Origin: a virus
Direction: 5' to 3' (one strand)
IMG/VR virus record: IMGVR_UViG_3300028608_000055
Span: 1 to 30,591 of that record
DNA: 30,591 bases
The notes under the pieces: model-generated
Told to the model about the DNA's origin: nothing
Database searches by the model: none
The model's input: only the letters and a program-made list of their open reading frames with translations
Translations under genes and position numbers: made by a program
Part shown: piece after piece, positions 1 through 30,591 of the stretch
Layout: each line of letters starts with the position of its first letter
Position numbering within the stretch: position 1 is the first letter of the stretch

Positions 1-271
1 ACAGCTCATACCTCTCATCAATCCAGCGCCCCTGAGCGGCTGCTGGGGTAGGGGAGTTGTCTTCTTGTTCGTGCGGGGAGAGCTGGCGCTGGTTGCCGGC
101 CTGCAGCTGGCTGTCGGGGATGCAGCTCAAGCCGCCGAAATAGGACCAGCACGTCACTGCGCGCTGGTCGTCGTGAAACACCTGGAAGACATAGGGCAGG
201 CCTTTTGTTTCGCTAGGGTCTGCGCTGGCGCCGGTGGCCAGCAGCAGGAGGCAGAGGGCGAGGCGGGTCAT
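1..271 (-). CDS. Small exported protein, C-terminal end outside the window
   Basis: The first 90 codons of a leftward gene are present; the rest lies beyond the window edge. It opens with MTRLALCLLLLATGASA, a short basic start, a leucine core and a small-residue AxA-like site, which is a typical Sec signal peptide cut near residue 17. The mature part has a Cys pair (around residues 43 and 51) and a polar, Pro- and Gln-rich tail. The start ATG overlaps the stop of the upstream 62-aa gene (ATGA), so the two are probably translationally coupled. I do not recognise the family. A periplasmic role is an inference from the signal peptide only. Confidence 0.75.
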   Translation of the reverse strand, partial: MTRLALCLLLLATGASADPSETKGLPYVFQVFHDDQRAVTCWSYFGGLSCIPDSQLQAGNQRQLSPHEQEDNSPTPAAAQGRWIDERYEL

Positions 272-456
272 TCCTTCACCTCGATCGTCACGTCGTCGTG
301 GATGCACTCGATGTCGCGGAGATCGTCGTCATCAATCTGCGATTCCCTCAGGTCGTTGCTTTCGAGAAGCTCCTGAACTTCGTCGTCCGGCACGTCGTGC
401 AAGACCCTTTTGAAGTTCACGATGGCTCTGCCGGTCAGGATGATTGTTTTGGGCAC
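268..456 (-). CDS. Small acidic protein of unknown function (62 aa)
   Basis: I start this gene at a GTG (codon 456-454) because AAGGAG lies five bases upstream and nothing before that point looks coding. The product is 62 aa. Its N-terminal third is basic and hydrophobic (begins MPKTIILTGRAIVNFKR). The remainder is strongly acidic, with a DDDD run and repeated ESNDLRES/DDLRDIE segments. It overlaps the next leftward gene by four bases. No family is recognised. It belongs to the distal part of the leftward early operon, where small accessory phage proteins are usual. Confidence 0.7.
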   Translation of the reverse strand: MPKTIILTGRAIVNFKRVLHDVPDDEVQELLESNDLRESQIDDDDLRDIECIHDDVTIEVKE

Positions 457-630
457 AGGCACTCCTTGGCCGCCATATCGCGGCTGAAAGTTGTACAGGG
501 GAAATGGTGAGGTACAGGGTTTCGGTCCGGTGGTCCGATTCAGCTCACAATCCAGCGCTAAGCGGTTGCTCACCGCTTGTGGAAGGCTATGGTGGCTTAG
601 TGCATACAACTAAAGTCGAAGGAGGACGAC

Positions 631-933
631 ATGAGAATTCGCGGTGATGTTTTTTGGTCTTGGGCTGACCCGACGCTTCACCATAGGATTCATGACGAAA
701 CACTCGATGATGGAACGTTGATAGATGTCCAGGTGCGACTGTCGCGGACAGGCAACACGCAGATGTTCATTGGGGTCTATGCGCCTTCAGGCATGCCATT
801 GCATGAAGAGGCCTTTGATTCTCGCCCTGGCGAGTCAATGACCAGGGCAATGGCGTGGGGCGTTGGCCTTGCTCGCCGGGTTGCTACTGAGGGTGCCCGG
901 AGCACGCCTCGTGCTGCGACCTGCTCGAAATAG
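631..933 (+). CDS. Conserved-looking hypothetical protein (100 aa), opposite to its neighbours
   Basis: The start has an excellent ribosome binding site (AAGGAGGACGAC before ATG). The product looks like a compact, mostly beta protein (VFWSWADPTLHHRIHDETL, then alternating strands), ending in a helix (MTRAMAWGVGLARRV) and a low-complexity basic tail. It is a plus-strand gene inside an otherwise minus-strand block and converges on the gene ending at 980. This suggests an independently expressed accessory gene. The 174-bp gap upstream holds a small hairpin (AAGCGG/CCGCTT, 560-578) but no convincing promoter. Function unknown. Confidence 0.75.
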   Translation: MRIRGDVFWSWADPTLHHRIHDETLDDGTLIDVQVRLSRTGNTQMFIGVYAPSGMPLHEEAFDSRPGESMTRAMAWGVGLARRVATEGARSTPRAATCSK

Positions 934-979
934 AGGGGAGAGGGGTTACAGCGTAAGGAGCACAGAAGTACTCCTATGG

Positions 980-1531
980 TCAAACTGAAGGGTTTTCTTG
1001 GCAGCGACGGCATTTGCCGCACGCGGTGCCGAGCTGCCAAGCGCCTTTGCACACTGGCTCGTCTACCTCAGCCGGCGCGATCGGCGCTGCGTTGGCCGAT
1101 AGGTAAGCCAGGATCTTGCCACGAACGTCATGGGTCCAAGGCGTCTTCACGGCCTCACGCAGCAGCACACGCTGCTCGGTCAGCTGGGCGCGCAGGGTGT
1201 CACGCTCTTTGGCGATGTGTACCGATGCACGTATAGCGGCAGATTCTCTGTCACGAAGCCGCTCAATCTCGCCAGGATCGGCGTGGGTGTAAAGCGGAAT
1301 CGCGTACTTGCTTGGCCTGCCTATATCTCTGGCGTGAACCAGTGCAGGCGAGCATCCTGGTGGTGTAATTAGATAGGCCACCGGCTCGCCCTGGTGATGC
1401 TCGGCTGGCTGATCAAGGACAGACTGCACCTCGGTGGATTCCTTGAAAATCTGCGCTTTGGAGAAGCGCTCCTGCCAGGCCTGAAGCTGCTCACGCGGCA
1501 CGCTGACCATCTCGTTTCTGCTCATTCGCAT
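980..1531 (-). CDS. Phage protein with coiled coil and C-terminal Cys cluster (183 aa)
   Basis: The middle of the protein (about residues 88-125) is rich in Arg/Glu/Leu and probably helical (EIERLRDRESAAIRASVH onward). The end carries CKGAWQLGTACGKCRRC, four cysteines that could bind zinc. Residues 50-82 contain the phrase EPVAYLITPPG, which resembles the small regulatory-type proteins often found in early regions of phages of gamma-proteobacteria. Two starts compete: ATG at 1531 (GGGAG four bases away) and ATG at 1525, which overlaps the preceding stop as ATGA. I give the longer form. Function unknown. Confidence 0.75.
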   Translation of the reverse strand: MRMSRNEMVSVPREQLQAWQERFSKAQIFKESTEVQSVLDQPAEHHQGEPVAYLITPPGCSPALVHARDIGRPSKYAIPLYTHADPGEIERLRDRESAAIRASVHIAKERDTLRAQLTEQRVLLREAVKTPWTHDVRGKILAYLSANAAPIAPAEVDEPVCKGAWQLGTACGKCRRCQENPSV

Positions 1532-1728
1532 CCATCTCCCACCGCGGTATACGTGATTTCGAAGGTCAGGAAACTCCCGTCTTCGAAGTAGAAGGTCTTC
1601 TGTTTCTCGCTGACCTGGCGCCGCGTGAAGCTGGCCACGGCCGCCCGGTATGGATCAGTCGAGCGCCGTACGCACTGCGCGATGCTGAGGTGCTGGCACT
1701 CCTGAACCTCAGCCGCTGCTATTTGCAT
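1522..1728 (-). CDS. Small hypothetical protein (68 aa)
   Basis: The ATG at 1728 follows GGAGAAGGGAT, a good ribosome binding site that lies inside the end of the upstream gene (20-bp overlap). The product begins MQIAAAEVQECQHLS and ends in beta-rich FYFEDGSFLTFEITY. No domain is recognised. Tight overlaps on both sides (with the 60-aa Cys protein upstream and the 183-aa protein downstream) place it in the same leftward operon. Confidence 0.65.
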   Translation of the reverse strand: MQIAAAEVQECQHLSIAQCVRRSTDPYRAAVASFTRRQVSEKQKTFYFEDGSFLTFEITYTAVGDGCE

Positions 1729-1891
1729 ATCCCTTCTCCATTGCGTAGCGGGCCTGGCGCTTCTTCGAGCAAGCCCGGTGGTTGCCTACGGACCGGCTGC
1801 GGCCACACTCATCGCAGCGATTGTCCAGTTCGAGGAATGGCATAGGCGCGCCAGGGCGCCGTACCTGGGTGGTTCGGTAGAGCGGCCTCAT
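1709..1891 (-). CDS. Small Cys-containing protein, possible zinc binder (60 aa)
   Basis: The start chosen is the ATG at 1891 whose ATGA overlaps the methyltransferase stop; a longer reading from 1924 would overlap the methyltransferase by 37 bases without need. The sequence CDECGRSRSVGNHRAC holds three Cys and one His in a spacing that could bind one zinc. It is followed by a basic helix (KKRQARYAMEK). Sitting directly after a DNA methyltransferase and coupled to it, a nucleic-acid-related role is possible but unproven. Confidence 0.65.
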   Translation of the reverse strand: MRPLYRTTQVRRPGAPMPFLELDNRCDECGRSRSVGNHRACSKKRQARYAMEKGYANSSG

Positions 1892-3726
1892 GCAGCAAAC
1901 GCCTCGAGCTTGGTTGACTTCCATGGATCATTCGCCCGAGCCAGCGCGGCCATAGGCGGTGGGCTGACACTGTTGCCGCACATGTGCACCTGCTCGGTCT
2001 TGGTGAACGGCTTGCCGTCGGCTCCCTTGTCGATGATGTAGCTGGCGGGGAAGCCTTGGGCGCGGTAGAGCTCGTGCGGCTGCAGCATGCGCAGGCAGAT
2101 GTCGACGATCACATACGGCGTGCCCTTCACAAAGACGGTGACCAGGCCCAGACGGTCCTTGGTGGTCACTGTCGGCGCCGGCGCGTCTGCTGCGCTGGTG
2201 TTTTCGGTGCCGTAGTAGCTGATCAGGAACGCCGCTACTCGAAGCGCACCTTCCTCGTGCTCTGGCGACAGTTTGTACTCGACCAGGGCGTGGTGCTCGG
2301 CGCCTGCGGTCATGGTCGGTACCGGATCATCTACCGCCCGCCCTACGCAGTTTCGACGCAGCGTGGCCAGGCTGGCCGTTACCAGGCGCTGCTGGCTACC
2401 GGTGTTGGTGACCGTGGTCAGTGGCTCGTCCGCGCCTTTGGCTGGCGTGGTGTTGAATCCGCCGTTTGCCTGCTCGATGAAGGCGGTGCACACACCCATG
2501 GCATGGGCCGCACCCGCAGGGCGCTTGTAATTGCCCCCGCTGGTGACGGTCGGCACGGGGTCGGTAATGGCCGTGCCTTCGCTGTTGAACCTGAACTTGA
2601 CCAGGTGGGCCGACGCCATCATCAGCTCGCCGCGATTAGCTGCTGTCACCGTCGGCAATGGGCCGGTCGGGTCGTTCACACGGTCGGTACCCTGATGAGT
2701 TGCGGGAAGAATGACGGGGCTGGCCATGGCAAAAGATCCGCCGCGCGGCCAGGAGGTGACGGTGCGCAGCGGCTCATCTGCCGACTGGGCGAGTTCACCA
2801 GACCAGTTCGCGATCGGCACGATGAACGGCTGCGGGTTGTCGAGCACAAACTTCTTCATGCCCTTGGCCACACGGCGCAGCGTTGCGTCGGCCAGCGCTT
2901 TCTTGCGCCCGAAGATGCTCTTGCTTGGCACGCTCCAATCGATGCAGTCGGCGGCGGTGCGCCACTTCTGCTGGCTCTTGGCGGGGTTCTTAGCGTGGGT
3001 TGGCTCTGGCCACACAATTGGCTGGCCATCGCAACGGGCGATCATGAACAGGCGCTCCCGGCTGGTGGGCGCGCCGAAGTCGCAGGCCTTGATGATCTGC
3101 CATTCAACTTGGTAGCCCATGCCTTCGAGCAGATGCACGAACCGGCGCCAGGTGATGCCGCGTCGCTTCGGGTCGGGCACTAGGAATTGCTGTTGCACTG
3201 GTACGCGCTCACCGACGGCGGCCACAGTGCCGTCCAGCTTCATTACCCGGCCAGTGGCTTTATCGCGCTTAGCAATCAGCGGGCCCCACTGCAAAATCTG
3301 CTTAACGTTCTCGAGGCTGATGACCCGCGGCTTCTTCTTGCCGGCCCACTTCAGGCCGATCCACGACAGGTTGCGGATCTCACGCTTGCGCGGCTGGCCG
3401 CCGGCCGCCTGGCTGTGGTGGGTGCAGTCCGGGCTCATGTGGAACCAGCCCACGGCCCGGCCCTGGCATTCTTCGTCCGGGTCACCCTCGAACACGTCGG
3501 TGGTGAAGTGGCGCGCCGCTGGGTGATTGGCGGTGTGCATGCTGATGGCCGCAGGGCTGTGGTTCTTGGCCACCGTCACCGGGCGCCCAAGGCCCATTTC
3601 CAGCCCGGTGCCGGCGCCGCCGCCGCCACAGAAGAAGTCGACCACGATCTCATCATCCTGAGGGTCAAAGCCGAGGCCGTACTGGGTTTTGAAGTCGAGC
3701 GGGTTCTTTTTCTGAAATGCAGACAT
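1888..3726 (-). CDS. C5 cytosine DNA methyltransferase with repeated target-recognition region (612 aa)
   Basis: This gene encodes a DNA (cytosine-5)-methyltransferase, presumably using S-adenosylmethionine to modify phage or host DNA. Visible family motifs in order: motif I FCGGGGAGTGLE (32-43), motif IV SPDCTHHS with the catalytic Cys101, motif VI ENV (139-141), motif VIII region GAPTSRERLFMIAR (218-231) and motif X CGNSVSPPPMAAL (583-595). Between motifs VIII and X the recognition region is long and contains six copies of a DxPxxTVT-like motif (TVT/TMT at about residues 322, 359, 393, 438, 471, 519). At 612 aa it is much longer than minimal enzymes of about 330-400 aa. No restriction endonuclease is adjacent, so it is probably an orphan enzyme protecting phage DNA from host restriction. 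Confidence 0.95.
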   Translation of the reverse strand: MSAFQKKNPLDFKTQYGLGFDPQDDEIVVDFFCGGGGAGTGLEMGLGRPVTVAKNHSPAAISMHTANHPAARHFTTDVFEGDPDEECQGRAVGWFHMSPDCTHHSQAAGGQPRKREIRNLSWIGLKWAGKKKPRVISLENVKQILQWGPLIAKRDKATGRVMKLDGTVAAVGERVPVQQQFLVPDPKRRGITWRRFVHLLEGMGYQVEWQIIKACDFGAPTSRERLFMIARCDGQPIVWPEPTHAKNPAKSQQKWRTAADCIDWSVPSKSIFGRKKALADATLRRVAKGMKKFVLDNPQPFIVPIANWSGELAQSADEPLRTVTSWPRGGSFAMASPVILPATHQGTDRVNDPTGPLPTVTAANRGELMMASAHLVKFRFNSEGTAITDPVPTVTSGGNYKRPAGAAHAMGVCTAFIEQANGGFNTTPAKGADEPLTTVTNTGSQQRLVTASLATLRRNCVGRAVDDPVPTMTAGAEHHALVEYKLSPEHEEGALRVAAFLISYYGTENTSAADAPAPTVTTKDRLGLVTVFVKGTPYVIVDICLRMLQPHELYRAQGFPASYIIDKGADGKPFTKTEQVHMCGNSVSPPPMAALARANDPWKSTKLEAFAA

Positions 3727-3919
3727 GGGCGGTCCTCTCCTGGGTGGTGTGAGTCGTTGAGGAAGTTCTGTGGGATGGGAAGCTCTAGCTCAGCGGTGTG
3801 CGAAGCTATGTCGCGGCGTCAATGCTGCTGCAGCTACTTCAGTGGGTGATGGTCATCGAGACTGGAAGCCTCTACAATTGTTTGTATGATCTATCGCGTG
3901 CGGCCTAGCTTGCTACGCT

Positions 3920-4375
3920 ATGTCACGGTTAAACCCTGAGCTAGAAAGATTCATTAAAACTGATAGGACTTTGTCGGATGAAATATCAATGGTGATTGAT
4001 TTTCTGCATAAAAACCCTTGGGCTCGGGCGCTGATTCCGCTAATTCTTGCAGGTTTTGCGGGGGTTTTTTCTAGCTCGCTCATAGTTGAGATCGCGAGCG
4101 GAAGTGCAATAATTTGGGGGCAGGCTTACCTAAAGGTGTCCTTTTATTTGTTATTGGTTGCGATTTTTCTTTCTGCGTTATATCAGACTTTTATATTTAA
4201 AAAAGATTCGGCGTTTCTGGGGCTTACACGTAAGCAGTTCGAGGATGGACTTCGGGGGCATTGCCTTCCTGATGCAGCTAAGCACTGCAAGCGCCTACTC
4301 GCTGAAGGAAAAATTGATGAGTTCAATGAGGCGACACAAAAATTGTCCAATCTCTTTGAGGGGCGAAAATCGTGA
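3920..4375 (+). CDS. Two-helix membrane protein, first gene of a plus-strand accessory pair (151 aa)
   Basis: About 35 polar residues precede two hydrophobic segments (roughly 36-58, ALIPLILAGFAGVFSSSLIV; and 71-92, YLKVSFYLLLVAIFLSALYQ). A basic, helical tail of about 60 residues (KQFEDGLRGHCLPDAAKHC onward) follows and is probably cytoplasmic. No Shine-Dalgarno is evident before the ATG. -10-like hexamers TACAAT (3873) and TATGAT (3885) lie upstream without a good -35. Its reading direction is opposite to the surrounding early operon and its base composition is clearly more AT-rich. It overlaps the next gene by four bases (GTGA). Family not recognised; a superinfection-exclusion or defence role is an inference from location and topology. 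Confidence 0.75.
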   Translation: MSRLNPELERFIKTDRTLSDEISMVIDFLHKNPWARALIPLILAGFAGVFSSSLIVEIASGSAIIWGQAYLKVSFYLLLVAIFLSALYQTFIFKKDSAFLGLTRKQFEDGLRGHCLPDAAKHCKRLLAEGKIDEFNEATQKLSNLFEGRKS

Positions 4376-4650
4376 AAGTTTATTCTTCACCTGAGTTTTT
4401 TGAGGATGTTAGGGTTCTCGATACTAATGAGCAGTATGAGGTCATGCATGCATACGAAATGGCGCAGGTGAATAGCAAAAGCCAATTGCTAAGTAGCGGA
4501 GCTTTGCAGCCCGTTTGCGTGGATAATGAAGGTATGTATGTGTTGCATGCCGGGGATAAAGATATTTATTGTGTAACCGGTGCTCAGGACGAGGCTGACG
4601 AAAACGAACTGGTTTTTGTGCGGCTGTCCGGGGGCGGGGATGGGTGGTGA
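4372..4650 (+). CDS. Small protein with possible RelE/ParE-like fold order (92 aa)
   Basis: The GTG start overlaps the previous stop, so the two genes are coupled. The order of predicted elements is strand (MKVYSS), two helices (PEFFEDVRVLD, TNEQYEVMHAYEMAQ), then three strands (GMYVLHAG, DIYCVTGA, ELVFVRLSG). This order is like that of RelE/ParE-family toxins, including a GDKDIYCVTGA segment where RelE relatives have their central strands. Sequence identity to known toxins is not apparent to me and the active residues cannot be assigned. It is AT-rich like its partner. It could equally be an unrelated cytoplasmic partner of the membrane protein. Confidence 0.7.
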   Translation: MKVYSSPEFFEDVRVLDTNEQYEVMHAYEMAQVNSKSQLLSSGALQPVCVDNEGMYVLHAGDKDIYCVTGAQDEADENELVFVRLSGGGDGW

Positions 4651-4779
4651 TCAAGTCCCTGCGCATTTCATTAATGATGGTCGGATATTGTATAGCGCGC
4701 GCACCAGGATAATTGGCGCCTAATCGCGGGGCTCTCTACTATCTGAATGGGAAATTTGTCGGCGGGCAGCATCGAAGGG

Positions 4780-5196
4780 TCAGTCTGCTGCTCGAACCTT
4801 GAAGGTCAGCATGGCGGTGGCGTCGTCGTTGAAGCACTCGGCCAGCTCTTGATAGGCCCGGTATTTGGCCTGGCTGCGAGTTGCTGCCCAAATGCGCCGC
4901 ACGTAATGGCGGGCATCGCCAAGCATGTAGCGGACGTCATCCCAGTCGTACATGCCGTTGGTGAGGACTTCCCACTGCTTGAGCGGCAGCGCCTCAGCCA
5001 TCTCGCCGTACTGCATTTCCCAGGTCGAGTGGTAGTTGCGGATACGCTTCTTCGGGTCGCTGTCGAGGATGACGCCGATGTAGTGCCCGCGGTCGGCCAT
5101 TATTACGCCGGGCTCACCGTTGGCGACCACCCGGGGCCCGATCTTGGCCGGCGCGTCGTAATGGCGGCGAACGTAGTCGCAGTTGTAGTTGCTCAT
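4780..5196 (-). CDS. Conserved phage hypothetical protein (138 aa)
   Basis: I start at ATG 5196 (MSNYNCDYVRRHY...) because GGAG lies six to seven bases upstream; the in-frame ATGs at 5208 and 5241 lack this. The N-terminal half has a beta-barrel-like pattern (AKIGPRVVANGEPGVIMADR, HYIGVILDSD) followed by the phrase NYHSTWEMQYGEM. I know this pattern from unannotated proteins of Pseudomonas and enterobacterial phages. The C-terminal half is helical. No catalytic motif is visible. It sits in the leftward early operon between the RHH-like gene and the methyltransferase. Confidence 0.75.
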   Translation of the reverse strand: MSNYNCDYVRRHYDAPAKIGPRVVANGEPGVIMADRGHYIGVILDSDPKKRIRNYHSTWEMQYGEMAEALPLKQWEVLTNGMYDWDDVRYMLGDARHYVRRIWAATRSQAKYRAYQELAECFNDDATAMLTFKVRAAD

Positions 5197-5310
5197 TGCT
5201 TTCTCCATGCGTGCGCCGCCCTCCGTGGCCGGATGCGGCATGGTGGCAATTTGGTTTGGGATGGGGTATTACAGGCGGCCGAAAATTACGATGAACGCAA
5301 GGAGCTTTGG

Positions 5311-5694
5311 ATGTGGCAGAAGGTAAGGTTGGGCCTCTATTTTGGGAGGCTGGTGATTTGTCTAGCGCTGGTTGCGATTGCTTGCCTAGCGCCATTTTCG
5401 ACAGACATGTTTTTGGGATACAAGCCAATCCCAGATAGCATCGGGCAGTGGTTTGAAAGGACAGGGGCTATCACCACTATTTTTTCCTTGTTGGCCATTT
5501 ACCTCTTGGACGACACCATGAATAGCCTTGTCGATCCGAGGAAGACCGCTGAATTGGCGAACATCAAGATCTACAACGTGTTGGAGTGGCCGGCAGGGCT
5601 GCTCAAAGCGTTTGCCTTCATGGCTACTGTGATCGGCACTGCAATTTGGGGTTACGGCACGGTCATATTGACGCTGCTGCATAAGGCGGTGTGA
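5311..5694 (+). CDS. Three-helix membrane protein of unknown function (127 aa)
   Basis: The ATG at 5311 has AAGGAG six bases upstream (5299-5304). Three hydrophobic segments are visible: LGLYFGRLVICLALVAIACL, TGAITTIFSLLAIYLL and LLKAFAFMATVIGTAIWGYG, separated by polar loops that include DDTMNSLVDPRKTAE. It reads against the early operon and its last 32 bases overlap the end of the convergent minus-strand gene. These are marks of an inserted, separately expressed gene. I do not recognise the family. Superinfection exclusion at the inner membrane is one possibility, by analogy with other prophage membrane proteins. Confidence 0.7.
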   Translation: MWQKVRLGLYFGRLVICLALVAIACLAPFSTDMFLGYKPIPDSIGQWFERTGAITTIFSLLAIYLLDDTMNSLVDPRKTAELANIKIYNVLEWPAGLLKAFAFMATVIGTAIWGYGTVILTLLHKAV

Positions 5695-6193
5695 TTAGCT
5701 CATCCCCCGGATCCTGCTGAATCATCAGCATGCTCTTCCGGTCGAAGGCCAGGGCAAGGCGCGGCGAGATGCTGATTTCGTGCCGTGGCGGTGTGAGAAA
5801 CTTCGCCGCGTGCAGCCGGCCGAGGGCGTGAATTCCGTGGATCAGCGCCTCGATCATCTGGCTGTAGGTGGCGTCAGCCCAGTCGCAGATGGCGCGAAGG
5901 TGCTGGCCCGTTCGCTTCCTGGCTGACAACCGCAGCGGCTCAGTCCGCGCCACGGATCGGTGAGCCTCGATTTCGTGGCGCGCGATCCTGAACAGTGCGT
6001 GATGCCCGAGCGCTTCGATGTGATGAATCATCAGCGTCATCGCCTCGCCCTGTTCCTCTATGCTGGCCCACTCCATCAGCTCTAGCAGGGCCTGTTTAGT
6101 CCCTGGTCGAACCTTCAAACGCAGGTCTTCTTCCTGGTGCTTTGCTGACTTCTCGCGCCGGCGCCGGTCGCGCTCTGCCTGGTCCATCGCCAT
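5663..6193 (-). CDS. Putative DNA-binding protein with duplicated ribbon-helix-helix-like unit (176 aa)
   Basis: After a very basic N-terminus (QAERDRRRREKSAKHQ) the protein contains two similar units: LRLKVRPGTKQALLELMEWA (24-43) running to HHIEALG (57-63), and LRLSARKRTGQHLRAICDWA (87-106) running to HGIHALG (119-125). Each is followed by a related RHEI segment (72-75 and 137-140). Strand-helix-helix order and the LRLKVRP opening fit the Arc/MetJ ribbon-helix-helix fold, which works as a dimer; here two copies may fold as an internal dimer. The start ATG follows GAGGTGCCGT. Regulatory function is inferred. The gene body also contains one copy of the dispersed inverted repeat (5947-5981). 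Confidence 0.75.
   Translation of the reverse strand: MAMDQAERDRRRREKSAKHQEEDLRLKVRPGTKQALLELMEWASIEEQGEAMTLMIHHIEALGHHALFRIARHEIEAHRSVARTEPLRLSARKRTGQHLRAICDWADATYSQMIEALIHGIHALGRLHAAKFLTPPRHEISISPRLALAFDRKSMLMIQQDPGDELITPPYAAASI
5947..5981. repeat. Dispersed inverted repeat, copy 1 of 4
   Basis: Left arm GCGCCACGGAT (5947-5957) and right arm TTTCGTGGCGC (5971-5981) pair perfectly over eight bases (GCGCCACG/CGTGGCGC), with 24 bases from arm start to arm start. The right arm plus the next base (TTTCGTGGCGCG) is identical in all four copies. This copy lies inside the coding sequence of the RHH-like gene. Confidence 0.7.
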
Positions 6194-6274
6194 ACGGCAC
6201 CTCTTTCAATCCGCTGGGCGGGATGTGTATGTGCAACTGGCGGCGACGCTGCTGCGTGAGTTTCTGGATGCGTC

Positions 6275-6439
6275 TCATGGGTGGCACACCTCAATAGGTG
6301 TTTTCTTCGTCGAGCCAGAGGGCATAACCACCAGTAGACGCTTGTTTCCTCGGTATACGCCCCAAGGCTGACCAGTGGATCTGGCCATGGCCGCCGCGTA
6401 CTTCACGGCGGGCACGGGCTGGGAGATTGTGGCGATCAT
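6275..6439 (-). CDS. Small hypothetical protein (54 aa)
   Basis: The reading frame from ATG 6439 to TGA 6275 encodes 54 residues beginning MIATISQPVPAVKYAAAMA and ending TPIEVCHP. It starts three bases after the upstream gene stops, with GGTAGGCC just before the ATG. The middle (QPWGVYRGNKRLLVVMPSG) has two beta strands. It is short but fills an otherwise empty stretch and keeps the tight packing of the operon, so I think it is real. Function unknown. Confidence 0.6.
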   Translation of the reverse strand: MIATISQPVPAVKYAAAMARSTGQPWGVYRGNKRLLVVMPSGSTKKTPIEVCHP

Positions 6440-6442
6440 GGC

Positions 6443-6955
6443 CTACCCCCGATTCCGCTGGAGCGGGAAGTCAATGTCGAACTCGGCAAGAATGCGCGCG
6501 AACCTGCAGTTACCGATGCCCAGCTCCAAAGTCACGCCCCACCGGGACTTGCCGGCATCACGCAGGGCAATGATCTTGTCGGCGAGGTCACGATCCTCCT
6601 GGCTCGGTTCGGTCTTTACCTTCTCCGGTCTGGCCGGTTTCGGCGGGCTGAAGAACCTAAATCCTCCCCGCGCTGCTACGCCCCAGAGAGCGGTCTTGGT
6701 TTCGCCCAGCAGCTTTGCGACCTCACCACAGGTCATGGTCTTGGCGAGCTCTTCGATCTGAGCTGTGCGTGCCTTGGCGCGGCTTTTACGTTCGCCGCCG
6801 CGCTCCTGCTTGACTGGCTTGACCCGCGTCGGCTTCGGCTCAGGGTGATGGCGCTGCCGGAAGGGCACGTACTGGAACCCCTCCAGCACAATGATCCGGC
6901 CGCCAGACGAGAGGAAGGCCGCTTTGGCGGCCTCCAGGTCGATTGATGGGTTCAT
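6443..6955 (-). CDS. Putative DNA-binding phage protein with two helix-turn-helix-like regions (170 aa)
   Basis: Two helix-turn-helix-like stretches are visible: TCGEVAKLLGETKTALWGVA (about 74-94) and DAGKSRWGVTLELGIGNCRF (about 132-152). A strongly basic linker, rich in Lys, Arg and Pro, precedes the first. The N-terminus (MNPSIDLEAAKAAFLSSGG) includes a short strand motif IIVLEGFQYVPF. No enzyme motif is seen. Position directly downstream of Gp157 in the leftward operon suggests an early regulatory or recombination-accessory protein. The exact role is unknown. Confidence 0.75.
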   Translation of the reverse strand: MNPSIDLEAAKAAFLSSGGRIIVLEGFQYVPFRQRHHPEPKPTRVKPVKQERGGERKSRAKARTAQIEELAKTMTCGEVAKLLGETKTALWGVAARGGFRFFSPPKPARPEKVKTEPSQEDRDLADKIIALRDAGKSRWGVTLELGIGNCRFARILAEFDIDFPLQRNRG

Positions 6956-6962
6956 GCTGACC

Positions 6963-7526
6963 TCACTTGATGCGGATTGAGCTCTCGCCGCGCTCCAAAT
7001 GCGCCCAGGCTGGCTCAGGTCTCAGTTCGTGTTCGCAGTCTTCACCCGCGGCCATGCGCTTGCGGACGGCTTCGTTGTGCTCGCGATCGGCTTTGAGCTT
7101 TGCGGCGATGGCGTTCTTGTCCGGCGCGATCTTGGTCACGACCGAAGTCAGGTCGTCTGGCACCGCCTGTTCGTTATCGACGATGACCCGCTCCTTACCG
7201 GTGACCAGGCTGATGGTGAACAGCGGACGCTTGATCGACTTGATGTTGGCTGCATCCATGTTTCGGCGAAGGTAGTCGGTGATAGCCGTGACGCTGTTGG
7301 CCTTGATGCGCTTGAGCTCATTGAGGCGGTCAATCTCCGCGTCGATCGCGCTGATGTCACCCTCGATGTTCCGGCGCAGCATGACGATGTTATCTGCCTT
7401 CACTTCAAACTCGCCCTGGATGCCGGCCATGGTGTCCTGAATAGCCTGCTTGAGGCCTTCGTCGTCGGTGTCACACATGGCGGCGAGTTCGGCCATCTGG
7501 CCGGTGAGTGCGTAAAGCTGGGTCAT
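6963..7526 (-). CDS. Siphovirus Gp157-family protein (187 aa)
   Basis: This is a recognisable Gp157-type protein: an N-terminal helical half (TGQMAELAAMCDTDDEGLKQ, VMLRRNIEGDISAIDAEIDR) with long coiled-coil character, the phrase NELKRIKANSVTAITDYLRR (about 69-88), and then a beta-rich part (PLFTISLVTGKERVIVDNE). In Streptococcus phage Sfi21 Gp157 was linked to phage resistance; in most phages the family sits beside recombination genes. Here it overlaps the annealing-protein gene upstream by four bases (ATGA), which fits a role in the recombination module. The biochemical role of the family is not settled. Confidence 0.85.
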   Translation of the reverse strand: MTQLYALTGQMAELAAMCDTDDEGLKQAIQDTMAGIQGEFEVKADNIVMLRRNIEGDISAIDAEIDRLNELKRIKANSVTAITDYLRRNMDAANIKSIKRPLFTISLVTGKERVIVDNEQAVPDDLTSVVTKIAPDKNAIAAKLKADREHNEAVRKRMAAGEDCEHELRPEPAWAHLERGESSIRIK

Positions 7527-8254
7527 GCTGCGGCCTCCTGCGGCTTGCCGGCTTCGAGATTCTTCAATTCAAGGGAGATTCGGGCGGCGCCTTTCTCATC
7601 CTTGCGGCCGATGAGCTTGCGCACAGCGTGGTCGTGGATTTTCTTGCGCTCATGCGGCGTCACCGCCTTCTGCATGGTCTCGATCGTGTCCTTGATGAAG
7701 TCCAGGCGCTCCTGCTGTTGGCGCTCGATCTCGGCCTGGCGGTCTTCGGCCTGCTCGATCGCCTGCTCGGCCTGCAGCTGCTGCACGTAATTCACGTCAT
7801 CGAACATGCCCAGGAACACGTCGGCGCTGAAGCCCAGCATGGACAGGGCTTTCTTGATGGCGTCGGTAAGCGACTTCTTCGGCGCCTCGCCATCAGTGGT
7901 CATGCCGTACTTGGTCTTGTACTGGTACCGTGTGCAGCCGTACTGCTCGACCTCGCCGCGCTGGCCGTCCTGCATGAACCAGAGCTGAATCTTGACGGTG
8001 TGGCCGATCTCCCGGCCAAGGCAGATTCGCTTGTCACCTTCGCCGGCAAACACCTCGTGTCCGTCGTCAAAGCGCTCTTCCAGAACCTTCCAGCCCCAGC
8101 CGATCCCGACTGGGCCGAACATTTCGGTCGCCTTCATGACCATTGCGGTGCCGTTCAGGCTGGTGATCTTTTGGCCGCCGACCTCGGCGTTTTTGGTGAA
8201 GCGGGTATCGGTCGTCTGCACCTGCTCCCAGATGCGCATGTTGGTAGTGGACAT
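7523..8254 (-). CDS. Putative single-strand annealing recombination protein, Rad52/Erf-like (243 aa)
   Basis: The N-terminal 150 residues carry MRIWEQVQTTDTRFTKNAE, then KATEMFGPVGIGWGWKVLEE, a central beta region and SLTDAIKKALSMLGFSADVF. The G-x-GW segment and the D-A-I-K-K-A-L-S-x-L-G-F helix resemble phage Rad52/Erf-fold annealing proteins, which anneal complementary single strands during phage recombination and replication. The C-terminal part is a long charged helix (QAEQAIEQAEDRQAEIERQQ) and then a polar tail. The neighbour is Gp157. The start has GAGG seven bases upstream. Family assignment is from pattern, so moderate. Confidence 0.65.
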   Translation of the reverse strand: MSTTNMRIWEQVQTTDTRFTKNAEVGGQKITSLNGTAMVMKATEMFGPVGIGWGWKVLEERFDDGHEVFAGEGDKRICLGREIGHTVKIQLWFMQDGQRGEVEQYGCTRYQYKTKYGMTTDGEAPKKSLTDAIKKALSMLGFSADVFLGMFDDVNYVQQLQAEQAIEQAEDRQAEIERQQQERLDFIKDTIETMQKAVTPHERKKIHDHAVRKLIGRKDEKGAARISLELKNLEAGKPQEAAA

Positions 8255-8427
8255 TAGAAAACCTCGCGCCAGGCCGGCGCCGTCAGTTGGAAGGGGAAAT
8301 GCCAGGTCACCCAGGCACGGAGGTATGCTCCAGGCCCTGGCTGCGGTGGATGGTTGCGCGCTCTCGCCGCTTACGCTCCCGAAGGGGTACGGCTATCCCG
8401 AAGGCCCGCCGTGCGCCGGGTGTGAAT

Positions 8428-8544
8428 TCAAGAAGTGATGGTGCCGGCAAGGGCGCTCAGGAGGAGCCAGCCGGTGCAGAAGGTGAGGGCTATGAAGGAG
8501 CCGCGCCAGGTAGCGAATCGGCGGGCCCGCTGGTACCCGGTCAC
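8428..8544 (-). CDS. Micro-protein with one membrane segment (38 aa)
   Basis: A GTG at 8544 overlaps the stop of the preceding gene (GTGA) and opens a 38-codon frame. The product begins with a basic stretch (MTGYQRARRFATWRG) followed by one hydrophobic helix (SFIALTFCTGWLLLSALAG). That is a positive-inside, single-span design. Downstream, 8255-8427 has no convincing gene; it holds a short CCCGAAGG direct repeat (8379, 8398) and weak hairpins before the Rad52-like gene. Small membrane proteins are common phage lysis or host-takeover genes, but no function can be assigned. Confidence 0.5.
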   Translation of the reverse strand: MTGYQRARRFATWRGSFIALTFCTGWLLLSALAGTITS

Positions 8545-8756
8545 GCCCGGACCTCGTAGGCCAAGGTACACATGCCGCAGAGGTAGGCCCGACCCGACCA
8601 GGCCGCCGGGTTCTCGATGTGTGCTAAGCGCGCTTGATTCATGGCGTCCGCCATGGTCAGGCCCTTGAACACCAGCAGGATGCGGTCATCTGGCAGGGCC
8701 TGCGCAGCCTCGGCCACCTGGTCGTCGATGATCGACGGGAAAATAGGCGTGGTCAT
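8541..8756 (-). CDS. Small hypothetical protein (71 aa)
   Basis: ATG 8756 overlaps the upstream stop as ATGA. The product reads MTTPIFPSIIDDQVAEAAQA, then DRILLVFKGLTMADAMNQAR and ends YLCGMCTLAYEVRA with a CxxC pair. It is mostly helical. No family is recognised. It lies in the run of short coupled genes between the annealing protein and the alginate-lyase-like gene. Confidence 0.7.
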   Translation of the reverse strand: MTTPIFPSIIDDQVAEAAQALPDDRILLVFKGLTMADAMNQARLAHIENPAAWSGRAYLCGMCTLAYEVRA

Positions 8757-8944
8757 GCAACCTCCTTGCGCCCATCAACGATCTTGTTGAGGCGCCCGCA
8801 GTAGTGGTTGAACTCTTCGATGGTGATGCGCTGGTCGGCCAGCATTTCAGTCAGCTGGCACTGGATATCTGCGCCCCAGCTGAGTGATGTGGCGGGGTGC
8901 ATGAGCGCATCCAGCTGCTGGTCAATCAGGACATGCGGACTCAA
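8753..8944 (-). CDS. Small helical hypothetical protein, TTG start (63 aa)
   Basis: I choose a TTG at 8944 because its TTGA overlaps the previous stop and CAGGAG lies eight bases upstream; a GTG at 8953 would also be in frame. The product (MSPHVLIDQQLDALMHPATS...) has two or three helices including QLTEMLADQRITIEEFNHYC. No domain is recognised. The unusual start codon and overlap suggest expression depends on translation of the gene before it. Confidence 0.65.
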   Translation of the reverse strand: MSPHVLIDQQLDALMHPATSLSWGADIQCQLTEMLADQRITIEEFNHYCGRLNKIVDGRKEVA

Positions 8945-9369
8945 AACCCACACTCCTGCACATCCAGCTCTCTGACCCGCTCGGCGGCTACAGCCTTCGC
9001 GGCAATCGGGTGCAGCAAGTCACTGGCAATGTCCTTGAGCACGCCAGGCCCACCCAGTAGGTAGGTGCACAGCTCCATGATGAAGCCCGAGCTTCCGGTG
9101 CCCATGCCCGCCATGACCAACTTGCCGAAGGCGTCCTGCTGGTCCAGGCCGTCGATCTGGCGATTGTTCAGGTGGTCCTGAACCGCCCGGGCCATGTCTG
9201 CCTGAGTGATTTCGCCGCACTCGCCGCGGTAACCCCAGCTGACCCGATACCCCAGGACCAGCTGAGCCGCGTGCGTTTCGATCCACTCCGCCTGGGCGGA
9301 TTCATCGTCGCTCACCGCCGGCGGCATCCGGTCGTCGTACTCAAACTGTGCTGCTCGAAGTGCGCCCAT
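8941..9369 (-). CDS. Hypothetical phage protein (142 aa)
   Basis: The start at ATG 9369 has AGGAGGACGCC directly upstream, much better than the ATG at 9399. The protein starts MGALRAAQFEYDDRMPPAVS and has a WIETHAAQLVLGYRVSWGYR segment, which resembles small phage early proteins of unknown role. Its C-terminal half is helical (FIMELCTYLLGGPGVLKDIA). It is the first gene after a 285-base untranslated stretch with two long hairpins, so its translation may be controlled by leader structure. Confidence 0.7.
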   Translation of the reverse strand: MGALRAAQFEYDDRMPPAVSDDESAQAEWIETHAAQLVLGYRVSWGYRGECGEITQADMARAVQDHLNNRQIDGLDQQDAFGKLVMAGMGTGSSGFIMELCTYLLGGPGVLKDIASDLLHPIAAKAVAAERVRELDVQECGF

Positions 9370-9393
9370 GGCGTCCTCCTGGTGGTTGTGCGG

Positions 9394-9465
9394 CCGCATT
9401 GGCCAGGAGCCAGGCGCGGGTGACCAAACCCACCGTGAAAGGTGGCCTGGCGCCTGCCAATGCGG
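9394..9465 (-). other. Long imperfect hairpin in the leader of the 142-aa gene
   Basis: CCGCATTGGC (9394-9403) and GCCAATGCGG (9456-9465) are a perfect 10-bp pair. After one bulged base they continue as an 11-bp stem with a single mismatch (9405-9415 with 9445-9455). A further CCACC/GGTGG pairing lies in the loop (9430-9445). In the leftward RNA this structure ends about 15 bases before the ribosome binding site of the gene starting at 9369. It may be a leader control element, a processing site or a small RNA. Confidence 0.6.
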
Positions 9466-9492
9466 TCGTTTTGAAGGGAAGGGGATGCGGGA

Positions 9493-9604
9493 TGCATCGG
9501 GGTGTGATCTGGCGGGTCCGTCTCATCCTCGGCGGGAGCGACCCTCCGATTTGCAACCACGTTGCCGCGCTTAGATGCTTCGACTCAGATCACACTCCGA
9601 TGCA
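9493..9604. repeat. 18-bp inverted repeat flanking a 76-base spacer
   Basis: TGCATCGGGGTGTGATCT (9493-9510) is repeated in inverse as AGATCACACTCCGATGCA (9587-9604) with one mismatch. It lies between the alginate-lyase-like gene (ends 9655) and the 142-aa gene. Together with the adjacent 9394-9465 hairpin it fills a 285-base gap that has no convincing gene on either strand. It could form a long-range stem in the leftward transcript. Confidence 0.6.
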
Positions 9605-9654
9605 GCCTGCGATGGGAAGCAGGGCATCGGGCCGTCTTTCCGGCTGTGATTGGG

Positions 9655-10329
9655 TTAGCTGTGGGTCAACGAAAGGCTGCTGATGACGCAGATAGAGCCA
9701 TCATCAGCTGGAGTGGCGTCGGTGTAGTCGATCTGGTTGTAGACACCCCCATGGAACTCAAACAGACGAGAATCCCACGTGTTGTCGAGCTGCAACGCTC
9801 CGGACGACCCTGATACTCCGTTGCACTGAGCTGCGACGGTGACCAGCCCTTTCGCGGTGACGTGGATGCTTACGGTGAACTTCGCTCCGAGCGGTACACC
9901 TTTGAGCACAGTCGAGTTAACGGGGGTAGTCTGGTTGTACGTGGTGCGGAAGCCCATGGTGATGTTCCCCTTGTTCCAGAACACCTTCACCGGTGGGCTG
10001 TCATCACCGCGGACATGCATTTGCGAGATCACGACCTTCTGCGCCGAGTTGACCTTGGTGAGCGTCATCTGCTGACGATTCCAGTGATTCGGTGCACTGG
10101 CCAGGGTCCAGTCGGTGGATTCGGACCATTCGCAACGGGTCCGATGCGTGCTTTTGCTCGAGGCGCCCTTGGTTGGTGCCGAGAACTTGATAGAACCGTC
10201 GCTTAAGACCTGTACAACGCTCGGGTATTGGGCGATCGCCACCGCGCCGCTCACCTCGAGAGCGACAGGGTTTGTCGAAGATATTGGCACGGGGGTGGTG
10301 ATCGTTAGATTGCTGATGTTTACGGTCAT
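9655..10329 (-). CDS. Polysaccharide lyase family 7 (alginate lyase-like) protein (224 aa)
   Basis: The protein looks like a single PL7 beta-jelly-roll domain. PL7 enzymes cleave alginate by beta-elimination using Arg, Gln/His and Tyr residues in three motifs. Corresponding segments here are HRTRCEWSE (62-70), ISQMHV (101-106, family QIH) and FHGGVYNQ (192-199, family YFKAGxYxQ). Length is normal for a one-domain enzyme. No signal peptide is seen at the N-terminus (MTVNISNLTITTPVPISS), so export would need lysis or virion carriage. The start has AGGAG seven bases away. It lies in the early operon rather than with tail genes. Degrading alginate of a Pseudomonas capsule or biofilm is the obvious inferred role. 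Confidence 0.75.
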   Translation of the reverse strand: MTVNISNLTITTPVPISSTNPVALEVSGAVAIAQYPSVVQVLSDGSIKFSAPTKGASSKSTHRTRCEWSESTDWTLASAPNHWNRQQMTLTKVNSAQKVVISQMHVRGDDSPPVKVFWNKGNITMGFRTTYNQTTPVNSTVLKGVPLGAKFTVSIHVTAKGLVTVAAQCNGVSGSSGALQLDNTWDSRLFEFHGGVYNQIDYTDATPADDGSICVISSLSLTHS

Positions 10330-10382
10330 TGGTTACTCCTGACGATAAAATCATTGGCCTGGCACGATTGCCTTCCAACCGT

Positions 10383-10427
10383 GATGCGGGCATCCGCATC
10401 CCTCTGTGCACTTTGGAAATGCGCAGA
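10383..10427 (-). other. Two hairpins upstream of the alginate-lyase-like gene
   Basis: GATGCGG/CCGCATC (10383-10400, perfect 7-bp stem, 4-base loop) and TCTGTGCA/TGCGCAGA (10403-10427, 8-bp stem with one weak pair) lie in the 162-base gap between the 61-aa gene and the lyase gene. Neither is followed by a T-run in the leftward direction, so they look like leader structures rather than terminators. Confidence 0.45.
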
Positions 10428-10491
10428 AGGATGAGTTCGCGAGTAATTCGAGCCGGCTAGGCCCTGTCGCCAAGGCCAGCCAGTGAAATCG

Positions 10492-10677
10492 TCATGCTGC
10501 GGCCTTGCAGTCAGCGGCCGTCATCCGCTGCCCATCTTCCAACTCGACCACGCACACGCCATTGCGGTACCCGCGCTCGGTGTTGAGCCGGTTTGCCTCG
10601 TGGATGCAGGCGGCCAGGTCGCTGTCGGCAAACACCTGCAGCTCGCCACGCAGGGTGATGCGGATGACCTTGTTCAT
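10492..10677 (-). CDS. Small hypothetical protein (61 aa)
   Basis: ATG 10677 overlaps the stop of the previous gene as ATGA. The product alternates strand and helix (MNKVIRITLRGELQVFADSD, then a helix, then GVCVVELEDGQRMTAADCKA), a compact alpha/beta pattern. No motif for an enzyme or DNA binding is evident. It is the second gene of the PL transcript, where phages often keep host-takeover proteins. Confidence 0.7.
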   Translation of the reverse strand: MNKVIRITLRGELQVFADSDLAACIHEANRLNTERGYRNGVCVVELEDGQRMTAADCKAAA

Positions 10678-10892
10678 GCCGCCTCCAAAGCCTGCTGGGC
10701 CAGCAGCTCAGTCACCGCCTCGTCCGGGGTGCAGCCGTCGGCGTAGAAGTCGTACAGGTCGCTTTCTTCCTGCGAGCTCAGGGCGACTTGGTGGCCGAGC
10801 AGCTGGGATGCCTTGTCGATCCAGCGGTAGTAGGTGCGCTCTTCAGCGTCTGCGCGGCACTCGTCAGCCGCCATGGTTGCCATGTTGAACAT
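10674..10892 (-). CDS. First gene of the leftward early operon, small acidic protein (72 aa)
   Basis: The ATG at 10892 has GGAGG eight bases upstream, and the frame before it is leader RNA rather than protein. The product is acidic and helical: MFNMATMAADECRADAEERT, then WIDKASQLLGHQVALSSQEE and SDLYDFYADGCTPDEAV. Position 1 behind PL is where lambda carries N, but the protein lacks the Arg-rich N-terminus of N-type antiterminators. Function unknown. Confidence 0.7.
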   Translation of the reverse strand: MFNMATMAADECRADAEERTYYRWIDKASQLLGHQVALSSQEESDLYDFYADGCTPDEAVTELLAQQALEAA

Positions 10893-11209
10893 CGTGAATC
10901 CCTCCGGTTGATTTCCCTGATACCCCTCGTGAGAAGGGCATCGAGGAAATCTGCCGCGACCCGCTACTGGCGTCGGTCGCTGGCTCAAATCTCGTTGTTC
11001 CTCCAGCCGCGGGCCTTTCGGCATTTCTTCCCGCTGGATAACTGGTCTCGGCGCTTTACGCTGCACGCCCGGGGCAGTTGCCACCCCTCTGGACTGTTGA
11101 GGCCTGTCCATCGCTGCCTTTGAATGGGCCGGTGACGATCCGGCAAGGTGTGTCGCTAAAGAGCGGTGAGGCTTGAGGGCCTCGGCAGTCCCTGGTTGGT
11201 GACTGCTTG
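10893..11209 (-). other. About 315-base structured PL leader without a gene
   Basis: No convincing coding frame lies between PL and the first gene. In the leftward RNA several stems are visible: GCAGTC/GACTGC (11185-11206), GAGGC/GCCTC (11168-11183), GCCGG/CCGGC (11128-11144), GCGACC/GGTCGC (10956-10980) and, just before the ribosome binding site, a 15-base stem with three mismatches (10911-10925 with 10936-10950). Such a leader could carry RNA-based antitermination signals (like HK022 put) or attenuators. That role is inferred. Confidence 0.5.
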
Positions 11210-11215
11210 AGGTGA

Positions 11216-11238
11216 AATATGTACCAATGGTTCACATT
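11216..11238. promoter_or_regulatory. Operator OL (23 bp), repressor site at PL
   Basis: The site reads AATATGTAC, five central bases, GTTCA, then CATT. It matches the PR site 13955-13977 at 18 of 23 positions. Such identity 2.7 kb apart at two divergent early promoters, with near-dyad symmetry, is the pattern of a CI/Cro operator set. Confidence 0.75.
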
Positions 11239-11244
11239 GGTCAA
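11216..11244 (-). promoter_or_regulatory. PL promoter
   Basis: Reading leftward: -35 TTGACC (11244-11239), 17-bp spacer, -10 CATATT (11221-11216). Predicted transcription start is near 11209. It drives the whole minus-strand early operon. The operator 11216-11238 exactly covers the -10 and the spacer, so repressor binding would block RNA polymerase. Confidence 0.75.
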
Positions 11245-11257
11245 GTACCGAAAGTAC
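11243..11257 (-). promoter_or_regulatory. GTACTT direct repeat at the PL -35 box
   Basis: Leftward the sequence is GTACTT-TCG-GTACTT, repeats nine bases apart, the second overlapping the -35 TTGACC. The same hexamer pair overlaps the PR -35 at 13926-13941. It may be a second regulator site (for example Cro). Confidence 0.5.
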
Positions 11258-11278
11258 ATAAATTTTTCTCAGGTACAG

Positions 11279-11301
11279 AAAAGCCCGCTCATCGGCGGGC
11301 T
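11279..11301 (-). terminator. Intrinsic terminator (leftward)
   Basis: AGCCCGC/GCGGGCT stem (7 bp, 6-base loop) is followed leftward by TTTT. It sits between the lipoprotein gene and PL and would insulate PL from upstream transcription. Confidence 0.7.
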
Positions 11302-11343
11302 ACAGGAATGGATATTTCAGGCGCCAGGCTGGCGCGCAGGCGT

Positions 11344-11368
11344 GAAAAAGCCCGCCTAATGCGGGCTT
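11344..11368 (-). terminator. Intrinsic terminator of the lipoprotein gene
   Basis: AGCCCGC/GCGGGCT stem (11349-11355 with 11361-11367) is followed leftward by TTTTT. It lies 18 bases after the lipoprotein stop codon. A second terminator (11279-11301) backs it up. Confidence 0.8.
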
Positions 11369-11385
11369 ATTGAGCAATGTCGGCG

Positions 11386-11886
11386 TTAGCGGGTGAGCAT
11401 GACCTTGGTGGTCTTGCCGTTTGTTACGGTAATCCGATCCGTGATTTGGCCGCCCTGGTTCGTAAGGCCCCACTGGCTAGGAGCTTGCCAGCGGACTTCC
11501 GAGGTCAAGAAATATCGCCCAGGCGGAACGTCACTGAACTGGAAGGCGCCACTGCCGTCGGCCTGAGTAATTTTTACAAAGTTCGACTGCTGAGGATCAG
11601 CTGGCTGGATTGGAGCGCGAACCTCATAGATCGTGCGATACCAGTGCTCCGAGTAAGACGTGACAGGGTTGAGGTATACCTGCGAACCAGCTCCATATTT
11701 GACATCGCCGCCAACTGTTTTCATGAAGACTTGACCCTCAACCGTTCCGGTCCCGGTGACGGGTAATGCCTTGTACTCTTCGACCGGAAATGATGGCCGA
11801 GGCTGCGGGGCAGGCTGCGAAACGCACCCGCCGATCATCAGTGCTGCGAAGGCCAGAGCGGTAATTTTATGAGCGGACGAAAGCAT
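11386..11886 (-). CDS. Lipoprotein with beta-sandwich (carboxypeptidase-regulatory-like) domain (166 aa)
   Basis: The N-terminus MLSSAHKITALAFAALMIGGC is a lipoprotein signal with the lipobox ending at Cys21. The next residue is Val, not Asp, so the protein is probably outer-membrane sorted. A Pro-rich linker follows, then a beta-rich domain with GAFQFSDVPPGRYFLTSEV, the pattern of carboxypeptidase-regulatory/Cna-B-like sandwiches. It has its own terminators, a good ribosome binding site (GGGAG) and a -10-like CATAAT about 45 bases upstream. It therefore looks like a lysogeny-expressed gene in the immunity region. Superinfection exclusion at the cell surface is a reasonable inference; a direct family match is not claimed. 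Confidence 0.75.
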   Translation of the reverse strand: MLSSAHKITALAFAALMIGGCVSQPAPQPRPSFPVEEYKALPVTGTGTVEGQVFMKTVGGDVKYGAGSQVYLNPVTSYSEHWYRTIYEVRAPIQPADPQQSNFVKITQADGSGAFQFSDVPPGRYFLTSEVRWQAPSQWGLTNQGGQITDRITVTNGKTTKVMLTR

Positions 11887-11951
11887 AGGTAACTCCCTGT
11901 GAATTTGGGCGTCATCCTACCATTATGGCTACTTGCTATCACCGAAGCATG

Positions 11952-11974
11952 AACAAGCCCGCCGAAGCGGGCTA
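11952..11974 (-). terminator. Intrinsic terminator of the toxin operon
   Basis: AGCCCGC/GCGGGCT stem with a TTCG tetraloop in the leftward RNA, followed by TTGTT. The stem begins next to the toxin stop codon (TAG at 11974-11972). Confidence 0.75.
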
Positions 11975-12412
11975 GTTGTTACTGCGCCATTCCAACGCAG
12001 CTCTGCAGAGATACTTCATGACGTCCCGATCCCGAGACTTTCCGTGGGCATCAGGCCACAGGAAGGCGAGAATAAGGTAGCGATCCTCATACAGTTCGCC
12101 CTGAGTATAAACCAGAGCTGCGTCTTCTCCGGGACGCCCCGTGCGGCATACTCGGTCACGCTGAGGCGTATTAGGCCGGAATTTGGCAGGGGGTATGCGC
12201 ACATGAATGTGCATCAGACAAGCGTCAAGAGCCTGGGAGGGCTGTGTGTAGGGTGCATCGCGGCCAAAAATCACGGGTATCTCAAGGCGGTTCGATGCGA
12301 TATAGCGCTCGAACTCCGATTTTAAACCGCTTGAGAGCCCGGGATGTTTTTGGTCCACAGGCAAGAAGAATTCTTGGAACGTCCCTGGGTGAAAGTCAAT
12401 CTGGATTGGCAT
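11972..12412 (-). CDS. YafO-like type II toxin (146 aa)
   Basis: Residues 48-146 follow the E. coli YafO pattern closely: IFGRDAPY (48-55), MHIHV (67-71), LVYTQG (100-105) and ILAFLWPDAH (114-123), followed by a helical RDRDVMKYL segment. YafO is a ribosome-dependent mRNA interferase that cuts mRNA downstream of start codons and stops growth. The first 47 residues differ from YafO. The gene lies eight bases after an upstream partner gene and ends in its own terminator, so it is a two-gene operon read leftward between PL and the repressor. Toxicity is inferred from the family. Confidence 0.75.
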   Translation of the reverse strand: MPIQIDFHPGTFQEFFLPVDQKHPGLSSGLKSEFERYIASNRLEIPVIFGRDAPYTQPSQALDACLMHIHVRIPPAKFRPNTPQRDRVCRTGRPGEDAALVYTQGELYEDRYLILAFLWPDAHGKSRDRDVMKYLCRAALEWRSNN

Positions 12413-12420
12413 TCCTGGCC

Positions 12421-12930
12421 TTAAGCGATCTGGGCGATGCGCTTCGTCGTATGGTTGGCCAGCTCGATCAGGTCGGAGGATCGCAGGCTCGTTGGGAACT
12501 CTTCAGGCTTCACAAAATACTGACGGTACATCATGTCCATGGTTGCCATGCGGCTGCGCACGCGAGCAACGGATCGGCGGAACTGGTTGTGCTCTTTCAA
12601 GAGAACTGCGGGGATACGAGTCTCTTTCAAGGTTTCCTCAAGCTGCCTGGTGGCCTTGAGAAGCTCCATGTTGCGGTGGTAGCGCTGACCGTCAAGCGAC
12701 GTCATTGTAGCGAGGCGAGAGACATTCTTTGCAAATTGCTCGTCAAGCTCACTCCAGCCCTGGATAAGGCTAGTGATTACGCCCCTGAGGCGAATGACCT
12801 CAGCAGAATCCTCTGCAACCTGGGCGGTAGCTTGTTTCGTTACCTGCTCGGCAAGAGAGCCGTAGTCGCTGATCAAGGCGAGCGCTGCGACGAACAAAGC
12901 AGAAGCCGACGCATTCGCATTGAGTGGCAT
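12421..12930 (-). CDS. Helical protein upstream of the toxin, candidate antitoxin (169 aa)
   Basis: The start is ATG 12930 (GGAG six bases upstream); the ATG at 12942 lies on that ribosome binding site. The protein begins MPLNANASASALFVAALALI and is helical almost throughout. Segments such as AEDSAEVIRLRGVITSLIQG and MELLKATRQLEETLKETRIP suggest coiled-coil packing. It is not the YafN/Phd-type antitoxin usual for YafO and has no obvious DNA-binding motif. Position first in a two-gene operon with a YafO-like toxin makes an antitoxin or immunity role plausible but unproven. Confidence 0.7.
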   Translation of the reverse strand: MPLNANASASALFVAALALISDYGSLAEQVTKQATAQVAEDSAEVIRLRGVITSLIQGWSELDEQFAKNVSRLATMTSLDGQRYHRNMELLKATRQLEETLKETRIPAVLLKEHNQFRRSVARVRSRMATMDMMYRQYFVKPEEFPTSLRSSDLIELANHTTKRIAQIA

Positions 12931-12977
12931 GGGGAACTCCATTTATGACGATGGCATAAAGCCAAAATCGGAAAGCG

Positions 12978-13005
12978 ATTATCGTCCGTGAAAAAAAATA
13001 GTCAA
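12978..13005 (-). promoter_or_regulatory. Strong promoter of the candidate toxin-antitoxin operon
   Basis: Leftward: -35 TTGACT (13005-13000), 16-bp spacer with an eight-T run, -10 GATAAT (12983-12978). Both boxes match sigma-70 consensus at five of six positions. The transcription start would be near 12971, about 40 bases before the ATG. An inverted repeat (13016-13050) lies just upstream. Confidence 0.75.
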
Positions 13006-13015
13006 TCGCCTGTCG

Positions 13016-13050
13016 GCGCCACGAAAACGCATTTCGTCGTTTCGTGGCGC
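13016..13050. repeat. Dispersed inverted repeat, copy 2 of 4 (perfect arms)
   Basis: GCGCCACGAAA (13016-13026) and TTTCGTGGCGC (13040-13050) are perfect 11-bp arms around a 13-base loop. It lies directly upstream of the promoter 12978-13005, between the repressor gene and the toxin operon. There is no adjacent T-run, so a regulatory site fits better than a terminator. Confidence 0.8.
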
Positions 13051-13135
13051 GTGAGGTCACTATAGAGGAGACGGGGCAGGCCGCCATCGGTTCACGAATA
13101 ATTTACGCAAATGCGATGACCGGTATTGGGGCGGA

Positions 13136-13909
13136 TTAGAGGAGCACCGAGTACCAAAAAACCTTGCCCAGCACACTGATCCCGCTTTCGGCCAGCTGCT
13201 GCGCGGTGTACTCCTCGTCCGGGTGCTCGTCCTGGTTGAAGCTGCGGAAGCGCAGGCCGCCGCCTGGCATCCGGTAAAGCGTCTTCACGCGCAGCTCGCC
13301 GCCGTGGTCGACTGCGTACATCTTCCCGTCCTTCACCGACGTTGAGCCCTTGTCGACACCAACGGTGCTTCCATCTGGAAGAACAGGCTCCATGCTGTTT
13401 CCGCGCACAGTGACGCACACGGCCTGGTCGAACTGCACGCCTTGGTTGCGCAAGGTCAGCTTTCCGAAACGGAGCTTACGAGTGCCGGATTTCTCGATCA
13501 CCGTCCGGCCAGATCCGGCGGACAGCTCTACTTCCTTGAGGAACGGCACGTACACCTCATCGTCGTCCAGTGGGGTGTCGTCGTCCCATACGGAGATTGG
13601 GCCGAGCATGGTGGCGTTGCTGATTGGGGCTGAGGCCTGCTCTTGGCTGCCGACTCTATCCGGGCCGGTCATCTCACCCCTGCCGTACTCCAGCCACTCC
13701 ACGCGCACAGAGAGCGCGGACGCGAGCGCGAGCATTTTTGCGCCGCCAGGCATGGATTCGCCATTCAGCCATTTACTGACCGCTTTGGGGGTCACCCCAA
13801 CGAGATTGGCGAGACGAGCCCCCGCACCCCAGGCAGCGAACCCGTTGTGATCAAGGGCTTGTTTGAGGCGTGACGCAAAGGCCGCGCGGACTTCTTCGAT
13901 ATGAACCAT
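13136..13909 (-). CDS. CI-like repressor, HTH plus LexA/S24 self-cleavage domain (257 aa)
   Basis: The N-terminal domain is a helix-turn-helix (ARLANLVGVTPKAVSKWLNG, 31-50) like CI/Cro proteins. The C-terminal half is a LexA/S24 peptidase domain: Ser172 in RGNSMEP and Lys209 in GELRVKTLYR form the dyad, and Ala131-Gly132 in ELSAGSG is the likely cleavage site, at normal spacing. It should hold the prophage silent and be cleaved when RecA is activated. I choose ATG 13909 because a promoter lies at leaderless distance; an in-frame ATG at 13954 gives 272 aa but lacks a ribosome binding site and would start inside the operators. Confidence 0.9.
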   Translation of the reverse strand: MVHIEEVRAAFASRLKQALDHNGFAAWGAGARLANLVGVTPKAVSKWLNGESMPGGAKMLALASALSVRVEWLEYGRGEMTGPDRVGSQEQASAPISNATMLGPISVWDDDTPLDDDEVYVPFLKEVELSAGSGRTVIEKSGTRKLRFGKLTLRNQGVQFDQAVCVTVRGNSMEPVLPDGSTVGVDKGSTSVKDGKMYAVDHGGELRVKTLYRMPGGGLRFRSFNQDEHPDEEYTAQQLAESGISVLGKVFWYSVLL

Positions 13910-13920
13910 AGGTTCAATAT
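13898..13920. promoter_or_regulatory. Third operator, over the repressor start codon
   Basis: It contains ATATG and GTTCA at the same positions as the other two 23-bp sites, and a perfect TGAACC-ATA-GGTTCA dyad (13902-13916). It covers the repressor ATG (13909-13907), which suggests autoregulation as with lambda OR3. Confidence 0.65.
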
Positions 13921-13945
13921 CGCATGTACTTGCGTGTACTTTCAG
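13916..13945 (-). promoter_or_regulatory. Candidate PRM promoter giving a leaderless repressor mRNA
   Basis: Leftward: -35 CTGAAA (13945-13940), 18-bp spacer, -10 GATATT (13921-13916). The predicted start falls on or next to the A of ATG 13909. No Shine-Dalgarno precedes that ATG. Both boxes are only four of six matches, typical for a weak, regulated promoter. Confidence 0.5.
13926..13941 (+). promoter_or_regulatory. GTACTT direct repeat at the PR -35 box
   Basis: GTACTT-GCGT-GTACTT, repeats ten bases apart; the first overlaps the -35 TTGCGT in the same way as at PL (11243-11257). Possible binding site of a second regulator. Confidence 0.5.
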
Positions 13946-13957
13946 TTCCGACATAAT
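13930..13957 (+). promoter_or_regulatory. PR promoter
   Basis: -35 TTGCGT (13930-13935), 16-bp spacer, -10 CATAAT (13952-13957); predicted start near 13964, about 30 bases before the Cro-like ATG. It drives the rightward early operon. The alternative -10 CATATT at 13972 has no good -35. Confidence 0.6.
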
Positions 13958-13977
13958 ATGTACTGACAGTTCATATT
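13955..13977. promoter_or_regulatory. Operator OR (23 bp) at PR
   Basis: AATATG-T-ACTG-A-CAGT-T-CATATT, symmetric at 20 of 23 positions. It overlaps the -10 and start region of PR and matches the PL operator at 18 of 23 positions. Confidence 0.8.
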
Positions 13978-13992
13978 CCGTTTGGAGGCCCC

Positions 13993-14232
13993 ATGCAGGA
14001 GCTCAAGAAGGCAATCGATGACGCAGGCGGCGTGACTGCCGTTGCGCTCGCTTGCGGGAAAACGCCGCGCGCCGTCTACAAGTGGCTAACCGCTGGCTGC
14101 CTCCCGCGCACTGAATACACCGGCGAGACCAGCTACGCCGAGAAGATTGCAGCGCTGGCGAAGGCCAACGGAAAGCCATTCAAGCCGCAGCGACTGCTGG
14201 CCGAAACGGCTCCAGCCAAGTCTGCTGCGTAA
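13993..14232 (+). CDS. Cro-like (YdaS/DicC-type) regulator (79 aa)
   Basis: This is the first gene after PR and faces away from the repressor, the classic cro position. The protein contains a helix-turn-helix ([20 protein letters not shown], about 12-31) like YdaS/DicC/Cro family proteins and a short helical tail. It should bind the shared operators and shut off repressor synthesis during lytic growth. The start has GGAGG four bases upstream. Assignment to Cro is by position and HTH; the exact subfamily is uncertain. Confidence 0.8.
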
Positions 14233-14261
14233 CCATTTTTCAATCACAAGGAAATCCCTGA

Positions 14262-14471
14262 ATGCACCTGGACCCCGCCAACAAACGCAGCGAAGTGATC
14301 AAGTCGCGCTGGAAGCCTGAAGAGGTTCGCAAGCTGCGCATGGAGGCCCGTATGGCCGGCATGCAGCTGGCTACCTACGTGCACGAACTGGCCAATCTCG
14401 GACGCCGACTGGGCGCCGCTGATCTGCTCCGTGAAATGAACGGTGCCGGTGAGCAGGATAAGACGGCCTGA
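14262..14471 (+). CDS. Small early protein, possible ribbon-helix-helix (69 aa)
   Basis: After a polar start (MHLDPANKRSEVIKSRW) it continues KPEEVRKLRMEARMAGMQLA, then TYVHELANLGRRLGAADLLR. A short strand followed by two helices is compatible with a mobilisation-type or Arc-like DNA-binding fold. In lambda this place would be cII, but no CII similarity is visible. The start is preceded by AAGGAAATCCCTGA. Function unknown. Confidence 0.65.
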   Translation: MHLDPANKRSEVIKSRWKPEEVRKLRMEARMAGMQLATYVHELANLGRRLGAADLLREMNGAGEQDKTA

Positions 14472-14489
14472 AGCCCCTATGGAGGGCCT

Positions 14490-14693
14490 ATGCCTGAAAC
14501 CACCTTCGAATTGCTGCCAATCGAGGTGAAGGCTGAGGTTCGACAGCTGGCTGCCGACCTCGGCTGGAGCCTGGAAAGATCGACCGACGAGTACCTGGAG
14601 ATGAGTCGATCACTAGCTATCCAGGAGCAATTGAGACAAATGCGACACAAGGCCCCTGTCTTGGGGCTGGTAGGACACAAAAAGGCCCTCTAG
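14490..14693 (+). CDS. Small hypothetical early protein (67 aa)
   Basis: GGAGGGCCT precedes the ATG. The product begins MPETTFELLPIEVKAEVRQL and has a second helix EYLEMSRSLAIQEQLRQMRH. The strand-helix-helix order is again compatible with RHH, but the signal is weak. A 70-base gap with no clear gene follows it. Function unknown. Confidence 0.6.
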   Translation: MPETTFELLPIEVKAEVRQLAADLGWSLERSTDEYLEMSRSLAIQEQLRQMRHKAPVLGLVGHKKAL

Positions 14694-14763
14694 GGGGCCT
14701 AAATGCGGGCAACCAAGTACCTCTTTCAATTGATCGACCAAGCACAGCGCAGGGGATCACCCG

Positions 14764-14970
14764 ATGGCCTACGACGACAAAGCCCACCGCCACGACCACC
14801 AGGCCAAGGTCCGCTTGGATGACGAGGACTTCAACGAGCTGAAGGGTTACGCCCTGGAGCTCAGGGCACAGCACAGCGTGTTGGCTCGGGAAATCATCCT
14901 GGCCGCGCTGGCGTTCAAGAAAGAGCACGACCATCTGCCGCTGATCACCGAAAAGAAGGCCAGGGCCTGA
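14764..14970 (+). CDS. Small putative RHH DNA-binding protein (68 aa)
   Basis: The core HQAKVRLDDEDFNELKGYAL, then SVLAREIILAALAFKKE, has the strand-helix-helix order and hydrophobic spacing of ribbon-helix-helix (CopG/Arc-like) proteins. The His-rich start (AHRHDHQ) is unusual. It is the clearest of the RHH-like small genes behind Cro. A transcriptional role is inferred. Confidence 0.65.
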   Translation: MAYDDKAHRHDHQAKVRLDDEDFNELKGYALELRAQHSVLAREIILAALAFKKEHDHLPLITEKKARA

Positions 14971-14989
14971 ATAGGTCATGGGAGGACGA

Positions 14990-15202
14990 ATGTCGCCTGC
15001 AAACGAAGCAGTACAGCAGCACGACGTGGAGATCGCCCGGTTCCGCCGGAATGACTTCGCGGACCTGGAGGCCTGGGCGGAGGAGGTTGGTGTCAGCACC
15101 GACGAGCTGGCCGCGCAGATCCTGAAAAAGGCCACGCACTTCCTCGGTCAGCGGGGAAAGCCCAAGAGCAGCAACGTGGTGCCGTTCGCGGTGCCGAGGT
15201 AA
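14990..15202 (+). CDS. Small putative RHH-type protein (70 aa)
   Basis: I start at ATG 14990 (MSPANEAVQQHD...) because GGGAGGACGA lies directly upstream. The segment VEIARFRRNDFADLEAWAEE, then VGVSTDELAAQILKKATHFL, is again strand-helix-helix like the neighbouring gene, so the two may be distant duplicates. The C-terminal tail is basic and ends NVVPFAVPR. Regulatory function inferred. Confidence 0.65.
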   Translation: MSPANEAVQQHDVEIARFRRNDFADLEAWAEEVGVSTDELAAQILKKATHFLGQRGKPKSSNVVPFAVPR

Positions 15203-15210
15203 CCGTCCGA

Positions 15211-15251
15211 TCCCTAATTAGGGACCCGAGCGCCAGTCTCTCATAAGGGAC
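15211..15251. promoter_or_regulatory. Palindrome and repeated half-site before the antirepressor gene
   Basis: TCCCTAATTAGGGA (15211-15224) is a perfect 14-bp dyad, and a third half-site ATAAGGGAC follows at 15243-15251. These lie 80-120 bases upstream of the Rha-type gene and look like an operator. Confidence 0.5.
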
Positions 15252-15267
15252 GCCAAATCGCAGAGAC

Positions 15268-15293
15268 AAAAAAGCCGGGATTGCGGCCCGGCT
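15268..15293 (-). terminator. Hairpin with leftward T6 tail
   Basis: AGCCGGG/CCCGGCT stem (7-base loop) is flanked on the left by AAAAAA, so leftward RNA would end in U6. Rightward there is no T-run. It would stop antisense transcription from entering the small early genes, while only pausing the main transcript. Confidence 0.55.
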
Positions 15294-15330
15294 CTCTGCA
15301 TAACAAAAACTCTGTTCAGGAATTTTACCT

Positions 15331-16146
15331 ATGCAGACCCAAAGTGTACAGGCCCTACAAAGGCTCGCGCCACAAAATGCGAACCACGATTTCGTGGCGC
15401 GCACGATGTCGTCGCGTGAAATCGCTGACCTGACCGGGAAGCAGCACTTCCACGTCAAGCGCGACATCGAAAAGCTGCTCGCCGACCTCGGTGAAGATGC
15501 ATCCACTTTTGGATGCACCTATCTGGACGGCCAGAACCGCGCCCAGACCGAGTACCGGCTGGATCGCGAGCATACAGACTGCCTGCTCACAGGCTACAGC
15601 GCTGCAATGCGCATGGCCGTAATCAAGCGCTGGCGCGAGCTGGAGGATCAGGTCGCTGTCGCGCTACCTGACTTCACCAATCCAGCGGCTGCTGCGCGCG
15701 CCTGGGCAGACCAGGTAGAGCAGAAGGAAGCCGCCGAAAAGGCTCGCGTTCTGCTGACCGTCGAAGTCCAGGCCCAGGCCAAGAAGATCGACCACCTGGA
15801 GAACCTGTTCAAGGAAGGAATGACCCCGACCCAGTTCTGCAAGGGCCTTAATGGGGTCAATGTCATGCAGGTCGGGCACTTTCTCGAGGGCCGCAGCTGG
15901 CTCTACAACGAGAGCAAGTCCGGTACCCGCTGGCGCGTGGGCGCCTACGCTCGCGACAAGTACATGACCGAGCATCAGCAGCAGGTCAGCCCGCACGGCA
16001 AAGACCCATTCATCGCCTTCACTCCTGCGCTGCTGCGCAAGGGCGCCGTGCGCCTGTACGAGCTGTACCTGTCCGGCGAGCTGCCCATGAAGAAGAACTG
16101 GGACGGCCTGCACACCCACGACAAGGCAGTGCGGGGTGCAGCATGA
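15331..16146 (+). CDS. Rha-type phage regulatory protein with KilAC-like C-terminus (271 aa)
   Basis: Residues 25-110 match the Rha family pattern: MSSREIADLTGKQHFHVKRD, then a YxLDREHTDCLLTGYS segment and a helix AVIKRWRELE. The C-terminal part (SGTRWRVGAYARDKYM; RLYELYLSGELPMKKN) resembles the KilAC/ANT domain of phage antirepressors. Such proteins interfere with repression or host growth. A long helical linker (about 118-155) joins the two parts. It overlaps the next gene by four bases. One copy of the dispersed inverted repeat lies in codons 13-24. Confidence 0.85.
   Translation: MQTQSVQALQRLAPQNANHDFVARTMSSREIADLTGKQHFHVKRDIEKLLADLGEDASTFGCTYLDGQNRAQTEYRLDREHTDCLLTGYSAAMRMAVIKRWRELEDQVAVALPDFTNPAAAARAWADQVEQKEAAEKARVLLTVEVQAQAKKIDHLENLFKEGMTPTQFCKGLNGVNVMQVGHFLEGRSWLYNESKSGTRWRVGAYARDKYMTEHQQQVSPHGKDPFIAFTPALLRKGAVRLYELYLSGELPMKKNWDGLHTHDKAVRGAA
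15367..15400. repeat. Dispersed inverted repeat, copy 3 of 4
   Basis: GCGCCACAAAA (15367-15377) and TTTCGTGGCGC (15390-15400), ten of eleven pairs, with a 12-base loop. It contains a nested CCACGA-TT-TCGTGG dyad (15384-15397). It lies in the first codons of the Rha-type gene. Confidence 0.7.
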
Positions 16147-16661
16147 CTGACATGGACGAGGTGAACATCGGTTTGCCGTATGAACTGGCAATGGCCGACG
16201 AAGATTCGCGTCGCGAGTTCTACGCATCCGCGCAGGCCATGCTGGCCGCGCACAACCAGGTGAGGGCCGATCACTCGGCTTTGTGGTTCCGATCCGCTGG
16301 CCTGGAGCGCGAGATCGAAGAGTTGCGCAAGGACAAGGACCGCATCGACGCACTTGAGGCCAATGGCTGGGACATCCGTAACTCCAGCAGCGCTCTCGCG
16401 GACACTGGTGATTACACCAGCGCCATTGAAATCGTTGGCCGCTGGATGGACAAGCCGCATGAGCGCGTGATCGGCGAGAACTACAGCGAGAACCTTCGCG
16501 CAGCTCTTGATCAGGCGATGTCGGCTGACGCCTATCCACCTGCACGCCCTGAGTACGACTTCTGCCAGGGCGCCCTGCGCAACGGAAACCGGGCGCGGCG
16601 CCGGGCTGAAGCCCTGGGTATCGACTATGAGGCTGCCATGGCTAAGGGGCGTGCCCAGTGA
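16143..16661 (+). CDS. Hypothetical phage protein with coiled coil (172 aa)
   Basis: The middle contains a helix LEREIEELRKDKDRIDALEA (about 54-73), then WDIRNSSSALADTGDY and VGRWMDKPHERVIGENYSEN, phrases I have seen in unannotated phage early proteins. The C-terminal segment is basic (NGNRARRRAEALGIDYEAAM). ATGA overlap with the upstream gene and GTGA overlap with the replication gene show it is part of the replication operon. Function unknown. Confidence 0.7.
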   Translation: MTDMDEVNIGLPYELAMADEDSRREFYASAQAMLAAHNQVRADHSALWFRSAGLEREIEELRKDKDRIDALEANGWDIRNSSSALADTGDYTSAIEIVGRWMDKPHERVIGENYSENLRAALDQAMSADAYPPARPEYDFCQGALRNGNRARRRAEALGIDYEAAMAKGRAQ

Positions 16662-17563
16662 GCATGGAATTGATGGTCAAGGCCATGAAGACCAAGGTCG
16701 GCAATCCGCTGCGCAAGCTGGTGCTCATCAAGCTGGCCGACAACGCCAACGACATGGGCGAATGCTGGCCCTCGTATCAGCACGTCGCTGACCAGTGCGA
16801 GATCAGCAAGCGCTCTGTCATGAACCACATCAACACCCTGTGCGGTGCTGGCCTGTTGCGCAAGGAGATCCGCAAGGGTGGACCAAAGGGCAACTCCTCG
16901 AACGTCTACTACCTCACCTTGAGTGGTGCAGCAGATTCACTAGGGGTAGTGCAGCAGATTCACCAGGGTAGTGCACCAGGTTCACCCCCTAGTGCAGCAG
17001 ATTCACTAGGGGGTAGTGCAGGAGCTGCACCCAGAACCAGTCACTCTTTTGAATCAGTAAAGGAACCAGTCACTGAACCTGTTGCGACCCAGGCTGAAGC
17101 CATGGTCGCGGAAGGTATCGTGGTTCCGTTCACGGCTCAGCAACCGCGCTGCGAGATCCCAGCTGATATGCCAGGACCGAAGGACCAGTCCTGCAAAACC
17201 TTCAAGGCTTGGGCGAACTATGCAATGGCCTATCGCAAGCGCTACCACGCTTGGCCGGTCTGGAATGCGAAGACCGCCGGGCAGGTTGGTCAGCTGATTG
17301 CCCGCCTCGGCATAGAGGTCGCCCACCATGTGGCCGCGTACTTCCTGGCGATCAACGACGCGCGCTTGATCAACGGCTGCCACAACCTGGGCGACCTACT
17401 GGCCAAGGCCGAGGCCTACCACACCCAGTGGGTCACCAACCGCCAGATGAACTCCACGACTGCCCGCCAGCAGGAGCAGACCCAAGCGAACATCAATGCG
17501 GCGCAGGAAGCGGCTGACTCAATCCTGAACGGCAAGGGAGGGCAGCGGAATGCTTTCCTCTGA
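16658..17563 (+). CDS. O-like replication initiation protein (301 aa)
   Basis: The N-terminal region has a winged-helix type domain (CWPSYQHVADQCEISKRSVM, about 36-55, then NHINTLCGAGLLRKEIRKGG) typical of phage O-like initiators that bind the origin. A low-complexity linker (about residues 90-130) is encoded by DNA iterons. The C-terminal half (ARLGIEVAHHVAAYFLAIND onward) is helical and would contact the helicase loader, as in lambda O. The start is taken as GTG 16658, overlapping the upstream stop, with AAGGGG eight bases away; ATG 16664 is the alternative. Confidence 0.8.
   Translation: MSMELMVKAMKTKVGNPLRKLVLIKLADNANDMGECWPSYQHVADQCEISKRSVMNHINTLCGAGLLRKEIRKGGPKGNSSNVYYLTLSGAADSLGVVQQIHQGSAPGSPPSAADSLGGSAGAAPRTSHSFESVKEPVTEPVATQAEAMVAEGIVVPFTAQQPRCEIPADMPGPKDQSCKTFKAWANYAMAYRKRYHAWPVWNAKTAGQVGQLIARLGIEVAHHVAAYFLAINDARLINGCHNLGDLLAKAEAYHTQWVTNRQMNSTTARQQEQTQANINAAQEAADSILNGKGGQRNAFL
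16926..17031 (+). repeat. Iterons inside the O-like gene, candidate replication origin
   Basis: Four direct repeats start at 16926, 16949, 16971 and 16992, each built on GTGCAGCAGATTCAC plus a G-rich end, with unit lengths 23, 22, 21 and 24. A partial fifth (17016) is the dyad GTGCAG-GAG-CTGCAC. Because unit length is not a multiple of three, the same DNA is read in different frames (AADSLG, QQIHQG, SAPGSPP). Selection therefore appears to act on the DNA, as in lambda ori within gene O. Confidence 0.75.
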
Positions 17564-18356
17564 ACAAACCGCCTCTTTGGCCGGTGCTATCTGCGCTACC
17601 GCTGAGGCAATGGGGCAGGTGATCAGCGCTGGAGGCGCGCAGCTCATCGCTGAGGACCTTTCGGCCTATAACCCTGACGTGATCAAGGGCGCGCTTCGTG
17701 CGTGCCGTAGAGAGCCTTCAGGGCGCCTTTCGCTTGGCATGGTCCTCAAGCACATCCACGCGGCTGATTCCCGTCCCGGTAAGGATGAGGCGTGGTCGAT
17801 TGCCTTGGCGGCCAGTGATGAGCACGAGACCGTGGTGCTCACCACAGAAATCCGCCAAGCAATGATCGCCTCCGAGCCGATTCTTGAAGCTGGCGACAAG
17901 GTCGGCGCCCGAATGGCTTTCATGAGCGCCTACGAGCGCCTGGTGAGCTTCGCCCGCGCCGAGGATCAGCCGGCCAAGTGGGAAGTGTCGCTGGGCTACG
18001 ACGCTGGGCGCCGCGTGGTGGCCATCGAATCCGCCGTCCGCGCCCAGCTCATCACCCACGAGACCGGGGCCAAGTACCTGGCCGACCTGCGTATCCCACC
18101 AATCACCCAGGATGGCCAGGCCATTGCCGGCCTGCTCACCGGCGAGGTGCGCCCGCAGGCCAGCGCCAAGACCCGGGAAAAGCTCGCCGAGGTGCGCTGC
18201 ATCCTCAAGGCGGCCAAGGCCAAGAAAGACCGTGAGCGCGCCAAGGAATCCCAGCGCCGCCGCGTCGACACGTACCTACGCAAGCGACAGACCCGCGTCG
18301 CCATTGCTCAGTTGAACATCAAGCGCGCCGGGGAGCCGGCCGGGAAGGGCGTATGA
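17550..18356 (+). CDS. Replication-associated protein, candidate helicase loader analogue (268 aa)
   Basis: It directly follows the O-like gene (14-base overlap), the position of lambda P or DnaC-type loaders. The N-terminal part has NPDVIKGALRACRREPSGRL and ADSRPGKDEAWSIALAASDE, a pattern found in unannotated phage proteins at this locus. The C-terminal third is very basic and helical (KAAKAKKDRERAKESQRRRV). No Walker motif is visible, so it is not a DnaC-like ATPase. A P-like partner role is inferred from position. Confidence 0.65.
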   Translation: MLSSEQTASLAGAICATAEAMGQVISAGGAQLIAEDLSAYNPDVIKGALRACRREPSGRLSLGMVLKHIHAADSRPGKDEAWSIALAASDEHETVVLTTEIRQAMIASEPILEAGDKVGARMAFMSAYERLVSFARAEDQPAKWEVSLGYDAGRRVVAIESAVRAQLITHETGAKYLADLRIPPITQDGQAIAGLLTGEVRPQASAKTREKLAEVRCILKAAKAKKDRERAKESQRRRVDTYLRKRQTRVAIAQLNIKRAGEPAGKGV

Positions 18357-18571
18357 CCATCGACAAGCAAACTCTCCAGCCCCTGCTGTGGTCCGTTGTT
18401 GCTGCTTGGCGGGCGGGGGACGCTGAGCTGCAGCGCCACACCGACGCCCTGGACGCATTCCTCGGCGAGATGACCGTGGAAGAGGTTGCGCTGGAGCTGC
18501 TGGCGGAGATCGACCAGCTGGCCGCTCATGTACGCGCCGCGGGCGCCCAGTTGCAGGAGGTGGCGGCATGA
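18353..18571 (+). CDS. Small acidic helical protein (72 aa)
   Basis: It overlaps both neighbours by four bases (ATGA). The product is helical, with TVEEVALELLAEIDQLAAHV forming a leucine-rich amphipathic segment near the C-terminus. No family recognised. It lies between the replication and nin-like genes. Confidence 0.65.
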   Translation: MTIDKQTLQPLLWSVVAAWRAGDAELQRHTDALDAFLGEMTVEEVALELLAEIDQLAAHVRAAGAQLQEVAA

Positions 18572-19038
18572 CCGAGAAAATCAGCGTCAACTGCCAGGCC
18601 AAGCTATCCGAGGCCATCACGAAGTTGACCAGGCTGTTCCGCGACAAGAAATTCGTCGTGGTCAGCATGCGCCCGGGTAAGGATCGCACCCTGGATCAAA
18701 ACGCATTGTGGTTCGCCATGTACGAGCGCATCGCCAAGAGCACCGAGATGGGTGACGTGGAAGAGGTCCGCCGCTACTGCAAGCTTCACCACGGCGTGCC
18801 GATCATGCGCGCCTCCTGCGAAGAGTTCCGGGACGGCTACAACATGGCGCTGCTCAACCTGCCGTACGAGATCAAGCTGCGTTGGATGGGGCCGTGCGCC
18901 ATGTTCGGGCCGGATGGCTTCCCGGTGACCCGCCTGTTTGATCGCGCGCAGGGCTGCCAGTACACGGACCGCATCGTCGAGGAGTTTGCCGCGCGCGGCG
19001 TGCACTTCGCTGACCTGCTTGGGGAGGAGGCCGCATGA
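18568..19038 (+). CDS. NinB-like recombination protein (156 aa)
   Basis: The pattern KFVVVSMRPGKDRTLDQNAL (about 28-47) followed by a helix, a central helical region and a C-terminal EEFAARGVHFADL matches the layout of NinB-family proteins, which have the RxLDQN signature. In lambda NinB (Orf) binds SSB and assists RecF-type recombination. It lies two genes upstream of ninG, as expected for a nin region. The similarity is recognised by motif only. Confidence 0.6.
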   Translation: MTEKISVNCQAKLSEAITKLTRLFRDKKFVVVSMRPGKDRTLDQNALWFAMYERIAKSTEMGDVEEVRRYCKLHHGVPIMRASCEEFRDGYNMALLNLPYEIKLRWMGPCAMFGPDGFPVTRLFDRAQGCQYTDRIVEEFAARGVHFADLLGEEAA

Positions 19039-19265
19039 GAAGGCGTGACTGGTACGACCGCCGAACGGACAAGCGCGTAGCTCTTCAGATCGCAGAGGAG
19101 CAGGGGATTGTTGCTGACAGCACTGAGGTGAGGCAGGCACTGGTCGCCAGGCTGGAATCGGGCGAAATGACCCTGGAGCAGGTGCAGGACGAGCTGCGCA
19201 AAGTGAAGCGCGACGCGAAGAAGAACGGCAAGAAGATTCGCTCGCAGATCTGGAGATCGGCATGA
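19035..19265 (+). CDS. Small basic hypothetical protein (76 aa)
   Basis: GGGGAGGAGG precedes the ATG. The protein starts MRRRDWYDRRTDKRVALQIA and ends with a Lys-rich helix (RKVKRDAKKNGKKIRSQIW). It is coupled to ninG by a four-base overlap. No family recognised; nin-region genes of this size are often dispensable accessory proteins. Confidence 0.65.
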   Translation: MRRRDWYDRRTDKRVALQIAEEQGIVADSTEVRQALVARLESGEMTLEQVQDELRKVKRDAKKNGKKIRSQIWRSA

Positions 19266-19888
19266 CACGGACAGCTCTCAAGGAGGTGAAGCAGAAGACC
19301 TGCAAGGCCTGCGGTAAGAAGTTCCGGCCATCGCTCTCTACGCAGAAGGCCTGCAGCGTGGCGTGTGCGCTGGACCTGGCTAAGAAGCCGGAGAACCAGG
19401 CGGTGGCGCGGAAGGCGATCGCCCAGCGTGAGCGCCGCGAGATCCAGGTGCGCAAGCAGAAGCTCAAGAGCCGAGCGGACTACATCCGGGAAGCCCAGAT
19501 CGAGTTCAACACCTTCATCCGGCTGCGCGACAAGGACGAGCCTTGCATCTGCTGCGGTAGTTACGGGCCCGGCGAGGACTGGCTGACCGGAGGTAAGTGG
19601 GACGCTGGCCATTTCCTCAGTCGAGGCGCTTACCCAGAGCTTCGCTTCGACGAAGACAACTGCCACAAACAGCTCAAGTCCTGCAATGGCGGCTCGGGCA
19701 AGTACGCCGCCAAAGGCCGGACCGTTGCTCAGGGCTACCGCGAACGGCTGATCCAGAAGATTGGCCAGGAGCGCGTCGACAGACTCGAAGGCCCTCATGA
19801 GGCCCAGCGGTACACCATCGAAGAACTCAAAGGCATCAAGGCCCTATATCGGGCAAAGGTCAAACAGCTCAAGGAGCAAGCAGCATGA
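19262..19888 (+). CDS. ninG: NinG/Rap recombination endonuclease (208 aa)
   Basis: NinG (lambda Rap) is a structure-specific endonuclease acting on D-loops and Holliday junctions. The N-terminal zinc site is visible: Cys14, Cys17, Cys31, Cys35. The central region has CICCG (95, 97, 98), the WDAGHFLSRGAYPELRFDED block with His117, and further Cys134/His135 and Cys141, the typical NinG core. Length is as expected (about 200 aa). It is tightly packed in the rightward early operon. Confidence 0.92.
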   Translation: MTRTALKEVKQKTCKACGKKFRPSLSTQKACSVACALDLAKKPENQAVARKAIAQRERREIQVRKQKLKSRADYIREAQIEFNTFIRLRDKDEPCICCGSYGPGEDWLTGGKWDAGHFLSRGAYPELRFDEDNCHKQLKSCNGGSGKYAAKGRTVAQGYRERLIQKIGQERVDRLEGPHEAQRYTIEELKGIKALYRAKVKQLKEQAA

Positions 19889-20031
19889 CCGTGGAATGGG
19901 CATTTTTCATCCTCGCCTCGATGCTTGTGGTGTCCGGCGCGGTCTTGGCTTGGGGCGCTGCATTGGCTCGAAAGCGCAGCTACGAAGAATTCATTTTGAG
20001 AAAGTCCAAGCGTGTAGGGGGTGGGGAATGA
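19885..20031 (+). CDS. Small membrane protein (48 aa)
   Basis: The frame starts at an ATGA overlap with ninG and ends in an ATGA overlap with the next gene. It encodes one hydrophobic helix (WAFFILASMLVVSGAVLAWG) followed by a basic tail (ARKRSYEEFILRKSKRV). The coupling on both sides argues that it is real. Function unknown. Confidence 0.6.
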   Translation: MTVEWAFFILASMLVVSGAVLAWGAALARKRSYEEFILRKSKRVGGGE

Positions 20032-20573
20032 ATTACCAGAATGTGGTATCGGCAGTTGTCCGCGCCCTGGCGGCTGAGACTATCAACAGCGCGGGCGGGT
20101 GCGACTTTGAGCCGAAGGTCCAAGCAGCCAAGCAGAAGGGCGCTATCGTGGGCAAGGAGGCTGCTTTCCTCTTCGACTGCATGGTGTTCAGCCGGCTGCA
20201 CAAAAACCTCACCCCTGAGCACTGGCGGCATCTGGTGGCGAAGTACTCGACCCACGTCGACCGCAAGCACGCAGCGATAGAGGAGATCACCCGCACGCAT
20301 CGTTCTCCGGCGCCGGAGCGTTTCCGCCACTGCGCAATCCTAACCTGGGCAATGCCTAAGCTGCCGGGAGTGGATGGGAAACGCAGCACAAGCGTTCTGC
20401 CCGCGGCCTGGTACGAGATGGACAACTGGAGCAACGAGCCTCATCCGATCAAGACTCAAGAGCGCTGGAGGCGGGATATCCGTAAGGCGCTGGAGAGCGC
20501 TGTGAACGAGGCTTTGACCGAGGCGCAGCACATCCTCGACCATGAAGGCCTTTTGGTGGCAAATGTCGCTTGA
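20028..20573 (+). CDS. Candidate late antiterminator, Q-like (181 aa)
   Basis: I start at ATG 20028 (MNYQNVVSAVVRALA...), overlapping the previous stop. The protein is helical and basic with no enzyme motif: KGAIVGKEAAFLFDCMVFSR, a His/Trp-rich middle, and a C-terminal helix KALESAVNEALTEAQHILDH. Its place as last gene of the early operon, directly before a TTGACG promoter-like sequence and an intrinsic terminator, is that of lambda Q. Sequence similarity to known Q proteins is not obvious, so the role is inferred from position. Confidence 0.5.
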   Translation: MNYQNVVSAVVRALAAETINSAGGCDFEPKVQAAKQKGAIVGKEAAFLFDCMVFSRLHKNLTPEHWRHLVAKYSTHVDRKHAAIEEITRTHRSPAPERFRHCAILTWAMPKLPGVDGKRSTSVLPAAWYEMDNWSNEPHPIKTQERWRRDIRKALESAVNEALTEAQHILDHEGLLVANVA

Positions 20574-20599
20574 CGCCGAGTGAGCCAATGAGCCAATAT
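20570..20599 (+). promoter_or_regulatory. Candidate pR' late promoter with direct repeat in the spacer
   Basis: TTGACG (20570-20575, using the Q-like stop codon) is a good -35; an 18-bp spacer leads to a weak -10 CAATAT (20594-20599). The spacer region holds TGAGCCAA twice in tandem (20581-20588, 20589-20596). In lambda and phage 21, Q binds between or beside the -35 and -10 boxes. Confidence 0.5.
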
Positions 20600-20644
20600 G
20601 CACCCATCCTGTCATTCCTGCGCGTTTAGGAGTGACCAAAATAA

Positions 20645-20669
20645 GCCCGGCCTCAGTGCCGGGTTTTTT
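20645..20669 (+). terminator. Intrinsic terminator, candidate tR'
   Basis: CCCGGC/GCCGGG stem with a 6-base loop followed by TTTTTT. It stands between the early operon and the lysis genes, about 40 bases after the candidate pR' start. Confidence 0.85.
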
Positions 20670-20718
20670 ATTGCCCGTAAGAGGCCCTCAATCGGGCCTG
20701 CATGACCAGGACCAACCT

Positions 20719-21030
20719 ATGCCCGAACCAGCAAGCACGACCGCCGGCGTCCTGCTGGTGAAGTACGGCGTGATCATTGGTGGCTTCGCCGGGGCGATCC
20801 TCTCTCTGACGTTCCTGCGAGGCCTCACCCGTGGCCAGGCCGTAGCGGCCTTCTTCACTGGCTTCACCTCAGCAGTTTTCTGCACTCCACTCGCAATCAG
20901 CTTCTTCAAACTCGAGACCGGGAGTGAAACCCAATACGGCGTGGCCTTCCTGATAGGCCTTCTGGCAATGAACATCATCCCAGTGTTGAAGTCACTGGTA
21001 GGACAGTTCGGAGCCAAAGGAGCTACCTGA
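20719..21030 (+). CDS. Putative holin (103 aa, three membrane helices)
   Basis: The ATG at 20719 has AGGA seven bases upstream. Three hydrophobic stretches follow a short polar N-terminus: LVKYGVIIGGFAGAILSLTF, AVAAFFTGFTSAVFCTPLAI and YGVAFLIGLLAMNIIPVLKS. The C-terminus is short and basic. Size, topology and position as first late gene fit a phage holin, which opens the inner membrane at lysis time. The particular holin family is not certain. Confidence 0.7.
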   Translation: MPEPASTTAGVLLVKYGVIIGGFAGAILSLTFLRGLTRGQAVAAFFTGFTSAVFCTPLAISFFKLETGSETQYGVAFLIGLLAMNIIPVLKSLVGQFGAKGAT

Positions 21031-21299
21031 TGAACACGACCATCGTGTCGGCGATGGCAGCCGCGGACGCCTTCCTGTGCGTCCTGGTGGTGATCGCCGC
21101 CTGTGACTACCTACGCCGGGTGCGCCCGATAGATCAGCCCATGCTGTCCGTCGCGTTCTACCTGGTAGCAATCGGCGCCTTTGGCTCGTTCCTTGGCGCC
21201 ATGCAAAGCCAGCTGGTAAGCCCGTTCGGCGTGATGGTGCATGCGGGGATCGTCCTGTATGCCTGGGCGCGGCGTGGGCACGTATTCAAGGTTGCGTGA
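21030..21299 (+). CDS. Second holin-like membrane protein (89 aa)
   Basis: It starts at the last base of the preceding stop codon (TGATG). Three hydrophobic helices are visible (SAMAAADAFLCVLVVIAACD; LSVAFYLVAIGAFGSFLGAM; GVMVHAGIVLYAWA) with short loops and a basic end. Tandem membrane proteins here could be a holin/antiholin pair. Many Pseudomonas phages have such pairs, but which one is the effector cannot be told. Confidence 0.7.
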   Translation: MNTTIVSAMAAADAFLCVLVVIAACDYLRRVRPIDQPMLSVAFYLVAIGAFGSFLGAMQSQLVSPFGVMVHAGIVLYAWARRGHVFKVA

Positions 21300-21302
21300 C
21301 CC

Positions 21303-21337
21303 GCACCACAAAACAGAGGTGCGCCGTTTCGTGGCGC
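21303..21337. repeat. Dispersed inverted repeat, copy 4 of 4
   Basis: GCACCACAAAA (21303-21313) and TTTCGTGGCGC (21327-21337), nine of eleven pairs, 13-base loop. It lies between the holin-like genes and the end of the minus-strand moron, in non-coding DNA. Confidence 0.65.
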
Positions 21338-21365
21338 GGAGTAGTTACGTTTTCGGGGTTCGGAG

Positions 21366-21677
21366 TTAAACCTCTTCACCGCGCATGGCTCGGTCGAATT
21401 CATCCTGGGAGAGACCCGGCCTTGTGGCGGTGAACCCGTTTGATCCGCAATCAATGCTGTACCCGAGCCTCTTTACAATCTCGAAGTCGAGTCCAGACTC
21501 TCTGCTGATCTCAGACCACAGGTACGTTTTAATCGGCTGCGTCTGCTGCTTCAGCAGCCGGTTAACAGTATCTTCGAGAATCGAAGCGTCCCGGTTTTCT
21601 GAGCTTGCTTTGGCCTGCTTCCTGGCATCGCGCCCGCGATAAGTGTTGCGCTTCACATAGATTGGGTAGCTAACCAT
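21366..21677 (-). CDS. Minus-strand moron, hypothetical protein (103 aa)
   Basis: A single leftward gene in the rightward late region with its own promoter and GGAG ribosome binding site. The protein has a basic N-terminus (MVSYPIYVKRNTYRGRDARK), a helix-rich middle (SILEDTVNRLLKQQTQPIKT) and a segment WSEISRESGLDFEIVKRLGY that resembles a small helix-turn-helix. It ends acidic (QDEFDRAMRGEEV). Reading against the late transcript means it is likely expressed in the prophage. A regulator or host-benefit gene is possible; not recognised. Confidence 0.7.
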   Translation of the reverse strand: MVSYPIYVKRNTYRGRDARKQAKASSENRDASILEDTVNRLLKQQTQPIKTYLWSEISRESGLDFEIVKRLGYSIDCGSNGFTATRPGLSQDEFDRAMRGEEV

Positions 21678-21704
21678 GTCGACACTCCGTGTTGGACTGG
21701 GAGT

Positions 21705-21733
21705 TTAATAATGGCTACTCGCCATTCTTTCAA
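21705..21733 (-). promoter_or_regulatory. Promoter of the minus-strand moron with a dyad in the spacer
   Basis: Leftward: -35 TTGAAA (21733-21728), 17-bp spacer, -10 TATTAA (21710-21705). The spacer is an inverted repeat AATGGC-TACTC-GCCATT (21710-21726), a likely operator. Confidence 0.65.
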
Positions 21734-21747
21734 GGTCCAGGTGAGCT

Positions 21748-22356
21748 ATGAGCAGACCGATGCCTCCTGCTGACCTTCTCGAATCGCTCTGGCTTACCCT
21801 GCGCCCGGCAACCGGTGTATGGGACTGGGTACAGAGCGAGATCCTGGCTCCTACAGGCAGCATCCATAACCCCGAGCATGCTCACCTGATCGACGCTAAC
21901 ATCGGTGTGCTTTGGGCATCGACGGGGTTCGCCAAGCAGGGGCGGGTAGTGCTTGGCCAGGCCGAGCAGCTGATGTTCCGCGCCGGTGGATGGCAGAAGG
22001 CTCGGCAAGAGCAGCAGATGCGAGAGTGGTTCGGCGAGGAGCCCACCTACCTCATCACGCTGGCCGCTGACTACTGTGCCCAGTGCACCGATGCCGAGTT
22101 CTGCGCCTTGGTCGAGCATGAGCTGTACCACATCGCCCAGGCGACCGATGAGTACGGCGCTCCCAAGTTCACCCAGGACGGCATGCCCAAGCTCTACCTG
22201 CGTGGCCACGACGTTGAGGAGTTCGTCGGTGTGGTCAGGCGCTACGGTGCCAACGAAGGTGTACAGCAGCTGATCGACGCTGCAAGCCGGCCGCCCGAGG
22301 TGGCCAAGATCAACATTTCGAGGGCCTGCGGAACCTGCCTGCTCAAGTCGGCCTGA
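21748..22356 (+). CDS. Putative phage metallopeptidase, HExxH (202 aa)
   Basis: The zinc-peptidase motif HELYH lies at residues 124-128 in LVEHELYHIAQ, followed about 25 residues later by LRGHDVEEFVGVVRRYG, which could supply the third ligand. This is the layout of the uncharacterised phage metallopeptidase family found near terminases. A CxxC pair (SRACGTCLLKSA) ends the protein. It lies between the holin-like genes and the small terminase. Substrate and role (virion maturation, lysis or host protein cleavage) are unknown. Confidence 0.8.
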   Translation: MSRPMPPADLLESLWLTLRPATGVWDWVQSEILAPTGSIHNPEHAHLIDANIGVLWASTGFAKQGRVVLGQAEQLMFRAGGWQKARQEQQMREWFGEEPTYLITLAADYCAQCTDAEFCALVEHELYHIAQATDEYGAPKFTQDGMPKLYLRGHDVEEFVGVVRRYGANEGVQQLIDAASRPPEVAKINISRACGTCLLKSA

Positions 22357-22387
22357 ATCCTGACAGGTCCTGACGGATGATATTCAC

Positions 22388-22849
22388 ATGGCAGCACTAC
22401 GAAGCGAGGTCAAAGCCTTCATTGTTCAGGCTTTGGCCTGCTTCGATACACCCAGCCAGGTGGTGGAGGCCGTCAAGAAAGAATTTGGGGTAGATGTCAG
22501 TCGCCAGGTGTGCGAAGGGCATGACCCAACTAAGTACGCCGGGCGTGGCCTGGCCAAGCGATGGGTGGAAATGTTTCATGCATGCCGGGAGCGGTTCACG
22601 GCCGAGACGGCAGATATTCCGATCGCGCACCGCGCCTACCGCCTCCGTGCGCTGGGCAGGATGGCCGAGAAGGCCGAGAGCATGAAGAACATGGCGCTGA
22701 CTGCCCAGCTACTGGAGCAGGCGGCCAAGGAAGTCGGTGACGTGTACGTGAACCGGCAGACCAAGGCGGATGTGCCGCAGGAGAACGCGGTACCTACTTC
22801 CGTGCAGGTAACCGTGATGGATGCGAGGAAGCGCGATGCCGACGCTTAA
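22388..22849 (+). CDS. Terminase small subunit, DUF2280 type (153 aa)
   Basis: The protein follows the DUF2280 pattern: AFIVQALACFDTPSQVVEAV (about 10-29, DNA-binding N-terminal helices), a VSRQVCEGHDPTKYAGRGLA block, and the helix HRAYRLRALGRMAEKAESMK. It recognises the packaging site and recruits the large subunit. It overlaps the large subunit gene by 14 bases. The C-terminal tail (VQVTVMDARKRDADA) is flexible, as usual. Confidence 0.85.
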   Translation: MAALRSEVKAFIVQALACFDTPSQVVEAVKKEFGVDVSRQVCEGHDPTKYAGRGLAKRWVEMFHACRERFTAETADIPIAHRAYRLRALGRMAEKAESMKNMALTAQLLEQAAKEVGDVYVNRQTKADVPQENAVPTSVQVTVMDARKRDADA

Positions 22850-24131
22850 TTGCCCGCAGGCCACCTTCATCAACATGCCGCACAAGTTTCGCGGCTTCGT
22901 GGCCGGCTTCGGCTCGGGCAAGACCTGGGTAGGCTGCGCTGGCATCTGCAAGCACGTTTGGGAATGGCCCAGGATCAACTCCGGCTACTTCGCCCCGACG
23001 TACCCGCAGATCCGCGATATCTTCTTCCCGACCATCGAGGAGGTCGCCTTCGACTGGGGCCTCAAGGTCAAGACGAAGGAGAGCGACAAGGAGGTCGAGT
23101 TCTACAGCGGCGGCCAGTACCGCAGCACGACCATCTGCCGCTCGATGGAGAAGCCGCAGACCATCGTTGGCTTCAAGATCGGTCATGCCCTGGTCGATGA
23201 GCTCGACGTCCTGCCCAAGCTCAAGGCTGAGCACGCCTGGCGCAAGATCATCGCCCGTATGCGTTACAACGTGGACGGGCTCAAGAACGGCGTAGACGTC
23301 ACAACGACCCCCGAGGGGTTCAAGTTCGTCTTCCAGCAGTTCGTGAAGCAGTTGCGCGAGAAGCCAGCGATGCAGGGCATGTACGGCCTGGTGCAGGCCA
23401 GCACGTTCGACAACGAGCTGAATCTGCCGCCGGACTACATCCCATCCCTGATGGACTCCTACCCGGAGCAGCTGATCCTGGCCTACCTGAACGGCCAGTT
23501 CGTCAACTTGAACTCCGGGTCGATCTACACCGCCTACAACCGCAAGCTGAACGGCAGCCACGAGTCTGTGCAGCACGGCGAGCCTATCTTCGTGGGCATG
23601 GACTTCAACGTCGGCAAGATGTCGGCCATCGTCCACGTCAAGCGCCTGGGCATGCCCCATGCGGTGGGCGAGATCATGAACGGCTACGACACGCCCGACA
23701 TGATCCGCCAGATCAAGGAGCGCTACTGGCTGTACGCCGAGGGCAATTACCGCAAGACGCGCGAGATTCTGGTTTTCCCTGATGCCTCGGGCAAAGGCCG
23801 GAAATCGGTCAATGCGAGCACCACTGACCTTGAGCTGCTTCGCCAGGCCGGGTTCACCGTGATGGCCCCAGAGGCAAACCCGCCGGTGAAAGACCGGATC
23901 AACGCCATGAACGCCATGTTCTGCAACTCGGCGGGCGAGCGACGCTATCGGGTCAACACCGACCTCTGCCCAACCTACGCCGACTGCCTCGAGCAGCAGA
24001 TCTGGGCGCCAACAGGTGAGCCGGACAAGAGCCAGGGTAATGACCATGCCAACGACGCTGGCGGCTACTTCATCCACCATGACTATCCGATCGTCAAACC
24101 AGTGATCGTGACCCAATCCTTGAGAATGTGA
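22836..24131 (+). CDS. Terminase large subunit (431 aa)
   Basis: This is the ATP-driven DNA packaging motor and nuclease. Walker A is GFGSGKT (24-30), Walker B is HALVDELDVL with Asp121/Glu122, and the C-terminal nuclease has acidic residues in FVGMDFNVGK, FPDASGKGR and NDHANDAGGY. I start at ATG 22836 (MPTLNCPQAT...) because GAGGAAGCGCG precedes it. Length is normal for a compact terminase. It overlaps the small subunit gene and is followed at once by the portal gene. Confidence 0.95.
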   Translation: MPTLNCPQATFINMPHKFRGFVAGFGSGKTWVGCAGICKHVWEWPRINSGYFAPTYPQIRDIFFPTIEEVAFDWGLKVKTKESDKEVEFYSGGQYRSTTICRSMEKPQTIVGFKIGHALVDELDVLPKLKAEHAWRKIIARMRYNVDGLKNGVDVTTTPEGFKFVFQQFVKQLREKPAMQGMYGLVQASTFDNELNLPPDYIPSLMDSYPEQLILAYLNGQFVNLNSGSIYTAYNRKLNGSHESVQHGEPIFVGMDFNVGKMSAIVHVKRLGMPHAVGEIMNGYDTPDMIRQIKERYWLYAEGNYRKTREILVFPDASGKGRKSVNASTTDLELLRQAGFTVMAPEANPPVKDRINAMNAMFCNSAGERRYRVNTDLCPTYADCLEQQIWAPTGEPDKSQGNDHANDAGGYFIHHDYPIVKPVIVTQSLRM

Positions 24132-24133
24132 CC

Positions 24134-25513
24134 ATGAGCGATAACCCAAGCATCACGCTTCCCGCCGTCGACGAGATGCGCGGGTACTGGGCCGTGATCA
24201 CGCCACTCATGGGCGGTACGATGGCGATGCGCGCGGCGGGCAAGAGGCTGCTGCCGCAGTACCCGGCAGAGTCGGACGAAGGTTACCGGGAGCGCTTGCG
24301 CCTCTCGACCCTGCTGCCGGCGTATTCCGAGACGGTCGGCAATATGACCTCGCGGGTGTTCGCCGAGCCACTGCAGCTGGGCGACGATGTGCCCGAGCAG
24401 ATTGCTGAGATGGCCACGGACATCGACCGCGCCGGTAACGATCTCAACTCCTGGGCTGTCGAGTTCTTCCGTGATGGCTTGGGGCTAGGCCTCTGCCACG
24501 CATTCGTTGATCACCCGCCGGCCGGCGACCTGAAGACTCAGGCCGACGAGCAGGCTGCAGGGGTTCGCCCCTATGCAGTTCTGGTGAGGCCCTCGCAGGT
24601 CCTCGGCTGGCGCTCCAAGGGCGGCGTCCTGACCATGGTCCGCTACCGGGAGGTAGTCGAGGAGGAGGAGGGTGAGTTCGGCGCCAAAAGCGTCGAGCAG
24701 ATCCGCGTCCTGCTCCCTGGCAAATGGCGCACGTACCGGCGCGGCACAACAAAGGCCGCGTGGGTGCTGCACGAGGAGGGCACTAACAGCCTGAGCCGCA
24801 TCCCCTGGGTCACTTTCTACACCGGCCGCACTGGCTTCATGACGGCCAAGCCGCCACTGCTGGAGCTGGCACACCTGAACGTCAAGCACTGGCAGAGCCA
24901 GAGCGACCAGGACAACATCCTGCACGTCATCCGCGTGCCGATCCTGGCTCGCATCGGCGTGCAGATGCAGTTCACTGACCAGGGCAAGGTGATGCCGCCC
25001 GAGTTCAAGGTCGGCACCGGGTCGTTGACCGACCTGCCTCTCAATGGCGACCTGAAGTATGTGGAACACACCGGTAAGGCAGTAGAGGCAGGTAGAACCG
25101 CGCTGAAAGACCTGCTCGATGAGATGCGGATGGCTGGCGGCAAGCTGCTCACGCCAGAGAAGGCCGCGACCAAGACCGCGACCCAGGCTGAGGAGGAGGC
25201 GGCACAAGAGCTGTCGCCCCTGCAGCGGATGTCCAACCACTTCGGCGACTGCCTGGCGCAGCTGCTCCAGTTCATGGCCGAGTACCGCAGCCTGGGCGAT
25301 GGTGGCGCAGTCGAGATGCGCGGCAACTACGACGTCGACTTCATGCCAGAGGTCTCCCTGCCGACGCTGGTTTCGATGGCCAATGCCGGCATGATCTCCA
25401 AGGAAACGCTATTCACCGAGATGCAGCGCCGCGGCGTGATCAGCGACGAATACGACTGGGACGATGAGCTGGCGAAGATCGAGGCCCAAGGCCCGGCCCT
25501 CGGGGCACTGTGA
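24134..25513 (+). CDS. Portal protein, DUF4055 type (459 aa)
   Basis: The ATG at 24134 follows the terminase stop by two bases; an in-frame GTG at 24128 is the alternative. The protein has the DUF4055 layout: an N-terminal region with LSTLLPAYSETVGNMTSRVF, a VLGWRSKGGVLTMVRYREV beta segment, then HWQSQSDQDNILHVIRVPIL and a long helical C-terminal part. Position between terminase and head morphogenesis protein identifies it as the portal ring at the capsid vertex. Confidence 0.9.
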   Translation: MSDNPSITLPAVDEMRGYWAVITPLMGGTMAMRAAGKRLLPQYPAESDEGYRERLRLSTLLPAYSETVGNMTSRVFAEPLQLGDDVPEQIAEMATDIDRAGNDLNSWAVEFFRDGLGLGLCHAFVDHPPAGDLKTQADEQAAGVRPYAVLVRPSQVLGWRSKGGVLTMVRYREVVEEEEGEFGAKSVEQIRVLLPGKWRTYRRGTTKAAWVLHEEGTNSLSRIPWVTFYTGRTGFMTAKPPLLELAHLNVKHWQSQSDQDNILHVIRVPILARIGVQMQFTDQGKVMPPEFKVGTGSLTDLPLNGDLKYVEHTGKAVEAGRTALKDLLDEMRMAGGKLLTPEKAATKTATQAEEEAAQELSPLQRMSNHFGDCLAQLLQFMAEYRSLGDGGAVEMRGNYDVDFMPEVSLPTLVSMANAGMISKETLFTEMQRRGVISDEYDWDDELAKIEAQGPALGAL

Positions 25514-26589
25514 TGAAGACGGCCAACGAGAAGCTGCTGAACGAGCTGATCGGGCACGAGGTCGACCTGTCCAGGCTGAGCAACAGCCAGGTCGTGACGA
25601 TCATCAAGATCCTCAACAGCAAAGACGCCGACCTGCGCGCCGCGCTGATCGAGGCCATCGACAACCTCGGCACCGACCTGTCGGCTGCAGCTGTCGATAT
25701 CGCCCTGTCGGCGGTGCTTCGGATCAACCAGCAGACCTTCATTGAGATCCGTCTGGCCATGGACCAGGTGACCGACGGGCTGATCAGCTACGAGCTGGCG
25801 TTCCAGCAGAGCACGCTGCGGGCCATTCTCCCGGCCCTGGTGCAGGATGCATACCCGGTCGTCTCCCCGGCGTTCAGCGCGGTGAAGGCGATCGCGCAGG
25901 CCCGACCGTTCCAGGGGCGCTTGCTGAGGGAGTGGATGGCTGGCATCGAGTCCAGCCGCGCCGCCACAGTGCGCGACGCTGTGCGCTCGGGCGTGGTCGA
26001 GGGGCGCACCACTGCGGAGATCCTCCGCACGGTCATGGGTAGCCGGGTTCAGCAATACGCCGACGGGGCCCTCCAGAAGGCCAGGCGCGACGTTGAGGCG
26101 GTGGTGCGGTCTGCGGTATCCCATACAGCCGAAACGGCCAGCGACGCAGCGTACGAGGCCAACAGCGACATCATCAGCCACGTGGAGTGGCTCAGTACGC
26201 TGGACAACCACACGTCGTCCGACTGCCGGATCCGCGACCGGATGCCCTACACCCTGGGCACCTACAAGCCCATCGGCCACACGATCCCGTGGCTGGCCGG
26301 GCCCGGGCGCATCCACTTCTGCTGCCGCTCCTCCAAGGTTCCGGTGCTCAAGAGCGCCAAGGCCCTGGGCTTCAGCGACGGCGCAACGCGGGCGAGCATG
26401 GACGGCCAAGTACCCGGGTTGACCACCTACGCCGAATGGCTGAGCAAGCAGTCAGCAACGCGCCAGGACGAGATCCTTGGCCCGGAGCGTGGCCGGCTGA
26501 TGCGTGAGGGCGGGCTTAAACTCAGCACCTTCTACAACGACAAGGGCAAGCTGCTCACGCTTGAAGAGCTTCGCTTGAAACTTGAATGA
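25513..26589 (+). CDS. Phage head morphogenesis protein, Mu F/SPP1 gp7-like (358 aa)
   Basis: A long helical N-terminus is followed by the minor head domain: SGVVEGRTTAEILRTVMGSR, then AVSHTAETASDAAYEANSDI, TSSDCRIRDRM and the end block PGRIHFCCRSSKVPV. This is the Mu gpF/SPP1 gp7 family pattern. These proteins bind the portal and assist capsid assembly or DNA entry. The ATG overlaps the portal stop (TGATG). Confidence 0.85.
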   Translation: MKTANEKLLNELIGHEVDLSRLSNSQVVTIIKILNSKDADLRAALIEAIDNLGTDLSAAAVDIALSAVLRINQQTFIEIRLAMDQVTDGLISYELAFQQSTLRAILPALVQDAYPVVSPAFSAVKAIAQARPFQGRLLREWMAGIESSRAATVRDAVRSGVVEGRTTAEILRTVMGSRVQQYADGALQKARRDVEAVVRSAVSHTAETASDAAYEANSDIISHVEWLSTLDNHTSSDCRIRDRMPYTLGTYKPIGHTIPWLAGPGRIHFCCRSSKVPVLKSAKALGFSDGATRASMDGQVPGLTTYAEWLSKQSATRQDEILGPERGRLMREGGLKLSTFYNDKGKLLTLEELRLKLE

Positions 26590-26671
26590 CGTTCTTCAAC
26601 GGCTCATTAACCCATTGTTCGCGGGGCTGGGGCTCGTCTAAGCTGTGCCTTCCATTGCTAGGAGAGCACCT

Positions 26672-26821
26672 ATGAGCGACAAAGACGAGCTGGAGCATCA
26701 CGACGACGATCGCCTGTGTGAAAATGATGACGGTGCAATTGCAACCGTCCTTCGTAACGGAAAGTGGATTTGCACAGATTGCGATACGAGGGGGTCAGGA
26801 ACTTCTGACCTCAACGATTAA
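26672..26821 (+). CDS. Moron: acidic micro-protein with CxxC (49 aa)
   Basis: GGAGAGCACCT precedes the ATG. The 49-aa product starts MSDKDELEHHDDDRLCENDD, is strongly acidic, and ends with a KWICTDCDTRG zinc-ribbon-like CxxC segment. The gene sits alone between head genes with its own terminator, and its GC is lower than its neighbours. These are marks of a moron. No promoter is clear in the 80 bases before it. Small acidic phage proteins can be anti-restriction or anti-CRISPR factors, but nothing in the sequence proves this. Confidence 0.65.
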   Translation: MSDKDELEHHDDDRLCENDDGAIATVLRNGKWICTDCDTRGSGTSDLND

Positions 26822-26840
26822 TACCTGATACGCGTTTACG

Positions 26841-26867
26841 AGCCCTGGCATCTGCCGGGGCTTTTTT
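26841..26867 (+). terminator. Intrinsic terminator after the 49-aa moron
   Basis: AGCCCTGG/CCGGGGCT stem (8 pairs including one G-U, 6-base loop) followed by TTTTTT. Confidence 0.85.
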
Positions 26868-26945
26868 ATGCCTGCGGTTCGGATGGACGGGGCGCAACTG
26901 GGGCCGGATGGCTCATCAACTGGCCGGATGGCCCAGAGAGACGAC

Positions 26946-27692
26946 ATGAAACTCAAGACCGTTGAAGTGGATGGCAAGCAGTACGCCGTGATCGAGGATG
27001 GCAAGCCGGTCTACGTCGAGGACGATGGCAAGGAGGTCGCCTTCGATGCAGTGGGCACCCGCAACACCATCACCCGGCTGAATGCCGAGGCCAAGTCGCA
27101 CCGCGAGCGCGCCGACGGCTTCGAGAAGACCGCCAAGGCGTTCGAAGGCATCGAAGATGCCGCGGCCGCCAAGAAAGCCCTGGATATCGTCGCCAACCTC
27201 GACGCCAAGAAGCTGGTGGATGCCGGCGAGATCGAGAAGGTGAAGGGCGAGATCAGCAAGGCCTTCCAGACCCAGCTCGACGAAGCCAACACCAAGGCGC
27301 AGGGCTTCGAGCAGCAGCTGTATGCCGAGAAGATCGGCGGCAGCTTCGCTCGCTCGCAGTTCATCACCGAGAAGATGGCGGTTCCGGCTGACATGGTTCA
27401 GGCCACCTTCGGCAACAGCTTCAAGATCGAAGAAGGCAAGGTCGTCGCCTACGACGCCCAGGGCCAGAAGATCTTCAGCCGCAGCCGCCCGGGTGAGCTG
27501 GCCGACTTCAACGAAGCGCTCGAAACCCTCGTCTCGCAGTACCCCCATCGCGACCACATCCTGAAGAGCTCCGGTGCCAATGGCGGCGGCGCACCGAACG
27601 GCGGTGGTGGCAACAAAACCACACAGGGCAACTTCGGTGGCACCAAGGCAGAGCGCCTGGAAGCCATGAAAGGCCTGATCGCAAGCGAATAA
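26946..27692 (+). CDS. Capsid scaffold-like protein, DUF6651 type (248 aa)
   Basis: The ATG at 26946 (MKLKTVEVDGKQYAVIEDGK...) fits the family start. A short beta N-terminus is followed by a long helical, Lys/Glu/Ala-rich central region (AEAKSHRERADGFEKTAKAF; KGEISKAFQTQLDEANTKAQ), and a Gly/Asn-rich tail (NGGGAPNGGGGNKT) ends in a small helix. This is the layout of phage scaffolds that sit directly before the major capsid gene. It should guide procapsid assembly and leave before DNA packaging. Confidence 0.8.
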   Translation: MKLKTVEVDGKQYAVIEDGKPVYVEDDGKEVAFDAVGTRNTITRLNAEAKSHRERADGFEKTAKAFEGIEDAAAAKKALDIVANLDAKKLVDAGEIEKVKGEISKAFQTQLDEANTKAQGFEQQLYAEKIGGSFARSQFITEKMAVPADMVQATFGNSFKIEEGKVVAYDAQGQKIFSRSRPGELADFNEALETLVSQYPHRDHILKSSGANGGGAPNGGGGNKTTQGNFGGTKAERLEAMKGLIASE

Positions 27693-27701
27693 GGAGGCCC
27701 A

Positions 27702-28670
27702 ATGGCCCTTTCGAACATGAAGGTGTTCAACGAATACCTTCGCCACGCCACCATCGAAACCCTGACCCAGGACGTCGACAAGTTCAACGCCGCCTCGGCT
27801 GGATCGATTCGCCTGACCACTCAGGGTATCGACGGTGACTTCCTGCAGGAATCCTTCTGGGCGGGCCTGCACGGCGCTCAGCGTCGCGTTGACCGTTACG
27901 CCGCGAACGGCAACCAGGCGGCGACCCCGCTGTCGCAGAAACAGTACGACTCGGTGAAGATTGCCGGCGGCTTCGGCCCGATCCTGTGGGAGCCTGCGCA
28001 GCTGTCCTGGGTGCAGAAAAACCCCGAGGAAGCGCTGGAAGTCATCAGCCGCAACCTGTCCGAAGCGATCGTCTCTGACCAGCTGAACACCGCCATTGCT
28101 GCTCTGGTCGCGGCCATCGGCAACCAGCCGGGCGCGCTCAACGACGTGTCGGCTACCGCTGGCGTCGACTACATCGCCATCAACGGTGCCCACGCGCTGT
28201 TCGGCGACGCCTCGGCACGACTGATCGCCCAGGTCATGACCGGCGCCCAGTACCACGCGCTGATCGGCAAGAACCTGGCCAACAACCAGCAGCTGTTCCA
28301 AGCGGGCGGTGTTCTGGTCGTCGATGTTCTGGGCAAGTCGGTCATCGTCACCGACGCCCCGGCGCTGTACGAGGCCGGCACCCCGAACAAGCAGAAGGTG
28401 CTCAGCCTGGCCGACGGTGCGGCCATGGTGATGGATGGTTCCGACCTGATCACCAACATCGAAACCTCCAACGGCAAGGAGCGCATCGAGACCACCATGC
28501 AGGCCGACTACACCTTCGGCCTGGGTCTCAAGGGCTACACCTGGGACACCGCCAACGGCGGCAAGTCGCCTACCAACTCCGAGCTGTCCACCGGCACCAA
28601 CTGGGACCTGGTGGCGAACAGCATCAAGGGCTCGGCCGGCGTCATGACCATCGGCGACGCCACCAAGTAA
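27702..28670 (+). CDS. Major capsid protein (322 aa)
   Basis: AAGGAGGCCCA gives a very strong ribosome binding site, expected for the most abundant protein. The protein begins MALSNMKVFNEYLRHATIET and contains the family segments YDSVKIAGGFGPILWEPAQL and MQADYTFGLGLKGYTWDTAN near the C-terminus, typical of a large set of siphovirus coat proteins. Codon use is markedly biased toward C-ending codons, as in highly expressed genes. It assembles the icosahedral shell with the scaffold encoded just upstream. Confidence 0.88.
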   Translation: MALSNMKVFNEYLRHATIETLTQDVDKFNAASAGSIRLTTQGIDGDFLQESFWAGLHGAQRRVDRYAANGNQAATPLSQKQYDSVKIAGGFGPILWEPAQLSWVQKNPEEALEVISRNLSEAIVSDQLNTAIAALVAAIGNQPGALNDVSATAGVDYIAINGAHALFGDASARLIAQVMTGAQYHALIGKNLANNQQLFQAGGVLVVDVLGKSVIVTDAPALYEAGTPNKQKVLSLADGAAMVMDGSDLITNIETSNGKERIETTMQADYTFGLGLKGYTWDTANGGKSPTNSELSTGTNWDLVANSIKGSAGVMTIGDATK

Positions 28671-28677
28671 CCGGTAC

Positions 28678-28695
28678 CGCGCCCTTCGGGGCGCG
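28678..28695 (+). other. Hairpin with UUCG loop after the capsid gene
   Basis: CGCGCCC-TTCG-GGGCGCG is a perfect 7-bp stem with the very stable UUCG tetraloop, seven bases after the capsid stop. No T-run follows. It may protect the capsid mRNA 3' end or lower downstream expression. Confidence 0.6.
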
Positions 28696-28712
28696 TTCCT
28701 CAGGAGATCGCC

Positions 28713-29009
28713 ATGAGCGAAACCATCATTTACGAGCAACACCCGGTCTCGGCAGAGCGCAAGACCTACCTGCGTCGCAAGGGTTACAAAATCATCGACG
28801 CCAAGTTCGCGCCGGACGGTTATGAGCATCCCGAGCCGATCAAGGAAGGTAAAGCCACCAAGGCCAGCAAGTCCGCAGCTGAAAAGAAAGCTGCTGAAGA
28901 GGCCGAGCTGAAGGCAAAGCTTCAGGCGGCCCTGACCGAAAAGGGCGTCCAGTTCGGGCCTGAGGCCAGCCTGGAAGACCTGCAGAAGTTGCTGGACGAG
29001 GCCAAGTAA
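28713..29009 (+). CDS. Head-region hypothetical protein (98 aa)
   Basis: The N-terminal half (YRRKGYK-like: TYLRRKGYKIIDAKFAPDGY) is followed by a Lys/Ala/Glu-rich helix and a small C-terminal domain VQFGPEASLEDLQKLLDEAK that looks like a HeH/LEM-type helical motif. Such proteins commonly follow the major capsid gene in siphoviruses and may decorate or join head proteins. Overlaps the next gene by one base (TAATG). Confidence 0.7.
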   Translation: MSETIIYEQHPVSAERKTYLRRKGYKIIDAKFAPDGYEHPEPIKEGKATKASKSAAEKKAAEEAELKAKLQAALTEKGVQFGPEASLEDLQKLLDEAK

Positions 29010-29377
29010 TGAACACCTACATCAGCATCGAGCAGGTCGACGCTCTGCTGGGCCAGACCTGGGCGCCGGATGAAAAGAAGGCGCGTGCGGTGCTGATGGC
29101 CAACACCTGGCTCACCAACCAGGGCCTGCCTGAGTTCGACACGGTTCCCACCGACGTCGTGCAGGCGGGCGCAGAGGTGGCACTAGAGGCGGCGGCTGGC
29201 AACCTGTTCCAGGCGAAGGAAACCGGCGTGCTAAGCAAGTCCGTGGATGCGGACGGGGTGTCGAGCAGCAAGACCTACTCGGCTACGTCCAAGGCCATCA
29301 GCGCTGGTGAGTCCTTCGCCTTGGCCCTGCTGGCGCGGTATCTAGGCACCGGCCAGGTCAAGATCGTCAGGGGGTGA
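29009..29377 (+). CDS. Head-tail connector/adaptor protein (122 aa)
   Basis: The helical protein begins MNTYISIEQVDALLGQTWAP and has LMANTWLTNQGLPEFDTVPT and VQAGAEVALEAAAGNLFQAK. It resembles HK97 gp6-type adaptors (sometimes misnamed DnaT-like in databases). It should form a ring below the portal. Position, two genes after the capsid, agrees. Confidence 0.75.
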   Translation: MNTYISIEQVDALLGQTWAPDEKKARAVLMANTWLTNQGLPEFDTVPTDVVQAGAEVALEAAAGNLFQAKETGVLSKSVDADGVSSSKTYSATSKAISAGESFALALLARYLGTGQVKIVRG

Positions 29378-29378
29378 C

Positions 29379-29765
29379 ATGGGGCTTCGACGCGAGTTAC
29401 AGGCCGAGCTGGCTCAGGCCTTCGATACGGATCTGGCCGACGCAGTGGCTGTGGTTGATGGCAGCCGGTCTGTACCTGGCACCTATGACCCTGAGAAGGG
29501 CGGCAGTACGCCAGCGACAACGCTGCACTATGTCGGTCGCGGTGTCTTCGGCCAGTACAAGGCCCGGGAGATCGACGGTACGCGCATCCTGGCGACAGAC
29601 GTGCGCCTCAAGGCGCTGCAGAGCGATCTGCTCGTGAAGGACGGCGGCACGGTCACAGACGACCCTGCTACCCCAGCCATCGGTGATCGCATCAGCGGCT
29701 ACCGAGTCATGAACGTCGGACAGGACGCGGCCAAGGCCACCTGGACCATTCAACTGAGGAAGTGA
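29379..29765 (+). CDS. Head closure/completion-type protein (128 aa)
   Basis: Pattern: MGLRRELQAELAQAFDTDLA at the start, then beta-rich THYVGRG-type sequence (TTLHYVGRGVFGQYKAREID), and SGYRVMNVGQDAAKATWTIQ at the end. Small beta-barrel proteins at this place close the head (stopper). No enzyme activity is expected. The preceding gene ends one base before the ATG. Confidence 0.7.
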   Translation: MGLRRELQAELAQAFDTDLADAVAVVDGSRSVPGTYDPEKGGSTPATTLHYVGRGVFGQYKAREIDGTRILATDVRLKALQSDLLVKDGGTVTDDPATPAIGDRISGYRVMNVGQDAAKATWTIQLRK

Positions 29766-29767
29766 CC

Positions 29768-30439
29768 ATGGCCCGCGGCTCACACATGACCAGCCGTTAC
29801 GGCGGTCTGGACGGCGGGTTTGCTACGCAGCTGGAGCAGTTCGCAGAGGCCGCCAAGGAGGCGATGGACCTAACCTTCCGTGAGGTCGTGATCATGGTCG
29901 GCCGGAGTCTGGTGACCATGTCGCCGGTCGGCAACCCGGATCTCTGGAAGGTGAACGTTGAGGCCCAGGGCAGCGCGGCTGAGCAGATCGCGGCTTACAA
30001 CACCAAGGCGGCGGCCATCAATGCCGGCATCACTGCCGACCAGGCCAACTACACCAAGAGCGGCAACCTGAAAGGCGGCCTGCGACTGCGCAAGCCGCTG
30101 ACCAAGCGTGAACAGCGCGAGAACTTCGGGTTCGGCGTTCGGAGGGCTGGCCAGGGCTATGTGGGCGGTCGCTTTCGTAGCAACTGGCAGCTCACCACCG
30201 GCGTACCGGCGGCAGGCGAGATCGAGGACATCGAGAGCGCTGGCGAGACGCTGGACAGGCTTCTCCTGGCTGCCGGTGATCTCTCAGCCGGAGAGGTCGC
30301 ATTCATCGTTAACAACCTCCCGTATGCCATCCCTCTGGAGTACGGCCACAGTTCGCAGGCGCCGGGCGGCATGGTGCGGATCACCGTCGCCGACTTTCAG
30401 CGCATCGTCGAAGAAGCCACCAGGACCCATCGAGCATGA
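29768..30439 (+). CDS. Neck protein, HK97 gp10-like (223 aa)
   Basis: I start at ATG 29768 because GAGG lies eight bases upstream. The protein has LTFREVVIMVGRSLVTMSPV, a GGRFRSNWQLTTGVPAAGEI block and a C-terminal LPYAIPLEYGHSSQAPGGMV, the typical gp10-type pattern ('LEyGhS.QAP.GmvR'). These proteins link head to tail. The middle insert (about 60-110, with NTKAAAINAGITADQANYTK) is longer than in minimal members. Confidence 0.78.
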   Translation: MARGSHMTSRYGGLDGGFATQLEQFAEAAKEAMDLTFREVVIMVGRSLVTMSPVGNPDLWKVNVEAQGSAAEQIAAYNTKAAAINAGITADQANYTKSGNLKGGLRLRKPLTKREQRENFGFGVRRAGQGYVGGRFRSNWQLTTGVPAAGEIEDIESAGETLDRLLLAAGDLSAGEVAFIVNNLPYAIPLEYGHSSQAPGGMVRITVADFQRIVEEATRTHRA

Positions 30440-30591
30440 GCCAAGCACGAGCCAGGCAGGCCATCGAGATCAAGTTGATGGCCTGGGCCACCGCGCGCCC
30501 TATCCGGGTCGCGAACTTCGAGCAGGGGTTCGTGGCCGGGGCCGACGAAACCTACCTGCAGGCGTTCCAACTGCCAGCGGGCACCACCTGT
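30436..30591 (+). CDS. Tail terminator-like protein, DUF4128 type, truncated by the window edge
   Basis: Only the first 52 codons are present. The start ATG overlaps the previous stop (ATGA). The sequence MSQARARQAIEIKLMAWATA, then IRVANFEQGFVAGADETYLQ, matches the opening of small tail terminator-like proteins found after gp10-like neck genes. The rest lies outside the window. Confidence 0.65.
   Translation, partial: MSQARARQAIEIKLMAWATARPIRVANFEQGFVAGADETYLQAFQLPAGTTC

Follow-up and report, generated by a model that had tools for sequence, protein, structure and literature searches.

The window, by which we mean the whole 30,591-nucleotide stretch of viral DNA analysed here (positions 1 to 30,591 of IMG/VR record IMGVR_UViG_3300028608_000055), carries four copies of one palindrome, placed among the following features:

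5663–6193, minus strand: tandem ribbon-helix-helix (RHH) protein, the proposed binder, with two phrog_5439 matches in one protein
5947–5981, strand not applicable: site 1, 35 bp, class C, within the RHH gene at 5663–6193 (minus strand)
11972–12412, minus strand: YafO-like toxin gene (PF13957)
12421–12942, minus strand: gene adjoining the extra site and the YafO-like gene
13016–13050: extra site, 35 bp, with perfect 11-bp arms, between the CI end and the YafO-like operon
13136–13954, minus strand: CI-like repressor gene
15331–16146, plus strand: Rha/antirepressor-type gene (PF09669 Phage_pRha) with site 2 in its leader codons
15367–15400: site 2, 34 bp, class C, starting 36 nt inside the Rha/antirepressor gene
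21030–21299, plus strand: phrog_13520 gene behind the holin gene, its stop codon followed by site 3
21303–21337: site 3, 35 bp, class C, 3 nt past the stop codon of 21030–21299
21748–22356, plus strand: phrog_513 gene (PF18894 PhageMetallopep), first gene of the terminase region
22388–22849, plus strand: DUF2280 gene (PF10045), presumed terminase small subunit (TerS)
22821–24131, plus strand: terminase large subunit (TerL) gene

The 12-mer TTTCGTGGCGCG occurs at 5971, 13040, 15390, and 21327, every copy being on the plus strand. A chance origin of the four copies is ruled out by 100 dinucleotide shuffles, which give a mean expected count of 0.01 vs. 4 observed and reach 4 in 0/100 cases. Each copy is the right arm of a 34–35 bp palindrome, GCGCCACR-N18/19-YGTGGCGC, the left partner arms of which begin at 5947, 13016, 15367, and 21303; in order, the whole-palindrome lengths are 35, 35, 34, and 35 bp, and the mismatches to perfect arm complementarity are 2, 0, 1, and 2 per 11 bases. 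The centres of the four palindromes are all unlike each other. The first-pass annotation had reported four same-strand copies beyond chance, a partner arm to the left of every copy, and variable loops between conserved arms; recounting and shuffling bear out the first claim, the arms (0–2 mismatches per 11 bases) and the differing centres bear out the second and third, and gene-by-gene annotation agrees with the genomic contexts that it had given. A Cre/lox-like (loxP) site, considered since 34 bp is the length of loxP, is excluded by the four differing spacers in the window.

Of 249 Pseudomonas genomes, 61 contain the class-C motif, each at 1 to 7 places (some unassigned to a prophage or satellite), in contrast to Pseudomonas REP elements (REP/BIME), short dispersed palindromes that have many chromosomal copies; the reversed pattern gives zero matches in the same 249 genomes. 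In a sister class, class A (GCGACAC..GTGTCGC), the base at position 4 of both arms is swapped symmetrically relative to class C. By eye, 3 of 74 class-A places resembled host REP elements, and these were dropped before the CI, Rha, and g-gene comparisons below. At zero mismatch the only spacings are 34 and 35 bp, with 33–36 bp allowed in the search, and these arms rank top when 40 prophage stretches are scanned de novo for inverted repeats. The arms are thus kept as pairs in related prophages, and the motif is not a general host-chromosome motif, the two points on which the earlier annotation had staked its reading. A 35-mer BLAST search of phage records lacked the sensitivity needed for a pair of short arms; matches from a loose genome-contig scan were mostly to non-Pseudomonas records and were taken as GC-rich chance; and a literature search with the arm strings returned no paper related by title.

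The sites recur at three places: at about codon 74 of the phrog_5439 gene (place 1), 35–42 nt into a Rha/antirepressor-type gene (place 2; for the start codon the in-frame ATG closest to 42 nt ahead of the site was used, a choice biased towards 42), and directly past the last lysis gene, ahead of the terminase region (place 3). The window has all three recurring places and a fourth near the YafO-like operon, and phiPSA1 and Medea1 have sites at the same three places. Among 40 stretches of 20 kb, at least two sites are present in 35 and all three places in 18. Class is coherent within most phages; genome G117 has class A only and genome G003 class C only. We conclude that the four repeats are true copies of a palindrome kept at fixed places by Pseudomonas temperate phages.

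The phrog_5439 profile matches the window protein in two stretches (3.2e-48) and is matched in 117 of the 249 sampled Pseudomonas genomes, and its product is predicted to be an RHH protein. Of five models of the window protein, the best (pLDDT 77.8; 57–63 for the other four) folds as a tandem RHH, with strands at 22–28 and 85–91 and two helices after each. The best structural match is an F-plasmid relaxosome chain (Z 10.8, 2.6 Å over 100 residues); the Foldseek E value is 0.015, with none below 0.001, and a single-domain model shows no strand and weak matches only. The chains of 9f0x and related entries are presumably F plasmid TraY, which has two RHH units per chain; TraY is thus alike in its tandem RHH and as the best fold match, but has a sequence identity of ~10% to the window protein. 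Curated models give no Pfam match up to 0.1 and no relevant NCBIfam match up to 1 for the window protein, the RHH superfamily being defined by fold, not by model match.

In 31 of 40 phrog_5439 genes read, the palindrome lies inside the gene, at nt 212–222 in 30 (most commonly nt 221, in 18, and nt 222, in 9) and at nt 383 in one. The nt-222 genes are those of the KFTVE type, in which the palindrome is in another codon phase and encodes other residues. Because the KFTVE genes retain the palindrome in a shifted codon phase, the in-gene site is kept as DNA. In the tandem protein of the window, the first repeat alone keeps the palindrome and the V-A residues that the palindrome encodes; together with the codon-phase shift, this excludes a protein-only cause for copy 1.

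Site class at the distal places correlates with RHH type. RLK/RLR and RLH types differ in a beta-strand residue, at about residue 27. Where the RHH is A-type (KFTVE, R[LMF]H), site 2 is class A in 12/12 and site 3 is class A in 12/13 and hybrid in one; with RLK/RMK/RLM types, class C is found in 8/8 at site 2 and 8/8 at site 3. RLR-type RHHs have class C at the own-gene site, yet class A at site 2 in 4/8 and at site 3 in 1/7, and the classes in AH14a/G043 are C, C, and A. The type counts omit two loci with other beta-strand types, L478 and L496 (the latter A, A). When site-3 class is predicted by nearest neighbour, the RHH N-domain scores 20/21 vs. 12/21 for the presumed TerS (sign test p 0.008), the TerS score being that of the DUF2280 gene (22388–22849), with phrog_513 (21748–22356) scored separately. 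The differences at site 3 between RHH and phrog_513 (20 vs. 17 of 21) and between RHH and TerL (20 vs. 16 of 22) are not significant. At site 2, g18568 equals RHH (14/14), and g19761 (12 vs. 10) and phrog_513 (11 vs. 10 of 14) predict class better than RHH. CI tracks class worse than RHH on the same loci (11 vs. 15 of 17 at site 2; 13 vs. 14 of 16 at site 3), which disfavours CI as the binder, and Rha likewise follows site class worse than RHH on the same loci. Hybrid sites were excluded from the nearest-neighbour and Fisher tests, site-2 labels exclude a chance-like L480 site (12621) and the L487 extra site (9044), the L499 site was reassigned to site 3, and the L489 label was set by hand. 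The overall RHH score at site 3 is 31/34 with the L482 label changed by hand from C to A (a second site ~5 kb further had been picked) and 30/34 without this change. From the protein-site covariation we infer that the RHH protein binds the palindromes, and the window RHH protein is the best supported candidate binder.

According to the hypothesis that we consider probable, the four repeats are class-specific operators of the phage's own RHH protein (phrog_5439, 5663–6193). The first-pass annotation had proposed a DNA-level operator, perhaps for a phage RHH protein, and the paired arms, the lack of a general chromosomal spread, and the tracking of class with RHH all favour that proposal. Each operator would consist of two inverted half-sites, GCG[C/A]CACRWWWT, with outer arms 27–28 bp apart, and position 4, C or A, would set two specificity classes. 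Because the sites lie inside transcribed regions (the RHH gene itself, the antirepressor leader, and the region before the terminase genes), the RHH protein would most likely act as a repressor or elongation road-block, limiting three operons: its own, the antirepressor/replication operon, and that for morphogenesis. Phage P22 offers a parallel in Arc and Mnt, RHH proteins acting at an antirepressor gene; the window protein is predicted to bind likewise, and the Arc/Mnt-type feature, a site at the antirepressor gene, is present, 35–42 nt inside Rha/Ant-type genes. The operators of Arc and Mnt are short sequences overlapping the ant promoter, whereas the sites here, of 34–35 bp, fall among the leader codons, within the gene of the regulator itself, and ahead of the terminase genes. 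Omega/ParG-type proteins bind as RHH dimers to short asymmetric repeats, arranged either inverted or direct, a likeness to the reading proposed here, but the sites here are scattered over many kb.

An alternative that we regard as unlikely is that the palindromes are mosaic-boundary linkers, i.e., shared junction sequences kept as recombination points for module exchange. The places resemble junctions: one place-2 leader precedes bodies that are variously Rha, BRO-N-like, KilA-N-like, and HNH-like (named by eye), a single Rha body is found behind both class-A and class-C leaders, RHH tails and N-domains are joined in several combinations, and a hybrid A/C site in genome G024 lies at a junction. 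However, such linkers predict neither two arms with 34/35 bp spacing, nor a far-site class that follows the RHH N-domain, nor the symmetric double substitution by which the C and A classes differ in a satellite site that is otherwise conserved.

The satellites in question are small, parasitic relatives of phiAH14b. Helper phage phiAH14a has the RHH gene and three sites, and its satellite phiAH14b has a site at p18–p19; AH14b-like phage satellites have a site in 19 of 26 sampled, plus AH14b, and have the RHH gene in 0/27. Two or more sites are present in some satellites, including some in which a class-C and a class-A site lie next to each other, and no site is present in 7/27 satellite stretches. 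By carrying the operator, satellites apparently place themselves under the RHH protein of the helper phage; on the RHH-operator hypothesis, the helper's protein would act on an operator carried by satellites that lack the gene. More tentatively, palindrome and RHH protein may constitute a two-allele helper–satellite recognition code, in which C/A allele switching, or both classes side by side, would allow control by either helper class; genomes with both partners provided seven single-class helper–satellite pairs here. The main text of PMC4936722 does not describe the shared site ('palindrom' is absent, and the single 'inverted repeat' refers to another duplication). Our literature search on the control of Pseudomonas satellites found nothing beyond that paper.

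The presence of the site in satellites packaged in helper capsids, together with the position of site 3 between lysis and terminase genes, also suits a packaging (pac-like) or replication/partition signal, shared by satellites for packaging by the helper; pac-type headful packaging is inferred for AH14a and AH14b in the text of PMC4936722, which names AH14a p60, the homologue of the window DUF2280 gene, as the likeliest TerS. We nevertheless think this improbable. Such a signal is expected at one site per genome, but at least two are present in 35/40 stretches, and helper genomes in which all are seen have three or four, two of them inside unrelated genes. Class follows DUF2280, itself the presumed TerS, in only 12/21 cases, and satellites with two or more sites and the 7/27 stretches with none also argue against a packaging role.

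Sites also occur without a detectable RHH gene in some prophages. No phrog_5439 match is present in 27/101 site-bearing genomes, part of which are satellites; prophages in G102 and G173 have the distal sites with RHH undetected, and G069 keeps the RHH tail only. A search for the RHH N-domain in 16 stretches (14 genomes that, save G209, have a site and no phrog_5439 match) found none, and G141, without a phrog_5439 match, has an RHH-like tblastn match. Sites in prophages and satellites without phrog_5439 would be explained if a host-encoded DNA-binding factor, exploited by the phages, recognised them. We judge this very unlikely, since each genome has few sites (class-C places number 1 to 7 where there are any), class varies with phage RHH type within one host genus, and G117 and G003 each have a single, different class. 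That the element works as an RNA hairpin in mRNAs is disfavoured and barely credible: arm complementarity over 7–11 bases and pairable positions 9–11 in 151/195 at sites 2/3 suit a hairpin, but position 8 is an A-C mismatch in 14/65 on the sense strand of sites 2/3, and positions 9–11, A/T-rich on both sides, are pairable in just 40/96 at site 1.

On the operator hypothesis, phrog_5439, a common phage gene family without an assigned function, would gain a probable role and a DNA target open to testing, and its coding sequence would itself contain an operator. Three transcription units in lambda-like Pseudomonas phages would share one regulon with a satellite family, and the sensing of helper by satellite becomes testable.

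The extra site of the window (copy 2) sits between the CI end and the start of the minus-strand gene 12421–12942. Defence-family models gave no match to six window proteins. Locus L483 has the YafO-like pair and lacks the extra site; counterparts of the extra site are present in Medea1, at 37774, and in L487, at 9044, where the site is class A.

The first-pass annotation had described four dispersed copies of one inverted repeat in the window and had assigned a gene context to each; both the coordinates and the contexts proved correct. The 12-mer TTTCGTGGCGCG is present in exactly four copies, all on the plus strand, where 0.01 would be expected, and in all four it forms the right arm of an inverted pair, the partner arms and the genes under discussion lying as follows:

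5947, left arm of site 1, in the phrog_5439 gene; 2 mismatches over 11 bases
13016, left arm of the extra copy, at the YafO-like operon; 0 mismatches over 11 bases
15367, left arm of site 2, in the Rha/antirepressor-type gene; 1 mismatch over 11 bases
21303, left arm of site 3, after the last lysis gene and before the terminase region; 2 mismatches over 11 bases
5663-6193, minus strand, predicted tandem ribbon-helix-helix (RHH) protein of the phrog_5439 family
21748-22356, phrog_513 gene, transposase per PHROGs and phage metallopeptidase (PF18894) per Pfam, directly before the DUF2280 and TerL genes
22388-22849, DUF2280 gene, presumed TerS

Beside the perfect palindrome at 13016, inspection by eye shows a promoter of sigma70-like type (TTGACT..GATAAT) that would serve the YafO-like operon (window 12990-13050).

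An exact scan for GCGCCACR..TTTCGTGGCGC (class C) returned at least 120 IMG/VR stretches with very different flanks; among the matches listed, with spacings of 33-36 bp allowed, zero-mismatch arms occurred solely at 34 bp (33 sites) and 35 bp (115 sites), and reversed sequences gave one match. The class-C pattern is present in 61 of 249 Pseudomonas genomes, and the reversed pattern in none of the 249. Reading of phrog_5439 genes brought to light a second class, class A (GCGACAC..GTGTCGC), present in 50 of the 249 genomes at 74 forward places, as against 20 matches in 19 genomes for the reversed control (table read by eye), so that any single match to class A is less certain. Forty prophage stretches of 20 kb, selected for a phrog_5439 gene with a site in or near it and not for class agreement, were searched without bias for inverted repeats of 7 bases; GCGCCAC at spacings 21 and 20 and GCGACAC at spacing 20 came out on top. 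One-mismatch arm pairs at the IMG/VR loci listed show a small excess at 8-mer spacings 13 and 24 (6 and 7 places), which may be shifted repeats or sites of another geometry.

The sites occupy stereotyped places. In 31 of the 40 stretches a site lies within the phrog_5439 gene, at nt 221 (n=18), 222 (n=9), 212 (n=2), 218 (n=1) or 383 (n=1); 35 of 40 contain at least two sites, and 18 contain all three places inside 20 kb, the second mostly 8.5-13 kb and the third mostly 14.6-19 kb from the phrog_5439 gene. The genes that hold site 2, which is 34 bp in length, are Rha, BRO-N-like, KilA-N-like or others, and the site follows their start codon by 36-42 nt: with the start taken as the in-frame ATG nearest to 42 nt before the site, a choice that favours 42, the offset was 42 nt in 27 of 38 rows, 39 nt in 3 and 36 nt in 4, the remaining 4 having no in-frame ATG and 2 of those not being site 2. 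In 22 of 27 cases, site 3 starts 1-3 nt past a stop codon. Antirepressor-type bodies of many kinds are fused in frame to the site-2 leader (terminator-like hairpin, start codon, site; window 15331-15400; loci L477-L516), and in some phages the leader ORF ends soon past the site. phiAH14a has three sites. A scan of eight annotated-phage stretches, with 2 matches in their reversed sequences, found two sites each in PseuP_222 and AH02, one in UFJF_PfDIW6, none in Fyn8, and the following:

phiPSA1: 23421, inside the RHH reading frame; 32437, within the antirepressor gene, 35 nt from its start; 39334, immediately after a stop codon, one mismatch
Medea1: 46645, inside the RHH gene; 35940, within Rha, 42 nt from its start; 28814, immediately after a stop codon; 37774, adjoining cI, as does the window copy at 13016

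Sequence comparison indicates that the palindrome is kept as DNA, and not for RNA or protein. In KFTVE-type phrog_5439 genes (named, like the other types below, for the RHH beta-strand) the palindrome is kept one base farther along, where the codon phase and the encoded residues differ, and in the tandem RHH protein of the window the second repeat lacks both the palindrome and its V-A residues. Both arms have A/T at positions 9-11, which can pair at site 1 in 40 of 96 cases and at sites 2 and 3 in 151 of 195, and an A-C mismatch at position 8 of the sense strand is found in 14 of 65 cases at sites 2 and 3 and 4 of 32 at site 1. A hybrid site, with one arm of each class, lies where two RHH gene halves join in genome G024 (L503/L324) and is probably recombinant.

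The candidate binder is the RHH protein. The phrog_5439 family is present in 41 of 50 records, namely 40 of 49 site-bearing IMG/VR records (the longer ones among the matches listed) and PseuP_222. It was matched in 117 of 249 Pseudomonas genomes, comprising 74 of 101 with a site of either class vs. 43 of 148 others (Fisher p 4e-12, no strict probability, since the genomes are related). Of five models made for the window protein, the best contains two RHH units (pLDDT 77.8; the rest 57-63), and its best solved-structure matches are F relaxosome chains (Foldseek E 0.015; Z 10.8); a single-domain RHH model gave weak evidence.

The decisive comparison for this putative binder sets protein families against site class. 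Class A accompanies the KFTVE and R[LMF]H types at site 2 (12/12) and site 3 (12/13, the remaining one a hybrid); RLK/RMK/RLM types go with class C at both (8/8 and 8/8), as do RHR/RHK/RHT types (6/6 and 5/6); with the RLR type, site 2 varies (3 C, 4 A, 1 hybrid) and site 3 is C in most cases (6/7). For A-type RHHs vs. all others, p is 3e-7 at site 3 and 5e-6 at site 2, kinship ignored. Among other proteins, g19761 (12 vs. 10) and phrog_513 (11 vs. 10 of 14) predict site-2 class slightly better than RHH, and homologues of the small gene g18568 (window 18568-19038) equal RHH, at 14 of 14 loci. By nearest neighbour, the RHH N-domain predicts site-3 class at 20 of 21 loci, not significantly different from phrog_513 (17 of 21) or, in a set of 22, TerL (16 vs. 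20); DUF2280 predicts 12 of 21, with all 8 discordant loci favouring RHH (p 0.008). NinG, O, P, Rha and CI are all poorer predictors of site-2 class than RHH at matched loci.

In the simplest account, the phage RHH protein would be a regulator whose predicted binding sites are operators specific to each class. Because the sites are located within transcribed regions, the RHH protein would repress by acting as a road-block. The closest known systems are Arc and Mnt, RHH regulators of antirepressors.

Some sites occur apart from the gene. Genomes G102 and G173 carry distal sites with no RHH homologue found in the stretches read, and in G069 the RHH is reduced to a tail. In the antirepressor leader of the Pseudomonas aeruginosa phage Fyn8 (L534 38460-38560) the right arm is kept and the left is degenerate. 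P. aeruginosa is not represented among the 17 phage records that tblastn matched to the window RHH, an absence that fits site decay without the binder and that could also be divergence.

The phage-record matches to the class-A query included phiAH14b, described as a satellite packaged in capsids of phiAH14a (PMC4936722). phiAH14a carries the RHH gene and its three sites; in phiAH14b, a class-C site whose outer arms are perfect lies at 10507, and another carries one mismatch. Its primase and helicase genes recur in 7 of 20 stretches around sites, 15 of these 20 from genomes without a phrog_5439 match. Among satellites picked by helicase (identity at least 73%, n=26, G236 fragment excluded), 19 of 26 stretches contain a site, or 20 of 27 counting AH14b, some sites lying several kb from the helicase, so that the satellite may not include a few of them; reversed sequences gave one match in all, and none of the 27 stretches has an RHH match. 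The G043 helicase gene is identical to that of AH14b, and the two may be the same strain. Seven genomes (G038, G043, G118, G221, G228, G238, G239) combine a single-class satellite with a phrog_5439 gene whose in-gene class is known; the two classes are equal in all seven, a weak agreement because six of the seven are C/C. As against the open-licence literature, the placing of an operator inside the regulator's own gene seems new, as do the layout across three operons, the pair of alleles and the satellites. In 11 of the 27 stretches the site lies 617-621 nt behind the start of a p18 match; class C accounts for six of these sites and class A for five, and the centre is nearly unchanged. Class-A and class-C palindromes stand 68 bp apart in 3 of the 27 stretches and in G071, such pairs being seen in satellites or satellite-like elements at L542, L555, L556 and L531 (about 12641/12709).

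Follow-up and report, generated by a model that had tools for sequence, protein, structure and literature searches.

The stretch 16926–17080 of the IMG/VR virus record analysed here (30,591 bases, whose full length we call the window) is very probably a phage replication origin located inside the gene of its own initiator and working by the mechanism outlined below. On present sequence evidence, it is best read as an intragenic lambda-type origin served by a non-homologous HTH_36 initiator. The O-like replication initiator gene that contains it (16658–17563, plus strand, GTG start) encodes 301 aa. The protein matches HTH_36 (PF13730) with 44.4 bits (curated Pfam cut-off 25, E 1.5e-11) and two PHROGs labelled ‘replication initiation O-like’, phrog_391 over residues 1–285 (E 1e-64) and phrog_8540 over residues 1–141 (E 2.1e-52), and shares 77% identity with a PseuP_222 phage protein annotated ‘DNA replication protein O’. 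RepA_N (PF06970) gave no Pfam match in the O-like protein at E 0.1. A search for PDB sequence relatives returned none that was convincing, and the match of the O-like model to 4pt7 (‘Structure of initiator’) is that of a generic wHTH fold (E 0.05). The genes around the array form a lambdoid block encoding a CI-like repressor, a Cro-like protein, an antirepressor, the O-like and P-like proteins, NinB, and NinG. Elsewhere in the window, a 612-aa ORF (1888–3726, minus strand) resembles a DNA cytosine methyltransferase by eye (FFCGGGGAGTGLEMG).

The middle of the O-like gene carries five complete 15-bp dyads of the form GTGMA-N5-TKCAC, which start at 16926, 16949, 16971, 16992, and 17016 and are spaced 23, 22, 21, and 24 bp apart. 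Iterons 1 (16926–16940), 2 (16949–16963), and 4 (16992–17006) read GTGCAGCAGATTCAC on the plus strand, iteron 3 (16971–16985, plus strand) reads GTGCACCAGGTTCAC, and iteron 5 (17016–17030, no strand assigned) is the perfect dyad GTGCAG-GAG-CTGCAC and the unit closest to the unwinding-like element. The window contains five perfect matches to GTGMA-N5-TKCAC, every one of them inside the array, and the repeat score is 30, whereas 300 shuffles of synonymous codons, with the protein held fixed, reached no more than 17. The repeats reported at 16926–17031 in a preliminary description are thus real, although its count of four and a half units has to be corrected to five complete ones. Its claim that the units are read in shifting frames applies to one of the five: relative to the O-like gene, they start in frames 1, 0, 1, 1, and 1, so that iteron 2 is the sole shifted unit and the remaining four share one frame. 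The proposed better conservation as DNA than as protein holds, with a mean between-unit identity of 87% for DNA and 27% for peptide. Iteron 2 is 100% identical to units 1 and 4 as DNA and 0% as peptide, its VQQIHQ having nothing in common with the peptides of the other units.

Viral, genomic, and phage searches yielded 203 distinct related genes, nearly all of which share the N-terminal domain; they include those of Shigella phage SfV, Salmonella ST64B, E. coli cdtI, Aeromonas AsXd-1, and Klebsiella and Vibrio phages. Since the block directly 3' of the array is almost invariant (nearly unchanged in 297 of 309 loci), the units of the relatives can be read in a fixed register. Their half-site words comprise GTG[CA]A, TGCC[AG], TAGGC, GGGCA, and GTGAC, all arranged as 5-N5-5 dyads with the register preserved, and the spacing pattern is maintained while the iteron word varies. 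Among relatives with the GTGMA word (class A), unit 4 is found in forward orientation in 26 and inverted (GTGAA-N5-TGCAC) in 22, an in-place inversion that preserves the dyad and alters the peptide completely. Units 4 and 5 are separated by a 9-bp G-tract spacer (17007–17015, TAGGGGGTA, no strand assigned), which relatives have in this form or as its reverse complement (CACCCCCTA/G), with AGGGGGT or ACCCCCT; the spacers thus seem to flip too. In Pseudomonas bharatica CSV86 (L087:5246–5470), the G-run between units 4 and 5 is one base shorter and the resulting frameshift divides the O-like gene into two ORFs, reflecting either a true pseudogene or a homopolymer sequencing error. In Vibrio phage V039C (L116), this module of N-terminus and iterons is immediately followed by a gene for a DnaB-like helicase in place of a P-like gene.

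AlphaFold2 models residues 1–88 (16658–16921, plus strand) confidently as a winged helix-turn-helix DNA-binding domain (block mean pLDDT 75–92, with one block at 65), with helices at residues 3–11, 17–29, 40–47, and 51–63 and strands at 67–72 and 81–86. The helix at residues 51–63 (16808–16846, plus strand), the predicted recognition helix and specificity determinant, is placed there independently of covariation, and it is at residues 46–58 that protein and iteron word are most strongly associated. We compared 131 distinct pairs of N-terminal domain and half-site, each gene contributing a single consensus half-site. The distances between half-sites are correlated with those between recognition helices (r 0.75), and the partial correlation is 0.65 for residues 49–58 given the remaining domain versus 0.09 for the remaining domain given the helix. 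In windows along the domain, the partial r is 0.60 at residues 46–58 and between -0.11 and 0.14 at residues 1–43 and 67–88. None of 999 permutations matched the value of 0.65, nor did any of 999 after thinning to 42 or to 23 divergent domains, in a test that controls for distance and not fully for phylogeny; at the strictest thinning to 9 domains, where power is lost, 15 of 999 did. Parsimony counts 23 changes of half-site class, but there are only 2 supported independent pairs, too few for a sign test.

The association can be resolved to individual positions. Residues 53/55 sort the first half-site bases, with S-M/I accompanying GTG (60/60), T-K accompanying GGG (10/10), A-R/K accompanying TGC (35/37), and T-R accompanying TAG or TAC (19/22), while residue 56 goes with base 5, as N with A (64/64), R with C (8/8), and D with G (8/9). 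The rule from helix to word was fixed in writing before unseen genes were collected by searching for the 3' element with DNA alone, and it was correct in all 11 distinct unseen genes that it covered (8 cases and three further domain variants). The helices KTAI, RSVQ, and SSVR fell outside the rule and, while informative, were left out of this count. One locus (L410) pairs a new helix, SRKTAIGH, with a new word, GTGTA-N5-TACAC. A K51R exchange was considered as a strong cause of the change from GTGCA to GTGAA and rejected, as both half-sites occur with several of the K51 and R51 proteins, and in some cases domains that are identical have different half-sites. Because helix and DNA word change together in more than 100 related viruses, the N-terminal domain is predicted to bind the iterons, and we regard this joint change as strong evidence for binding of the repeats by the initiator.

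A second element (AGAACCAGTCACTCTTTTGAA, with 12-bp repeats) lies immediately 3' of the iterons, and its synonymous sites are frozen across 190 genes. In the window, it spans 17031–17080 on the plus strand (CCAGAACCAGTCACTCTTTTGAATCAGTAAAGGAACCAGTCACTGAACC), with CC-AGA-ACC-AGT-CAC-TCT-TTT-GAA directly following unit 5, and then the GAACCAGTCA repeats, whose copies start at 17034, 17051, 17063, and 17075 and have a 12-bp period with one 17-bp step. Synonymous codon identity from codon AGA to codon GAA is 0.99–1.00 in the 190 genes, compared to 0.57, 0.34, and 0.37 at two-, four-, and six-fold codons of the N-terminal domain; AGA is frozen here, yet it makes up 8% of the Arg codons in that domain. 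The perfect dyad at 17016–17030 had been described as the end of the candidate origin; the dyad is as reported, but the conserved element follows it, and the origin would extend accordingly. The element is only mildly AT-rich (GC about 48% vs. about 60%), which sets it apart from the AT tract of lambda and speaks against the origin reading. It is the least stable 50-bp stretch of the O-like gene (98.8th percentile of the window), and for this reason we propose that it is likely the DNA unwinding element. As the element is constant across changes of the iteron word, whatever reads it must be shared by all classes. Allowing at most one mismatch, the element was found among 369 sampled gammaproteobacterial genomes only in the one that seeded the search, while 80 viral matches that we inspected have in-register dyads and an upstream O-like reading frame, with few exceptions, which were cut by contig ends.

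The origin-encoded part of the protein appears to serve as a linker to a separate module. It is predicted to be disordered (16922–17119, plus strand; pLDDT about 30 at residues 90–160), so the DNA could be kept as binding sites at little cost to the protein. The C-terminal domain (residues about 155–301, 17120–17560, plus strand) travels with the downstream P-like gene (17550–18356, plus strand), a putative helicase loader or replisome organiser gene that overlaps the O-like gene by 14 bp. The P-like gene is present downstream in 138 of 141 loci with the C-terminal domain and in 0 of the 237 that have the N-terminal domain alone. The N-terminus and the iterons are swapped as a single module; the C-terminus goes with the P-like gene. 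No relative of known function could be recognised for the P-like protein: it matches phrog_6028, a PHROG without assigned function, and has no match in Pfam. One of its relatives is annotated ‘replisome organizer’, and a fold search of the PDB with its model ranked lambda P-DnaB at the top, a match that is not significant (E 0.54, probability 0.16) and serves as a hint only.

Other N-terminal families are found on the same C-terminus. In many Pseudomonas phages (loci L034, L046, L071, L098, L101, and others), an unrelated N-terminus (MQFTVTINQ...) is joined to the O-like C-terminal domain. The iterons of this family (TCGGA-N6-TCCGA) are mostly 22–23 bp apart, occupy all three reading frames in 33 of 46 genes, and are followed by their own frozen AATCAGGATACC repeats. 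The P. aeruginosa phages LESphi3 and phi2 (L121 and L122) carry in-gene GTGCA-N5-TGCAC sites 17 bp apart in three frames, and then GAACC repeats about 12 bp apart. Thus, unrelated initiators share one arrangement, in which a DNA-binding domain is combined with iterons, a repeat element, and a domain that binds the partner. A further N-terminal type with few iteron-like units is present on the same C-terminal domain in Pseudomonas sp. LD120 (L107:4880–5040), where a run of 12-bp repeats (GAGATTACNNCA) precedes that domain.

We propose that the five 15-bp dyads are sites for the winged-HTH N-terminus, which probably binds them as a dimer, as the dyad symmetry and the covariation suggest, with one recognition helix per 5-bp half-site. 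The resulting nucleoprotein complex would open the adjoining weak 12-bp-repeat element at 17031–17080, and the C-terminal domain would recruit the P-like protein, encoded by the overlapping gene, and through it the host helicase. For this recruitment, the co-inheritance of the modules and the analogy with lambda O-P are our guide.

The dyads could instead be operators through which the HTH protein represses transcription or regulates its own gene, with the origin located elsewhere. HTH_36 and its nearest structural neighbours are mostly transcription factors, and covariation as such indicates binding, not replication. Still, the sites lie about 270 bp within the gene, a search for promoter-like sequence nearby found none, an origin would account for five evenly spaced sites beside the weakest duplex and a frozen element of repeats, and both the PHROG label of an O-like initiator and the lambdoid gene order point the same way, making the operator explanation quite improbable. 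Even less probable is an action at the RNA level, in which the repeats would form mRNA hairpins and the paired half-site changes would be compensation within a stem. The region does fold somewhat better than its shuffles (z -2.76), but a C-U mismatch breaks the stem in the commonest unit, an Rfam search gave no match, and the words follow the recognition helix of the HTH. Moreover, at U4 there are 15 G-U pairs vs. 131 broken pairs, from which it follows that the half-sites match a word and not each other.

We give equally little credence to the idea that the array is a low-complexity linker that arose by repeat expansion and is kept for its peptide. In its favour, 430 of 484 class A units lie in the same frame, and the Ser/Ala/Gly/Pro-rich peptides that they encode are alike, and the longer array of phage cdtI is in-frame. 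However, the identical DNA of unit 2 encodes an entirely different peptide, in-place inversion replaces the peptide entirely, the MQFTVTINQ family iterons use every frame, and the linker is predicted to be disordered. The earlier suggestion that selection acts on the DNA rather than the peptide is supported by the inverted units, by the switching of word and helix, and by the frozen synonymous sites of the adjoining element.

Returning to the intragenic origin, we see about an even chance that these phages carry exchangeable origin cassettes, in which a few helix residues and the half-site switch jointly to give orthogonal initiator-origin pairs, while the replisome, or a part of the initiator that does not vary, recognises the fixed 12-bp-repeat element by its sequence. 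If this holds true, the genes constitute a natural paired library for the residue-to-base recognition code of HTH_36 initiators. As a single reading frame in each gene holds both the DNA-binding domain and the sites that belong to it, genomes and metagenomes yield matched protein-site pairs without experiment. This opens initiator specificity, and also the question of whether co-resident prophages are compatible, to direct testing. The frozen 3' element is a new and concrete candidate for an unwinding sequence, and with the pattern as a guide, origins can be found in many temperate phages, including those of Pseudomonas, Vibrio, and enterobacteria.

The principle of an intragenic origin is already known from lambda O and from pSK41/pPR9, whereas no description of this recognition code or of an invariant 3' element was found in the open-access papers searched. 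As in phage lambda O/ori-lambda and the Stx phages P27 and 933W, the iterons lie in the middle of the initiator gene and each is an inverted repeat. Two features of a lambda-type intragenic origin, tandem dyad iterons within the gene and an easily melted region adjoining them, were found. The annotated lambda iterons also span all three reading frames (0, 2, 2, 1) at spacings of 20, 24, and 23 bp, the weak duplex likewise lies 3' of the iterons, the helicase-loader gene overlaps the end of the initiator gene, as the putative loader gene does here, and lambda O has co-travelling N- and C-terminal modules too. The lambda-ori likeness noted in the preliminary description is consistent with gene position, gene order, dyad iterons, same-side weak duplex, and this modularity, and is one of analogy without detectable homology: hhalign aligned the O-like domain with lambda O at a probability of 4% over 10 columns, and the P-like protein has no sequence match to lambda P (probability 0.1%). 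Lambda is the precedent in which this has been tested: its iterons are inverted repeats, O binds a single strand of the AT-rich tract, and the two iterons nearest this tract suffice (PMC7466680). The systems differ in that lambda has 18-bp sites and an A-rich tract, whereas the present origin has 15-bp 5-N5-5 sites and a sequence-invariant element of 12-bp repeats.

The staphylococcal RepA_N plasmid pSK41 has a similar layout, with origin boxes in the middle of rep, a DNA-binding N-terminus, an origin-encoded linker, and a separately conserved C-terminus, and in pPR9, its HTH_36 chimera, a phage-derived pfam13730 N-terminus was exchanged along with the origin (PMC5703833). These are Gram-positive plasmids, though, with a different C-terminus that contacts DnaG, and no half-site code was found for them in the passages searched (PMC5703833). 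The closest published case of covariation between initiator and iterons is RepA of the Vibrio cholerae PLE, in which the DNA-binding domain varies in step with the iterons and both have been replaced on more than one occasion, the C-terminus being retained (PMC8263062). There, the origin is intergenic and whole domains were exchanged, whereas the change is confined to the recognition helix here. Finally, the plasmids RK2 and F have repeated unwinding elements (13-mers and 8-mers, respectively), short direct repeats that adjoin the iterons and of which the initiator binds one strand (PMC4081077). By analogy with TrfA on the RK2 13-mers, the 3' element may possibly be bound sequence-specifically as a single strand; in contrast to RK2 and F, its repeats are 12-mers located within a gene's coding region, and their sequence stays fixed across 190 genes.
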